NCBI GenBank assembly: GCA_963920765.1
Contig: OY987245.1
Coordinates: 3,612,727-3,676,726 of the forward strand
Direction: 5' to 3'
Length of the DNA stretch: 64,000 nt
From: Ulota crispa
Lineage: Eukaryota; Streptophyta; Bryopsida; Orthotrichales; Orthotrichaceae
Shown here: positions 1 through 64,000 of the stretch, piece by piece
Position numbering within the stretch: position 1 is the stretch's first letter
Layout: every line of letters begins with the position of its first letter
The notes under the pieces: model-generated
Database searches by the model: none
What the model was told of the DNA's origin: nothing
The model's input: the letters and a program-made list of their open reading frames with translations, nothing else
Position numbers and translations under genes: made by a program

Positions 1-95
1 NNNNNNNNNNNNNNNNNNNNNNNNNNNNNNNNNNNNNNNNNNNNNNNNNNNNNNNNNNNNNNNNNNNNNNNNNNNNNNNNNNNNNNNNNNNNNNN
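1..95. other. Assembly gap
   Basis: Run of N. Anything that continues leftward, including the 5' part of the possible gene at the left edge, is not visible. Confidence 1.
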
Positions 96-2213
96 CGACG
101 GATCGAGGTCGTCGACTGCCGAGATAGCCACTGCAGCTTGGTTTGGTAACGTTCCTGCGCCTTAATGACTCATTTGATCATGATCCTCAGGCGTTAACAC
201 GGCCTTTGTTTAAAGAAACCGCTCAACTGTTCTGCACGCGTCGTCAAAATGATCTGTAACGGCCTAGTTGAATTTTCAATGGTCGCAGTGGTTAGAGATT
301 CTTCAGCAGTGGCCCCACGCTCGCAATCTGCTCGCTGGCTCGCTGCATCACATGAAGTGTTTCAAAGGACGTACAAGATGCTGCTCGTGCTGAATCATGA
401 GCTCGGGTAACAGCCTGTCCCTCGTTCTAACGTGTGGCAGCTGTCAATGCCCGTGTTTGTGCTATAGCGGACAGTTGTTAATGATTGTAAACCAAACCCG
501 GACAGAACGTTGAATCGTTGAGGGGGGAGGCACTTAATTGAATCTGTAGTCCAATCCAGCGACATTCGCTTGTGAAGTGTTAATCTGTGGTCAGTTGCTT
601 CTCATCAAACCATGTTCGAAAGTGCCAATCAACTGAAAGCTGGTGTTGTAACTAGTTCAGTCAGTTTTCGAGAGTACGATCAGACGTGAGCTGCTAATTC
701 AATCTTGCATCGGGCATTGAAGGCCTCAGGCGGGGGCATCATTTTAGAGATCCGCGGACTTGACTGACAGCAAATGCGCGAGGGCGGGCTTTGATTCCTC
801 CACATGTTCATATGGAAACAGGAAAATAAATATGCTCCCGGTCACTGTTTGCTGGAAATCTAAAGAAAAGGAGAACCTTTTTTCACCTGGAATTGATGCC
901 CTGTTGCAGAAGGCGTAAAAATGGATAGGCCGAATCAATGAGCCCTGATATTCTGCAAACACACATGATAAGTCTTGTGAGAAACAAAAGATTCTTCTTC
1001 TGAACTGAATTGAAAGACTTTGTGAAATTGCCATTATTTATACTTGAATATGGCGTCCGTTATACTGAGACATGTCTTAATATATACGTACAGGAGTACA
1101 GGATGACACCCGCCACGGAGCAAAAGGCGATCCTACAGTAGCTACTGTAGTCTTTACAGGAACCACTGGTGAGTGCATCTGAATCCACCTTTCACGGCAC
1201 CTTACAGCTTATTTCCATGTGGGTCCTTGAAGACGTCACATGATGCTCTGTGATGACCCAAGGTGGTCAGCATGCGATGGGGATATTTTCGTCACCTTGC
1301 CCATTATGAAATTCAATCTGTAGGCAACACGACCAAAGACGAAAGTCGATGGAGACTTGCAAGCCACCAAATCAGAAACGTTTCTCAGGTATCCGCATAT
1401 TCTCAAGTCAAGATATTCGAGTTCCTTTGAGTCAAAGCTAGCAAACTCACAGTATAACCTCTTTGAACTTGCTAGATATTCCAGATTCAGCGCAAAGGGA
1501 GATTTTGCACATCATCCGGGGCCCATATCCGGTACGACAGATTCTACACTACTTACTAACTCCCGTCTGCATTAAGTGCTCGAATTTAGATCAAGAGACA
1601 TTTACATCCACCGACTGCTGCTTTTATTAACCATTTCTGCCGGACTCCTCGAAACACTCACCCAGCCATGTAATTTCCTAATTGTACAGATTCTGCAGTA
1701 GAGTGCCAGACTGTCTAACAGTCAAAGGCAATATTATTACAAAAGTTACAACTAACTCGTGTTGTAGCTGAGTACGACTCTCTGCTGTTACATGCAATGA
1801 GAAGGACAGACATTAAGATACCTTGGCATAGCATAGGATCCACAATGTTACTCTCCTCCATAGCTGACGAGAAGCTGTCCTGTGAGGCTTGAGAAAGAGT
1901 GTGCCCCCATCCTACTGAGTGTTGCATAATCTCTTGGGTGATTATGCTGGTCAAGAGTCGATCTCTTGCAAACAGCAATCACGCGGTGCGCAACACCTGC
2001 CTGTTAGTAGATGGTACCCTGGACGTCCGTCGTCCGGCACCTCCAGCAGCAGCAGCAGCAGTACCTACTCGTAGTTGTCGTAGTACTGCAGGAGAGGATT
2101 GAGAATCTAAATGGCAAGTACATACAATCCCTGAGCTGGAACCCCCTGGACAGGTTACTCGCCCTTCCAACTCTTCAAAAAGTGTTCACTGCAAAGAATT
2201 TCTAAACTCTTAA
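96..2213. other. Unique-looking left-edge sequence, no gene called
   Basis: This stretch has more G and C than the repeat mosaic to its right and shares no repeat that I could find elsewhere in the window. Open frames are short (under 100 codons) and resemble no protein I know. A forward frame ending at 2205 contains the protein-like run RIENLNGKYIQSLSWNPLDR after a CAG run, and a donor-like GACAG/GTTACT sits near 2154. It may hold exons, introns or UTR of the candidate gene that follows, but no start codon or splice chain can be fixed. Confidence 0.4.
2044..2061 (+). repeat. (CAG)6 microsatellite
   Basis: Six perfect CAG triplets. In one forward frame they read as polyglutamine followed by a valine-rich run; in another as polyalanine. 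Whether the run is translated is unknown. Confidence 0.9.
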
Positions 2214-2798
2214 GCCATCAATTTTGCTAATCTCACCACATGGGCACTTCTCAAGGGGGGGCATCCTGAAGGTAAATCTTTGCCACTCCTAGCTTTCGCA
2301 ATTTTGGGCAGTTGAATGTCACAACTTTGGTGCTTTGAATTGTGACCGTTGGCACTTTTTCAGACTAACTAATAAATCTTAATTCTACACCAGCCCCAGA
2401 GCTTTTTGCAGGTGAATGTCATCATAAGGTATGGCTCTCTCTATCAAACCAAACTGACCAAGTTGACGTTCTAAGCAATCTATGCTACTTGAGCACTGGA
2501 TAGATGCTTGGTGGTGTGAGCATAATTTGATTGACTACAGCATATGCTAGTGAAAACCGTATTTCGGGAGCTTTTTATTCAGGTCTGGAACTGGTGCCCA
2601 GATCCAATGGAAATCTTGTTTCTATATCAGTTGAAGGCAAGCCAATGTGGCATAAGTTATTGGCTGTTGTACAGATGGAAGAAAGTTTTGAAAGAAAAGG
2701 CAGATTCGATGAATATCCGGTTGTGGGCCTCCGTGAAGAATTACGGTCACAGAATCCTGAAGAGGGGCGCAGTAGTAGATTGCCGTCCAGGAGCCATT
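2214..2798 (+). CDS. Possible two-exon fragment of an unrecognised spliced gene
   Basis: Candidate exon 1 (about 2215-2271) ends at a donor-like GAAG/GTAAAT and candidate exon 2 starts after the acceptor-like GACTACAG at 2540. Joined in one phase they read through as ...TTWALLKGGHPE then AYASENRISGAFY..., continuing with the charged, protein-like run MEESFERKGRFDEYP. A donor-like T/GTAAGAG follows at 2798; unspliced, the frame would stop at 2848. A second phase is also open across both parts, reading ...WNWCPDPMEI... and KKVLKEKADSMNIRLW, which weakens either reading. I do not recognise the protein. The upstream part would have to come from 96-2200 or from beyond the gap. This is inferred from splice-like motifs and open frames only. 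Confidence 0.2.
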
Positions 2799-2866
2799 GT
2801 AAGAGAATGTTTGCTCTAAAACCGAAGGTCTGCACTCTGGACACTTGATGAATACCACATGTACTA

Positions 2867-2940
2867 CCCTGAACTTTGTGAGGGTACTACTACATTAGCC
2901 CTACCCTGAACTTTGTGAGGTACTACAATATTAGCCCTAG
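2867..2940. repeat. Tandem duplication, two units of about 36 bp
   Basis: Two adjacent copies of a unit containing CCTGAACTTTGTGAGG, TACTAC and ATTAGCCCTA, differing by small indels. It lies just after the exon-like sequence that ends near 2848. Confidence 0.85.
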
Positions 2941-4103
2941 TGACTAGTGAGCTACGTTATGCTTGTAGCTGATTATTACACCAAACACTGAGAATATGCC
3001 ACATGCACTCCAAGCCCCCCCCCCCTCAAGACTTTCATCTTTCTCCTCTCTTGAGCTTTGTTTCTCAATTCTACATTTTCCCCCGTTAGAATACAAGAAA
3101 CATTATTTAAATAATGACTAAACGTTGACTAAAATGAGTCATTTGAGGACACTTTTTTAGTCATTGTGGACATGGTTTTATTTTGTGTTTCCATGGTCTC
3201 ACAACTCTCACCAAAGTTTATTTTTGACTACATCACCTATGAGGAACATCACGTACGAGGAGGACCATTAACTGCTTTGTAATTGCGGCACCCCTTCCAA
3301 TAAAAAGGAATATGATTGGACCCCATATAGGATGTGTGACTTGTGTCCCTACTTAAAAAAAGCTCTTGTAATTTGTGTTGCTAGCTAAAAAAATGCTTGA
3401 TTACATTACAACTATTTGGTTGTTGATATTGAGAAGAGCTAGATAGCAATAAAAAGTGGGTAGGATGGAGGAATATTTTTTTGGACATAATGTCAAATCT
3501 TTTTTTTGAATGTTTTAAGTTGTGTTCTCTAACTTGATTTGTGTTTTTAGGTAAATCTAATTTATCTTATATATTTGTTGAACATATTTGTTGAACAAAA
3601 GGTTTGCTAAAAAAAGGATTATGATATTTGTTTGGCCATCTACGAAGAAAGCGGTTGTTACTTTGGCAAGATTTAGCTATCAAATAGCAATACAACACAC
3701 AAGTGGATGCACAAAATAGATAGCACATACGGACATGTCTATCCTCTTGTGTTTTTAGGGTTTTTGACCTAAAATAGGAAGAATTAAATTATTATTTTTC
3801 ATTTTTAGTAATTGATATTGCTTTAAATCCATGTTTTGACTTCATGTTAGCAACAATGAGAGTCCCTAACATGTACAAAGTAAGTTTTTTTTATCATTTT
3901 TTATTGTTTTTTGAAGTTGACTGTGAGTTGACTACATCAAATGGACCATGAGCTTAATCAAAAACTTTGGGTGTACAAGGAAGCAGACAAACAAGCAATC
4001 CAATGTTACAACAATAAGTGACACCTATACCTAAAAACTTGGACTTTGCATTGTAGCAGTAACAACAAAAATTTGGTGCTTTGCATTCAAGCATGTAAAT
4101 GCA

Positions 4104-4142
<39 letters not shown>

Positions 4143-4717
4143 AAAAAATTAGAGCTTGTTATCAGTTTATCACTTGTGTGGCATTACATTCCTCCAAAGA
4201 AATTTGTGTGAAAGGTGCTGGTTATCTTCGAAAATAAGAGAATTCTTACTTAATATAAGCACAGCTTTAAACAATATCAAGAAGAGTCATAAGACAGTAA
4301 GATATGCACTAGGCTAAGTGTGAATAAAGGACCTAATCAAGCATGTAGAGGTCATGTCTCTAGAGCCTAGACCCACTACAGATGATTCAGTAACAAAAGT
4401 GCTTGAAGAAAATATGTTAAATATAGTGATAAATACCACCCCAAGGGCCAAGGTCCCAACATTAGGCCAAGTGCAGAACACAACATTGTGTGTTTTATGT
4501 GCTATGGGACTTTGGGATTCCATGACTTAATTTTAATTTAGAGTAAATACAAGCAACGATTTCTTTTTCACTTATTCTCTTCTACTTTTTGAAGTTTTTG
4601 AAAGTCGAGATCAAGAGGCAAGTGAGAGACAAAGGGATGGAGTCTTTGAGGTATGCGTGAGCTAGAATTTTTGCTTTCATCTTTTGCTCCAAAGAGTGCC
4701 CACATGATTGGGAGTCT
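2941..4717. other. A/T-rich intergenic stretch, no gene seen
   Basis: I see no supported gene. It contains poly-C and poly-T runs, a TAGTCATTGTGGAC segment near 3160 resembling an arm of the hairpin at 62726-62861, and the TA microsatellite listed separately. Confidence 0.5.
4109..4140. repeat. (TA)n microsatellite
   Basis: Sixteen TA units in a row, then CAAAAAAA. An open frame reading (Tyr-Ile)n across it is a repeat artefact. Confidence 0.95.
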
Positions 4718-4905
4718 CCAACCAAAAATAGGATGGAGCCTACAAGCTACAAACCATTTTCAAAAAACGCCACACAAGCATTGATTAGAAAACCCAAAAA
4801 AAAAAAACCCTTCCTCCAACCAAAAATAAGATGGAACCTACAAGCTACAAACCATTTTAAAAGAATGCCACACAAGCATTGGTCGAAAAACCAAAAAAAA
4901 ACCCT
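4718..4905. repeat. Direct tandem duplication of about 98 bp
   Basis: Two adjacent units, from about 4718 and 4816, each contain CCAACCAAAAATA, ACAAGCTACAAACCATTTT and CCACACAAGCATTG, each followed by an A-rich run. A 125-codon forward frame covers the duplication, but its second half is not protein-like and no splice or start context supports it. Confidence 0.85.
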
Positions 4906-6632
4906 GATTGGGACTATAAAACATGAAAGAGCAGCAAGACCCAATGGGCTTCCTCCCTTAGGACTCCCAAGGCTCCAAGGCTCCAAGTCTCCAACCCACT
5001 TTGGGCAAAGTAATTTCATGTTTTCTCCCAACATTCTCCGTTTGACTAGAACTCGTGGGCTACTAGCCTACTACCCTCTCATCACTCAAAGTCAGGCCAC
5101 ACCAAAATAAGCAAGTGCTTGAAAAAAACAAGGGGCGGCATTTAACTATTTGAGTAACAGCAGATTTCTTAAATTTTTATACTCAACTTCTTAGTATGTT
5201 TTAAATCAGCTAGTTTGAGTCTTCACAAATCATTATCTCCAACCTCATACCCTTGAATGGTGGAGAGGTTATCTTTAGTAGACTAACAAATGAAACCTTG
5301 AGTAAAGTGGTTGTACTCCAATTTTTTGAAAATACAATTTCCTTCTTCATTTGTTCCAAATTAGTTGTTTTGACTTGTGTTGCCATAGCATTAGTCCCAA
5401 TGAAGCAACATGACAACACCAAACTCATACCATGGATTGAAATACAAAAAGTGTGTCTCTACCCACCAAAAATGGTTTTTTCTTCTTTTCATTGTACTTT
5501 AATTTGCTAGTTTGAGGTGGAAGAATGTTACATGACAAACTTGGATGATACCTTATTTTTGAGATATATTCCACAAGGGTCATCCTCTTTTTCTGACTTC
5601 ATACATGATTATTCTCTTAAACAACAACAAAAATGAAACTGGTTTGAAGATTGCGGTTAGGCCCCTTGGATCCATGAGACCATGATAATTTGAAATCAAG
5701 TCAACCAACGGAAATCAAAGAGAAGGTGGTTTCCACCACTATCCATACAATTCTATGCTTTGTCTAAAAGTCCCAACTCAATAAGTTCCAAATCCCCATT
5801 TCAATGCCAAATTTCAAAAAAAATTGCCTTGCAAAAAGCAAAAAGAAATATTATCAAAAGACTTAAATGTTTATACAACTAAAATGTGTTAGGCACTTGA
5901 CATCCAAGTTGGATTTCCACTTTTGTTACACTCTATGTCTTGAAGTGAAGTTCCATGCTTTTGATTCTAAAATTCTCTAAAAAGTGTTGTCATGTAGGTA
6001 TTTGTTGGTAAGTTGAGACCTAAAGCACACTATGAAGCTGCATAAATTCAATCTCTCAATCACTCAAATTTTGATAAGTTTTTGGGATTTGGGACACAGA
6101 GTATAGCGGCCCTAAGTCCTTGGCATTGGTATCTCTATAAGACCCATGTGTAACAATAAAAGCTACATCAAGGGACAATTCACACTTTGATCCACATCTC
6201 ATCTTTGCAAGTCCCACTACAATGTGAGATTTCCACTTTGTCATATTATCAAAAACAAAAAGAAGTACTACAAAAAGTCATGAATACCGTATGCAGATAT
6301 GTTGGTGGAACTTGGGCTAAAAGTTGGGTTTAGCAAAATGGTTGACCTAAACTTTGAGTGAATTCTCACTTTTTTTTGCGGAATTTAAAAAAAAAGTGTT
6401 GTTATGTAAGCATTTGGGATTTAGAACTTGGGATGTGTTGTGAAGCATCAAAGTCTCAACTTTTGGCTCACCAATCAAATTCTCAGATTTCAATAGGACG
6501 TAGGATGTAAAACATAGTGTGAAGTGTCCCTAAGTTAAATGATTTTTAAATTTAAAACGCATGATGTACCACATGGTTTTCATTCAATAAAATTTTGCAA
6601 GGGAGCTTTGAGTAGGAAGTAATATACATATT
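4906..6632. other. A/T-rich intergenic stretch, nothing identified
   Basis: No convincing gene, inverted-repeat element or tandem array was seen. Open frames on both strands are short and of low complexity. Confidence 0.5.
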
Positions 6633-7161
6633 TAGAGCATCTCAAATGTTGCACTTAAAACTTGACTCTTCAAGAGATTACACTTGTTTTTGAAGAGCCC
6701 TCAAAATTCTTGTTCTCCACCACTGCACTTCAAACATGGCCCATAAATAGTCATTTGACCAATCACCAAGAAGGACATAGGACAAAATTCACTAAACTTA
6801 ACCCCTGAACAGCCCTTTGCAACCGTATGTACTGTTGTATGTATAAATATATTTGAGGTGCTCTGAGGGCTTTCCAAAAAAAATTATGCACCAACCATCA
6901 TACAACCCTTCAATATATATGGTTGTAACACTTAATTTCCAGCTGATTCAAACTTTTGAATATTGGTGGCGGCCATATTTAGTACCATATCTCCAGAGCC
7001 CAAGGGCCATTCAAAGGTTAAGATGAATACTATTTTGAAGGACCATTGCTCCACACACTAGAATAGAGTGCCATGAGAATATATTGAGGGGCTTAAAGCA
7101 ATTATCATCCATGCTTGAAATGCCGTGTCGAACTTGAGCAGGCAACTCTGGAGATGCTCTT
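6633..7161. mobile_element. GAGCATCTC-ended MITE (family F), copy 1, interrupted
   Basis: Ends are TTAGAGCATCTC on the left and its near inverse GAGATGCTCTTA on the right. The body shares GAAGAGCCCTCAAAATTCT, a block about a TCATTTGACCAATCA sequence, and a CCATTGCT...GCCATGAGAAT block with copies at 16003-16331 and 55385-56920 and with a fragment near 35.2 kb. A 216-bp TTAA element (6802-7017) sits inside. Ends of the GAGCATCTCC type are known from plant MITEs. The superfamily is not fixed because I see no clear target duplication. Confidence 0.7.
6802..7017. mobile_element. Short TTAA-flanked piggyBac-like MITE nested in family F
   Basis: Flanked by TTAA at 6798-6801 and 7018-7021. Left end CCCCTGAACAGCCCTTTGC; the right end inverted reads CCTTTGAATGGCCCTTGGG, alike at about 13 of 19 positions. 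Removing the element and one TTAA gives CACTAAACTTAAGATGAATAC, which lines up without a gap with sister family F copies (CACTAAACTTAGGGTGAATAG near 35245, CACTAAAATTAGAATGAATAG near 16180). This directly supports TTAA as a target duplication and not part of the inverted repeat. No coding capacity. Confidence 0.8.
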
Positions 7162-7481
7162 ATAATGTGACTGTATGAGTACAGTAGTAGCAATTTGACT
7201 AGTAAAGATGCCAAGCAGTTTTAAACTTTTAGTCCAAACTCCAAAGCTAAAATTGCTGGATCCCAAGGCTACTATTTGCAGTTGGCTGCATTCTGCCCTT
7301 GACAAATAACCCCCTATTCCTGAAAGTCAAGTGCAACAAAATATTCATGATAATTCATGCTTCTTAAATATATTTAAGAAAATATATGTTTTATTTGCTT
7401 TCTTCCCTCTCTTTTTCCAGGTCCAAATAAAAGCCAATGATGAGTCAATGATGAGTGGTCTTATCGTTGTTGGCATTACTA

Positions 7482-7610
7482 TGGGCATCCTTCCATGTGA
7501 GGGGTGAATTGGTTAGAGGGGATTTAAAAAAATTTGAACTTTCATTTGACCAATTATTAGTGAACTATAGTGAGTTTCACCGGCCATTCCCCTCACATGG
7601 AAGGACGTCT
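7482..7610. mobile_element. Short inverted-repeat MITE with GGGCATCCTTCCATG ends
   Basis: Left end GGCATCCTTCCATGTGAGGG is matched in inverse by CCCTCACATGGAAGGACGTC on the right, with a roughly 85-bp A/T-rich middle. The same end (GCATCCTTCCATG) is found in the hairpin at 21678-21843, and the CCCCTCACATGGAA side recurs near 43250. It is a small non-autonomous element; the superfamily is not resolved. Confidence 0.7.
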
Positions 7611-7861
7611 TCAGAGGAGATTTGGAGTTGCATTTGTGACCACCATTGTTCAAGGAAATTTTTTAACCATACCTACTACAATCTAGCATGTAGCATTTTC
7701 AACAAGTTTTTCCAAGTATGCACCAAATATTTCCTAAAATTATATTATAATATATTCTAATGAGTTTGTTGTGGAAAATCAAGCTGATTTTTTGTCCAAC
7801 AATTTCAAATTTCAACCAGATTTTTGCAAATTTTATTGGCTAATAATACACTAAATGCTTG

Positions 7862-8009
7862 CACTAGAAGAAAAACGTGTCCTAAACAATTAGTTTACAA
7901 CGACTGCAAATGTCCTAAACAACTATACAATGACTCAAGTCCAATTGAGTCGTTTAGGACATTTGCAGTTGTTGTGAACCAGTCGTTTATTACAAGATAT
8001 CTTCTAGTT
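7862..8009. mobile_element. CACTA-type hairpin MITE
   Basis: Starts CACTAGAAGAAAA and ends with the inverse TCTTCTAGT. The arms pair through ACAACGACTGCAAATGTCC on the left and its near inverse GGACATTTGCAGTTGTTGT on the right, with a short loop containing GACTCAAGTCCAATTGAGTC. CACTA ends followed by AGAAGAAAA are typical of short CACTA-derived elements in plants. A transcript would fold into a long hairpin. Confidence 0.7.
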
Positions 8010-8056
8010 TTGCATGTTATCCCCTAAACCTTGATGACCACAAACACAAACAAATA

Positions 8057-8637
8057 CTCCATATGTCCCTTTAAAAGAGTCCAAAAAGCTTCCTTACAAG
8101 GTATTAATTGTGTTTTTAGTCTTTGTGCTAGCAACACATGCATTCTAGAATCAATACATCATCTACAAAATGTATGTAAAATCTCCAGTTTTGATGTAGC
8201 CGTTTAGGCACCCAAATTCCATGCAAAAAGTACCATATTTGTAAGTAGTTTGTGAATGTTGCCAGCTCCTCATTATTTTAGTCTTTGTGCTAGTGACACA
8301 AGCATTTTAGAATCAATATACCATCTACCAAATGTTTGCAAAATCTCTAGCTCTGATGTTGTTGTTTGAGCACCCAAATTCCATGCAAAAATTACCATAT
8401 ATGTGCATGTTGTCAGCTCCTTATTATTGATGATTTAAAGATTAGTAGCAACAAAGGTACCTCATATGGACAAGGCCAAACTTGCTAGAAGAGGAATGCT
8501 CCATAATCACTTAACTTGCCCCATGAGATCATTGAACATGACAAACGCTTTCTCAACATTTGAAATCAACAAAACGGAGCTATTTATTGGGACAAGAAAT
8601 TTGTATGATTTGGACGTTTGTAGAGGGACAGAGGGAG
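8057..8637. mobile_element. Stowaway-like MITE, copy 1
   Basis: Flanked by TA at 8055-8056 and 8638-8639. Left end CTCCATATGTCCCTTTAAAA; right end inverted CTCCCTCTGTCCCTCTACAA. This is the Stowaway (Tc1/mariner) pattern of plants. An internal tandem duplication of about 160 bp (about 8114-8276 and 8278-8432) contains TTTTAGTCTTTGTGCTAG and GCACCCAAATTCCATGCAAA in both units. Its right part has a close sister at 54289-54412. It carries an intact TTAA at 8511-8514, exactly where that sister is joined to a TTAA element. Confidence 0.8.
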
Positions 8638-8639
8638 TA

Positions 8640-9150
8640 GGTGTATCTTTGTGCAAAATGTTTTTAAGAAAACTAACAATTAGTGTTTGTTAGCACGGGA
8701 AAATGCAAAAACGTTAGGAGAACTTGGATAGTACATGATAAAGCCCTACCAGATTTTTCAAGACCTAACAAATTATAGTAAAACGATAGGGAACATCATA
8801 TGTGAACAAGTGGAAAAACTGATTGAAACTGGAAAATGATATATATTAGCAATCTAGCCGGTGAAGCTAAAAAACCTTCCTAAACACTGGTTTGGAAATG
8901 TTGGTAGTTAGTTTTGCCTTTTTTTTTTTGTTTTACACCAAGCTTTTGTATTCATCACATTCTCGTCATCTAAAAGACTATAAATATTAGTGAAATGTAA
9001 CCAGAAAACCTAATTTTATTGCGAAATATACTAATGAATTGCCAATAATTGCCAAAAGAGTTATTTGAATGCATGTTTCACCCTGTTTTTTGAAAAATCG
9101 ATCAATTTGATGCACCAAGATTCTCTTTATGATCTCCAAGTATGGTGCCC
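8640..9150. other. Intergenic stretch, nothing identified
   Basis: A/T-rich, with a poly-T run near 8921. No gene or element end found before the TTAA element that starts at 9155. Confidence 0.4.
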
Positions 9151-9154
9151 TTAA

Positions 9155-10713
9155 CCCCAAAACGACCTTGGAATTTCCTGAGTTTCTAGTAATTTGCTCT
9201 AATTTGAACAAAAAGCCAACATTTTGATAAGTTGTATTAATTATTTCTGAATTGTAACCGTGTAAAAATAAACTAGACATGTTAGAGATCACATTAGAAA
9301 AGAAAACACAACAACATCTCTTATGGAATGAAAGATTATAATGTTTGGTCATGAGGGTGTTAAAATTGTGAAAGTGATTTGAAGTCTTTCAAACTTCTTT
9401 TCACATGTCAAATTTAAAAAGTTGATCACCAAAAAATATGAGGTTAAAGGGCCTAACATGCATAACCCCAATCAATTTATGACTTCTTGAAATCTACTCT
9501 ACAATTTCTTTTTAAATTTTTAACCCCTAAAGCCCCGTTGTCCCCTCGGGGGACAAATGAGAATTTGGGTAGGTACCTACGGCCTCAATTTTGTCCTGAT
9601 TTTTTGAAATTTTTTTGAAGATAGAAAAACACATTAGCTTTTGGCCTTTGGGGAATATAACCGTTATTCCAATGTATGCTTCGTAGCAAAATTTATGCCC
9701 AAATAACCAAATATTTATGGAGATTGGGTTGCAAATTTTTTTTTACAAAAACCTGAAATATTTTTAGAATGTTTTTTCTCATAGTTTATAGTTTTGTCTA
9801 CATCTAAAGCTTTTATTTATTCCATTTGGACTAATTATGAGAAAGTTATGGACAATCTTATTTTTTGGGCAGTTCAAGTATCTTCTTGAAGAAATAACTT
9901 ATAAACTTCATTTTTGAATGCTAGTTTAACATTTTTTTGAAAAAAATTGTTGGAAAGGGTGAGGTTTGCTTTCTAGAACAATCTCACCATTGGAACTATT
10001 GTGTTTTGATTCCATTGGAGGGTTATTAACAATTTAAGTTTTTTTTCAATCTCATACCTTCTTCAACCTAATTTTTTTCTTAAGAATAAAAATTAAGTTT
10101 TTCTAGCTTTGCTTTTTTTCCAAATATTCCCAACTCAATCCCCCACCATAAGAAAATAAACCTCGAAACTCTGTGGTGCAAAAGTTTTAATTCAAGATAG
10201 TTCAAAGTCAAATAATCTAATCATGCAAGGTGTAAAAAAGTTTGTTTTTAACATTTTAAATGCAAATCTTTTGCAGTTTGTGCGGTTAAAGTTTCTAAAT
10301 TTTGTTTACACATTCCTACTCAGGTTTAATACAAGATCCTATAGTTAGATATGGAAAAAGACCATTTTTCAAACTTTTTTACTTTTTGCAATAGAAATGG
10401 CAGTTTTGAGTGTCTTTTGACAAAATCAAAGCCCCAGAGCTTTAAGGATTTGTGTGATTTTTTCTCAAAAATCTAGTCTTTATGAGGCTCATTCCCAAGA
10501 GCCCTTAATACTACATAAAGTGAAAATTGCAATGGACACTCATGCACAAAATCTTGAATAGAAAAATCATAATCAATCATTTGCAAGATTAGAATGCTGA
10601 AACTAAAACTAAACTTCAAAAATAATAAACTACTAAAATAAGAAGTTGATAAGGATTTATTTAATTTCAAAAATTGGTTAAGGACACATTCTGTACTCAG
10701 GGTCATTTTGGGG
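9155..10713. mobile_element. TTAA-flanked piggyBac-like MITE, family C copy 1, split by a nested TTAA element
   Basis: TTAA at 9151-9154 and 10714-10717. Left end CCCCAAAACGACC; right end inverted CCCCAAAATGACC. The two halves (9155-9519 and 10453-10713) match family C copy 2 (52505-53148) across almost their whole length, sharing GTTAGAGAT...CACAACA, GAGGGTGTTAAAATTG, TTGAGGCTCATT or its variant, and a TTGATAAGG block. The 0.9-kb insert 9524-10448 is another TTAA element. No transposase is encoded. Confidence 0.85.
9524..10448 (+). mobile_element. TTAA-flanked piggyBac-like MITE, family A2 copy 1, nested in family C
   Basis: TTAA at 9520-9523. The right target copy has decayed to TTTG (10449-10452) and the right end to CTTTAAGGA. 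Left end CCCCTAAAGCCCCGTTG is followed by CCCCTCGGGGGACAAATG, as in family A. The body matches 55585-56830, including AGATAGAAAAACACATTAGC, TTTTGAGTGTCTTTTGACAA near the right end, and a CCATTTGGACTAA site that is empty here but filled in the other copy. Removing the insert plus one TTAA restores a sequence aligning with uninterrupted family C copy 2 (TTTTAATGTGA here, TTCTAATGTGA there). Confidence 0.85.
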
Positions 10714-11140
10714 TTAAAGCTCCACCCAAGAAAAGGAACAAAAAAAAGGAAAAAACGACTGGACCTTAGTATGTGGAAAAACACACTCATATGGTATAAG
10801 TTACATGTAAGTTTGTGTCACTCAAGGCATAAGAGTTATTTTTTCAAGTACCAAGTGGACTACTTATAAGTAGTCGGTCAACAGAACAATCCATACATCA
10901 TGAACAATTAGATATGGGAAGTTGAGTTCCTTTGACTATGTGATCCATCAAAGCATCAACCTCCCCATTTGAACTTTGGCATTTGGTAGCAGGTCATTGT
11001 GAAGTCATAATTTAAGAAGAAAAAAAGTAAAAATGTTTTAAATGGACGAGAGTTTCGTTGTTAACTTTACAGTGCAATATATTGTGGGTAATTTGAACAA
11101 GGGCTTTTTTACAAGGTCATGAAAACTCGGGGCCAGTTAA

Positions 11141-12201
11141 CCCCTAAAGCAGTAACTATCCCCTCGGGGGACAAATGGATTTTGGGCATGTACCTGTACC
11201 TACAACTAAAGTAGTTTTTGTGAATTTTTGAAACTTTTATTGAAAGTGGGAAATTCAAAAATCTACATGGGTATTTAATTTTTTATTCATTCAAACATTC
11301 AACAAAAAAAAATTCAAGAATTTTTCAAAACTAGGGGAGAAGGAGCAATTTGGGTAGGGCCTCTACTATGGGAACACTGTCAATTTGGTCATTTTTTGTC
11401 AATTAGGATAGGCCACTTAGGACATTTTTTTGTCAATTATGACACTTTTCTGTCAATTTGGACACATTTAGTCAATTAGAACGTGTTAATTCAAACATTG
11501 TTTCAAAAGAGAGCTCTATTTTGTAAGTGGGTGTTGACTCCAAAGAAGGTCAGCTCTTATGGGCATAAGGTGTGAACACATGAGCAAAGGGGTGTGGAGT
11601 GGAAGTGGCCCTTCTTGGAAAACTCCCAACCCTCCACTCCTTCTACCCCTTGTAAAATTTGGTAGTTTAATTTTTTGAGCAATTCGTGTGTTTGTTTTTT
11701 GACTTCCTTTTTTCCAAGTTGTAGAGGACTAACATTCCATGGTTTTCATTGTTTGGATCAAAGTGATTTAGGTTTCTAAATTTTACATAAACCCTCCAAT
11801 TTTGCCTAGTGTGTTTGCAAAATTTATGACCTTTTGGCATTCAAATTGTTTTTGAAGTACTTTGTACACCTCCAGTTCATTTCAAAATTCTCCCACACCT
11901 ATCTAAAAATGTCTTTTGCATGGAGCATTAAACCTCAACTTTGTGTAGAGTAATTTTTTTGCTATAAAAGTGGTCAAAGGCTTTGGACACGGAAAAAGAA
12001 ATCTTCTCTTTAGATCTCAATACCTCACTCTTCTTCATCTGAAACGAGCTGATTTTGTTTCACAATGCCTCTCATAGTTTAGGGCAAGGTCCTATGGTTG
12101 GATTTTTGAAGTATCTCTTTTCTTGCTTTTCTACTCATCCCCCAAAAGTAACAATTTTTAGCCACTTTTACAAAAACAAAAAGGGCTTGGTCCTCTAGGG
12201 G
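11141..12201 (+). mobile_element. TTAA-flanked piggyBac-like MITE, family A copy 1 (full length)
   Basis: TTAA at 11137-11140 and 12202-12205. Left end CCCCTAAAGCAGTAACTATC, right end GGCTTGGTCCTCTAGGGG. The left part shares CCCCTCGGGGGACAAATGGA and TTTTGGGCATGTACCT with copies at 33586 and 47421. A GTGTTGACTCCAAAGA block and a GAGTGGAAGTGGCCCTTCTT block match the copy at 47421. Between these lie about five degenerate 20-bp units of the type TGTCAATTNGGACA (11388-11489). There is no open frame of transposase size. Confidence 0.85.
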
Positions 12202-12205
12202 TTAA

Positions 12206-13728
12206 TCAAAATTTTAATTATAATGACCTCAAGAATGATCCCAAGTACCCATTACAATAAAAACATAGTAGGAGCCAATTTCTTGGTGAATGAAAGTCCT
12301 TGGAGCCAAAAGCCAAGGTCATTAAAGCAAACCTTTAAAAATTAGGAAAAAAAAGGACTAAAAGAAAAATACAAAGTATGATTCCATCTTGCTAAGATGG
12401 TTATCTTCAAAGAATATATTTATATACAAATAATATTACTTTGATATTCTTTAACAACATCCTTGGGACCAAGAGTGGCCTCCCATTTTTGGAGGACCTA
12501 GTTTCCAGAATCAAGTGGGAGTCAAATCTAGTCTTTCAGACTTTCACATATGTTTTGTAATTTTGACTTTGACACCTAGTGTAAAGAACTTGGGGTTATT
12601 TTTAAAGCACTAACCAATGAGAGGCCACAATTAAGAATGGCCAATTAAAGGACCCAAAATGACTTTCACTCTTAGTGTGAAGACTCCTAAGTGATCATGG
12701 AATAATGGGCCAAAATATGTTCTATAAAACACCTCAAGCTACTTTAGCAATTGTATATATTTTTCTTGAAGTTTTGGTAAATTTTCAGAATTTTAATTGT
12801 ACAATGGTTTAGCTGATTATTTGAATAATTCCCTCTTAAAACATCAAACCAAAACCCCATTGGTGAGAAGATCATAATATTTGAGCTTTAGACAAGGGCC
12901 ATTTGCATGCCTTTGTGTTAAAGTAGTCCATCTTTTGCAAACCTCTTGTAAAATACATGCATCTCACGAACTGTAAATACTAATCTCAAGGTTGAATTTT
13001 TGTCCAAAAAACAAAAACCTCAAAGTATTAATAAAAACCGTTATATCCCCCACGTAGGCAAATAATTCATTCATGCATATTTTCTCCAATTACGTTAAGT
13101 TTATAACTCTAGAATTTTATAATACTCAGAATCGGAAACCTAAAATCTATAAAAATTGTTTTTTTAACTTTGGCCTTTTAAGAAGGTTAAGCCTTACGTC
13201 TACCTCAATTGCATTTGTTGAGTAATTCAAAGTAGGAAGTCATTAAGTCAAACCAATGGATTAATAAAATAATATCTAAGCATGTATCATTACAAGGGAA
13301 CAATATCAATTTGTTATTTGAACATGTTGATTTGAACATTTTTTTGTCATTACGGATGTTTTTTTTGTCATTTAGGATGCAATTAGTCAATTTGAACATG
13401 TCAATTTGGACATTTTCTCTTCTACTATTACATTCACAAGCATTCTACTAAGGATTTGAGCATGGTTCCTACCATTTCACTAGCTTGGTTTTAGTTGGAT
13501 GTTGTTACTTATCAATAAACGATTGTAGCTTTTCTTAACATGCATTATGTGAAATTTTTAATGGGTAAAGCATATGATTATTGATATGTAGGAAATAACC
13601 TGAAATTGAACCGTAGGTTCTTAAGTCCCAAAGATGTGTTTTTATGAGCAAGAATTTGTAAGGGGCATGTGTTGGGGGCATATAAACTCAGAAGTGTAGT
13701 GTGGCGCACTTGCTATGGTATTAGGTCC
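12206..13728. other. A/T-rich stretch with a short degenerate tandem patch
   Basis: No gene seen. At 13310-13420 there are degenerate units of about 20 bp (TTTGTCATTACGGATG, TTTGTCATTTAGGATG, GTCAATTTGAACATG) related to the patch inside the TTAA element at 11388-11489 and to a fragment near 37085. The rest holds no recognised element. Confidence 0.45.
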
Positions 13729-14882
13729 AAGGTAGACATACCCATTCCCTAGCGTTTAAGGGTTTAGGGGTAGTTGCAAGAAACACTTCACAACTTTGTG
13801 TCAAATATTCTTAAAATTAATAGTACTAGGTAGTATTATGAGTTTTTGAAATATATATTTTTTAAACAAAATAAAATATGGATAATTTGTAAAGCACTTA
13901 AAATAGTATACTCATGAAAATTCAAACCTAGAAAAAATTTATTCTAAAAGTTATGCACAAAAATAAAGGGACAAAAATTACCAACAAAAAAACAATTTCT
14001 TTTTTGCTTTTTAGAAAATAATAAAAAATCTCAAAAAATTAAAATAGAAAGTAGCCATTTTGGTCCATTGTGAGGGGCACTGACTAAAGCAAATAATTTT
14101 TCAAGATTGTTTGTGTCCAAACCCTAATGCTTGTCCAATGGATGCCCACTTTGAGGGAAAATGGAGGGCATATAATTCACATTTTTCTACAACCCCTCAA
14201 CAAATCCATGTAATGTTCAATGATGAACAACTTCCCAAATTTGTGGCATCAAATTCCTTTTTTTTGGCTTAATGCAGTACTAAAAACCCATAAAATAGCC
14301 AAGGTAGACATATTATTGGAATCCATTTAAAATTAGTAAATGATTTAAAAAAAACCCAAAAAAACACAATAGGTCAATAACTTTAGTGTGAACCTTCCTC
14401 TAAATTCTCATGTGAAAAAAGTTAGTGAGCAAAAGATACACCCCTAAAACCACAAGCCGTGTAGCAAGGGGACAGAAAGCGGGACAAGTGTTTCTTGCAA
14501 CAACCCTTAGGGTATCAAAATGTTTTTTGAAAATTCATGAAAAAAATCTGTATGGTTAGCCTTTCAACAAGCTATCAAGGAATGTTATTTTTGTGGAAGA
14601 AAATATTGTAGAGTATTTTATATTAAAGGGCAAAGTTATGGCTCATATGGTCCCTAAAAGCAACTCTAGACTAACTCTAAAATTTCTTGGATATGTTACG
14701 ATAATAGCACTTTGACGGTCTTAGTCTCAACCCTCCCAAATTTGCTTAGCAGTTGACATGTGGCAAGATCCACTTGGTGCAAGAAGCGTTCATTGCTCCA
14801 CTTTGGGTTCAATAGTGTATGGTGAAACCCTCAAATCTAGGGTGCTAATTGGGAGCCGCTCGGGAATGGGTGTGTCTACCTT
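13729..14882. mobile_element. GGTAGACATACCC-ended transposon (family G), copy 1, with nested insert
   Basis: Left end AAGGTAGACATACCCATTCC, right end inverted AAGGTAGACACACCCATTCC. The right 340 bp match family G copy 2 (21250-21595) in the same order, sharing GTTAGCCTTTCAACAAGCTA and CCTCAAATCTAGG. The extra length compared with the 412-bp copy 2 is explained by an inserted inverted-repeat element at about 13761-14512. No coding capacity; superfamily unknown. Confidence 0.7.
13761..14512. mobile_element. Inverted-repeat element nested in family G copy 1
   Basis: The left end carries TTTAGGGGTAGTTGCAAG followed by AAACACTT. The right end, inverted, reads CCTAAGGGTTGTTGCAAG followed by AAACACTT. 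The inverted repeat is about 26 bp and interrupts the family G sequence just after CCCATTCCCTAG, resuming near AAAATG. Exact boundaries and target duplication are not clear; positions are within about 5 bp. Confidence 0.55.
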
Positions 14883-14885
14883 AAT

Positions 14886-15295
14886 GGGTGATTCATACAA
14901 TGTCTCTCTTCCCATTGTATTAGTAAATTCACAACCTCTATAATATCACACCTCCACTCTTTGTGATATTATCACATAAATACAATTTGAAGGCTTATTG
15001 AAATTTTTACATTGCATTCTATTTAATGTATGAAAGTAATGATAAAATTCTATTGGTGAATCCGCTGTGTAGCAAGCACCAAGTATTCTATTGAAATTTC
15101 AAAATCTCATTGATCAAGGGCCAAAAGTAGGAACTTGGCTACACTATGTTCTAAGTTACACATCCAGGTTCATTACCTGCATTTGGTGTTTAGTTGCATT
15201 GCATTTTGCCTACATGGCAACGCTTTTTGGAAATTTGGGCTCCAAGAAAATGGAACCAATGAGCAAGAAGATCCAAAAGACATATAGAAAGTTAA
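14886..15295. other. Intergenic stretch, nothing identified
   Basis: A/T-rich, with an 86-codon forward frame (15091-15351) that runs into the hairpin at 15296 and resembles no protein I know. Not called as a gene. Confidence 0.4.
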
Positions 15296-15404
15296 CACTA
15301 CAAGGAAACCATGGTCAAATTTACAAAAAGTTAACAAAGATTGTGACCTAATCTAGAATTTGATGTAGATTAGGTCATAATCTTTGTCAACTTTTTGTAG
15401 ATTT
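15296..15404. mobile_element. CACTA-type hairpin MITE
   Basis: Begins CACTACAAGGAAACC. The left arm TACAAAAAGTTAACAAAGAT followed by TGTGACCTAATCTA pairs with the right arm, whose inverse reads TACAAAAAGTTGACAAAGAT then TATGACCTAATCTA. The loop is under 15 bp. The left end fits plant CACTA-derived MITEs; the right terminus is degraded. Confidence 0.65.
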
Positions 15405-16002
15405 GTCCAATACTTCATTTGGGTGCAGCCAAATGAAATGTTAAAAGAAATCGGTTGAAATTTGAATTACCCAAATAAAAGTTAATACATTTCTAAAAAA
15501 GCTTCTAATTAAAGTGTAAATGAAGGCAGTGTTTGGTGCATGCTAAACAAATTGGTTGAAAATGAGGAATGTTGGATTCATGTCGAGGAAGCTCAAAATC
15601 TCCCCCAAACACTTCGTGGAACTTTGCTGAATGTTTGTGTTGACTACTTTACTCAACCCAACTAGTCCTACCAAATTTTTACATAAAAGGCTTTCTTTAG
15701 TGTGTTTTTTTGCAAGAACATCCTCACTGTTACATGCAAAGGGTTTGACACACGTAATACTCAGGTGATAAGTGCTTAGTGTCCCTCAAAATGTTCTTTT
15801 GACATTCAAATTGAGCTTGTTAAGCATTGGTCTTTGAAACCACTATTCATCCTAAGTTTAGTGAGCTTCATCCTATACACCACTTGATGATTGGTCAATT
15901 GATTATTTGTGAAGCAAGTTTAAAAAACAACGGTGGGGGACAAGAATTCTGATGGCTTTTCAAAAGTAGATGTAAACACTTGACAAGTCAAATATTGAGT
16001 GT

Positions 16003-16331
16003 AAGGGCATCCACACCCTTGCACACAATCTTAGACATACCAAGTGTTTCCATTTGCTTTTGGAGAGCCCTCAAAATTCTAGTTCTCCATCCTTGCTTTT
16101 CAACTGTGCTCCACAAATAGTCATTTAGCCCCACAAGTAGTTATTTGACCAATCATCAAGTGAAGAAGAAGATAGAGCTCACTAAAATTAGAATGAATAG
16201 TGATTTTCAAGGGTCATTGCTTGACACGCTCAAGTTGAATGTCAAGAATACATTTTAAGGCACTTGAATATTTATCATCCAAATATTACATGCAATAGAC
16301 CCTAAGTGTAAGTGGGTGCAAATGCTCTAAG
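16003..16331. mobile_element. Family F MITE, copy 2 (uninterrupted)
   Basis: Ends GGGCATCCACACCC and, in inverse, GAGCATTTGCACCC. The body aligns with family F copies 1 and 3: TTTGGAGAGCCCTCAAAATT, CAAATAGTCATTT, TTATTTGACCAATCATCAAG and GGGTCATTGCTTGACAC. It provides the empty site for the TTAA insertions in copies 1 and 3. Confidence 0.7.
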
Positions 16332-17030
16332 GTTCCAATACTCTAATCCAACAAAACCAAAATCTAACTTTGAAAGGTGAGACTTGCACAGATGGGACAT
16401 GGGACATAGTGTGAACAACCGCCCCCTAAGACCACGAGCATTTAATATCCTGGAATAAATCATCTCATTGTTAGGCATAACAGCTTATGGTTGTAGGGTT
16501 GTTTCAAGTTCAACAGATCCATCATATAAAAATCATCAGTGGTTCTGCTCAGTGGACGCCATTCATTGGATCCCATGGCCCCATATTGAATGAGGGGCAG
16601 CTCACACCTTGTCCCCAAGTCCTAGGTCCCCACTACTGAATCCTCAAATTCTCATTGGTCCAAAAAATAAAAATCGAAACTTATACCCCTCTAACCTACC
16701 TGCACGTTCACCTGAATACAAAACAGAAACAAAAAAAAGTGAAAATAAAATAAAATCACTTTGTGATTACATTCAGCATCCAAGGCTAAAATAACTCTCA
16801 AAGATATTAACAGTGAATGTACGTGTAATTTATGTACAAATAATGAAAGAGAATTTGATTTTATAACTTTTCGTAGATTAGTGAGGATCAATCCTAGTAG
16901 GCAACCATGAACATTTTTTTAATAAATCTTTTGGAATCAGAATTGTAAGAATACTACTTAGAGCAATACTGAACCTTATTATTTCACTTTGGTTAAATTC
17001 TCATTTTGGACTTAGCCAAGCTCTTGTTAA

Positions 17031-17116
17031 TCCTTGAGCGCCAAGGGTATACCCGCAAATACACGGCCCCACTGTATTTGCCGGGGACGATTTTTGTCCC
17101 GGTGGGCATTTAAGGG
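17031..17116. mobile_element. Miniature (86-bp) TTAA-flanked element
   Basis: TTAA at 17027-17030 and 17117-17120. Left end TCCTTGAGCGCC, right end inverted CCCTTAAATGCCC. The middle is markedly G/C-rich for its surroundings (CACGGCCCC, GCCGGGGACG). This is little more than two piggyBac-like ends back to back. It is the smallest member I find and the least certain of the short ones. Confidence 0.6.
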
Positions 17117-17120
17117 TTAA

Positions 17121-18999
17121 GTTAGTCATGTTGAACCATCAAAATCTAATCCGCTGGCAAGTTGAAATTTGAGAATTACTGCTTCACACTTTGACTCTAG
17201 TTTTGAGCCTTGGTTTACTTGAATTGCCTATATAGTAACATTCTTGAAATGTCTGGTGCCTAGCAAGTGGAATTTTTGTTTGAGGAATTGGAAGTAACAA
17301 AAAAAACTAGCTTGAAAGCCAACTTCCAATAGTCTTTTAGATAAAATACACAAGTTTTAGGTTAAGACTTATTTTTGCCCCTTTGCAATCTAAAAATGTT
17401 GAAATTTGGAAGGATGAGATTTAGATTTGAAGATTTAGGGACATGAAAGATAGTGTGGATTGTGCCTCTTGATAAATACTAGACTAATCTGTTTCTATAT
17501 GGCATCTTCTATGTAGGCACTCAAAATAGATTTTAATTTTGATTTTGACAATTGAATGAATTCATGAGAGTGAATGCATTGTATGTCAAATCAAATATAC
17601 TCTAAGTGAAATTTGACTTCCAATGGAGGTTGTAGCCAAGGATGTAAGTCTTGTGTGTTTAACAATGTTCTTCATTGTTACTCATGTTTGATGATGAAAT
17701 TATGTTTTTGTTATTATTTTTATTCTTTCATTTGATTTTGTGATTTTAGGTATTTTGCATAAAAATGAAACTTACAGTCTTTTTTTTTTGAATTATTTCT
17801 TTTTCATTAATAAAACATGGAACTTAGTAATAGCATTACAAAAACAAATAACCAAATTACATTAAAAAAAATCATGTTTGATTGTGCACTCAAAATCACC
17901 ACAAAAAAACAATCCTTAAGTAGGAACACTTATGAGTTTAACTTATTCATTACAACACTATTTTGTATATTAGTATAATCTACATGTAAAAATGCATGAT
18001 ATAATATTAGTTTTGCATGTCATTATAAGACTTGTATAGGTGTTATGCTTTACAAAAAAATAAAGTGTTAAAATACAGTTTGTAGCATTTTATTTTTAAA
18101 AACAACAATTTAAAAACAAATGCTTCAAAGTGCAAGATAAAAGAAGGTTTCAAATAAACATGTTTAGTTAAGATTGCAACACATACTATCTATACAATTG
18201 CATTGCTTCTATTATTGGGTTAACTGTTTTTAATAATTGAAATTTGAAACCAATGAAAATACTTATAAATTGGCTATGAAATAAATATAGTATCACATGT
18301 GCCACTAAAGCACACATGCTACCTCCACATCCCAATAACATAAAAGAAATACACATACACACAAATTTTGAAGTTAAAAGATAATCATGGTTTATTTGAT
18401 TCACATGTTGCACATGTTTGGAGGATGCTTTATGAATTGCAACATACTACTAGCTCTAGGCTTGGAATTTTTTAAAATTAAATATTACAAGAGTGTAACA
18501 AAAACAAGTAGTCCCAAATTCATTTATGAATTTTACACCAACCTTCTTTTATGGATTTTACCACAAAACATTATAGTCAAACATCAATCTTGAATATTAA
18601 GTTACTAAATAATGTGCTTTGAATTTTTTAATTGGAGCAGCTTTTCAGTCAAGGTGGTTTTTGAAGCCCCTTGTCTTTCAAAATCAGTTCCAAAGCCATT
18701 ATATTGGGAATTATAGCCAAAAAGTAGGAAAACATTTTAACGCTCAACATATTAAATCTAACAAAGCTCCAAACTTCAAGAAAAAAATCCATCCAAAACA
18801 AAAAGTCAATTAATTTCTTGTGTCGTTAGATTTCATTAAAACATACAAAATTCATAACTAAAACAAATAAACATTTTAGTTAATCCACAACATATGATGG
18901 ACTTAAGTAGACTCTCCATCTTCAATCCTTCCCTTGTGGAACTTTAAATCTTTACATTATTGCCTCAAAGACTTTATCCTTGGAGCAAATGACCTTTAT
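17121..18999. other. A/T-rich stretch, nothing identified
   Basis: Long poly-A and poly-T runs and short low-complexity frames on both strands. No supported gene or bounded element seen. Confidence 0.5.
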
Positions 19000-19865
19000 T
19001 GTACAGTACCGGGAAGTAAACATACGTACTGTCCCCTTTTGGCAGTGAAAAACTTGCCTAAAACTTGCATGATATAAAGTATAATTGCCACTTTTTTGTT
19101 GTGCATCACAATTTTGTAATTTTTATGTAATCCCAAACAAGCATGCCAAATTTTAGTTTCAAAAAATCTAAACTCCATTTTTAATGATTTTTTTGGTATC
19201 AAATTCATGATTTGTACATGATAATTGATTGAAAAACATTGGTGATGAATTTTTCAGATTTAATTGTATGGGTGTATAGATATCATCCATATGCACATCC
19301 TCCGTGCTAAAAAGAAGCCTCTTAAGCAACAAAAATGTGATCTTCAAAGGATTTAGTCAATTTTAGTGTGACTTGTGATATGTCCAAAATTTTGTAAAAT
19401 AGTTATTTTTATTTTTGAACTTTTTTCTCACCAAGTAAACATAATATCATGTTCAAAACCACAAACTTAGTCACAATGTATGAGTCAAATAGCAAAAGTT
19501 GATAATCATACATAAATATTTGTTTTACAAAATTTTGGACATATCACAAGTCACACTAAATCCTTTGGAGATCACATTTTTGTTGCTTAAGAGGTTCCTT
19601 TTCAACATGGAGGATGTGCATATGGATTTTACCTATACACCCATGCAATTAAATCTCAAAAATTCATCACCAATGTTTTTTAATCAATTTATCGTGTACA
19701 AACCATGAAGTTGATACAATAAAATCATTAAAAGCGGAGTTTAAGTTTTTTGAAACTAAAATTTGGTATGCTTGATAAAAATTGCATAAGGATTACAAAA
19801 TTATGAAACACAGCAAAGAAACTGCCATTTATATTGGTGCGTATGTTTACTTATGGGTACTGTAC
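19000..19865. mobile_element. Large foldback element (family I)
   Basis: Ends TTGTACAGTACC and, in inverse, ATGTACAGTACC, followed on both arms by AAGTAAACATACG. Arms of about 370 bp pair nearly end to end: left TTTGTGATATGTCC-type sequences at 19370-19395 return as GGACATATCACAAGTCACAC at 19537-19556, and CAATGTTTTTTAATCAATTT mirrors GATTGAAAAACATTGGTGAT. The spacer is about 110 bp. The inner part TGATGAATTTTT...GATTT is shared with the foldback at 50608-52356 and with sequence near 53220. No transposase frame. Confidence 0.8.
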
Positions 19866-20168
19866 ATTTATACTCTTCTAATTATGAGTGCTTGAAACAA
19901 ATCTAATGGCTATATGATTGTGACAAAATTTTGCTTTTAATTCTAAAAACAAAATCTAATATGAAAGGTTTGCAATGCACTCATCACATAAATTTCTTAG
20001 TACTAGCACCTTCAAAATTAGCTTAAAATGTTGAGTTTTACCAAAGAAAACTCATATACGGTCAAATGTGAATCATTTATGAAAGTACAAAAATAGAGTT
20101 CAACCACCTTAAGAAATCTTCCTAAAACCCATAATTCAAATATGTATAGTTTCTTGAGCTATAATTAA

Positions 20169-21021
20169 TCCTTAAAGGTTTGTGCATCCAAAAAGTGAGT
20201 GCGCCTTGGTCAACCCTAATTGTAACTTTCAAAATATTAATTTTTGGTACGTAGTTCAAATTAAGAAAATGAAGCTTGACAAGTTTCCTTTCTATTCCAT
20301 TTAATTTTTTGAAAAATGCCAAAAATTGAAAGAGTTATTGCCATTGAAAGCTCCAAGTATTAGAATCCAAATAACACAATATGGTCTATTTTTCATTCAT
20401 ATGTTCTACTCTTTAAATTCATTTTAAATACAAACTACAAAACTATGTTTCTCATTCTATCATTCATTTATGAGAGAAATTATAAATTTTTTAAATATAT
20501 ATTATAATTGATATGATTTTATTTCCACATTTAGTTTTAAAAAATCACATAATTCAAAATTTCCATCAAATTTATTGAAAAAAAACAACGTAAATAGAAA
20601 ATGAATATGACTTCTAGTAAAAAATATTAAAACTTTATAAACTAATTAAACATGAGGATAAACTTGGTTTGATAGTCAAATTTGACTTTAAATTCTTTGT
20701 TGTGGCTGTTTTGGGTGTGAAAAATAAAATAACCTATTGAAAAAATTTCTCACTAATCTTTAAAACTACATGTACCTCTTGAAACCATTTCAAGGAATTG
20801 GGATTTTTTTTGCTATTTTGACTTATTTATGTTCATTTTTTGAAAAAAAATGATAACTATTACAAATTTACATGAAACAAATTGAAATTTCTTGCAGTGA
20901 TATATCATTCATAGTTTCAGGTAATAAAAATATGAAATTTTTGTTTGAACACACTTTAAAAGGCATAATTAAGCTTAAACATGAAGTTTGACCATTCAAA
21001 ATGGATCAAGTCCTTTAGGGG
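20169..21021. mobile_element. TTAA-flanked piggyBac-like MITE, family B copy 3
   Basis: TTAA at 20165-20168 and 21022-21025. Left end TCCTTAAAGGTTTGTGCATC, right end inverted CCCCTAAAGGACTTGATCCA. The right end resembles that of 28068-28961 (CTTGATCCATT). The interior is very A/T-rich with no open frame. Confidence 0.7.
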
Positions 21022-21183
21022 TTAATGCTAATCAATCCACAAATGGTTTTAAATTTAATCATCATCCATTATTTTGGTGTGATTAATACTTGATATAAGA
21101 AATAATTTCCTATTTTTTCACTTGGCAAAGTGCATTTTGTGTTAAAATTGTTTAGATCTATGCTTCCTCAATTCTTTTCCTCT

Positions 21184-21595
21184 AAGGTAGACATACCCAT
21201 ACCTGATTGTTTTGGGGCACCTCAAGGTCTTGGAATAATCAAGAATATTTTTGTAGGGTTAGCCTTTCAACAAGCTATCACGGAATGTAATTTTTTTGGA
21301 AAAATGTGTTGTAGAATATTTTATATGAAAGATCAAAGTTGCAACTCATAGGGTCCCTATTAGTGACTCTAGACTTACCTTGAAACTGCTTGGATATGTT
21401 CCCATAGTGGCAATGAATGGTCCCAATCCCAACCACCCCAAAGTAGCTTGGCAACTTATATGTGGCAAAATTTGCTTGTGCAAGTGACATTCACTACTCC
21501 ACTATATGTTCAACAATCTGTGGTGAAATCCTCAAATCTAGGATGCGGGGATTGGAGAGGGGTTGGGAATAGGTGTGTCTGCCTTGCCTTTCCAA
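21184..21595. mobile_element. Family G transposon, copy 2 (uninterrupted, 412 bp)
   Basis: Left end AAGGTAGACATACCCATACC, right end inverted AAGGCAGACACACCTATTCC. It aligns with 14545-14882 through GTTAGCCTTTCAACAAGCTA, GACTCTAGACTTA and CTCAAATCTAGGATG. It lacks the nested element seen in copy 1. Confidence 0.7.
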
Positions 21596-21677
21596 TTTCA
21601 ACCCCCACCTCATACCCAAATTTGCAAGGAGAAAGAAAGGGGAGGGATTGGTTAGCCGTGTGGGAGATAACTAGCAG

Positions 21678-21843
21678 TAAGAGCATCCTTCCATGCTCAC
21701 TCAATGGCCAATGAAGGCAAAAATAACCGACCAATAATTGGTCGGATTGGGTTCCAAAAAAATCAAAACCCAATCTGACCGATTATCAGTTGGCTATTTT
21801 TGCCTTCACCGGACATCAGGTGAGCATGGAAGGATGCCCTAAG
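21678..21843. mobile_element. Near-palindromic hairpin MITE with GAGCATCCTTCCATGCTCAC ends
   Basis: The left arm GCATCCTTCCATGCTCAC is exactly inverted at the right end as GTGAGCATGGAAGGATGC. Further in, GCAAAAATAACCGACCAATA pairs with a GATTATCAGTTGGCTATTTT segment and CGGATTGGGTT with AACCCAATCTG. It lies about 80 bp after family G copy 2. Confidence 0.75.
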
Positions 21844-22018
21844 ACATTTGTACTTATCTGTTTTTAGCACTCATATAAGAACCAAATGCATCAATGTAAG
21901 CCCAAATGTGAAAACACCAATTTTTTTGTTTCATCTTTACTATAAAGGAGTCCCGCACGTGAAATTCAAAATTCTCTATCAACATCAAAATTTCAGGTTC
22001 TCTTTTACAAAGCATCAA

Positions 22019-22200
22019 GTGCCAAGCATTGGGTGCATGTCCGTCACAAGAAGTTTGAAATTCAAAGAACAGGGTGAGGAGACGAAAAGGCAAGGAAAGG
22101 AAGGGTGAAAAAGTCATTGAAAATTCAAAGAGAAACGGAGAGAAAAAGGTCAAGCACGTTAGAGTGAAAATTCACCAAGAAACAACGCAAAGCACACGCA
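22019..22200. repeat. Dispersed repeat, copy 1
   Basis: Shares AAGCATTGGGTG, GAAGTTTGAAATTCAAA, a purine-rich GGAAAGGAAGGGTGAAA run and an AAGCACACGCAGGACATAC end with 44339-44525, in the same order. Boundaries and type are unknown. Confidence 0.55.
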
Positions 22201-22742
22201 GGACATACAAGTATGTATAATTACACTTGTTTTGAGTCATTTTTGTCATGAATGTTGAAATTCAACATCGTCATAACACATCTCTATGATGCATTTCTAA
22301 CATAAGTTACTACAAATCAATGTAATCATACCTCATTTTTCTCACGTTGTTTTTTCCCCCTTTTTTTTGAAATTGCTCTTGGATGAACCTGCACTTAGGC
22401 TCAGGTAGCTGTCATTTTGAAGCTGTGCTTATCGAGAGGTCACATGGAGGGTACACAGGGGGGCCAAGTGGGACAGTAGAAAGGATGTACACTCCTCATA
22501 ACTTTTTACTTTTTTGCTACAAAGGGCCCGGTGACACTTCCCACACTTGCATGAGTCCATCCGGCCCCATTATCAGCTGATTAGTAGTCCTCTGGCTCCC
22601 TTGATTGAGACTTGTGTGAACTTTAGCATCGTCACCACCTGTTGCATATCTGGCTTTACCGTCCATTTCAGAGGCCGCAGTTTAGTTAACCCCCAAGGAG
22701 TAAAAAGTTAAAACACCCCCAGTAGGCCAGTACATATAAATA
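22201..22742. other. Intergenic stretch with a lone TTAA-CCCCC end
   Basis: 22380-22690 is less A/T-rich than its surroundings and looks unique. A forward 65-codon frame there resembles nothing I know. TTAACCCCCAAGGAG at 22686-22700 looks like one end of a TTAA element, but no partner end was found. Confidence 0.4.
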
Positions 22743-23059
22743 TTAGGGAAAGCTTATGCATGCCCCTGAAGTTCGCCATATTTGTATAGATACCTTTGGT
22801 TTTTCAGGAATTACACAAATACCCTTGTATCATAAATTTTAGGCGTTTGCCCTATTGTGCATGCCAATTCTTTTTCCGTTGTAGATATGTTGTTTTTTTT
22901 CCATTCAATTGCACTCCTTGTTTTAACATTTATCGTGAAGGAAGTAGCGTGCATTACAAAATAAATGCTTGACCAAGGGTAGTTGTGCAATTTCTGAAAA
23001 ATCAAGAGTATCTATACAAATATGATAAACTTCAAGGGCACCCATACAAATTTCCCTAA
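22743..23059. mobile_element. MITE with long TTAGGGAAA inverted ends
   Basis: Starts TTAGGGAAA and ends TTTCCCTAA. Inverted arms of about 83 bp agree through CATATTTGTATAGATAC, TTTTTCAGGAATTACACAA (left) and TTTTTCAGAAATTGCACAA (right, inverted). No coding capacity. The target duplication is not clear. It directly abuts the next element. Confidence 0.8.
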
Positions 23060-23060
23060 C

Positions 23061-23348
23061 TACTACACTAAATAATGCATCTAGGTTGCTTTATCGTAAA
23101 GAGTTACCTCATGACTCATTGTTTGGCCATTTTGGAGACACATGCAACTCTCTAAATGTTAGGATTTCACATGGTTTATGACTTAGACATAACTAGTGTG
23201 TTTTTCCTTGTTGCTTAGTCTTGTGTTGTTAAAAAAATTTACTGCAATAATTATTGATGAAAACTATTGAAGTATCAATTTGTATTTATTTAGTGTAAAA
23301 TGTAGAGAAACTAGTGTGGGGAATCTAAATGTACTATTTAGTGTAGTG
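23061..23348. mobile_element. CACTACACTAAATA-ended MITE (family N), copy 1
   Basis: Left end TACTACACTAAATAATGCAT, right end inverted CACTACACTAAATAGTACAT. It is inverted relative to copy 2 (46929-47220): both contain TAGGATTTCACATG or its inverse GTGAAATCCTA and a roughly ATGCAACTCTCTAAAT block. The CACTA start suggests a CACTA-derived element. Confidence 0.75.
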
Positions 23349-24000
23349 CCTATGCTGCCATTGTCCATACTAATCCAAGATGAGTTTTATTTTTGGTAAC
23401 GACGGTGATTAGAACATTGTTCAACACTGTTTGTAATGGTTTTTAATATAAATCAACCATTCAGGGCCGCTTTACGTGAGGAATCATGGTCATGAAAACT
23501 CATGGTCATTTCAACCAATTTCTTTTTGCATAAATGGTCTCAAGAACAGCCCTAAGCACCCATTATGTAAGAGTATAATTGGGGTCAATTCCCTTTAGTG
23601 TAACAGTCTTGAGGCCAAAATGTTGAGGTCCCCAGTGCAAACTTTGAAATTTTTAAGATACAGTAAAATAAAAAGAGAAAACCACGTATAATTGTCGATT
23701 TATTTAATCCAACCAAAGGTGTTAGCCATCTGAAAAGATTGTTTTCAAATCAAATAATCATCTTTTAATAAAATTTGACAATGGCCTTGAGGTCAAGAAT
23801 CGGCCTCTTGTTTGTTAAGGACCCAATTTTTGTAGTTGGGGCTATATTAAATTTTGTTTTCAAAATAACAGCATATGTTCTGAAAACTTTGATCTTGACT
23901 CCTAGTATACAAACGTTGAGGTTGTTTTCAAATAATCAACCAATGAGAGGCAACATTGGGAGAGTTAGATACTAGAAACCAATCTCAACTCATGATGTAA
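23349..24000. other. Intergenic stretch, nothing identified
   Basis: A/T-rich. The segment near 23490-23980 resembles the segment near 12225-12660 in order (CTCAAGAA...CCCTAAGCACCCATTA, GAGGCCAAAA, CCAATGAGAGGC), so it is probably an old dispersed repeat with unknown boundaries. Confidence 0.45.
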
Positions 24001-24317
24001 GGTAGGAGGCTTGAACTCCATCTAGGCGGGAGCCGCTCACCTTCCCAAATGAATGCGGTTAGTACATGTTCTAATTCATAGCCTTTTAAAAATGTACATT
24101 GAACGTACATTTGAGGAGGTGGGCGGTTTTACAGCCCTATGGCCTTTCCACTTCAAAATTTCATAACTAATTCCATAGGGCTCCAAAAAATATGAAAACT
24201 TGGGTCAGATGCCAATTCTTCTTGTCTTTCAAGTAAAACTTAATGAAAACTATTTCTAGAAGTTCCACCTCCCCAAAATTTAGTTTCAGCCGATGGTCGG
24301 TTTATGAGCCTCCTACC
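24001..24317. mobile_element. 317-bp MITE with GGTAGGAGGCT ends (Tourist/Harbinger-like), copy 1
   Basis: Starts GGTAGGAGGCT and ends AGCCTCCTACC, with TAA just to the left. The interior is homologous, in opposite orientation, to 55890-56206: GGCCTTTCCACTTCAAAATT here is the inverse of AATTTTGAAGTGGAAAGGCC there, and ACATTTGAGGAGGTG is shared. Both copies are exactly 317 bp. GG-starting ends and a 3-base A/T target suggest Harbinger, but the right flank here (AGC) does not match. Confidence 0.75.
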
Positions 24318-24534
24318 AGCAAACATGGAGGTTGGACATGAATCCATGACCAATCACAATAAACTAACAAGTACACAAAGAATTAATTCAAAACTCAAAA
24401 AAAAATCCAAACCTCTTGCATGGAAGATTTTGAGATTGTAAATAAGTACAACACATGAGCGGCTTCTAGTTCAATCAAAGGAGGACTCTTGCTTAGACTA
24501 CCACAATTAAATGACAGTTTTTCATTTTCTTTTG

Positions 24535-24938
24535 GAATTACAAATAGGGGCATAGTTTCAAAGTAATTACAAACAGGGGTCTAGTTTCAAAATAATTTAT
24601 AAATTCTTGTAATTTTTTATAGTTTGGACATAGTTTGTTTAAATACATCACATTCAATACTAGCTAACTTCTAAAAACTTTAAAGGCCTCTCCAAATCAA
24701 GTCTAAATAAGGAAATTTTAATAAAGGGGACAACAATTTTTTGAGAGGCCTTTAAATTTTTTGGAAGCTAGCTAACATTTAACATGATGTGTCTAAATCA
24801 ACCAATGTCCAAAGTTTCCAAACCAAACAAGTTTACAGTAATTTACAAACTATTTTGGAATTGTGCCCCTACTTGTAATTATTTTGAAACTGTGCCTACA
24901 TCTGTAATAATTTTTTGTTTCCATACCCCTACTTATAG
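24535..24938. mobile_element. Inverted-repeat MITE, about 400 bp
   Basis: Outer arms: GGAATTACAAATAGGGGCAT on the left against a right arm whose inverse reads AACTATAAGTAGGGGTATGG. Inner arms: AAAGGCCTCTC on the left pairs with GAGAGGCCTTT on the right, and CATCACATTCAATACTAGCT has an inverse partner near 24768-24792. Arms are about 170 bp with a short centre. No coding capacity; boundaries within about 10 bp. Confidence 0.6.
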
Positions 24939-25150
24939 TTTCCCCCCTTTTTCTTTGTGGAAGCTCTATTTCTTGGGTTGGGTCTTAAATTTGAGGTTGG
25001 AACCCCTTGCAAGCAAAACCAAGGACTGCTCTTTATTAGTCAAAGTCGGTTTATTTAGGAAAATTAGAAAAATATATGAGAGTTTGAAAATCGAAATGGG
25101 ATCATAACATTCAATAGCACTAGTAAAGGCTGCCCTCCCTCCAAGAGAAT

Positions 25151-25170
25151 GGTGTGGAATATTCCACACC
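25151..25170. repeat. Perfect 20-bp palindrome
   Basis: GGTGTGGAATATTCCACACC reads the same on both strands. It is isolated and its role, if any, is unknown. Confidence 0.9.
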
Positions 25171-25272
25171 CTTCTTTAGCTATGGGGACACTTGGCTGAA
25201 TTTGTCAGAGTTTATGAAAGGAGGCTTAGTTCAGTGCACACACGTCGAGGGGGCCAGATGAGTCAGAAAATA

Positions 25273-25314
25273 AATTAATTAATTAATTAAAAAAAAAAAA
25301 AAAAAAAAAAAAAA
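25273..25314 (+). repeat. (TTAA)n followed by a 26-base poly-A tract
   Basis: Several TTAA units run into 26 consecutive A residues. A simple repeat is the plainest reading. A retroposed poly-A tail is possible, but I see no recognisable source sequence upstream and no flanking direct repeat. Confidence 0.8.
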
Positions 25315-28063
25315 CCGTCAAGATGAAGTTCATGGATGTTACCTGAAGAGAGGGAAAGGCAACCTGTCTTCAGGCTATCGAATGTTATGATGGGAGCCCC
25401 TTTTCCCACACAAAACCAAGGCGCTAGGAAAGCATGTTCAATCTAGTGACTTTTTTATCTGAGGTTTTTAAAATTTACTCTTGATAAATACATTTGTGCA
25501 CTCAAGCATTGTGGCCATTTACAAGGGAGTTCTAATTTGTTGAACAATGGAGATAAGAAGATTTTTTGCAAGGTTTCATTGCAAATCAGCCTTCTAAGGA
25601 TTTAGGAATATAGTAGATTTTCACTATAGTGAAGAAATGTTATGAAGTGCACTTATAAAAATAAATTAAGTAACGAGTTTGAAACCGAAGGTTTAGACTA
25701 TGAATTGTATAGATTCTAGTTGAACGGTTGAACTCATCATTGCACTCATCAACATAAGATCAATCAAAACTTGAAGCCAAATGAATACTTCAAAATTCCT
25801 TCTATGGTTGTTTGTTGATTGAAAACTAATGATCTTCACATGGCAATTTCCACGACTTAAGTTTACATAGTTGAGTTTTAATTAGTGGTACAATTTGAGG
25901 TTACTATGAAAGAGCCATATTTTGAACCAAAAACTTGTAAAGTTAGAAATATGTTATAATTCTATTGGAAAGCTCTAGAGATATATATTATGTAAATGTT
26001 AAAAAAATAACGTACGAAATCTAACAACGTGTTGATAGATGAAAAATCTACGTTTACATATGCATGGGTTTGCTTAATTCAAATTTTGAACTCATGTTTC
26101 TGAAGGGACTAAGCTAAATTCATAGTAAAAGTTATTTTGTTTTCAGCTCTGAGGTTGAAGGTCTTCAAGCTATTTCGAGTAAGTAAACTATCAAATTCAA
26201 TTGCTCATTGCTACACTATGTTGGTTTATTAAATCTTTGCAACACAAAGCATTGGTTTAAAAAAAAAAAATTTAGAGTAAGGCGAAGTAAGCAAGCCTTT
26301 ATTCTATACATTGTTAGAATTGTTCTTTTTGGGTAAGAAAGCCCTTGATGTAAACAAAGCATATGTTATTTTTATTTTTATATTGTATCATTTTACTTTA
26401 TTTAGATTATTTTGAAGCGTTTTTGTTTGCTTGATAAAATCAAGGGCTATATCTTTATGAACATTTATCTTCTATTTGTGATTTGGAGAACCTAATGCTC
26501 TTCACCCTTTCTGCTGCAGTTGTTTACTTTCTATTCAACATTTTTTTAATATTAGGACAAGTTTTGGTGAGTTTTATACTTGTTTGAGTATGTTTTGTTT
26601 GTTACATGGTGAGCTTCACATAGATATTCATTGCAAGGCACATCTAAATCACATTATCCTTTGAAAAGTTAGTCATCTTTGACATGTTTTAAACCTAATG
26701 GATTACTTGAGGGATCCAAACTATTCAGAAAAATTAGGTGGTCTATAGAAAAAAACAAGGTTCAAAGAACTAATCTTTATTGTTTTAATGGAAGCTAGTA
26801 GTTTGGTGTTAAATGTGGATTTTCTATTTTCATTTAAAATGCATCATTCAAAAAAGATGTAAGGGAATCATTGCTTAAAATAAAGAAGAAAAGATTGCTT
26901 ATGAAGGCATCTACTTAATCTAGATTTGTAATGTTTTTTAATTAAATAATTCTATGGTCTCGTTTTTAGGTTGATTTCAAGTCAAATTTCAAAGAACTCA
27001 ACATTCTAGTATCTATAAAGCAAAAAACTGTAATATTTGTTGCAAAAGCTTGGTGATACTTTTTGAAAATGGAATTTTGCACTTTCATTTTAACTCCAAA
27101 ACTTTACATTGAAAATATATGGACAAAATCACCATAATGAAGTGGAATTTGTATGGAATAAAATAAAAAAACAAGCAAACAAAATAAAATTAGTTGTTCA
27201 CATATGTGTACTAGAACATGCCCTTGCAAATCAACAAAGTTAGAAGAGTAAACAAAAAAACTGGAACTAAAGACATAGATCCAATTATGGAAGCATTTAA
27301 TATTAGATGGTCTAGGTGCTCATCATTATTTCATCAACTATGTGGAAGTCGATTCTCTTTAACTAAGCCGAACTAACATCTTATAAAATATCTTTGATAA
27401 TAAGACAATCTCTCATTGGTTGCTAAAACGCAAGTAATTATAAACATTTGCAAATTTTGGATCACCATCTTCAGAGTTCAAATTAAATCGGAACTGGTTT
27501 TGTTGAAAATAACGACCAATTTTCATACAACTCTGATTCTTGTTTACAAAATGCATTTATTTGAAAAGGTAGAATTGTTTTCATTTAAATCCTTCAAAGA
27601 CGTTGAAAAGATTGATTGCTACCGCTTCTTAACTATTATGTCTACCTAGGGTAAGCAATAGTTTCCCAAAAAACACAATAAATATATATATTATAAATTG
27701 TCACTATCATTATTTCAAATCATGTATAAAGAAGGATTGTTTATCAAAATAATTTTTCATAATTTCATCTTTTATTTAAAATAATTTATTGGAGAAACCT
27801 GATGTTTGTCTAAACTGGTAGGAATTCTGGATCATTGTAATAAAAGTTGGCGTTATTCCACGCCAGCCTCAAAAGAATATTGAGTATGTAATGCATGACA
27901 CATATAATCAACAATTATCACATCAATAAGAAATACTAAAGCATAGCACATATATTCGTTAGCTCAAAAGTCATTTCACTAGCAAAAATAACAAAATTCA
28001 CGCTTCATCTTGGTGATTTTAGATTCTTTATATATTTTCTTCTACTAATAGCAAATTGGTTGC
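25315..28063. other. A/T-rich stretch, nothing identified
   Basis: About 2.7 kb without a supported gene, bounded element or tandem array. Only short, low-complexity open frames on both strands. Confidence 0.5.
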
Positions 28064-28067
28064 TTAA

Positions 28068-28961
28068 CTTCTAAAGGAGGGTTTTTCAAAAAACATTGTC
28101 AAAAATTGCGTTTTTTTTTAATGTTGATCAAAATGAAAATTGAAACTTTTAATTGAAATTTCATAAAAATTTCAGCCCATTTGACCCCGTGGATTGTAAG
28201 ATTATAATGTTTGAAGTGAGAAAAACAATCTTTTTTCATTCTTGTAAAATAAGGTCATCAGACTTTGAGCCCTCTTAGACTAAATATTTTGCTCTACATA
28301 AAATTAAGATTTTTGACAGTTTGTAAGTACATAATGTTAGGTTCACTCATGAAAAGTTTCAAAAGCAAAGATAGAATCTAGCTTATTCTAAATCACCCTC
28401 CAATGTAAGGAGATTTAGTGAATTGGCATTACATTGATCATTTTTTCATGATTTCTTGTGCAATGAAGAAGTTTTTTGTTTGAAATCTGAACATTAAAAA
28501 AGTTAGAGAAAAACATTTGAAATATGTGAAAAGCTTTAGTAAATTTCAATTTTTAAATTGCAAGATAATAGGGTTTGAAGTTAGAAGAAAATATTTTCTC
28601 CTAAAATTTCCTAGATATAGTTAACAAAGTTTGACTCCTCTTAGAATATGATTTGAGAGCTCGTTTTTTAAAATTGTTTACCGTATTTTCTTAGTTACAT
28701 ACATGCCAAATTTCAAAAGTTGATGAGATTCTTAGCATAAGATTTTCCAAAGATACCTAAATTGCCCTAGCTACCCTAGTTCTTTTGGATAGCATAACTT
28801 TTGAATTGGGCATCCCATTGGGAAAAAAATTACATTTCCACTTAAAAAAATACATATTTACAACTTGTGTAACAATTTTGAGAACATCCAATAAAAATTA
28901 ACTTCATATGACCCTACCCAAGTTCTCAAGTGTGTTGAATGGAAACTTGATCCATTACGGG
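28068..28961 (+). mobile_element. TTAA-flanked piggyBac-like MITE, family B copy 1
   Basis: TTAA at 28064-28067 and 28962-28965. Left end CTTCTAAAGGAGGG, right end inverted CCCGTAATGGATCAAG. The ends are more diverged than usual, but the body aligns throughout with 57968-58922: CAGCCCATTTGACC, GTTTGAAGTGAGAAAAACA, TTTGCTCTACA, AATGAAGAAGTTTTTT, and AAAATTAACTTCATA near the right end. Confidence 0.75.
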
Positions 28962-29131
28962 TTAAATTCGGGAGTTGTTGGTTACAAGCGTCATGCACTA
29001 TAGTTATTCCAGATTTAATTGTCATGATTAGCTTGAGTGGTTATAATCACATTTAAAACATGACGAAGACCTCAAATTAATATTAAGGTATTGCAGAAAA
29101 AGGGGTAATTTTTGTACTTTATTTTACCCAG

Positions 29132-29167
29132 GTTTGTGAGAGTTACCGGAGATAATGAGATATGCAG
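29132..29167 (+). CDS. Possible 36-nt microexon
   Basis: A pyrimidine-rich tract ending TTTTACCCAG precedes, and GATATGCAG/GTACAG follows as a good donor. In one phase the 36 nt are open and read FVRVTGDNEIC. No phase-compatible partner exon could be fixed, so this rests on splice-like motifs alone. Confidence 0.12.
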
Positions 29168-29429
29168 GTACAGTCCTTTTTCTGCAGTAATGTTGACTTG
29201 GTCCACATCTCAAGCAACTGCACTGAGTGGTCACATAGTTTTGGGTTGAAAAAACCAGAAAGAATTTGAATTGCAAATAGCTTTTTTCTCAACATCATGG
29301 CATGAATATGCCAAGTGGGGCCCTTCAAACCTAAACATGTCCATATGTAATGAAGACCTGGCTAATGTTCCCAAGTTCCCAATCCCATCCAACTTGTAAA
29401 TGATTTCTGACTCTGATCGGGAAAAACTG

Positions 29430-29640
29430 GGTATTGTATTAATACAAAGCCAGCCAGTTGAAATAGGAGAAAAACAAAATGAAGTTTGAAAGCACCTGAT
29501 AAAAATGTGTTGGATTTTCCTAAACTACTAATTATAGGATATTGTAATATACTTTTAGGAGATATCCGGTGCATGCTAGGGAAAACCGGGTTAAAATTGG
29601 GAAATAATTGGTTTAGCCTCTGAAGTTCAAAGATCTCTCC
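29430..29640. repeat. Dispersed repeat related to 39306-39546
   Basis: Shares, in order, a GGTTGGTTC or CAGTTGAAAT-like start, CTAATTATAGGATATT (29531) against CTAATTTTAGAATATT (39419), CATTTTTAG or CTTTTAG, CGGTGCATGCTA against CGGTACATGCTA, and TTGAAATTTCTCC against AAAGATCTCTCC at the end. Old dispersed repeat; type unknown. Confidence 0.5.
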
Positions 29641-31239
29641 AATCTAGATTATTATTATTTTTGGCAAATTTTGCCTAAATCCTACCCTCGATTTGACACT
29701 AGTTACCATACAACTAAAAACAATTGAGTGCAAAAATGGATGAAACTGCCAAAAATCCTCCCGAACATACACCATGGTTACCAAATGTTGGATGAAAGTT
29801 ATTAGTATTGGTGAATTTTATGGATGAATGTACACACTGTTTGATTCTATCCATATTTTCCTTACTTTCTTTCATTATTGGGTGCATGTTGCTTTACCAA
29901 CCCAAAAAAAAAAACTTGCTCAAAACATAGGAGAAAATTTTCTCCATTTTACTTTTAAATTAGTTATTTTAATCTCAAAAATTGCCAACATCTAGAATGC
30001 AAACAATTCATGACTTCAAACACTTGTTAGAATGGCATGAAAAAATGAAGTTCATCCAAGTATTTTTAGAATTCAGTTTCTAATTATTCTTCAATAGTGA
30101 GACTATTTTGAAAGTTGGTTGTTTTATGATTTTTATATTAAGATATGAATAATTTCATGTAGATATTAAAGAAAAAGAAAAAATTGCAAAAATTAGGATT
30201 TGTTTTTGAAATTTACTTAGACTATTGTTTATTTTACCTTTAAAGCTTTACATCTACATGCTACCCACCTATCTCATCATTGTTAGGGATTACAATCAAA
30301 CATGTCAAAGTAGTGCAAAAATACAATTAACCTTTGTAAGAAAAAGATTTGCGTAAGATGACTGTCCGTGTCGGTTGGAGGAGCTACAAGGGCTGTTTGG
30401 CTATAATGAATGCTTTCCTAAAATGAAAAGAATAATTTTTCCAAATACTTTTATCTTAACTAGACACTAATGTACTAGAGGCTTTGCCTCTAAAGCACTT
30501 GCTTACTTATTAAATAATGTATCTATTCAAACTTCTTTAACCCATTAAGAATTGTGGTTGATTTTGAGGGAGGGCAATCCTTTGTTTAGACAATTGGGGG
30601 CAATTGTAAATTTTTTGAATGCAAGTGCCTATTGGAGATCTAATCGTTGTCCTGATGGAGATCTCTTCATGATGTAGATATTCGTTATTTATTTTTATTT
30701 GTATTGATTTCAATAAATCAACAGTTGTGACAAAAGGGGTGGTCGTGGTAAGGACCACGGTTTGGTGACAGCGCAGCGGTCATAGATTCCAATGCATTGC
30801 GCCGTCTTGTCACATGCACAATTTATAGGGATAGGTAGCGGGTTGGTTGGGCCAATTTCCTGCCCCACTAACTGCCAAGCCGTGGGCCGCTACCAGTGCT
30901 TGACAAGTCCAATGAAGTTTGAATCCGGACAGGCGGGCGGCCAAAGACGATCGCTTTTCCAGCCATCCAAGTCCACGACTTGGCGACTGAAGACAAGCAT
31001 TTGATGCTATTATATGCCCGCAAGAGCACATTGCCACTTTACGATGGTGTTTATTTTGTAATTTAATCATTTTTATATGTTTATCTAGATGTTTTCAAAG
31101 ATTCATATATTTTACCTTTGTTTGAATAAAAAATATTAAGGATTTAGAAATGAATGAAAAATGTGTAAAAAGAAAAGGGTTTTGGCATCTATGATGGGAT
31201 TAGGATAGAGAAGGGCATGAGCTGATGTGCCCTACCATC
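29641..31239. other. Intergenic stretch with a less A/T-rich pocket
   Basis: Mostly A/T-rich filler. 30740-31010 is richer in G and C and unique-looking (CACGGTTTGGTGACAGCGCA, GGCCGCTACCAGTGCTTG). Overlapping open frames on both strands there, of 70 to 86 codons, resemble no protein I know, so no gene is called. Confidence 0.4.
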
Positions 31240-32210
31240 CTACCTTAGATAGGGTTGAAATTATGGAAGAAAGATTCCTTAGTTGTTGTAAGTTAATGTA
31301 TGAGTGTTGATGAAAAGAGGAAAAAAATCTCGAAACTTTGATGTGAGAGAACTTTCTATGTATACATGATTTTGAATTGGAATTTGGAAAAATTGTATCT
31401 TGTGTGATTACCTTTTCAAAATGAGTTTGCAAGTTTGATTTAGAGTTGTGATGCAAAAGTTATGAGTGTTTGATTTTGGAGTCAAAAAGCTAAACTATGA
31501 AGAAAGGCTAAAACTTTGACAAGCCATAGCTTATGAGTTATATATCATTTTGCAATTAAATTTAGAGAGAGTGTTCATTTTAGTCTTAGCTCTTTAAAAA
31601 GTTTTTAAACTTAAGATTTGGAGCTTAGAGGAGAAAGTTATAGAGGTGTCAAGGATTAGAGGTGGCTGCCTTTTTGTTATGAGAAGGCCAAAATTTTGAA
31701 GAGCTACAACTTTTGAAAAGTATGAAATTTTCTTTTCAAAATTTTATGAATGATATTTTGTTGTCATAGCTTTTCATATTGTCTTTAATCATTTCATTTG
31801 AAGTCTTATTGAAGAAATTATAGTGTGTAGGTGTTGAGGGTTTGGGTGCTCTCTAAAAAAATTGAGACCTACACTTTGATTGATTAGAACTTTCTGACAA
31901 AGTTTTATTTCAAAGGGAAAATTTAAGGAGTTGTAGCCAACGGTATCATTTTTCTAAACTAATATTACGTTTCTATGAGTGATGTGTAAAACAAAAGTTA
32001 TAGAGGTTTATAGAGGCTGTGTTTAATTTGCAAAAAGGAAGAAGAGCCTCTATTTTGAACCCGCATTACTTTTAAATAGTAGCTTAGATTGAGTTGAAAT
32101 TTGGAAAGATGTTAGAAGGTTAGAAGAGCTTTTCAAATTGCTATTACACTTAGCATTTGGATCTTTGAATCATCTGTGGCACTAGAAAAAAAGTCGCAGC
32201 CTTTTTAAGA
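31240..32210. repeat. Degenerate long-period tandem repeats
   Basis: About five diverged units of very roughly 150-220 bp. Each has an AAAGTTAT(AGAGGT) core (31457, 31640, about 31810, 32007), an AAAACTTTGA- or CCTACACTTTG-type segment, and a GAGTT-TATATATCATTTT or GAGTTGAAATTTGG-type segment. Open frames are short. It is followed by a patch of GAAGAC-rich units (32255-32310: GAAGACTTGAAGACATGAAG). Confidence 0.5.
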
Positions 32211-32680
32211 CTTGTTATTTGTGATTTTCCTCATTGTTTTTATTAAAACATGAAGACTTGAAGACATGAAGACTGAAGATCTGAAGACCGAAGACAAAAA
32301 CCGAAGACAATTTTAGTCAGCACCGCACAATCACAGCAAGACACCCTGCGTGTTCCCAATGCGCGCTTCTCTCAACCCAACACCGTACGGATGGAAGTGT
32401 TGCACATGATATAAGGTTTTGCATTAAATTTTTTGGTGAAGGTGCATTGTGAAATAAGAATTTTTAGCAAATCTTGGTGTAATTTTAGTTTGTACTATTT
32501 TGGTTTTTTCAACCCTCTAGCTGCATGTCACTTTAAATTGGCTTGGTTATTGTCCTAAACTCTTCACTTCCTAATTCTCCATACTTATCCTTTTTACTAC
32601 ATCATCAAATTCGTTGACATGCTCCCTCTACAAACCAAAAAAGACCTAAATTGATTCCAGGATGGTTGACCAGTCTTTAA

Positions 32681-32881
32681 CCTCTAAACGCCCAAGGGGT
32701 AAGGGCAAAATATAGATGCATTATAATATGATACTTATGTAACTTTGATTAAGTTTGCTTCTAGAAAGAAGACTTGATTTTCTATTTACAGATTTTTTTA
32801 AATTTTAAATTTTTTTTTCATCTCATATAATTCGCAAAAAATGGGCAGCGACCAAAAAATGGTCAATAGAGCACTTAGGGG
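32681..32881. mobile_element. Short (201-bp) TTAA-flanked piggyBac-like MITE
   Basis: TTAA at 32677-32680 on the left and TTGA at 32882-32885 on the right, one mismatch. Left end CCTCTAAACGCCCAAGGGG, right end inverted CCCCTAAGTGCTC. A/T-rich middle without coding capacity. Confidence 0.65.
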
Positions 32882-33029
32882 TTGATGGATTAAGAGAGCT
32901 TCTAGAGATGCAAAACCTCCTTCCATGTAGTCCATAAAATGGTCTAAATTGATGAAATCAAAGTAAAGCAAAATGCATTTAAACAATTCTCCTATTTACT
33001 CAAGTAATTATATTCCTCTTGCTAGAATG

Positions 33030-34980
33030 CATTAGATTTTTCTTGATTCTTGCCATTAGATATATTTAAAATCCTAACTTCTAGATCTAACCCATTATTT
33101 TGGTTCCATTGGCTTAATTCTTGGACTCTTGCCATTGGCTCAACTTAGAATTGCATGTTTTAGACCCAATTCAACTTTTCTATTATCAATTTGTTCAATC
33201 TGTAAATTTCTACCATCAACTCTCCATTGGCTCAATTCAAAATTCAATCCTTTAGACCTAATTCATAATCCCATTCTGTTGCCTCAATTCATGCATTCTT
33301 ACCACAATTGATTCAATTTAGAATCCTCTCAGATCAAAGCTTGAAGTTTCATTCCATTGATTTAGTTCATAGGTTTCAGCTATTGATTAAATCCAGAATC
33401 CCATTTTAGAGACCTTAAACATAAATTCCATCCTCTTGCCCAATCCATGGATTTCAAGCGGCTCATTTTTATCTTATTTGGTAAGGTCAATCAAGAGTCC
33501 TATATCTTTGGCCCAACCAATAATTCCATTTTATTGACTTGTTTTGTATTGGCATGTTATTGACTTGGTTATTGACTTACCTTAACTCCTAAAGGTCCAA
33601 CTATCCCAGGGGATAAATGGATTTTGGGCATGTACCTCTAGCCAAATTATTTTGTGTGATTTTTGAAACTTTTATTGAAAATGGGGAATTCCAAAACCTA
33701 AGCGGGTATCTAATTTTTTCTTCATTTTGACATTTGACAAAGAAGTTATGCAAGAATTTCTGCAACCCAGGGGAGGGAGAGCAATCCAGGCAGCCCAAAA
33801 ACTTCTTTAAAAGTCGTATTTTTTAAAAATAAAAATGTGGAATTGCTTCTTTAGATTTTTTTGTACGTGGGAAGCTTTGAATCATTCAACTTCAATCAAT
33901 AAGGTGAAAATTATGAGATGTTTTAGTTTGTCGGCAATTATGGATCCTCTACTCTAAAATAAACTTTGAAGTCCTTTGTTTTCCACAAATTTCAGTACAT
34001 TGGAAAAAAAACTAGACCTAAGGAAGTAGATTATTTACTACAACATTATAACCGTTGGGATTTGCAGTTTTCATGTCCATAATTAAATTCTTAACAATTT
34101 AGTGATTTGACTCATTCTCTACTTGTTTTTACTTACTATTTTTTCCCATGTGTTGTATGGTTTCAAATGATTTGAAATTTCTCTCATACATACCTAACTT
34201 GGTCTTCTACATGGAAAAAATAAACCGCAACTTTGTGTAGAATAATTTTTTTCATGTAAGAGTGGTCAAAGGCTTCTAATTTTTTTTAAAGCATGGAAAA
34301 AACCTTTATTTCACTTTAGATGTAATTATCTCTCTCTTCTCCATTTGGAATGACTTGATTTTTTTCCCACAAGTACCTCTTCTAGTTTAAGGCAAGATCC
34401 TACGATTGGATTTGCAAAACTAACTATATTTCCTACTTCTCTACTCATTCCTCCAAAGTGGCAGTTTTTGGTGACTTTCACAGAAAACAGGGCTTGGGCC
34501 TTTAGGGGTTAAACTTTTATTGTTTAAACTTGGTTTGTAAATTTCATTCCATTGCCCAATTTAGAGAATTGTAGTATTGGTTTAATGAATCTATAGACAC
34601 TCACCATTGGTTCAATTTAAAACCTTATCTAGAGAATTCAATTGTAATCCATATTCTATTTGTTCATCTCAACGTTGACGGTTTCATGCAATTCATCTTG
34701 TTTATGTACTCGTTTTGTTTATTTAGTCCATGGATTCATATTATTGGCTCAAGTTGAATTTTCGTTATGTGGACTTAGTCCAAACCGTAAGTCTCAAATC
34801 ATTGGTTCACCCAGTGATTCCATTATTTACTCAATTTTTATTTGCATGTCATTGGCCCTATTTATAGTATGTAGCCTATAATTAATTTGTAAAATTTATT
34901 AAATTGGTTATGACTTTAGTCTTGTATCATTGACCCAATTTCTTATTTTTTGCTAATAATTTCAGGATGACACTATTTGG
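33030..34980. repeat. Degenerate minisatellite of CCATTGGCTCAATT type, split by a TTAA element
   Basis: Irregular units of about 18-60 bp built around CCATTGGCTCAATTCA and TTTAGACC(C/T)AATTCA variants occur from 33030 to 33580 and resume after 34513 (CCATTGCCCAATTTAGAG, CCATTGGTTCAATTTAAA, TTATTGGCTCAAGTTGAA). The TTAA element at 33586-34508 separates the halves, so the array is older than that insertion. Confidence 0.6.
33586..34508 (+). mobile_element. TTAA-flanked piggyBac-like MITE, family A copy 3
   Basis: TTAA at 33582-33585 and 34509-34512, both perfect. Left end CTCCTAAAGGTCCAACTATC, right end GGGCTTGGGCCTTTAGGGG. The left part contains TGGATTTTGGGCATGTACCT as in 11141-12201. The right part (GGGAAGCTTTGAATCATT, TCTACTCTAAAATAAACTTT) matches 37382-38299. 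The inverted-repeat core CTCCTAAAGG against CCCCTAAAGG is well preserved. Confidence 0.85.
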
Positions 34981-35194
34981 TGAGTGTAAAACGGTGGGCC
35001 AAGATTTTTGTGAGCAAGAACCAATTTTGAGCTTACAATCAATGTAAAAACTAACAAATTAGCAACTTTTTCAAGAGATGAAAGTTTAAAATGCATAATC
35101 ATAAGGCACTATACACATGTCTATAGGTGGAATTTATTATTTTGACAAAAAATCTATGCTTGCGGCTCAAGGCTCATGGATCCTTGCTCACAAA

Positions 35195-35410
35195 ATAACA
35201 TTCCCCAAAAAATAATTGACCACTTATCTAAGGACGTATAGGATAGAGCTCACTAAACTTAGGGTGAATAGTGCATGAATAGTGGCTTGAAGAGTGACTT
35301 GCTAGACTTGCCAAACAAGAAAGTTTAAGAAGGTTTTGAGAGGGGCCTAGCTACTTTTCATCCACTTTGAGGGAGGCAAAACCACCGGTAGAGACGGTGG
35401 AGATGCCCTC
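35195..35410. mobile_element. Family F MITE fragment, right part
   Basis: TTGACCACTTATCTAAGGAC, GATAGAGCTCACTAAACTTA and a GGTGGAGATGCCCTCA right end match family F. The left end was not located. It provides a second empty-site sequence for the TTAA insertion at 6802. Confidence 0.55.
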
Positions 35411-35820
35411 AATGCACAGTCCCATACAGTTGACTCATCCTGTAGTCTCTTTCCATTGGCTGATTGTATAGCTCCATACTATTTGACTAAGTCTAAGGTC
35501 CCATTCCCATTCCAAACATCAAATTATTTTCAAATATCTTCCACAATGATTTTGATGCAATATGCAAATATCCAAATTATAGAAGAATTATAGAAGGAGA
35601 GTCTTGTTGAAGTCTTCCGTATTTAGAGCATAGGAAGCTAAACTTTAGCCTAATACTTTATTTTCTTCTCGCATTATTTGGTTTATGATCCTTCACTTGT
35701 TTTCATTAGGTTCAGATCCTTTACTTTCAAAATCCTAGAGGAAAATAGTTGTCCATTTTCACGAGTTCACATTCTACACTTCTACTACAAGATGGTTCTA
35801 ATTGAGATCATTAGTGTGTA

Positions 35821-36071
35821 CTCCGTTTGTCCCAAAATGATTGTCCTTGTCTTTTATTACAATATTTTGTGCACTACTTTCATTGATTATGATGAAAATC
35901 ATAATTCAAACAAACCCAAATTTTAAACTACAAGAGTCAATGAAGCTAATTACATGAATCTGTCAATTTTATATTTGAATTGGATGTAAGAAAGATTCCA
36001 TATGACCTACTCAAAACTCATGAAAAAAATTTGATAATTGTATGTGGACAATCATTTTGGGACAAAGGAAG
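35821..36071. mobile_element. Stowaway-like MITE, copy 2 (251 bp)
   Basis: TA at 35819-35820 and 36072-36073. Left end CTCCGTTTGTCCCAAAATGA, right end inverted CTTCCTTTGTCCCAAAATGA; both continue TTGTCC. This is the canonical Stowaway layout. No coding capacity. Confidence 0.9.
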
Positions 36072-36273
36072 TACATATATTGAGAGCATCTCCAATTGAC
36101 CTTGAAATTTTCATCATTAAAAAACACATTTTTTCTTGTTTCTAATGTTGACCACTTGTTTCTCCCACTTGTTCTATTAGGTAAAATAGTATTTAGACAA
36201 TAAGCCTCCTTATTTGCAAAAGTAAATGGATTCTCCTTCGTTGATTATTCAACTTATTAATCATTCAAAGAAA

Positions 36274-36583
36274 GGTACACAAAATATTGCATTTAGATTG
36301 GCCCACAGTAATGTCTTGATATTTATACTATATAAACACTCATTGCTACCGCAATAAATTTCATTGATAATTATTCCAATAAACAACTTTTAAGGGCTAG
36401 GCAGTAGTCACAAAGTTGCAAAAAAACAAACTAGTTGCATCCAAGTCCTAAACCATTTGACATCCTAATATATAAAATAATTGCATGGGCCTCCAAGTGC
36501 TCAAGCAATGAGTCATGAGGTGACTTTTCAAAGTAAGGCAACCAAATCATTAAGACAACCTAAATGCAATTATCAAAGTAGTG
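36274..36583. mobile_element. CACTACACTAAATA family (N), copy 3, diverged ends
   Basis: Left GGTACACAAAATATTGCATT, right end inverted CACTACTTTGATAATTGCAT. The body matches copy 2 (46929-47220): GACATCCTAATAT, TTGCATG..CCTCCAAGTG, AAAGTAAGGCAACC(A). Confidence 0.65.
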
Positions 36584-37377
36584 TTTGAAGGAGTTGTCGT
36601 GCACTTGGAAATTGCAATTTGTAAAGGAGAACATGTTGGCTGGTCCATGCATTCATTCAGCCCACCTTAAATGTGGGTAATTCATTTTTATCCAAAACTA
36701 GCTTTAAAGTAGTAATTGGTAAGAGTTAAAAGTGCTTATAACCACTTTTAATCATTTGTCAATTGTACTAGTGCCCACAAGTTTTTTTGAGTACAAATTT
36801 CTTAGATTGCAAAACACCTTCCAAAGACAGATTAGTGATGGACTTGCTATATTTGTCTTTCTCCCATTCAAGGATGGAAATTTAGACTCCACAAATGCAA
36901 TATTTGAAAATAGTGTGACAATACATCATGTAGGGCTTCAATCCGCTAATCAACAAGTTTCTAGCCAACCTCAAATGAAATATAGTGGTTGCAATTGTCA
37001 AACATGGTAGCAAAACTATCGCTCTTCAAATATGGTATGTGCATGGCTTTGAGGTCCATCTCAATTTGATACTACAAGGAATCGTTGTCAATTTGGACAG
37101 ATTTTTGTCACTTTGACATGTCCATCTAAACACCATTTTATTGTAATGATCAATGCCTACTAGAGAGCATGGCAAAGCAAAAATTTAATAGAAGGTCGTG
37201 TGGTAGATTTCATTCTAGATTTTAAAAAAGGTTTGAAAAAAAGTGGAGAATAGTGGAACTGAGAATAGTTTGCAAAGAAGTGGTGAACCTCAGACACAAG
37301 TGGCATATCCATCCAAAAATTTAAAAGTGGTAAAAGTGATATATATTCATGGATTTCCACTTGTAAGGTGGGTTGCA
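36584..37377. other. Intergenic stretch, nothing identified
   Basis: A/T-rich. Overlapping frames of 72-92 codons on both strands are not protein-like. A fragment near 37085 (TGTCAATTTGGACAG) matches the 20-bp unit found inside the TTAA element at 11141. Confidence 0.4.
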
Positions 37378-37381
37378 TTAA

Positions 37382-38299
37382 CCCCTAAAGCACTGAACCC
37401 CCTTTTTTGGCAACATAGCAATTTTGGGCAGATTGCTACCAATGGGATTTTCATTTTTTTCTTTGAAATTTTCACACATGATGTGCCCAAGGAGTAGCTA
37501 TAAGGCCCAACAATTTTCATAACTTTTGACTTCAGGGTTCAAAAGTTATTGCATAATATGTAGTTTTCTTTGCTAGGGGGCAGACAAAAAACTTCTTTAA
37601 AAATTACGTTATTTGGATTTTGCTTTTGGAAATTGGTTCTTTAGATTTATATATACTTGGGAAGCTTTGAGTCATTCCATTTTTATCAATGAGATGAAAT
37701 TTATGAGGAGATTTTGTTTGCAGGCAATTATGAATTCTCTACTCTAAAATAAACTTTGAAGTCCATTAATTTACTCAAGTTTCAATGTTTTTGAAGAAAA
37801 ACAAAACCAACAGATGTAGATTTTTTATCACAACATTATAACTATTGGGATTGGAATTATTCATTTCCATAATTAAGTTCTTAACAATTTAGTGGTTTGA
37901 ATCATTCTCTACTTCTTTTTACTTACTATTTTTTTTCCATGTGTTGTACAATTCCAAATGATTTGAAAATTTTCAAGTGTGTACCTAACTTGATTTGAAG
38001 AACAAATCCAAAAAATTACAACCATTTTGAAGTTTTTTTCATACAATTATGACCTTGTGAAGTGCAACTGCCCGGGTCTTTGCAGAGACAAAAAATGGCT
38101 TTTTGTCAATTCAAACTCAAATATCTAACAATCTACATGGTAAAAACTCCTGAATTTTTTTCACATCTTTTGATACTAGTGTAGTACTAGATCTTACGGC
38201 TACATTTGTCAAAAAACAAAGTTCTTCTAAAACTTGGTACTTGTACTAGACATGTTTTGGAGTGGTTTTGTTGAAAATTTGAGCTTAGTGCTTTACGGG
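37382..38299 (+). mobile_element. TTAA-flanked piggyBac-like MITE, family A copy 4
   Basis: TTAA at 37378-37381 and 38300-38303. Left end CCCCTAAAGCACTGAACC, right end inverted CCCGTAAAGCACTAAGC. The middle and right parts match 33586-34508 (GGGAAGCTTTGAGTCATTCC, TCTACTCTAAAATAAACTTT, TGATTTGAAAATT). The left 100 bp have been replaced or have diverged compared with family A copies 1 and 3. Confidence 0.85.
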
Positions 38300-38430
38300 T
38301 TAATCGCTTCCTTTTTATCTAAAGGTCTCCTAACACAGTGTTTTACAGTGCGGGTGGAGATGCCCTAAAACACAAAGGTCCACAATAATTTAACCGCGGA
38401 ATGTTGTGGTGAATTTCTTTTCACACGCAG

Positions 38431-38606
38431 GAGTTGAAATTGCAAAACAGTATTCTCAAGGGCAAGGTACCAACTTACCAACTGAGGCTGCTCAGAAGGA
38501 GTCCTATTGCTGTTGTACAAAGAACAGGCTACCGCGGATGGCGCTGATAAGCTTAGCTCAGCATTTTGCTTATACCAAGGCCCTCATGCTCATGCATTTG
38601 CCTGAG
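38431..38606 (+). CDS. Exon-like island, two open readings, protein unrecognised
   Basis: A pyrimidine-rich tract ending TTTTCACACGCAG precedes. Reading in phase 0 gives ELKLQNSILKGKVPTYQLRL and so on, stopping at TGA 38545-38547, as a terminal exon would. A second reading (VEIAKQYSQGQG...) stays open to a donor-like CCTGAG/GTGAAAG at 38606, as an internal exon would. The first has the more protein-like makeup. Flanking DNA up to 38960 is also less repetitive. The phase-0 reading could be spliced from the alternative frame of the candidate exon at 2541-2798, which would imply an intron of about 35.6 kb. That link is speculation. Confidence 0.22.
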
Positions 38607-39140
38607 GTGAAAGTATCCTTTGTTTTGCTATGTTGTGTAGTCTCCTAGGATTCGTGGCAGTCCCCCATTCAACCGAGGTGTTTTTCTGGCTCTTTCGTTG
38701 GTCCATCTACATGCACATTAGCATGCATGCAGAGAAGGATTTTTTTGGGATCCAACCATCCACGTGTGCACGTTCATGTGTAGAAAATCAGCTATTATTA
38801 GTAACTTGTGTAGAAAATAGTGACAAACGTGTGACTGATTTCGTGATTTCATCTGTTGTTTCACTCGATTTCCATCATTTTGTTTATTTTTTGAGTGGTT
38901 TTGTGGCCAATTTGAATATAAAGTATGGCAACCTGAAAAGATGAGCTGGTTAGATGATATTGAAGTAGTTTCTTCACATGTGCTCTGAAGGCCTCAGGTC
39001 GTTGCATACCCTAAGCCTCTTGCTGGGCCCTCGTGGATGAAAAGAGAACTGTGACGTCCAGTAGTATCTTCGTGGATGACAAAGTGTGGAAAAAATCCAC
39101 TCCACATGGAACTCCCTCTTAATAAAAATCTCCTCTCTGC
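38607..39140. other. Unique-looking stretch, no gene called
   Basis: Less A/T-rich than the mosaic. A 104-codon forward frame at 38630-38944 is hydrophobic and cysteine-rich but resembles nothing I know. It could be intron or 3' UTR of the exon-like island. Confidence 0.35.
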
Positions 39141-39305
39141 AGCACCCCTGTTCCCCATTTGCAACACCCCTGTTCCCCATTTGCAACACCCCTGTTCCCC
39201 ATTTGCAACACCCCTGTTCCCCATTTGCAACACCCCTGTTCCCCATTTGCAACACCCCTGTTCCCCATTTGCAACACCCCTGTTCCCCATTTGCAACACC
39301 CCCGC
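39141..39305. repeat. 22-bp minisatellite, about 7.5 units
   Basis: The unit ACACCCCTGTTCCCCATTTG plus CA is repeated almost without change. Because 22 is not divisible by three and the unit has no stop, frames stay open on both strands for 80-128 codons; these are artefacts. Two and a half diverged units (GCTCCCCATTTGCAACACCC) recur at 39550-39603, beyond an unrelated segment. Confidence 0.95.
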
Positions 39306-39546
39306 TCAATGATCGGGGAGAACCGGCTGTTAGTGTATTGTCGGCTGGTTCAAACTGCAAAAAAACCGGTTCAAATTGAAACTACCGGATAAAAACTAAT
39401 CATTCTTTTCCAAAAATCTAATTTTAGAATATTATAGTACATTTTTAGAAATTTCATAGGAAATAACCGGTACATGCTATTAAATATCTAGTTGAAATAG
39501 GGAAATGTCAGATTTTAGCTGGTGAAGTTGAAATTTCTCCTCAACC
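39306..39546. mobile_element. Segment splitting the 22-bp minisatellite, probably an inserted repeat
   Basis: It lies between the homogeneous array and the diverged units and is related to 29430-29640 (CGGTACATGCTA and CTAATTTTAGAATATT blocks). Rich in CCGG motifs (ACCGGCTG, AACCGGTTC, CTACCGGAT, AACCGGTAC). Element type and exact ends are not resolved. Confidence 0.45.
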
Positions 39547-39648
39547 CTTGGCCCCGCTCCCCATTTGCAACACCCTTGCTCCCCATTTGCAACATCCTTG
39601 CTCTACCCACATGATTCTGCTTTCAACCTTACTTCCCTAGTAACTTAC

Positions 39649-40446
39649 CCCCTAAGGGCCCGTAGACTGTAGTTCAATCAAATAAATGAAGCCAAGGGGG
39701 ACCATGCTAGAAAACATTGTACGCCCCAAGCTGGGAACTTAGATTAGGGAGGATTCACCACTAAAATAGCAAAAATGGTACTTGATGCACCCGATCAAAA
39801 TTTGCAAAACTTTTGATTGCACCATTTCAAAGATTATAATAGTCAAAGTACAATTGACTATGTGGCAACCGGCCAATTTGGGGGGGGGTCCGTGTCTATG
39901 GATGCAAAAATTCATGTCTTAGAGGAGGCTCCTTTATATGAGACTTAGGTAGGGGGTGCAATTTACAAGTATCTCGCTTGGTGCCAAATTTGGTGACGTT
40001 TTGACATCCGCAAGGTGCTTTATTAGATGCCCGAAGTTGCAAGGCTCACGCAGCATGGTGAACAATAGACATGGTACAGGTACATCTTTGACCTCCAAAA
40101 GGGCGCGGCTCTCGGTGGTACAACTACAAAAACCTTCTCTAGTCTAAGGCATGCGTGCCAAAACACTTCTAAGGGTATGGAACCGGCCATAGCTGGTGGT
40201 CTCTATCCTCACACCTAAACCCTAAACTGCATGAAATGAAGTTCTAGCATACTATTGTCATACTTGACTTGCACAATCTAAGCTCATACAAGAGGTGAAA
40301 CCCCCATCGCCCACTTCACAACATGAGAGTAGCACCATATCCTTGACCAAGTGCACTTTCTAGGCAGTACACTACTAATTTGAACCTGATTTTGAGGAAA
40401 ATTTAATTTTGGGGAGCAATATTATCGCTCCTAGGGAGCTCAAGGG
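39649..40446. mobile_element. TTAA-type piggyBac-like element, diverged ends
   Basis: Left flank TTAC (39645-39648), right flank TTAA (40447-40450). Left end CCCCTAAGGGCCCG, right end inverted CCCTTGAGCTCCC. The interior is unrelated to families A to D and less A/T-rich. A short forward frame at 39956-40147 is not recognisable. Lower certainty than the others because one flank and several end bases differ. Confidence 0.5.
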
Positions 40447-40655
40447 TTAAGGACCAACTTCCATGGGCAACCTGAATTGGGAAAGCTAACCACAAACTCG
40501 TTATGAAATCTTGTATGGAAGTGTACTAGAAAACAATAGAATCAAAAATTGGAAATGGTGTTCATGAAAACTTCTAGGGAGAAGCACAATAATTTAGGAG
40601 TTTTGGTCGTTGATATTGTTTAGACTCTTGGTCACTCTGTGATGAGCTTCTTTAA

Positions 40656-41404
40656 CCCTTGAAGGACAATTGTCCCCTTGGGGGGACAAATGGGATTTTG
40701 AGCATGTACTTATAGCTAAACTATTTTGTGTGATTTTCTAAAACTTTTTTGGACAACGGGGAATTCAAAAATTTGTGTGGGCATCTAATTTTTTCTTCAT
40801 TTCAACATTTATTGAAGAAGTTTTGCAAGAATTTATCAAAACTAGGGGTAGAGGGGCACTTTAAGAAGCCCAACTTTTTTTAAATTGCATTTTTTAGTAT
40901 AAAATTCTGAAATTGGTTTTTTAGATTTATATATACATGGGAAGCTTTGAATCATTTTGTTTTGATTGATGAGATGAAAGTTATGACTTATGAGAAGTTT
41001 TTGTTTACAGGCAAGTATGGTTTTGATAAACTCCATAACTACTCGTAAAGTAAAACTCTTCATAACTTTCATCTCATTAATTTATATCAAATGATTCAAA
41101 GCTTTCAGGTACGTATAAATCTAAAGAACCAATTTCAAATTTGTAGTTTAAAAAAAAAAGTTTAAAGAGGTTTTTTGGGCTGCCCAAATTGCCCCTACCT
41201 TGGCCCCTCCTTCTTTAGTTTTGATAAATACTTGCATAACCTCTTCAATAAATGTTAGAATGAAGAAAAAATTAGATGCTCATGCAAACATTTGAATTTC
41301 CCATGTTCCGTAAAAGTTTCAAAAAATCACACAAAATAGTTTAGTTGTAAATACATGCCTAGAATCCCATTTGTCCCCTTGAAGGAACAATGGCCCTTTA
41401 GGGG
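40656..41404. mobile_element. TTAA-flanked foldback derivative of family A
   Basis: TTAA at 40652-40655 and 41405-41408. The right half is a near-complete inverted copy of the left. Left CCCTTGAAGGACAATTG, GGGGGACAAATGGGATTTTG, CTAAACTATTTTGTGTGATT and TTTATCAAAACTA all return in inverse on the right, as do the inner GGGAAGCTTTGAATCATT and GATGAGATGAAAGTTATGA. Arms are about 350 bp with a short centre. It appears to be two family A left halves joined tail to tail. Internal open frames are not coding. Confidence 0.85.
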
Positions 41405-41408
41405 TTAA

Positions 41409-42984
41409 CTCCTAATTATTGGGTTAGTCATTGTGGCTGCCTTGCACTGTAGTATTGTAGTGGCATTACAATGGTGTGGCAAGTGCCCACCCATTATAAT
41501 ATTTTTTTCAGAAGTTGCAAAGTCAATAGTGCATGATGTCATCATGAACTTGCAAGAAGAGCAATATGGGACCTAGAGGCTAACACTATCTTTGCAAGTC
41601 TTGTCACCATTTGAGTTACCTAAAAATATGAATATATTTTGTGAGCTTTGATTTTTTGCCTTCCATGATGCACCATGTATCTATGATCACTTTTTAAAAA
41701 ATTCAGATGAAAAACAGCTTTTACCTCTCTTGTAGAGTATTCTTTTGATGGCCATTATACAAAAAACATCCCCTTGAGCTTAAAGTGGTTGCTTTATTTC
41801 TAATAGTTATGCAACATTTGGGATACTCTCATTCCAAAAGCTAGGGTTAGATGACATGCCCATTCGTGGGGTTAGGGTGAAAATTTTCAACTCCATTTAC
41901 AAACAAGGATAAAAGCAATAATTTGCCCCTATGTTAGAGTTGGTCATTGTATCTCTTTGGGAACTATAGACCAAATTCGAGTCCATGAATCCAACTGTGA
42001 AATCGAATTCCCAAATCTAATCTCCCAATGAGAAATATCTAAACTTGTAAGTGAAAAAACTGGAATTTTCCACTGTCGCTCAACAAAACGATATGCCATC
42101 TGAGAGTCAATTTCCATTACATTCCTAGAGGTCCAAGAGCCGGAGGGTGTTGAAGGTAGGCTTGGAACCTTTAGGAGTTTCTTGTTGAGAGACTTGGAGA
42201 GGAGAGGGGATTTTGAATGTATGAGTTTTTCCCAAAAATAAATAAATTAGGTCTCTTTTTTTCATAATTTTTTTGGATTAAACCTAAGTAGGGAATAGAA
42301 TAATTTATTTAAGTCAAAGTTATATAAAAATACTAAATTTTTATAGCTGTATTTTACTTTTACTTTTTACAAACACTTTATATGTTTTGGAATTCAATAT
42401 ATAAATTCTTGTTTCTTTCTTTACAAAAAAGGTTAATTAATTATCCATTTCATCTTCTTTCATTATACTTTTTACAAAATTGTGTATATGTTATTTAAAA
42501 TTTTCAAGTAAAAATTTTAAAAAAAAAGGACTTAATCATAATGATATAAAAATATTAATAATTCTATAGTATCAAGTCTAAAACATTGAGAGTTTTGTAA
42601 AATGTCATCAGATATTTTTATCCAATCGGGTTATTTTTTAGTTTTGTCTAATTGATGAGAAAAAGATGTTATTAAAAATTTATGTGCAAATTTTACTATT
42701 ATTAATATCGATTAGTGAATTTTGTTGTTGTTAATAACTTATCTAAATAACAACAAGTAATTATTTAAAATCAAATATAAATTCCACTTGTCTTAAAATT
42801 AATTATAATGTAACTCTTAAATTATTAATTTTATACATGTTTTATTTTAATTTGATTTATTTTCAAGTGGCATTTTGAAACTTCAACTAACTAATAAAGC
42901 CTAAATGCAAAAGCCAAAAATTAGATGGCCAATTAGAGTAAAACCTGCACCTATAGCTGCAATGGAAATGACCAAAGGTATTCA
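41409..42984. other. A/T-rich stretch, nothing identified
   Basis: Extremely A/T-rich between 42230 and 42900. No gene or bounded element seen. Confidence 0.5.
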
Positions 42985-43265
42985 AACTCCCGGGGGGAGC
43001 TCACTGATAATTGGTTAGATGGAATCATAAAAATACCAAGACTCTCATCTCTCCAATTATCATTGAGCTATAGTGCGCTTCACCCCCACTCCCTTGCGTG
43101 AAAGGAAGCCCTTCGGTTCTCCTTCCATGTGGGAAGTGGGGAGTGGAGCTCAACAATAATTGAGCAGATGAGATTTTAGAACAACAGAGACTCCCATCAG
43201 ACTGATTATTGATAATCAACAAGCTACATTGAGCTTCACCAGCCACCCCCTCACATGGAACCTTT
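42985..43265. mobile_element. Composite of GCATCC/CCTCACATGG-type MITE fragments
   Basis: GGGAGCTCACTGATAATTGG...CCCCACTCCC and CTTCCATGTGGGAAGTGGGG...CCCCCTCACATGGAA form two related units with AGCTCA(A)CA/TGATAATTG segments in each. They share the CCCCTCACATGGAA edge with the MITE at 7482-7610. Ends are not sharp. Confidence 0.4.
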
Positions 43266-44177
43266 GCACTGAAATTGGTTGAATTAGTCGTGAAGAAAGT
43301 GCTAATCATCACATGGTCACATGTTTTCCAAACATGATGTTTGTTGTAAGTAGGTCACCTGCAGACCTGCAGCGTCCTCTTTTATTGGGAGCAGCCAGCC
43401 CCCCACCTGGACCACCACTCTTTGGGGGCCTGCTTTCCACATGGAGTTGCTATTGTGCTTTTTCTTTTTGTGCCGATTTTGCTGTAGGAATTATTTGTTG
43501 TGCCCTAACCAATGAGCTGGGAGGTCCAAAAACAATGGAAAAGTCAGCCAAACAAAATGTAATAAAAAAACAGTTGAAACTTGAATGGATTGGATATAAA
43601 TTTACTAAATCCTTGAGAAATATCTAATTATATTATAAGTATAAAAGCAATATCTGATGCACGCACTTAAAAAAAAAAGGGTAAAAAATGATGAATGTAC
43701 GATTCTTCTTGAGAAAGTTCAAAATCTCCTTCGACATTGCCCTAACTGTTAGGGGCAGTCTAACACTATCCGCCCACATCTCAATGCAACATTACCTCTC
43801 TTTTTTCAATTTCATATTCCAACTTTGTTGGAGTATAAAGGGGCATAAGTTGATATATTAAAAAGACAAGCTTGCACGGTCTTGATACCCCACTTACCTG
43901 ATTGGCTCCTTTGTTGATGCAAGGCCCTAGGAGCGTGCACAAATATTAGCAACCCCTAAAAGAATTTTATAGCTATATTTTAAGAGCCATCAAAGATAGT
44001 GTTGAGAATTTACATCAGTTGTCGATGTGGACCAAACGATTGTTGCTTTCTACATGCTTATCCTCACATGTGACGTGAATTTTGATAAACAATGAAAATC
44101 GAAATGTTGATTTTTGTGGAAAATTTATTCCTTGTAAACTGTAATGTAAATATTGCTTTATATCTTCTTTTTTTCTC

Positions 44178-44179
<2 letters not shown>
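43266..44179. other. Intergenic stretch, nothing identified
   Basis: A 104-codon forward frame at 43313-43627 (MVTCFPNMMFVVSRSPADLQ...) is not supported by similarity or splice context. 43650-43735 resembles 15530-15605 (TGCATGC or TGCACGC, then AAGTTCAAAATCTCC or AAGCTCAAAATCTCC), so an old repeat is present. Confidence 0.4.
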
Positions 44180-44243
<64 letters not shown>

Positions 44244-44258
44244 TTATATATATTTATA
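44180..44258. repeat. (TA)n microsatellite
   Basis: About 30 TA units with a few TTTATA interruptions at the right. Open frames reading (Tyr-Ile)n on both strands are artefacts. Confidence 0.95.
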
Positions 44259-44338
44259 TTTGAAGCTTTACATGTTTGTTTGTTACGCAATATTCAAAAA
44301 AAATTATTAACACCAAAAGTTCAACATTACTTAGTACA

Positions 44339-44525
44339 AAGCATTGGGTGTCATTGGATGTTTGTTTGTCATTTGAAGTTTGAAATTCAAAAAAGTGGAG
44401 GGAGAGGAAAAGTTAGGGAAAGGGGGAGGAAAGGGTAGGAGAAGGGAGTGTGAAATGTTACCTAATAAATCATTAAAATTTAAGAGAGATGGTGCAAAGT
44501 GCATGCAAGGCATACTTGTATTAAA
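44339..44525. repeat. Dispersed repeat, copy 2
   Basis: Same order of blocks as 22019-22200: AAGCATTGGGTG, GAAGTTTGAAATTCAAA, purine-rich run, GTGCATGCAAGGCATACTTG. Confidence 0.55.
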
Positions 44526-46928
44526 GAAGTGAGACAATATTATATTTCTAAAATAGGGATTGCATGCTTTCGTTAAAACAAAGTTTTAGTGTCTCAAATT
44601 CTCACCAAATTTCTTGTTTATATATCAAGTTTTATGTTATAAACTCTTTGTGCACCAAATCTTCTTATCTTACTCTATAACATACATTTGTTGTTGATTC
44701 TATTCTTCTATGTAAAACTAGCTCCAACATCAAGAGTTTTCAAAGAAAGAAATAACATCAAGATTGAAGGTTGCATTGCCACTCACAAGTTTGGCAATTA
44801 CAGAGTTGGTTTTTGCAATGCCAAGGTGAGCGCACCCATACCAATCATTTAAGCAATTCTACAACAAACTACAAAGAGCTTGAGATGACACATTTTTTTG
44901 AGTAGGAAGACAAAAAATATTGAGATCACAAAATTTTCACATTTTTATTTGCAAAACTAAGTTTACTATGAATTTTGGAAGCCAAAAAGTGTCCCAGATC
45001 CATGACCAATTAATGCCTAGACTCTTGCATTTCTGCTCAACTAAGAGACTAATTTTTTTCTCACTTTGGCATTAGAAACAAAGGACACATGCTGAGACTT
45101 TGTTGTGAAGACAATGATATTGTAATTGAAATTAATTATTGTCCCAAATGTTGATCAATAATTGCTTGTTATAAAACTCCAAGCCTTCACACCTTGCACC
45201 TAATTCAAACTAGCATGTTCACTAGATTCTTGAAGTCATTCCCTCACATTATTCAAAATCCCCTATTCTACAAATCAAATATGGGCATAGTTGGCAATGG
45301 GTACCTCTACCTCACAAGGACTAAAAACTACTTTGAGAATAAGGCAAATTTGTACTAATTAATTCAAGTTAGTAGTGACTCAATTCCAAAGTGTCACATG
45401 ACAATTTGTCAATGATTAAAGGGTGTCTTTTAGTCCAACTAGAATCAAGATACAATAGCAATACAATGGAGGTGGGTTCTAGCATAATGGGATAAAGTTG
45501 TCCTTAATTTGTTTGCAAAGCTAAACAAGAAGCTTACAATCTTAGTATACTAGTGGTCTTGGTTGGCACTCAAAGGATAATTGCAAAAACCTAGAAAATT
45601 GATTGCTATCAGTTTGGTTGCTAAGTGCAATTGATTCTATATTCTTTCATACCTCTTGTAATAAACCTTAGTGTGATTCTTGACAACTCTAAAGCGGATT
45701 TTTCACTAGAGCCATAGATTCCTTCAAGAGTCTGCTATGAGAATTACATGGACAACAAGGCCTTTATGTTGCCATTCTAGAGCTCTTACCTATGCCTCAT
45801 CTAAGGATGCCCTAAGACTAAAGTGGAAGCATCCACAACCAACAATGCCCCATACTCAACCAATAGGGTCCACTATTTCAGATCTCACCAAGGATAGGTG
45901 CTTTGGAATGCATTCTTATGTCCTTTTCAAGATAGGGACCACTTAAGTCATGCCACATGTCCCAAATGAAATAGATAGTAATGAGCAGAAGGTGGTTTGG
46001 CTATTATTGGAATTGCATGAGTATAGAGGTTGGCAATGGACCCAAAGCACTTTTTAACTCCCAAAGTTCATAGTAATTTTAGTTTGCAAATAAAGTTATG
46101 AAAAATTTGCAATTCCAATATTTCTTATCTTCCTATGTAGGGAAAATAGTTGTTGCCTCAAACTCTTTGCACTTTGTTGCAGAATCGCTTCAGTTATTGG
46201 GTATGGATGCTTCCACCTTAATACAAAATCTCAAGTGGCACCCTAAAATTCAATGATTTTGTCATATGGGTGTTCCAAAGCTGACCACCCACTAGTGTGG
46301 TATACTCGATATAAAGTAGGAGCACCCAATTACAACACTAGTAGTTTTTCTATAGCTATAAAGTTGAGGAAATGCACTAGTTGCTTGACCTAATCTTGAC
46401 ACCCATGTTAAGGAAAGTTGTCACTATAATTGAGTATAGAGAACACAAGTTGTGTAAGTGATGCAAAAGCTGAGTATGTGACATGATCTTTTTGATGTCG
46501 TTTTTTCATTTCAATATGAGCATTTCAAAGAGGGTCTAGTGTTGACAATAGGACAATCTAAAGAGTTATATTTAATAATTTATAATTTATTCATACAATC
46601 TCAGAAAATTCCAAAAACAATTTTACTTGACAAGCACATGATATTACATTCTTGAAAGACCTTCTAGAGCGCCTCATCTGAAGTAAGTGTCGGTTTTAGG
46701 TTCTTCTACCTTATATGGTGCGCTGTGCCATGCAAGTACTGCTGACACCACCTGCGCATGTGGTTGCATTTTATTTGGCTTGTCCAATCCACATCTTTGA
46801 ATGTCAAACTCAAAGATATGAAGATATTGTAAAACATGCATGTAGAGCGATTGATAATATCTTTGACGATACTGCTCAGTTTCTCTCACTTGTATGAGAA
46901 AAAGCAAGATCTGAACAGCATGTAGTCT
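44526..46928. other. Intergenic stretch, nothing identified
   Basis: About 2.4 kb of moderately A/T-rich DNA. Short frames at 45737-45946 and 46674-46964 are not recognisable. No inverted-repeat element or tandem array found. Confidence 0.4.
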
Positions 46929-47220
46929 CACTACACTAAATAGTGCATTTGGATTCCCCCACACTAATTTCTTGACATTTTACACTATATCAATCAATAC
47001 TTTTGATTGATACTTGTTTCAATAAACAAATTTTAATAACAATAAGGATTTGGCATCAACAATTTTGGCAAAAAAATAAATTAGCATTATATAGGCCATA
47101 ATTCATGTGAAATCCTAATATTTAGAGAGTTGCATGCACCTTCAAGTGTTTCAGGAGGCAATTTTTCAAATTAAGGTTACTAAGTTTACAAGGCAACCTA
47201 AATCCACTATTTAGTGTTGG
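46929..47220. mobile_element. CACTACACTAAATA family (N), copy 2
   Basis: Left end CACTACACTAAATAGTGCAT, right end inverted CCAACACTAAATAGTGGATT. It matches copy 1 in inverted orientation and copy 3 in direct orientation. CACTA-like start; no coding capacity. Confidence 0.75.
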
Positions 47221-47420
47221 TTGCCTCATACTATTTGCTTGACATTCACACTACATTAAATATTCATTTCATTACCACAATGTTGGTTGCTTTTGTACAA
47301 AACTCTTTTAATTGTAAACAATCACAAACAAATCTTGAATCTTAATTTTATATCTTGTCGTGACAATTGAGAAAGTGATTCATTTTATAGTCACGGCAAT
47401 CTATATCAAAAGCAATTTAA

Positions 47421-48085
47421 CCCCTAAAGGCCCAATTGCCCCCTTGGGGGACAAATGGATTTTGGGCATGTACTTACAACTAACCTACTTTGCGTGATTT
47501 TTTAAAACTTTATTGAAAGTGGAGAATCAAAAAACCTATGTGGGCATTAGTTTTTCTTCATTTTGACATTAAACAAAGAAATTATTAAGAAATTGCTAAA
47601 ACTATGAGAGAAGGGGCAGTTTGGACAAGGCCTCTCCTTTGTAAGTGGGTGTTGACTCCAAAGAGGGTCAACCCTTATGGGCAGAAGGTGTGAACACTTG
47701 AGCAAAGGGGAGTGGAGTGGAAGTGGCCCTTCTTAGGAAACTCCCAACTCTCCACTCCTTCCACCCCTTGTTTAATTTGGTACTTTAACATTTTGAGCCG
47801 TTTGTGTATTTGTTTTTTAAAATGTTTTTTTTTGAATTGTAGTGGGCTAAGGTTCCTTGATTTTTACTATTTGGATAAGAGTAATTCAAATTTTTGAATT
47901 TTACATAAAGCATCCACTTTTTGCCTAGTGAGTCTACAATATTCATGACCTTTTGACATTTAAATACTTTTTGAAGTATGTTGTACACCTCTAATTCATT
48001 TGAAAATTCTCCCACACATACATAACTTGATCATCTACATGGAGTAATTAAACCTCAACTTTGTGTAGAGCAATTTCTTTGCTAT
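47421..48085 (+). mobile_element. TTAA-flanked piggyBac-like MITE, family A copy 6, right end lost
   Basis: TTAA at 47417-47420. Left end CCCCTAAAGGCCCAATTGCC, then GGGGGACAAATGGATTTTGG. It aligns with 11141-12201 through GTGTTGACTCCAAAGA and GAGTGGAAGTGGCCCTTCTT up to CAACTTTGTGTAGAGCAATT. Similarity stops near 48085, about 230 bp before the expected right end. It is the best-kept example of the left end. Confidence 0.8.
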
Positions 48086-49032
48086 CAAAATAAAACAAAA
48101 GATTAGTGTGACTTATTCTTATAATGAAATGCAACAGTCAATGTTAGAACATAAAGGTATCTTACTAGTATTATAAAACTTAATATGTTTTAACACAAAA
48201 AAGTGAAAGTACCTCTATCTATTTGTGTTTGACTTCAGTGCATGTTTTATAGAAATGGGAACCTATTGTAAAGGGTAGTTTACTATCTCCTGAAAAAGGC
48301 CAACCACTCGACTGGGAGAACTTGAAGAAAAAAAAACCAACCAAAGGCCAATCAAAAAATCCCATCCTGCCAAATAGACCCCCTGCAGTTGGTAGACAAA
48401 AATAAATGAAGAAAATCGCCCTGCTAGTGCAGATTTCAAATAAGTTATCCCTTATTGTCTGCAAGGCGAATTGATATCACACAAATACAAGTAAGCTTTT
48501 GGGACAAGTTGGGATCTTCTCACAATCACCAGTCTCAAATTACTAAACCAATGAAATAATGTGACCAATGAAATAATGCCACTTATACCCCCTTTCAGTT
48601 TTAGCTGAATGTGTACCCCAATTAATTTTCCATGTGCACATGATTCTAATTGATTTTTGCTTTTGCGCGTGCCCTTACTATGCACTCAAAGACACAGTAA
48701 CATATACTCCCTCTACAACATGGTCATATAATTTGACCACACAAATCAATTGTACCTCACTCCTGTCAAATATGGTTAAGAAAATTAAGAAACGTAGTAA
48801 AAAAAAAAACATTTGTAGTGGCATTTTTTTGCAATTATTTGAAAATTAAAAATGAGATTATGACATTGATCCAAATCTATTTATTTTGGGATAAATCTAT
48901 GAAAATCACATAATTAGTTCAATAGACAACATCTTATTGCTGTGACGTTAAACATCATGGTCTCTTGGAATTTTATCAAATCAAAGAAACACGTGGAAGC
49001 TATGTTTATTGATGTAATCGCATGTCAAAGAA
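48086..49032. other. Intergenic stretch, nothing identified
   Basis: No gene supported. TACTCCCTCTACAACATGG at 48705 looks like a lone Stowaway-type end without a partner. Confidence 0.4.
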
Positions 49033-49036
49033 TTAA

Positions 49037-49810
49037 CCCCTGAGCGCCCCAAAGTCCCATATATGGCCTCCCTCAATTTTAAAGCCTTGTTTTGAGGGAC
49101 TGGATTTAACTTTTTGATCTTGCTATAAACTACAATTATGAAAGTATTTAAGTTGTCCATGCTAATGGAGTAATGGCAGTTGAAGTCAATTGTTGTACAA
49201 GTGTTACAAGAGACTTGATTGGGTGAAACACCATATTGGGAGTGGTGGCAAGCATACAGGGCGTGGGGCAAGCAACTTTTTAGAGGTTGCAACCGGTCAA
49301 TACCCCTTGCAAGCTTCCTTGTGTAAGCTTTGTGGTAGCCAGAAAGTTGTTGGCAAGGGTTCAAGCATGTCCTAGACCCTTATTATGGCAACTGTCACCA
49401 ACTGTGCCAGTCATTGTTTTCTGTGCAATAGCAATTTGAAGCTCTAAAACTTGACATAAAAAGAAGTGCAATCTTTAATAATTTACAAGTGCGTGCATTC
49501 ACATCTAATCTTGTTACTCACAAAATTTGAGATGGATTTGGGACTTACATAATTTTGTAAAAATCATCAAATAGCAAATACCTACCAAAAAATGAGATTT
49601 TGTTGTCACATGTTGTTTGATCAAATGTTATAATCTCCCATATTTTGGAGTGAATTGTTCCCAAAATTTTCAAGCCATTTTCTAAGTAGGTGTTCCACTA
49701 CTTTCAATGGTCACTTTTTGTGGATCACCTGATTGACCGAGGTATGATGCATCAAAGTTGTCGGTCTCCAAAAACCCTGATTTTGATGGAAATGGCCTTG
49801 CGCTTAGGGC
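49037..49810. mobile_element. TTAA-flanked piggyBac-like element with CCCCTGAGCGC ends
   Basis: TTAA at 49033-49036 and 49811-49814. Left end CCCCTGAGCGCCCCAAAG, right end inverted GCCCTAAGCGCAAGGCC. The interior is not related to families A to D. The 127-codon reverse frame at 48981-49364 crosses the left end and is not protein-like. Confidence 0.7.
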
Positions 49811-50067
49811 TTAAGAATGAAGAATGCTACGGCTTTCACTATATAAGATTTCAAGAATGTTTTTCCATTCCAATTCAATTGCATGGCCCTTGGTCCAAGT
49901 AAAGAATCCAACTTGAACAAGAAATTCTTTATAATCAACCAAGACTTGAAAATTTACTTAAATCACTTGACTCGGTTTCAATATAATCTATTATTGTGGT
50001 ATTCTATCAACCATGTATGAATTACAGACTTGAAGTAATATGCATATAACAAATCTCACAAGGAGAG

Positions 50068-50283
50068 GTAAGGTAAGAGGTTCTAATTGCAATCAGGCTC
50101 TAATTGCGGTAAGCTCTAGGAACGTTTAACATTTTACAAGAAAGATCTATGACTGTCATTGATGAGTTGGGTAGGCTTAGCATATTGCTAAGCCTACCTA
50201 ACGCATTAATAACAGTCATAGATTTTTCTTGTAAAATGTTAAACGTTCCTAGAGCTTACCGCAATTAGAACCTCTTACCTTAT
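50068..50283. mobile_element. Near-perfect long hairpin, arms of about 105 bp
   Basis: The left arm (AAGGTAAGAGGTTCTAATTG, GGTAAGCTCTAGGAACGTTT, AACATTTTACAAGAAAGATC) is mirrored with very few mismatches by the right arm up to CAATTAGAACCTCTTACCTT. The centre is GGCTTAGCA/TATTGCTAAGCC. The left arm alone has a 17-bp local duplication around CTCTAATTGC. Such an RNA would be a nearly perfect stem, suited to Dicer-like processing. It may be a young MITE; target duplication not found. Confidence 0.85.
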
Positions 50284-50607
50284 CCTAGTCTTGGAAAGAA
50301 TAAGAATTTCTCCACAAACATAGAACAATGAAATTAGAGAAAGACACAGTTCAATTGTTTTCACCCTCCAATCTCAGTGGGGGCTAATTTGCCCCTTTTC
50401 GAGTTAACAATAGTCCCAACCATGTGAGTGTACTTTATGAAATCATCAAGAGCTGGTTAGGGTGCCCCTAAGAACTTTCTCAAAGTATTAAGCCAATAAC
50501 AAAATTGGATATCAAATATTTGTATGGAAGTACCCAATAATTGTTTTTACACTATCCTATATTTTTTTAAAGAACAACAATATTAAAGCTTAGAGTATTT
50601 GATTTAA

Positions 50608-52356
50608 TGTATAGTATCCTCCAATTAATGTTGTGGCCTCCTTTTACCATTATGCATGTTACAGAACAAAATTGACATTAATTGGAATTTTAGTATCTTG
50701 CATAATTGCTGTTTCATTTTTATTGGCAATCCCAATCAAATAGATCAAAATCCAATCCTAAAAATCCAAAATCCAATTGTAGTGAATTATTTTGTACAAT
50801 AATCATGGTTCTACAAGAGAGCTGATTGAAAAACATTAGTGATGAATTTTTGAGATTTGATTGCACGGATATGTAAGAAACATTGATAAGCACTTCTTTC
50901 CTTTCAACAAGTATTTCCAAAAAAGATTATAAATTTCTTTTATAATTTTTTTAATGTGGAGATGAACATGTCCAATTTTATAAAATAAATATTTCTTTAC
51001 AGTAATGAGATTTTTCTATTTGACTCACACATTGTGATCAACTTTGTACTTTTGAGCATGATGATATGTTTTCTTTGCCAAAATCTAGTTAAAATATAGA
51101 TCAATCCAATTTACAAAAGTTGGTCATATTGCACCTCACATTAAACTCTCCACAGGTCATATTATTATTACTTAAACCCTAAAATTCTTTCATGTTTACA
51201 TGCTCAAGTGGCTCAAAATTGACCTCTCTCAATAAAATGATTAGTGGATCAAAATTTGAAAACTTTTTCAATAACTTAACCCAAAGATATATTTTGTCAC
51301 TTACTTATGTCATCCTTTCAAAATTTTAGACTTTGCAAGAGCGTACTTCATTAGGTCATAACACTCAAAGTTGGGTTTACACTTTTTTTGAAGCTTGTTA
51401 AAGGTGTCAATTTCTTTTTTGGTCACCCAAAATGATATCTTCCACTTCATGAATTTCTTGTGCAACTAGAATATCTTGTACAAAATGAAGTTGACTATAT
51501 GCCTCACAAATTTTGTGATCACACAATGCTTATAACATGGTGGAAAAAATTTGGAAGCTAGAGCTACTTTGTTGAAATTGTCAATACACTAAGAAATTCT
51601 CAAAGAAGAGATTCTTATAGTAATAAATCTCAATTACAAAATTGGTATGGTGTAAACCTAAAACATCATGTGGATTACTTGCTAAAGTAAAATAAATCTA
51701 AAAATATAAAGTAAAATAAAAGTTATTACATAGTCAAGGAGAGTTGTTTGCAAATTTTGCCCATTGATTGAGTCATTGCAAAATGATCTTGGGCAACGCC
51801 CTTCTTTAATCCCTTTGATTCTGATTTTTTTTTAAGGTGCCCATGTTGACACATTAATCACAAATATGGTACAATATCTCACTCAAAAATCATTTAATTC
51901 CAATTTTTTTGGGAGGAATGCTAGCTTTCCAATATGGGCCTATACACCCTTATTTTCATAATCTTACCTCAAATATTTACCCGGGAAATGCCTGCCCAAA
52001 TTTTCAAAAAGCCCAAAGTAGGCTTCTTGGTCCTTCAGGGGTTATGAGATTTTTTCTGACTTGGAAGATGTATGTATGGATGTTTCCTAAATATCCATAC
52101 AAAAAAATCTCAAAAACTCATCATCAATGTTTTTCAGTAAAATTTCTTGCAAAACCATGGCTATTATACAAAACAATTCACCAAAAATTGGATTTTGAAT
52201 TTTTACAGTTGGATTTTGATTGATTTGATTGGGATTGCCAATAAAATTAAATAGCAATTATGCGAGATACTAAAATTCCAATTAATGCCAATTTTGTTCT
52301 ATAAAATGCATAAAGGTAAAAGGAGGCAACAACCTTTATAGGAGAGTACTATACAA
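50608..52356. mobile_element. Large foldback element (family H), related to the one at 19000
   Basis: Ends TGTATAGTATCCTCC and, in inverse, TGTATAGTACTCTCC. Arms of about 290 bp pair through GTTGTGGCCTCCTTTTACC (left), ATTAATTGGAATTTTAGTAT, TGGCAATCCCAATCAAA, TCCAAAATCCAATTG and GATTGAAAAACATTAGTGAT. The central 1.1 kb is A/T-rich and not coding. A CTTCAGGGGTTAT sequence at 52034 inside looks like a piggyBac-type right end without a certain partner. Confidence 0.75.
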
Positions 52357-52379
52357 TCGGGGCACAAAAATATTGGGAA

Positions 52380-53397
52380 TGCTCTATTATGCCATTTAAA
52401 GAATTTTGCATAACATATAATAGAATTAAAATTTTATTGTTTTGCACCATTGGTGTTTACTTCTTGTGTAATCCCCATCAAGCATACCAAATTTTACCTC
52501 TTAACTCCCAAATGCCCAAGGCCTTTCTGAATTTCTTGGCATTTTCCTAAAATTGCACAGTCAATCAACATTTTTATAAATTTCATCAATTATTTTTCAA
52601 TTGTAACCATACAAATTTAATCTAAACATGTTAGAGATTACATGGAAAAATAAAACACAACAATATCATTTATAGTTTGAAAGATTATAACGTTTGAACT
52701 TGAGGGTGTTAAAATTGCAAAAGTGACTTGAAGATTTCTAATCCTCATTTTAGATGCCAAATCTAAAAAGTTGGTTACCAAAAAAATAGGAGGGTTAAGG
52801 TCATTACATGTCTAACTTTAATCAATTTATGGCTTTCAAAATCTACTCCTATATATTTTTAATATGGATTTCTAATGTGAACTTTTCTCCAAGCTCTAGT
52901 GTATTTGAGGCTCATTTTCAAGATCTTCCAACATTAGAAAACCCAAGATTGTAGTGGACACCCTTGTACTAAATCTTGAGTAGAAAAATCATCAACATTC
53001 ATGGTCAAAACTAGATTTTAGGTGTTGAAAATAAACTTCAAAACAAACTTTTATTGAAAAAAAAAATCTATAAATAATGATTTGATAAGGTTTTATTCAT
53101 CTTCAAAGTTTTGTAAACACCCAAATTGGGTGCCTTGGGCATTTAGGGTTAAGAATCAAACTTTACATTTGGTGAATAATTTTATATAAAATTCACAATT
53201 TTACATGATAATTAATTAAAAAATACAGGTGATGAATTTTTGAGATTGGATTGCATGGGTATGTAAGAAGCATCCATACACACATCTTAAGTTTCATGAT
53301 TCCTTCTATAGAGATTTTAATTTTAGAACAATTATGACCAAATTTTGTGAAATGGTTAATTTGGTGGGTAATTAAAATATCCTATTTTACTTGCCCA
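52380..53397. repeat. Diverged foldback-family sequence hosting a TTAA element
   Basis: ATCAAGCATACCAAATTTTA (52475) and, after the inserted TTAA element, GAATCAAACTTT...ACATGATAATTAATTAAAAA...GGTGATGAATTTTTGAGATT follow the order of the left arm of the foldback at 19000-19865. Only one arm is recognisable. It was interrupted by the element at 52505-53148. Confidence 0.5.
52505..53148. mobile_element. TTAA-flanked piggyBac-like MITE, family C copy 2 (uninterrupted)
   Basis: TTAA at 52501-52504 and 53149-53152. Left end CTCCCAAATGCCCAAGGC, right end inverted CCCTAAATGCCCAAGGCACC. It aligns over its length with 9155-10713 minus that copy's nested insert and provides the empty site TTCTAATGTGA. 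Confidence 0.85.
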
Positions 53398-53401
53398 CTA
53401 A

Positions 53402-54284
53402 CCCCTAAATGCCCAAGGGTGTTTTTCTTGTTTTTAGAAGGCAGTTTTGAAGTTTTGGATTGTCCTTGTAAGATCATTCTCAAACATCAAAACAAGATGG
53501 TAACCCTTGAATCTTGAACTTCATGGCTTCTAGATGGCGCTACCTAAAAATAATCCAATATGGCCAAGATGGTTTTAAGATATTTGTGATTGAATGATGA
53601 TGAGTATAGATTTTTTTGCTTTTTTGGAGCTGCCCAAAACTTCTAATGCAAATTGGCAACTTATGGATACAAAATTGGGAAACAACTACATAGGGTGCTT
53701 TAGTGTTTATTTTTGTTACTTCAAAACTAATGGCCTCCATTCCAAATCCATGACCACAATTTCACAAACAAGTTTGCAATGCAATTATCAAAGCGCAATT
53801 GCCTAGTACAAAGAAATTTTAGCTTCAATTATTGACTAAAAATCATTATGAATGAAAGAAAATTCAATAGTGAATGAATTCTAATTTTTATAACAAAGAC
53901 ATTCCAAGTGAAACTAATCTAGAAGCACTTTTAGATTTTGTTAAATGTCAAAATTTTAGTAAAAAGGCCCTTACTACCCAAGGGGGTGCCCAAGGGAAAT
54001 CTTCACCTTTCCCTCAATTTGATGCTTGTTTTTTCAATGTGACAACTTGTCATATGACCAAGTTCATGACACTATTCATGACACAAAATGTGTGCTTGCA
54101 GTTGACCTTCCACCAAAAAAAATTGGAATAAGATATGGAAGAAGTTAAATTTGAACAGTGAAACTATGTTCAAAGCGCAACTTTTCCAAACAAAAAAACC
54201 TAAAAAAAAGGTGCTTTTAAGAGGGTTTCAAAGTTCCTTAAAGTTTTTTGGATACCAAAATCTAGTGCCTTGGGCATTTAGGGG
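53402..54284. mobile_element. TTAA-flanked piggyBac-like MITE, family D
   Basis: CTAA at 53398-53401 and TTAA at 54285-54288. The first 17 bases of both ends are identical: CCCCTAAATGCCCAAGG. Its right flank TTAACTTGCCCCCATGAGAT matches the inside of Stowaway copy 1, where the same TTAA is unoccupied (8511-8514). The left flank does not match that element, so the left side was lost or rearranged. Open frames inside are not recognisable. Confidence 0.85.
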
Positions 54285-54288
54285 TTAA

Positions 54289-54412
54289 CTTGCCCCCATG
54301 AGATCATTGAACATGACAAATACTTTCTCAACATTCAAAATCAGCAAAATGGAGCTTTTTAGTGGTAAAACAAATGTGTCTGATTTGGACGTTTTTAGAG
54401 GGACAGAGGGAG
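54289..54412. mobile_element. Stowaway-like MITE fragment (right part)
   Basis: ATGAGATCATTGAACATGAC through TTTGGACGTTTTTAGAGGG to ACAGAGGGAG, then TA, matches 8515-8637. Only the part to the right of the TTAA insertion remains. Confidence 0.75.
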
Positions 54413-54425
54413 TATGATTTAAGCT

Positions 54426-54666
54426 TAACACTTGGCTTTTCAGTGGCAAATTTGGTTTTTCAATGGCAAACTTGCTTTCTTCAATAGCAAACTTGGTTTT
54501 TAACGGGAAACTTGGTTTTTTTCAGTAGCAAACTTGGTTTTTAATGGGAAACTTGGTTTTTTTCAGTAGCAAACTTGGTTTCTTTAATGGTAAACTTAGT
54601 TGATTCAACGGTGGGCTTCGTTTATTTAATGGTAAACTTGGTTTTTTTCAATGGTAAACTTGGTTT
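54426..54666. repeat. Degenerate minisatellite, about 20-bp unit, 11-12 copies
   Basis: Units follow TTCAATGGCAAACTTGGTTT, with variants such as AACGGGAAACTTGGTTT and AATGGTAAACTTGGTTTT. A pair of longer units near 54500-54570 is repeated almost exactly (TTTTTCAGTAGCAAACTTGG), suggesting recent slippage. Confidence 0.85.
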
Positions 54667-54711
54667 ACAATATGTAAAATTTGAGTTCATTCCTTCAGAT
54701 CCTCAGATCTC

Positions 54712-54828
54712 AGTAACAAAGCGAAGAATGGGCTGACATTCCAAGCAACTGGCACTTATTATTGTAACTTGAATGAAAAGAAACCCCTTGGCAATGAACA
54801 TTTATTTGCTGTAAGGGGGACAGATTGA
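54712..54828 (+). CDS. Possible terminal exon, protein unrecognised
   Basis: After acceptor-like CATTCCTTCAG and CAGATCCTCAG, one frame reads SNKAKNGLTFQATGTYYCNL, then NEKKPLGNEHLFAVRGTD, and stops at TGA 54826-54828. The makeup looks like protein and the surrounding 54670-55075 is unique-looking. No upstream exon in compatible phase could be identified, and the frame is only 38 codons. Confidence 0.18.
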   Translation, partial: SNKAKNGLTFQATGTYYCNLNEKKPLGNEHLFAVRGTD

Positions 54829-55384
54829 TCATAGGATAGCACATGATTTCCCTTTTGTTTTCTTTTATTCTTCTCCTTGTCTTGTGTTCTTTACAATTGG
54901 AAAGTTCTAGAAATTCTCATGCTTTGGGGATGTCTGCAGAAATGATGACATGCGCATTGCCCAGAATTTCATTCATGTTTTGAAACAATGAAATGACTCG
55001 GAAGGGACTGGCTGAAGAGCCATATATTTATTTTCCTTTTTTATTAATCGGTCGGTGCAGGGCTGGAAGTTTCCTTCGGTTAGAGCATCTCCAACCTTAC
55101 CAGGGTTTTTTTATAATATGGTCAGGGTAGAGCGACCCGCACCCCAGAAAGCACGCAGGTAAGAAAAAACCCAGCTAAAATTGCAATAAACAAATGCTGT
55201 GTGCAAGTTCATCCAATATATGATTAATATAAGCTATTTTCACCCAAAATTTGGTGAATTAGGTGTTTTTTCAATGAGAGAATTGGCAATTTCATCCCTT
55301 TCTTCACCCACATTTCTTAGTGTACTGGTAGTCAAAAGCATTTTGAGGTAAGAATTAAGCAAAAATTTGCTAGAAAAAAACCAT
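54829..55384. other. Unique-looking stretch with a lone GAGCATCTCCAACC motif
   Basis: No gene called. TTAGAGCATCTCCAACC at 55080 resembles a family F or related MITE end, but the adjacent 300 bp do not match family F. It may be a truncated element or the extended left part of copy 3. Confidence 0.4.
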
Positions 55385-55584
55385 GAATGCCTTACTTGCC
55401 AAGTTTGACTTGTTAAGAGATTACATCTATTTTTGAAGAGCCCTCAAAATTCTTGTTTCCCACCTTGCTCTTCACAAGTGCCCCATAAAAAATCATTTGA
55501 CCATTCATCAAGAAAAATACAAGATAAAATGCACTAGCCCAAGATGAATAGTGTTTTTGAAAGGCCATTGCTTTGACACTTTAA

Positions 55585-56830
55585 CCCCTAAAGGACCATT
55601 GTCCCTACGTGGGACAAATGAAATCTTAGGCAAGTACCTACGGCTGCAATTTTTATCTATATTTTTTGAATTTTTTTTCAAAGATAGAAAAACACATTAG
55701 CTTTTGGGGATCATAATTTTTATTCCAATCAATGCCATTGAGAAAAAGTTATGCCCAAATAAGCACAAATATGGGGAGTCTAGGCAGCAAAATTTCTTAT
55801 ACAAAAACTTGAATTTTGTTTTAATTTTTTTTCTTGTAGGTTATATCTTTTTCTAAATTTGAAGTTTTGATTCATTCCATTTGGACTAAGGTGGGAAGCT
55901 CATAAATGGAGCATTTAAGGGCTCAAATTGAGTTTTGGGTAGGTGAAACTTCTTGGAATATTTTTCAGTAAAATTTCCTTGAAAGGCAAGAGGAAATGGC
56001 ATCTTACCAAAGATGTTCATCTTTTTTGGAGCTTTGTGGACTTAATTATGAAATTTTGAAGTGGAAAGGCCATAGAGCTAGAGCACCTCCTCAAATGTAC
56101 ATGACCTATATATTGTTGAAGGATTATGAAAAAGAACATGTACAAAATTAATACATTTGAGGAGGTGCTCCATTTTAGAGCCTACTCCAAATTAGAGCCT
56201 CCTACCTTAGTTACAAGAAAGTTATGGACAATCTTGTGTTTTGGACATCTCAAGCATCTTCTTGAAAAAATAACTTATAAATTTCATTTTTGAAAGTAAG
56301 TCTAACATTTTTGCAAAAAAAGACTGCTAGAAAAGGTGAAGTTTGCTTTCTAGAGCAATCTCACCATTGAGATTATTGTGTTTCAATTCTATTGCAAGGT
56401 CATTAACAATTTAAGTTTGTGTTCAATCTCATAGCTTCTTCTATCTAATTTTTCTTCAAAGAATGAGAGTGAAAATTAAATACTTTTTGTTTTAATTTTT
56501 TTCCCAAGATTCCCAACTCAACTTCCCACCATAAACAATAAGATTCCAAACTTTGTGGTGCAAAAGTTTTAAGTTAAAAAAGTTCATAGTCAATTAATCT
56601 AGTGATGCAAGGTGCAAAAAAACTTGTTTTTACACTTTAAACGCAAATGTCTTGCAATATGTGGGGTCAAAAATTTTGATTTTTTTTTCACACATTCTTT
56701 TACTAGTCTAGTACAAGATTCTATAGTCAAATATGTAAAAGGACCAATTTTCAAACTTTTCTACTCTTTGCCATAAAAAGGGCAATTTTGAGTGTCTTTT
56801 GACAAAATAAAGGCCATGGTTCTTTAGAGA
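55585..56830 (+). mobile_element. TTAA-flanked piggyBac-like MITE, family A2 copy 2, nested in family F
   Basis: TTAA at 55581-55584 and 56831-56834. Left end CCCCTAAAGGACCATTG, right end inverted TCTCTAAAGAACCATGG. It matches 9524-10448 throughout. The length difference from that 925-bp copy is accounted for by the 317-bp MITE at 55890-56206 plus a few target-site bases. Confidence 0.85.
55890..56206. mobile_element. 317-bp MITE (Tourist/Harbinger-like), copy 2, innermost of a three-level nest
   Basis: Starts GGTGGGAAGCTC and ends GAGCCTCCTACC. The uninterrupted family A2 copy reads CCATTTGGACTAATTATGAG where this one reads GGACTAA-element-TTAGTTAC, so a TAA/TTA three-base target is likely, though the two sides are not identical. 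Same length as and homologous to 24001-24317 in reverse orientation. Confidence 0.8.
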
Positions 56831-56920
56831 TTAAGATAAAATGCCATGAGAATATTTTGAGGGGTTTGAAGCACTTATCATCCAAACCATGCAAAGGGCA
56901 ATGTTTGGGTGCTCTTGAAG

Positions 56921-57293
56921 AGTCCTTAGTCAAGGCACACATAAGTGCTCCAACAACAACAAACATAGGTCCAAGGTATGTGTGTGATTCATGTAGCAAC
57001 CTCCGTAAGGAATTTGAAGTCCCAATACGCAATTGGATCTAGAATTGCTAAGGACATAAAAGCATGTGGTCAAGAAGGCTCATTGTAGGAGGGATGGAAG
57101 GAGCTATTAAAGAATCAATTGCACTTGCCCAATTAGACTAATATTGACCACATCTCCAAGCTATGCAAATTTCCTCTAAGTGCAAGCTTGGATAGCTCAT
57201 GAGCCAAGGTTGTGAACTTCTTATCTAGCTTTGTGGTCAAATTGGGGACAATTTTCCCTACACTTCAACCATTGTTACTATATTATAGTACAT
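56921..57293. other. Intergenic stretch, nothing identified
   Basis: Unique-looking. Short frames on both strands around 56857-57042 overlap the family F right end and are not recognisable. Confidence 0.4.
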
Positions 57294-57302
57294 TTTCATC
57301 TT

Positions 57303-57701
57303 GGGAATTGATATATGTATCACCCCTTTTTGACTATTCTATCACATCTACTATATATGGTCAATATTTATAATATTAAAGTAGGTGTGAACCAGTGGAA
57401 GAACATCACTAATATGAAAATACAACTTAACATAAAAGTTGCAGCTTTAATTTTGTTAATTAGCTTTGGACTCCACTCATAGTATCAATTAAAAATCTAA
57501 ATTATGCTTAATTTCATTTAGGTTGTTTTGAATTGATACTATGTGTGGGATCATGAGTTAAATAAATAAAGTTGTAACCTTTATTGTAGAATTAGTGATG
57601 TTTTGCATGTGGTTCATATCTACTTTAATATTGTAAATATTGACCATATATAGTAGGTGTGGTAGAATAGTAAAAAAAAGGTGATACATATATGAATTCC
57701 C
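57303..57701. mobile_element. Mutator-like MITE with a perfect 9-bp target duplication
   Basis: Direct repeat TTTCATCTT at 57294-57302 and 57702-57710. Left end GGGAATTGATATATGTATCA, right end inverted GGGAATTCATATATGTATCA. Arms continue for about 90 bp (ACTATTCTA, TACTATATATGGTCAATATT, TAATATTAAAGTAG) and weaker pairing extends further in (AGTATCAATT with AATTGATACT). Nine-base duplications with long inverted ends are the hallmark of MULEs. No coding capacity. Confidence 0.85.
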
Positions 57702-57967
57702 TTTCATCTTGGATGGACTACGGGCATATGTCCTGTGTCCAATTCTACAAGTCCCAATTTGATATCACTTCCCAACATTTTGTGTTTGTTTTTAAACGGC
57801 AAAAATAAATGTCTATGAAAATAGAGTGAAAATATTTTATGCAGTAAAATAATATTAGGAATTGGTTTTCAAGTTGAGTTTTTGTTTTGGTACATACAAC
57901 TCTTAGGCCAAAGTCCCACGTTTTGGTGCCAAATTTGTTTAAAGTGCTACCATACATGCACTTTTAA

Positions 57968-58922
57968 CCCCTAAAGCCTGACGGGGGTGGCAGAGAAAAA
58001 TAAGACCGAAGCTGCCATTTTTTGATTATTTACTTAAATTATTGTTATTATATTTTGATTTTCAACTGTACAAAAGAGTAATATACAAGTAAGGCAATGT
58101 GTGAAAAAAAAAACCAGCCCATTTGACCGCGTAAATTTTAAGGTTATAATGTTTGAAGTGAGAAAAACACCTTTCTTTTTATTCTTGCAAAATTAGGTCA
58201 GCAGACTTCTAGTCCTCCTAAAGTAAAATTTTTGCTCTACACAAAAACAAGATTTCTGACCATTTACAAGTATTTAATGTTACGTCCACTCACAAAAAAT
58301 TTCAGATGCAAATATAGAATTTAGTTTATTCTAAATCACCCTACAATGCAAGGAGGTTAAATGAATTGGCAATACATTAGTCATTCTTTCATGCTCTCTT
58401 GTGCAATGAAGAAGTTTTTTATATGAAATTTGAATAGTGAAAAATTAGAGGCAAACATTAGGAATATGCAAAAAAAAATTCAAGAGCTTTAGATATATAG
58501 ATTGAAAGATAATAAGGCCTAAAGTTAGAAGAAAATATATTTTCTAGAAACTACCCAAACATAGTTTGACTCCTCTTAGAATGTGGTGTGAGAGCTCAAT
58601 TTTTTGTTTTGTTTTTTACAATTGCATACCATGTTTTATTATTACATACAAGCCAAGTTTCAAAAATTAATGAGAGTTTTAGCAAAAGATTCTCTAAAGA
58701 TGCCCAAATTGCCTAAGGTGCCCAAATTCTTTTGGGTAGCATAACTTTTTACTTGAACATTCTATCAAAACTAGGTTTTTTATTTTATTTATTTTATTTT
58801 CACAAAGATATTCATTGTGTGCACCTTATCTCCAAATTTCAAAACATCATCCAAAAATTAACTTCATAGGAACCTACTTGAACTATTAACCAACTGTTGA
58901 ACAAACTTTTGTGATTTAGAGG
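57968..58922 (+). mobile_element. TTAA-flanked piggyBac-like MITE, family B copy 2
   Basis: TTAA at 57964-57967; right flank decayed to CTAA (58923-58926) after ATTTAGAGG. Left end CCCCTAAAGCC. It aligns with 28068-28961 in order from CAGCCCATTTGACC to AAAATTAACTTCATA. The left 100 bp are unlike that copy and contain ACGGGGGTGGCAGAGAAAAA. Confidence 0.75.
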
Positions 58923-58926
58923 CTAA

Positions 58927-59928
58927 GGTAACTAAAAAATGAACATAATATGAACCGCCTCTAATATTCAATCCAAGAGATAGAATATTCTATCATAGTT
59001 ACAAGCCTAAGCTATTCGACTGATAAATTTCAAAGGAAGAAGTAACTAGCCTTCACACACAAGGATCTGTATAAATTGCAGTGGGTCAAAAAAATACTTT
59101 AGGCCATGCAAATCATACAAACCTAAAAAAGTAGGTCTTTATTTGATGCTTAGTTTTTCTTTTCTTTGCATGGGCTCAAATGAAACACATTGACTTCCAT
59201 GATCACTAATATTATGTATTTGTAAAAGAACGTTCATTTTCTTTAAAATCATTTTCATTCAAGTAGAAGATTCAAGTAAATCAATTATGGACATTGTCAA
59301 ATGCTCAAAAAAGTCACCTTTCATAAAGTGTTGATAGATTGCAAGTGTGAGTCTCAGATTCAGCACCAGAAGTCTTGAATTTTTTTTTTGATTAGTTTTA
59401 GATTTACATTAATATAAGTAGAATAGCCATTTATGTTGATTTAGATTAGTTAAACCAAATGGTTAGCAATACACTATTTACCCTACTCCATTTGGCAAGT
59501 CATTCAGAGTACTTTAGTGGGATTTAGTAGTTTTTAGTTAGTTAAGTGACACATGTTCCATGGGGCTTGGGATCCCCTCCAAAAGTCCCCACTAACCTAA
59601 TTAGAGAGGGTTAGTTTAGGAGTAGATTAGTTATACCATGGCCAATGGCCAATGGCCACACCACTAGTTCACGACTCAACAAAAAATTACCAATGATTTG
59701 GTGCGTCTATACAAGAACCCTTAGAGCCTTCCGCCCCTCGGGAGGCGTAGTTCCAAGCAATCAACATAACCAAGGAAGTCAGCAATTGGCAGTAAAATGC
59801 CACCAAAATTCATGAGAGAGTTTCCCATGAATCGAAGATACTACCCCAAATATGAAGTTGTTTCGATAGCAACAAGGCCCTAAACAACCACCACCAACTG
59901 ACATGAAGAATTCAAACAACATCAAATG
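58927..59928. other. Intergenic stretch, nothing identified
   Basis: No gene or bounded element seen. TGGCCAATGGCCAATGGCC near 59638 is a three-unit micro-repeat. Confidence 0.4.
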
Positions 59929-59936
59929 GCAAGATA

Positions 59937-60719
59937 CTTGGGGGGAGGTCACTCTCCAATTTTTAGTAAACTACGTGAGATAAAAAAAAGGTCAATTTTA
60001 TTCATTGGAGGTAAATTTTATATTTTGTTAGAAATACCATAGCACCAAAAATATGTCTACTACTTCATTATATATAAAATAAGGTGGTGAATAATGCCTT
60101 CATTTTAGAATTCCGTAGAAATAAAATAGGGTAGGAAACATAGGATCCTCTAGAAAGTGTTTAGTATAATGAGTTTGATTATTATTGTTTGACAAGTTTT
60201 AATGAAAAATTAAGTATTTTATGTCCAAGTTTTGAAAAGAATGGAGGGAAAATTATTCAAAATTACTTTGACAACTAGGTTGGAGCATGCAAGCTTGTGT
60301 GTGATGTGGGATTGTGATAGGTTCTTTGCTTAAGCTTCTGTGTGGTGGGAAAATGTAATTGTTGTTTGCATAAAATTGTGCGTGGTGTGGGATTGATTGG
60401 TTGTTTGCTTCAGCTTCATGATCTTTGTTGCTTTTTCTCATTCAAAGGTGTTTTTTGTAATTCAAATGCTTGTAAGGGCCAAAGTATACACATAATTTTT
60501 TTCTTATGATACTTTTGTGTTTGTAAAAAAATAGGGTTTGAAAAATTATGTCATATAATCATTTAGAAATAAGCACATGGTACCCTAAAATACACTAAAA
60601 TAACTTTTTATCTAAAGAAATGGAGGAAAAAATTATCTTAAAAAATCTAAATACCCCCCATTTAATTACCCCATTATTGCAGGTGGTATCTAATTGTAAA
60701 AGGGTGTGACCTCCCCGAG
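59937..60719. mobile_element. hAT-like non-autonomous element with 8-bp near-duplication
   Basis: GCAAGATA at 59929-59936 and GCAAAATA at 60720-60727 differ at one base. Left end CTTGGGGGGAGGTCACTC, right end inverted CTCGGGGAGGTCACAC with a 2-base indel in the G run. Eight-base duplications with short inverted ends are typical of hAT elements. The interior is A/T-rich; the 62-codon reverse frame is not a transposase. Confidence 0.6.
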
Positions 60720-60727
60720 GCAAAATA

Positions 60728-61729
60728 TCAACCATCCGGAGTTCAATTGACAGAAGCAAGGAGTGCTTTTTGGCTCCTCCAACAACTTCAAAAGACCTCG
60801 AGGAGTCAATTTGACCAATTGGAATGAACTCCCAATTTTGGGTTTTTCATCCCTCCACCCTTAACCCTTCCATTTAATTTCCTGATGACATGTAGCTTGG
60901 AATTGGAGGTGTGAACAACCAAAACTAACTAATTTGATGCCAAGGAGTCCAATGGTACTATTCATTTGTCATATGGAGCTACGTTCCAAAAATAATCAAA
61001 TTTTCATCTGATTTTCATCCATTTTGAGTTTTTCTTAGATTTCAGGTAGATCTCAAGGGATCCACGGATCTCCTAAGTAGAAGGCCGAGGGGTCCTCCCA
61101 AAATTGTGTAAACATAGGTCCAACTCCTCCCAAAACATCACTTGAATCACTTCCCATTGTAATCCATCAATTGCATCCACATTCTTAGAACCATGTCCTT
61201 CCATCATCACATTCCCTTCCTTAGGTTCTTGTGTCTCCCCTTTGGTTGAGCTTCCCCTTCTTGCATCAAGTTAGGAGTCTTTTGAGCTTAGAGGGTGTTG
61301 GCCCCCTCAAATTAGTAGTGAAAGTTAGAGGTTCTTACTGTCACTTGCATTTGATCCTACTAACCTCTAAGAAGTTGAATTAAGACCTTGTGATGCCGCT
61401 TTTCCATGCTTCTTAGAAGTCCTAGTTAGTTGTGTGCCCAAGCCTTGATAGTTTGGGAGCAGTCCCTCATCCCATAGTCTTAGCTTACCAGTTTCGTTAC
61501 GAGAACTTCACCATATCAGAACAAGCCCTCATAGCAGCTCTATCAGAATCCTTTCAGCTCAGCCTTAGCTTTGGCCAGCTCTCTCAATTCCCCTAGCAAC
61601 TCTTTAAGAAGTCACCCCGCTCACAGATTCTCTCATCTTGAGGCTCTGCCTCGCTTCCAGATTCTCTCAGCCGGTGACAGTCGCAGCCTCGATTCCCTTT
61701 CAACATCCCAGCTCTAGCAGCAAGCTCAC
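60728..61729. other. Composition shift, no gene called
   Basis: From about 61,100 the DNA becomes C- and T-rich on the plus strand and stays so to 62,600. No splice chain or long frame found before the tandem region. Confidence 0.4.
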
Positions 61730-62400
61730 GGCCCCTTGACCCCCCGGCAATTGCTCACCAGCCCCAACCGAGAGCCTCTCAGCTTCTCTCCTCAATACTA
61801 CACTCAGGCTCTCAATTCCAGTCAGCTGTAGCTAGAGTTTTGGCAATTGCCCATCAGTCACAGCCTAAGCCTCTCATTCTCTCCTCAATACTATACTTGA
61901 GCTCTCACTCTCCCAGTCAGCCTGTAGCTAGAAGTCTCGGCATTGCCACCGATAACAGCCCAGAAGCCTCTCAGTCCTCTTGTGATTCTACACTCGAGCT
62001 CTCAAATCCCGTCAGCTGTAGCTATGGTCTTGGCAATTGCCCATCAGTCACAGCCGGAACCCCTCAGCCTCTCCTCGATACTACACTCGAGCTCTCACTC
62101 TCCCAGTTAGCCATAGCTAGAGCCTCGGCATTGCCCATCAGTTACCGCCAAAACCGTACCCAGAGTCTTGGCAATTACCCACCAGTCACAGCCCAAGCCT
62201 CTCAGCTTCTCTCGTGATTCCACACCCGAAGCTCTCAATTCCAGTCGAAACTTGTAGCTAGAGTCTCGGAAATTGCTTAGCAGTCACAGCCCAAGCCTCT
62301 CAGCTCCTCTCGTGATTCCACACCCAACGCTCTCAATCCCAATCAGAGTCTCGGCATTGCTCACCGATCACCGCCTAGAGCCCGCTCATCTTCTCCCTGA
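61730..62400. repeat. Degenerate tandem repeat, unit about 95 bp, six to seven copies
   Basis: Units carry CAGTCAGCTGTAGCTAGAG, (C/T)TTGGCAATTGCCCATCAG, TCACAGCC-AAGCCTCTCAG, CTCTC-TGATTCCACAC and CGAGCTCTCA in this order, with indels. The 125-codon frame at 61840-62217 and the 105-codon frame after it exist because units near 96 bp keep phase in part. They are Ser/Leu/Pro-rich and resemble no family I know. A retrotransposon leader or LTR is possible, but no LTR ends, primer site or pol domains are visible. Confidence 0.75.
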
Positions 62401-62429
62401 TCCCACAACCCAGCTCCGAGTTTGTTCGG

Positions 62430-62600
62430 CTTCCGCCTCCCCGGGTATCAGCCAAAACGCCCGGGCATCAGTTGGGTACCCGCCATGGCACCCCCGGGTA
62501 TTAGCCGGGTGTCGAAGGTCCTCCAGGGCTTTGTTCTTCGACTCCAGGGCTTGTTCTTGCTCCAGGGCTTTGTTTTTGCTCCGCAACTGATCTCCAGGCC
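62430..62600. repeat. C/G-rich patch of short direct repeats
   Basis: CCGGGTATCAGCC, CCGGGCATCAG and CCGGGTATTAGCCGGG recur within 90 bp, followed by CCAGGGCTTTGTTCTT, CCAGGGCTTGTTCTTG and CCAGGGCTTTGTTTTTG. This is two adjacent micro-arrays in the most G/C-rich part of the window. The open frames on both strands here are set by the repeats. Confidence 0.75.
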
Positions 62601-62725
62601 CGGTTCCCAGAACTAAACAAAAGGTCTTTAAAGGGAAAGGCATAAGCCTTAACTCACACCAACTCTTTTTGGCTCTTATAGAGATTATTCTAAGTGTATC
62701 AATTGCTTGGGCCACTAAATTCACA

Positions 62726-62861
62726 GGTAAAAAAACAAGTCCACAATGACTAAGTGATAATGACTAAATCATGACTATACAGTCATTTTACAGTCATTTT
62801 TTAGTTGTTGTTTAATCATTACAGTTATTGTCACTTAGTTGTTGTGAACTTGTTTTTTACC
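62726..62861. mobile_element. Hairpin MITE with GGTAAAAAACAAG ends
   Basis: Left GGTAAAAAAACAAGTCCACA then ATGACTAAGTGATAATGACT; right end inverted GGTAAAAAACAAGTTCACAA then CAACTAAGTGACAATAACT. The middle repeats ATGACTATACAGTCATTTTA. The arm motif TAGTCATTGTGGAC also occurs alone near 3160. Confidence 0.7.
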
Positions 62862-63257
62862 AATGTAATTTTTTTTATTTTTTGAAATTAATCTAGTCGA
62901 GTCATAGTTGGATACTTGGAAACAAACAATTCCGTCATATCTTGTTTATTAGTTGGACAAGGAGATATTTCCCGGCATCTTAAGCACTATTGTGGATAAC
63001 TAAGGAGGTTAAGGTTAGTTCCAGTCCCTTAACCCAATAATCGGTTTATGTTGTAATTATTTGTCACATGTCCGTAACAGAGACCGGTCTGCTAGTGGGT
63101 GCTGTTCAAACAACCCATTAAAGGTTTGTGATTATTCATCATCAAGGAAATTTCCACGTTAGTAGCTACTAACCGCCAAGGAAGGCATTAGCAAAGTTTT
63201 GAGCCCTCCAAAAGGCCCCTAAACTCCACTTGAGAGATGTGCATATAGAGAAAAAAG
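62862..63257. other. Intergenic stretch, nothing identified
   Basis: No gene, tandem array or inverted-repeat element seen. Confidence 0.4.
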
Positions 63258-63319
63258 TTGCCATTTCTGACTGTCAGAATTTGCCATTTTTGACTGTCAG
63301 AATCTGCCATTTCTGACCT
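63258..63319. repeat. 23-bp tandem repeat, about 2.7 units
   Basis: TTGCCATTTCTGACTGTCAG plus AAT repeated with single-base differences. Confidence 0.85.
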
Positions 63320-63662
63320 CTGCAGTGTGTCATATGATGTGCCACGGCGGTTTTAGTATTATTATTTTTATTTTACTATTTTGTTCACCTCCGTTATGTA
63401 GAGCAGCATAGATTTTTAGGGGTCCTCTAGAGGGTTCAAAATTTTGCTAATGATGGAGGCCATCAAGAATCCAAGTGTAGGGTACATAGCATCCCACGAC
63501 AAGGTATGATTACTTTCAATTCTCAAGTCTTCCCATGCAATTTTGGCCTTTGGCTCATTAGGTAATTTGTTCATGTTACGATCATTGCTTGTGTTGTAGA
63601 CTTATTAGAAAGATTTATTGCTTAGAAGGCATCTTTAGTTGGAAATTTACAAACCAAACCAC

Positions 63663-63794
63663 CACTTGTAGAAAACCATGTTGACGTCAACATAAACTAC
63701 ATGATGTTTTCATGCTTCTAACGCATAAATTTGTGTTAGAAGCATGAAAACATCATGTAGTTTATGTTGACGTCAGCATAGTTTTCTACTAGTG
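63663..63794. mobile_element. Near-perfect CACTA-type hairpin (132 bp)
   Basis: Starts CACTTGTAGAAAACCATG and ends with the near inverse ATAGTTTTCTACTAGTG. The arm from GTTGACGTCAACATAAACTA to ATGCTTCTAAC is mirrored with one or two mismatches, with an 18-base loop. CACT(A/T)GTAGAAAA is the start of many short CACTA-derived plant elements. The low divergence between arms indicates a recent element or constraint on the stem. Confidence 0.85.
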
Positions 63795-63935
63795 AACCCT
63801 TTTATGCTCTATTGTTTCTGCTCATTTTCCAACCTATCCACGGTTTGGACTTTGAACCCGGTTGTGCCTTAACTAGCCTCTTTAGGGGGAGGTTTGTGCA
63901 CTCATACTCACCAGAGCCAATTCTCACTAGCACTT

Positions 63936-63998
63936 GAGAGAGCTCACCTGCAGCCACTCTCCTAGCCCTCCGAGAGCTCACTGCAGCCATTTCCTAGC
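63936..63998. repeat. Two tandem units of about 36 bp at the right edge
   Basis: GAGAGCTCACCTGCAGCCA...CCTAGC and GAGAGCTCACTGCAGCCA...CCTAGC. A 62-codon reverse frame (63802-63990) crosses them; unrecognised. Confidence 0.7.
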
Positions 63999-64000
63999 AT

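Follow-up and report, generated by a model that had tools for sequence, protein, structure and literature searches.

What kind of transposon built the crowd of short, TTAA-flanked repeats at this locus, and which enzyme would have moved them? The window analysed here is a stretch of 64,000 nt, and the 274.8-Mb genome was covered along with it, reversed patterns or reversed sequence serving as the control. The data indicate, with a probability of about 0.94, that the window elements are non-autonomous piggyBac MITEs tied to several diverged piggyBac lineages in the same genome. As a transposon group, piggyBac is familiar chiefly from animals.

The original prediction described a swarm of MITEs with TTAA-CCCCTAAAGG-type ends, and this was recovered in the window as two-ended elements together with solo ends, close variants included. 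The existence of the two-ended elements stands but their number does not, since 13 were recovered (12 outer elements and one nested, 9520-10445) against the 17 claimed; the gap may come from ends that are weak or stand alone, at 6798, 17120, 30537, 39645, 47417, 49033 and 52045. Together the 12 outer elements sum to 10,983 bp, or 17% of the window. The features are listed below, without strand unless one is given.

9151..10717, family B MITE, ~640 bp without its insert; left end TTAACCCCAAAACG, right end TTAACCCCAAAATG; split by the nested 9520-10445
9520..10445, family A MITE nested in B, 926 bp; left end TTAACCCCTAAAGC; right end decayed, TTAA at 10442-10445
11137..12205, family A MITE, 1069 bp; TTAA on both sides
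20165..21025, MITE, 861 bp; TTAATCCTTAAAGG ... CCTTTAGGGGTTAA; no sample match covers the MITE
28064..28965, MITE, 902 bp; TTAA on both sides; 71% to MITE L033:1115-1959
30537..30647, plus strand, solo end TTAACCCATTAAGA; matches the right end of transposase-bearing L031 (71%, 113 bp)
32677..32885, short MITE, 209 bp; left end TTAACCTCTAAACG, right end TCAACCCCTAAGTG
33582..34512, family A MITE, 931 bp; TTAA on both sides
37378..38303, family A MITE, 926 bp; TTAA on both sides
40652..41408, family A-related MITE, 757 bp; inverted arms of 206 bp, 82% complementary
47417..48104, truncated family A copy; left end perfect, homology to ~48104, right end not found
49033..49096, element end TTAACCCCTGAGCG; its 64 bp match the left end of transposase-bearing L037 at 72% identity
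52501..53153, family B MITE, 653 bp; both ends
53398..54288, third-family MITE, 891 bp; left flank CTAA
55581..56834, family A MITE, 1254 bp; both ends
57964..58926, fourth-family MITE, 963 bp; TTAA on the right altered at one base; 76% to L033:1116-2041

Searched with up to three mismatches, the window has 24 sites of the left type and 16 of the right type for the 14-mer TTAACCCCTAAAGG. A position-weight profile of the ends, trained on the same sequences that it scored and applied at a threshold score of at least 12, places 25 ends in the window; on sixteen 10-kb stretches taken from the genome at round coordinates, it finds 35 ends versus 0 in the reversed control. Automatic pairing of ends in the window plus 20 sample stretches, among them L009-L012, which were picked for dense motif, gave 37 pairs versus 0 on reversed sequence, some of them wrong through nesting (9520 was joined to 10717, its true partner being 10445). 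Pair lengths range from 79 to 1342 bp, with 24 of the 37 within 639-966 bp, and the predicted existence of several internal families is borne out by clusters of 19, 5, 3 and 2 pairs plus eight singletons. TTAA lies on both sides of 25 pairs, and 8 of the remaining 12 are off by one base; among the 13 window elements, three (32677-32885, 53398-54288 and 57964-58926) have one changed TTAA base on one side. The elements are short, non-coding, bounded by inverted ends and present in many copies, as expected of MITEs. No match to the L029-L032 transposases was found by tblastn in the window or in L001-L028, and an Rfam search of the window returned 0 matches. The notion that new insertions are aimed at element ends, raised by neighbours sharing one TTAA, was dropped, as by rough reckoning a random choice of TTAA gives as many.

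The TTAA flanks hold throughout the genome, as the original prediction required. The exact 14-mer occurs 15,411 times in 274.8 Mb versus once for the reversed pattern, and a degenerate motif spanning several end types occurs 20,924 times versus 4 in the control; extrapolation gives a total of ~84,000 ends and a share of the genome roughly estimated at one tenth. The outermost TTAA base is T in 15,411 of 16,065 ends genome-wide (95.9%). In 82 end-like sites the TTAA positions are equally conserved (71, 68, 61 and 66) and position -5 is random, so nothing is conserved outside TTAA. The inverted ends start with CCY, reading CCCC in all 15,411 exact ends, and transposase-bearing elements carry the variants CCC, CTC and TCC. 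An empty site was found for the nested insertion L020:8672-9637, where the insert-free window copy at 9151 has TTAA only once at the corresponding position; in five other B copies this TTAA is absent in two and one base off in two. Once joined across the window nest 9520-10445, the flanks can be aligned with four B copies (69-75%), and the B homologues are without an aligned TTAA. The near-constant outer T and the single-TTAA paralogous site together establish that the flank is a genuine 4-bp TTAA.

The transposase search used the DDE_Tnp_1_7 profile only, with 116 of 528 candidates scored, and matched at least 120 stretches in the 274.8-Mb genome (best E 1.3e-73) and none in 14 control genomes. 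Stop codons lie inside 110 of the 120 matched stretches, and from their sequence the piggyBac transposase copies of this genome appear to be mostly decayed. Among solved structures the transposase matches piggyBac 6x67 at 4e-20 and piggyBat 9c0f at 6e-17; within the catalytic DDD, L029 has D212 and D297 where 6x67 has D268 and D346, and the third D is common with 9c0f. Cys/His-rich C-terminal tails were read by eye in the translations of L033, L035 and L037, that of L033 aligning with P0001, P0003 and P0014. A C-terminal cysteine-rich domain is a piggyBac trait. The coexisting transposases are only ~30-47% identical and hence represent several diverged lineages.

Transposase and ends occur together in single elements. 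Both ends were found in three of the nine transposase loci examined, where the transposase lies between TTAA-flanked, related inverted ends (L034 1219-6872, L035 694-5923 and L037 681-6690, paired by eye) that are 5.2-6.0 kb apart and of variant motif; no locus with an exact canonical motif on each side was found among the nine. No left end was found in the stretches examined at L029-L032 and L036, and within 4 kb upstream of the L033 transposase there is no TTAACCC-type end save that of a separate MITE. Weak BLAST matches to MITE left arms upstream of L033 look like noise. The right end of L033 is the canonical motif, on a ~600-bp arm downstream of the transposase, and the same arm stands downstream in the three top-scoring matches of the L033 transposase DNA other than L033 itself (in C10, C1 and C8), as seen on inspecting those loci, their arms not being among the matches listed for the arm. 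These arms end in a canonical-type motif behind a ~180-bp CACTA-like insert (L044) or a decayed end (L045), or are cut off (L043). The L033 arm recurs at at least 39 further genomic places at 73-76% (40 of 1728 candidates scored, L033 included), and relatives share the spacer adjoining it to differing depths. Past the MITE boundary, a portion of the spacer L033:6225-6560 is found again at four other places; at one of them (C8) a transposase copy lies upstream. The C1 and C10 copies were not among the matches listed for the spacer. The distance from transposase to spacer is 3.6 kb in the C8 copy versus 1.1 kb in L033, the extra length probably being an insertion. That the L033 right end is a mere MITE adjoining the transposase by chance was rejected, because three more copies keep the arm in the same order and because the spacer also recurs past the MITE boundary. 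Elsewhere, the 409-bp MITE L023:1169-1577 matches the final 200 bp of L031 at 67%. The exact parent of window family A was not found, as that family is only ~59-64% similar to the L033 arm.

By its TTAA duplication alone, piggyBac is not told apart from Kolobok or Sola3, and DDE_Tnp_1_7 was the one profile sought, so the flanks would also fit another TTAA-duplicating superfamily with the piggyBac genes as bystanders; TTAA is mentioned 23 times in the portion of a Kolobok paper used here (PMC6004289). Bystander genes are hard to reconcile, however, with a DDE_Tnp_1_7 transposase inside elements with related ends and with a MITE arm downstream of it in L033 and three further copies, which makes such an origin very improbable. 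Stowaway-like (TA) or Tourist-like (3-bp) MITEs that simply prefer a TTAA context would belong to the common plant types, five superfamilies being treated in the consulted part of PMC12550479. Neither the TA duplication of Tc1/mariner Stowaway nor the 3-bp duplication (TAA/TTA) of PIF/Harbinger Tourist was found; instead the palindromic 4-bp TTAA is kept on both sides, with its outermost T nearly constant, its four bases equally conserved, none conserved beyond them and one TTAA at the paralogous site, leaving this explanation a negligible chance.

The piggyBac assignment is therefore supported by the genome-wide TTAA flanks and by the transposase-bearing partners, and neither outcome named beforehand as refuting it (copies without TTAA on both sides, or a partner of another superfamily) was encountered. 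Long relatives with such ends encode DDE_Tnp_1_7 with DDD, as predicted, through both ends in L034, L035 and L037 and through the arm in L033 and its three copies. The accompanying proposal of one transposase mobilising many cargoes is not supported, given several lineages with differing end variants, the arm of one of which is matched by some MITEs. By origin the MITEs are most likely relatives, shortened by internal deletion, of 5-6 kb piggyBac elements in this nuclear genome. Binding of a piggyBac transposase to the inverted ends CCCCTAAAGG... would lead to cut-and-paste excision of the element, which would then insert at TTAA and duplicate that tetranucleotide; the TTAA outcome and the shared arms are the directly observed parts of this mechanism. 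Because several diverged piggyBac lineages have slightly different ends, several sources rather than a single one most likely lie behind the many MITE families. No sign of a recent burst was seen among 11 aligned family A copies, and the copies compared look old.

The plastid gene order is atpB-rbcL-trnR(CCG)-accD-psaI-ycf4, with atpB, accD, psaI and ycf4 recognised by eye. Such an order and trnR(CCG) are shared by bryophytes and some streptophyte algae. The predicted land-plant host is thus likely, although plastid order alone does not separate moss, liverwort and streptophyte alga. Were the piggyBac MITEs genuine but the host a streptophyte alga or other green organism, the host range would be less surprising; the shared plastid features allow for this, but the contig sizes (C1-C11, ranging from 41 down to 6 Mb, make up 271 of the 274.8 Mb) and the 112.5-kb plastid contig fit a bryophyte, and an algal host is unlikely. 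The host is most likely a bryophyte, a non-angiosperm green plant.

On balance the evidence leans towards a bryophyte with piggyBac as its leading DNA-transposon class, in which long-coexisting lineages, each with its own end variants and MITE crowds, make up about a tenth of the genome. Plant MITE surveys could overlook or misclassify a TTAA superfamily: the main text of a survey of 207 genomes contains neither TTAA nor Kolobok (0 occurrences each), and piggyBac has 0 mentions in the portion available. With a long-lived plant piggyBac community, descent from green-algal ancestors versus horizontal transfer becomes testable, and seamless excision may gain piggyBac ends and enzymes native to plants.

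The elements resemble Trichoplusia ni piggyBac (6x67) and piggyBat (9c0f) in DDE_Tnp_1_7, DDD, a cysteine-rich C-terminal tail, TTAA and ends starting with CCC, but differ in a distant protein (E 4e-20 and 6e-17), a length of 5-6 kb and a green-plant host. A paper on coral MITEs in two genomes (PMC2872659) likewise discusses MITEs with piggyBac and TTAA, with 57 and 13 mentions respectively in the portion used; unlike those, the present MITEs have a plant host and 15,411 exact ends, and are long, 24 of 37 measuring 639-966 bp. Land-plant occurrence is shared with the fern Ceratopteris richardii, whose repeat table, as far as drawn on here, gives PiggyBac 1230 copies and 0.00% (PMC6890710), whereas in the present genome piggyBac is not at trace level but takes up roughly a tenth, with the transposase tied to the ends.

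The motif TTAACCCCTAAAGG and its inverse occur in the window (C4:3612727-3676726) within the range originally given for them, and exact copies are found 7719 and 7692 times genome-wide (274.8 Mb, 157 contigs) versus 1 and 0 for a reversed-pattern control, so a chance origin can be dismissed. Of the 17 two-ended elements originally noted, the elements themselves proved real but 13 were counted, one nested inside another, with several additional solo or weak ends; the 12 outer elements make up ~17% of the window.

Other repeats share this locus. Inverted arms (113 and 158 bp and more) at 50608-52355 flank a segment, 50918-52045, with a right end ATAACCCCTGAAGG and no TTAACCC end on its left side at 50918. 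A long nested inverted repeat at 18997-19835 (arms 80-94% complementary, at most 11 overlapping matches in the sample) has no TTAACCC-type end. A 22-bp minisatellite (39138-39302, 7.5 copies, 99% match) is joined by a second short array of similar unit at 39556-39603, and 93- and 98-bp tandem repeats at 61745-62341 overlap a 179-aa open frame.

The expected TTAA flanks were confirmed across the genome: where the other 13 bases match exactly, the first flank base is T in 15,411 cases and another base in 654. Of 82 end-like sites in L001-L028, 71, 68, 61 and 66 retain the four successive TTAA bases, and the base at position -5 is random. TTAA lies on both sides of 25/37 automatically paired elements and is one base off in 8 of the remaining 12; a reversed-sequence control for the pairing gave 0 pairs. 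The element L020:8672-9637 (in a 10-kb sample stretch) is nested inside a family B element, which, when its flanks are joined with one TTAA, aligns end-to-end with other B copies; at the aligned site the window B copy at 9151 has a single TTAA, two further copies come within one base of it and two have none. For the nested pair in the window (9520-10445) the B homologs lack an aligned TTAA and the empty site is not readable. Together, the site conservation, first-base count, pair flanks and L020 site amount to a 4-bp TTAA target duplication. Neighbouring elements have one TTAA in common at L010:862-865, L010:7086-7089 and L011:1414-1417 (motif-dense samples).

The piggyBac transposase that had been anticipated is present: the Pfam profile PF13843 (DDE_Tnp_1_7) matches at least 120 genome stretches (best E 1.3e-73; 116/528 candidates scored) and nothing in 14 control genomes. 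One copy (L029, C4:3591922) lies ~20 kb upstream of the window, and its 476-aa frame matches the solved structures of piggyBac (6x67, 4e-20) and piggyBat (9c0f, 6e-17). Its D212 and D297 align to D268 and D346 of 6x67 and D411 lies inside a motif common to 9c0f; these three we take to be the catalytic triad. The cysteine-rich tail is kept in L033, L035 and L037. The 16 nearest proteins in a 5.8-billion set, all with PF13843, are at most 69% identical over part of their length. Most matched copies look dead, because only 10 of the 120 stretches listed lack an internal stop. In L033 a 620-bp microsatellite (5572-6192), inside the element, follows the transposase frame and reads in-frame as HTYI repeats.

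Among nine fetched transposase loci (L029-L037), three have both ends, paired by eye:

L034, 5654 bp: ends CCCCTCAACACCCC and TCCCTCAACGCCCC, TTAA flanks
L035, 5230 bp: ends CCCCTTGAGGGCTA and CCCCTTGAGGACTA, TTAA flanks
L037, 6010 bp: ends CTCCTAAGCGCCC and CCCCTAAGCACCC, TTAA flanks

L029, L031 and L033 show the right end alone, and no end was assignable in the fetched stretches of L030, L032 and L036. The left end of L037 is 72% identical to window 49033 over 64 bp, and the final 200 bp of L031 align with a 409-bp MITE (L023:1169-1577, 67%) and with window 30537 (71% over 113 bp); no exact parent for family A of the window turned up among these loci.

The right end of L033, TTAACCCCTAAAGGCCCAAG, is canonical. 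The final 595 bp of L033 share 73-76% identity with at least 39 other genomic places, a complete 893-bp MITE in L010 being among the relatives listed. That this end belongs to a chance MITE neighbour is ruled out, since the same arm lies downstream, in the same order, in all three best other copies of the transposase (C10, C1 and C8, 67-70%; stretches L042/L045, L044 and L043). In L044 the end survives as CATTTAGGGGTTAA behind a short CACTA-like insert, in L045 it is decayed and in L043 it is cut off by another element. The insert (L044 ~630-810, ~180 bp, starting CACTAGAAA, with TATAGTG at its other end and GCA as a 3-bp duplication) sits inside the terminal repeat of the piggyBac copy and looks like a CACTA-type MITE. 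Part of the L033 transposase-arm spacer recurs elsewhere, shared to varying depth among relatives, as would be expected if the MITEs arose from larger piggyBac elements through separate internal deletions.

The original suggestion of one transposase mobilising many cargoes was not supported, as diverged transposases coexist and their ends differ. L029 and L031 are 62% identical and each is 34-39% identical to L030 and L032; L033-L037 are about 30-47% identical to L029-L032, with L036 and L037 close (63% in DNA). Because of this divergence, and because the ends of these elements vary at positions where MITE ends vary too, the common end CCCCTAAAGG looks like a family resemblance, with multiple transposase sources the simpler explanation.

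The assembly also holds plastid DNA. Contig C157 (112.5 kb) carries psaA/psaB and the order atpB, rbcL, trnR(CCG), accD, psaI, ycf4 (rbcL and the tRNA called by tools, the others recognised by eye); trnR(CCG) at that position speaks against an angiosperm. The size of the genome and its 11 large contigs would point to a bryophyte. As 46/48 psaA/psaB matches are fragments on C1-C10 rather than C157, many nuclear plastid insertions are indicated. On a 122-kb contig (C97:118101-118300) rbcL, identical to C157 at 122/122 bases, is abruptly joined to other, GC-rich-looking sequence, which would be a chimeric assembly, a contaminant or a transfer.

Eleven family A copies are 54-86% identical (median 69%), with columns better conserved at the ends (96-97%) than inside (79%), and these copies appear to be an old set. 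In the window and the 160 kb of L013-L028, 11 exact ends compare with 60 detected by the profile; scaled by 5.5 from this small base with patchy copies (none in 6/16 stretches), the 15,411 exact ends become about 84,000, which may correspond to ~40,000 elements and ~1/10 of the genome. A search of open-access literature found no plant for which piggyBac is described as a major MITE class. A fern repeat table lists piggyBac at 0.00% (PMC6890710), in contrast to the perhaps ~1/10 of the genome estimated here.
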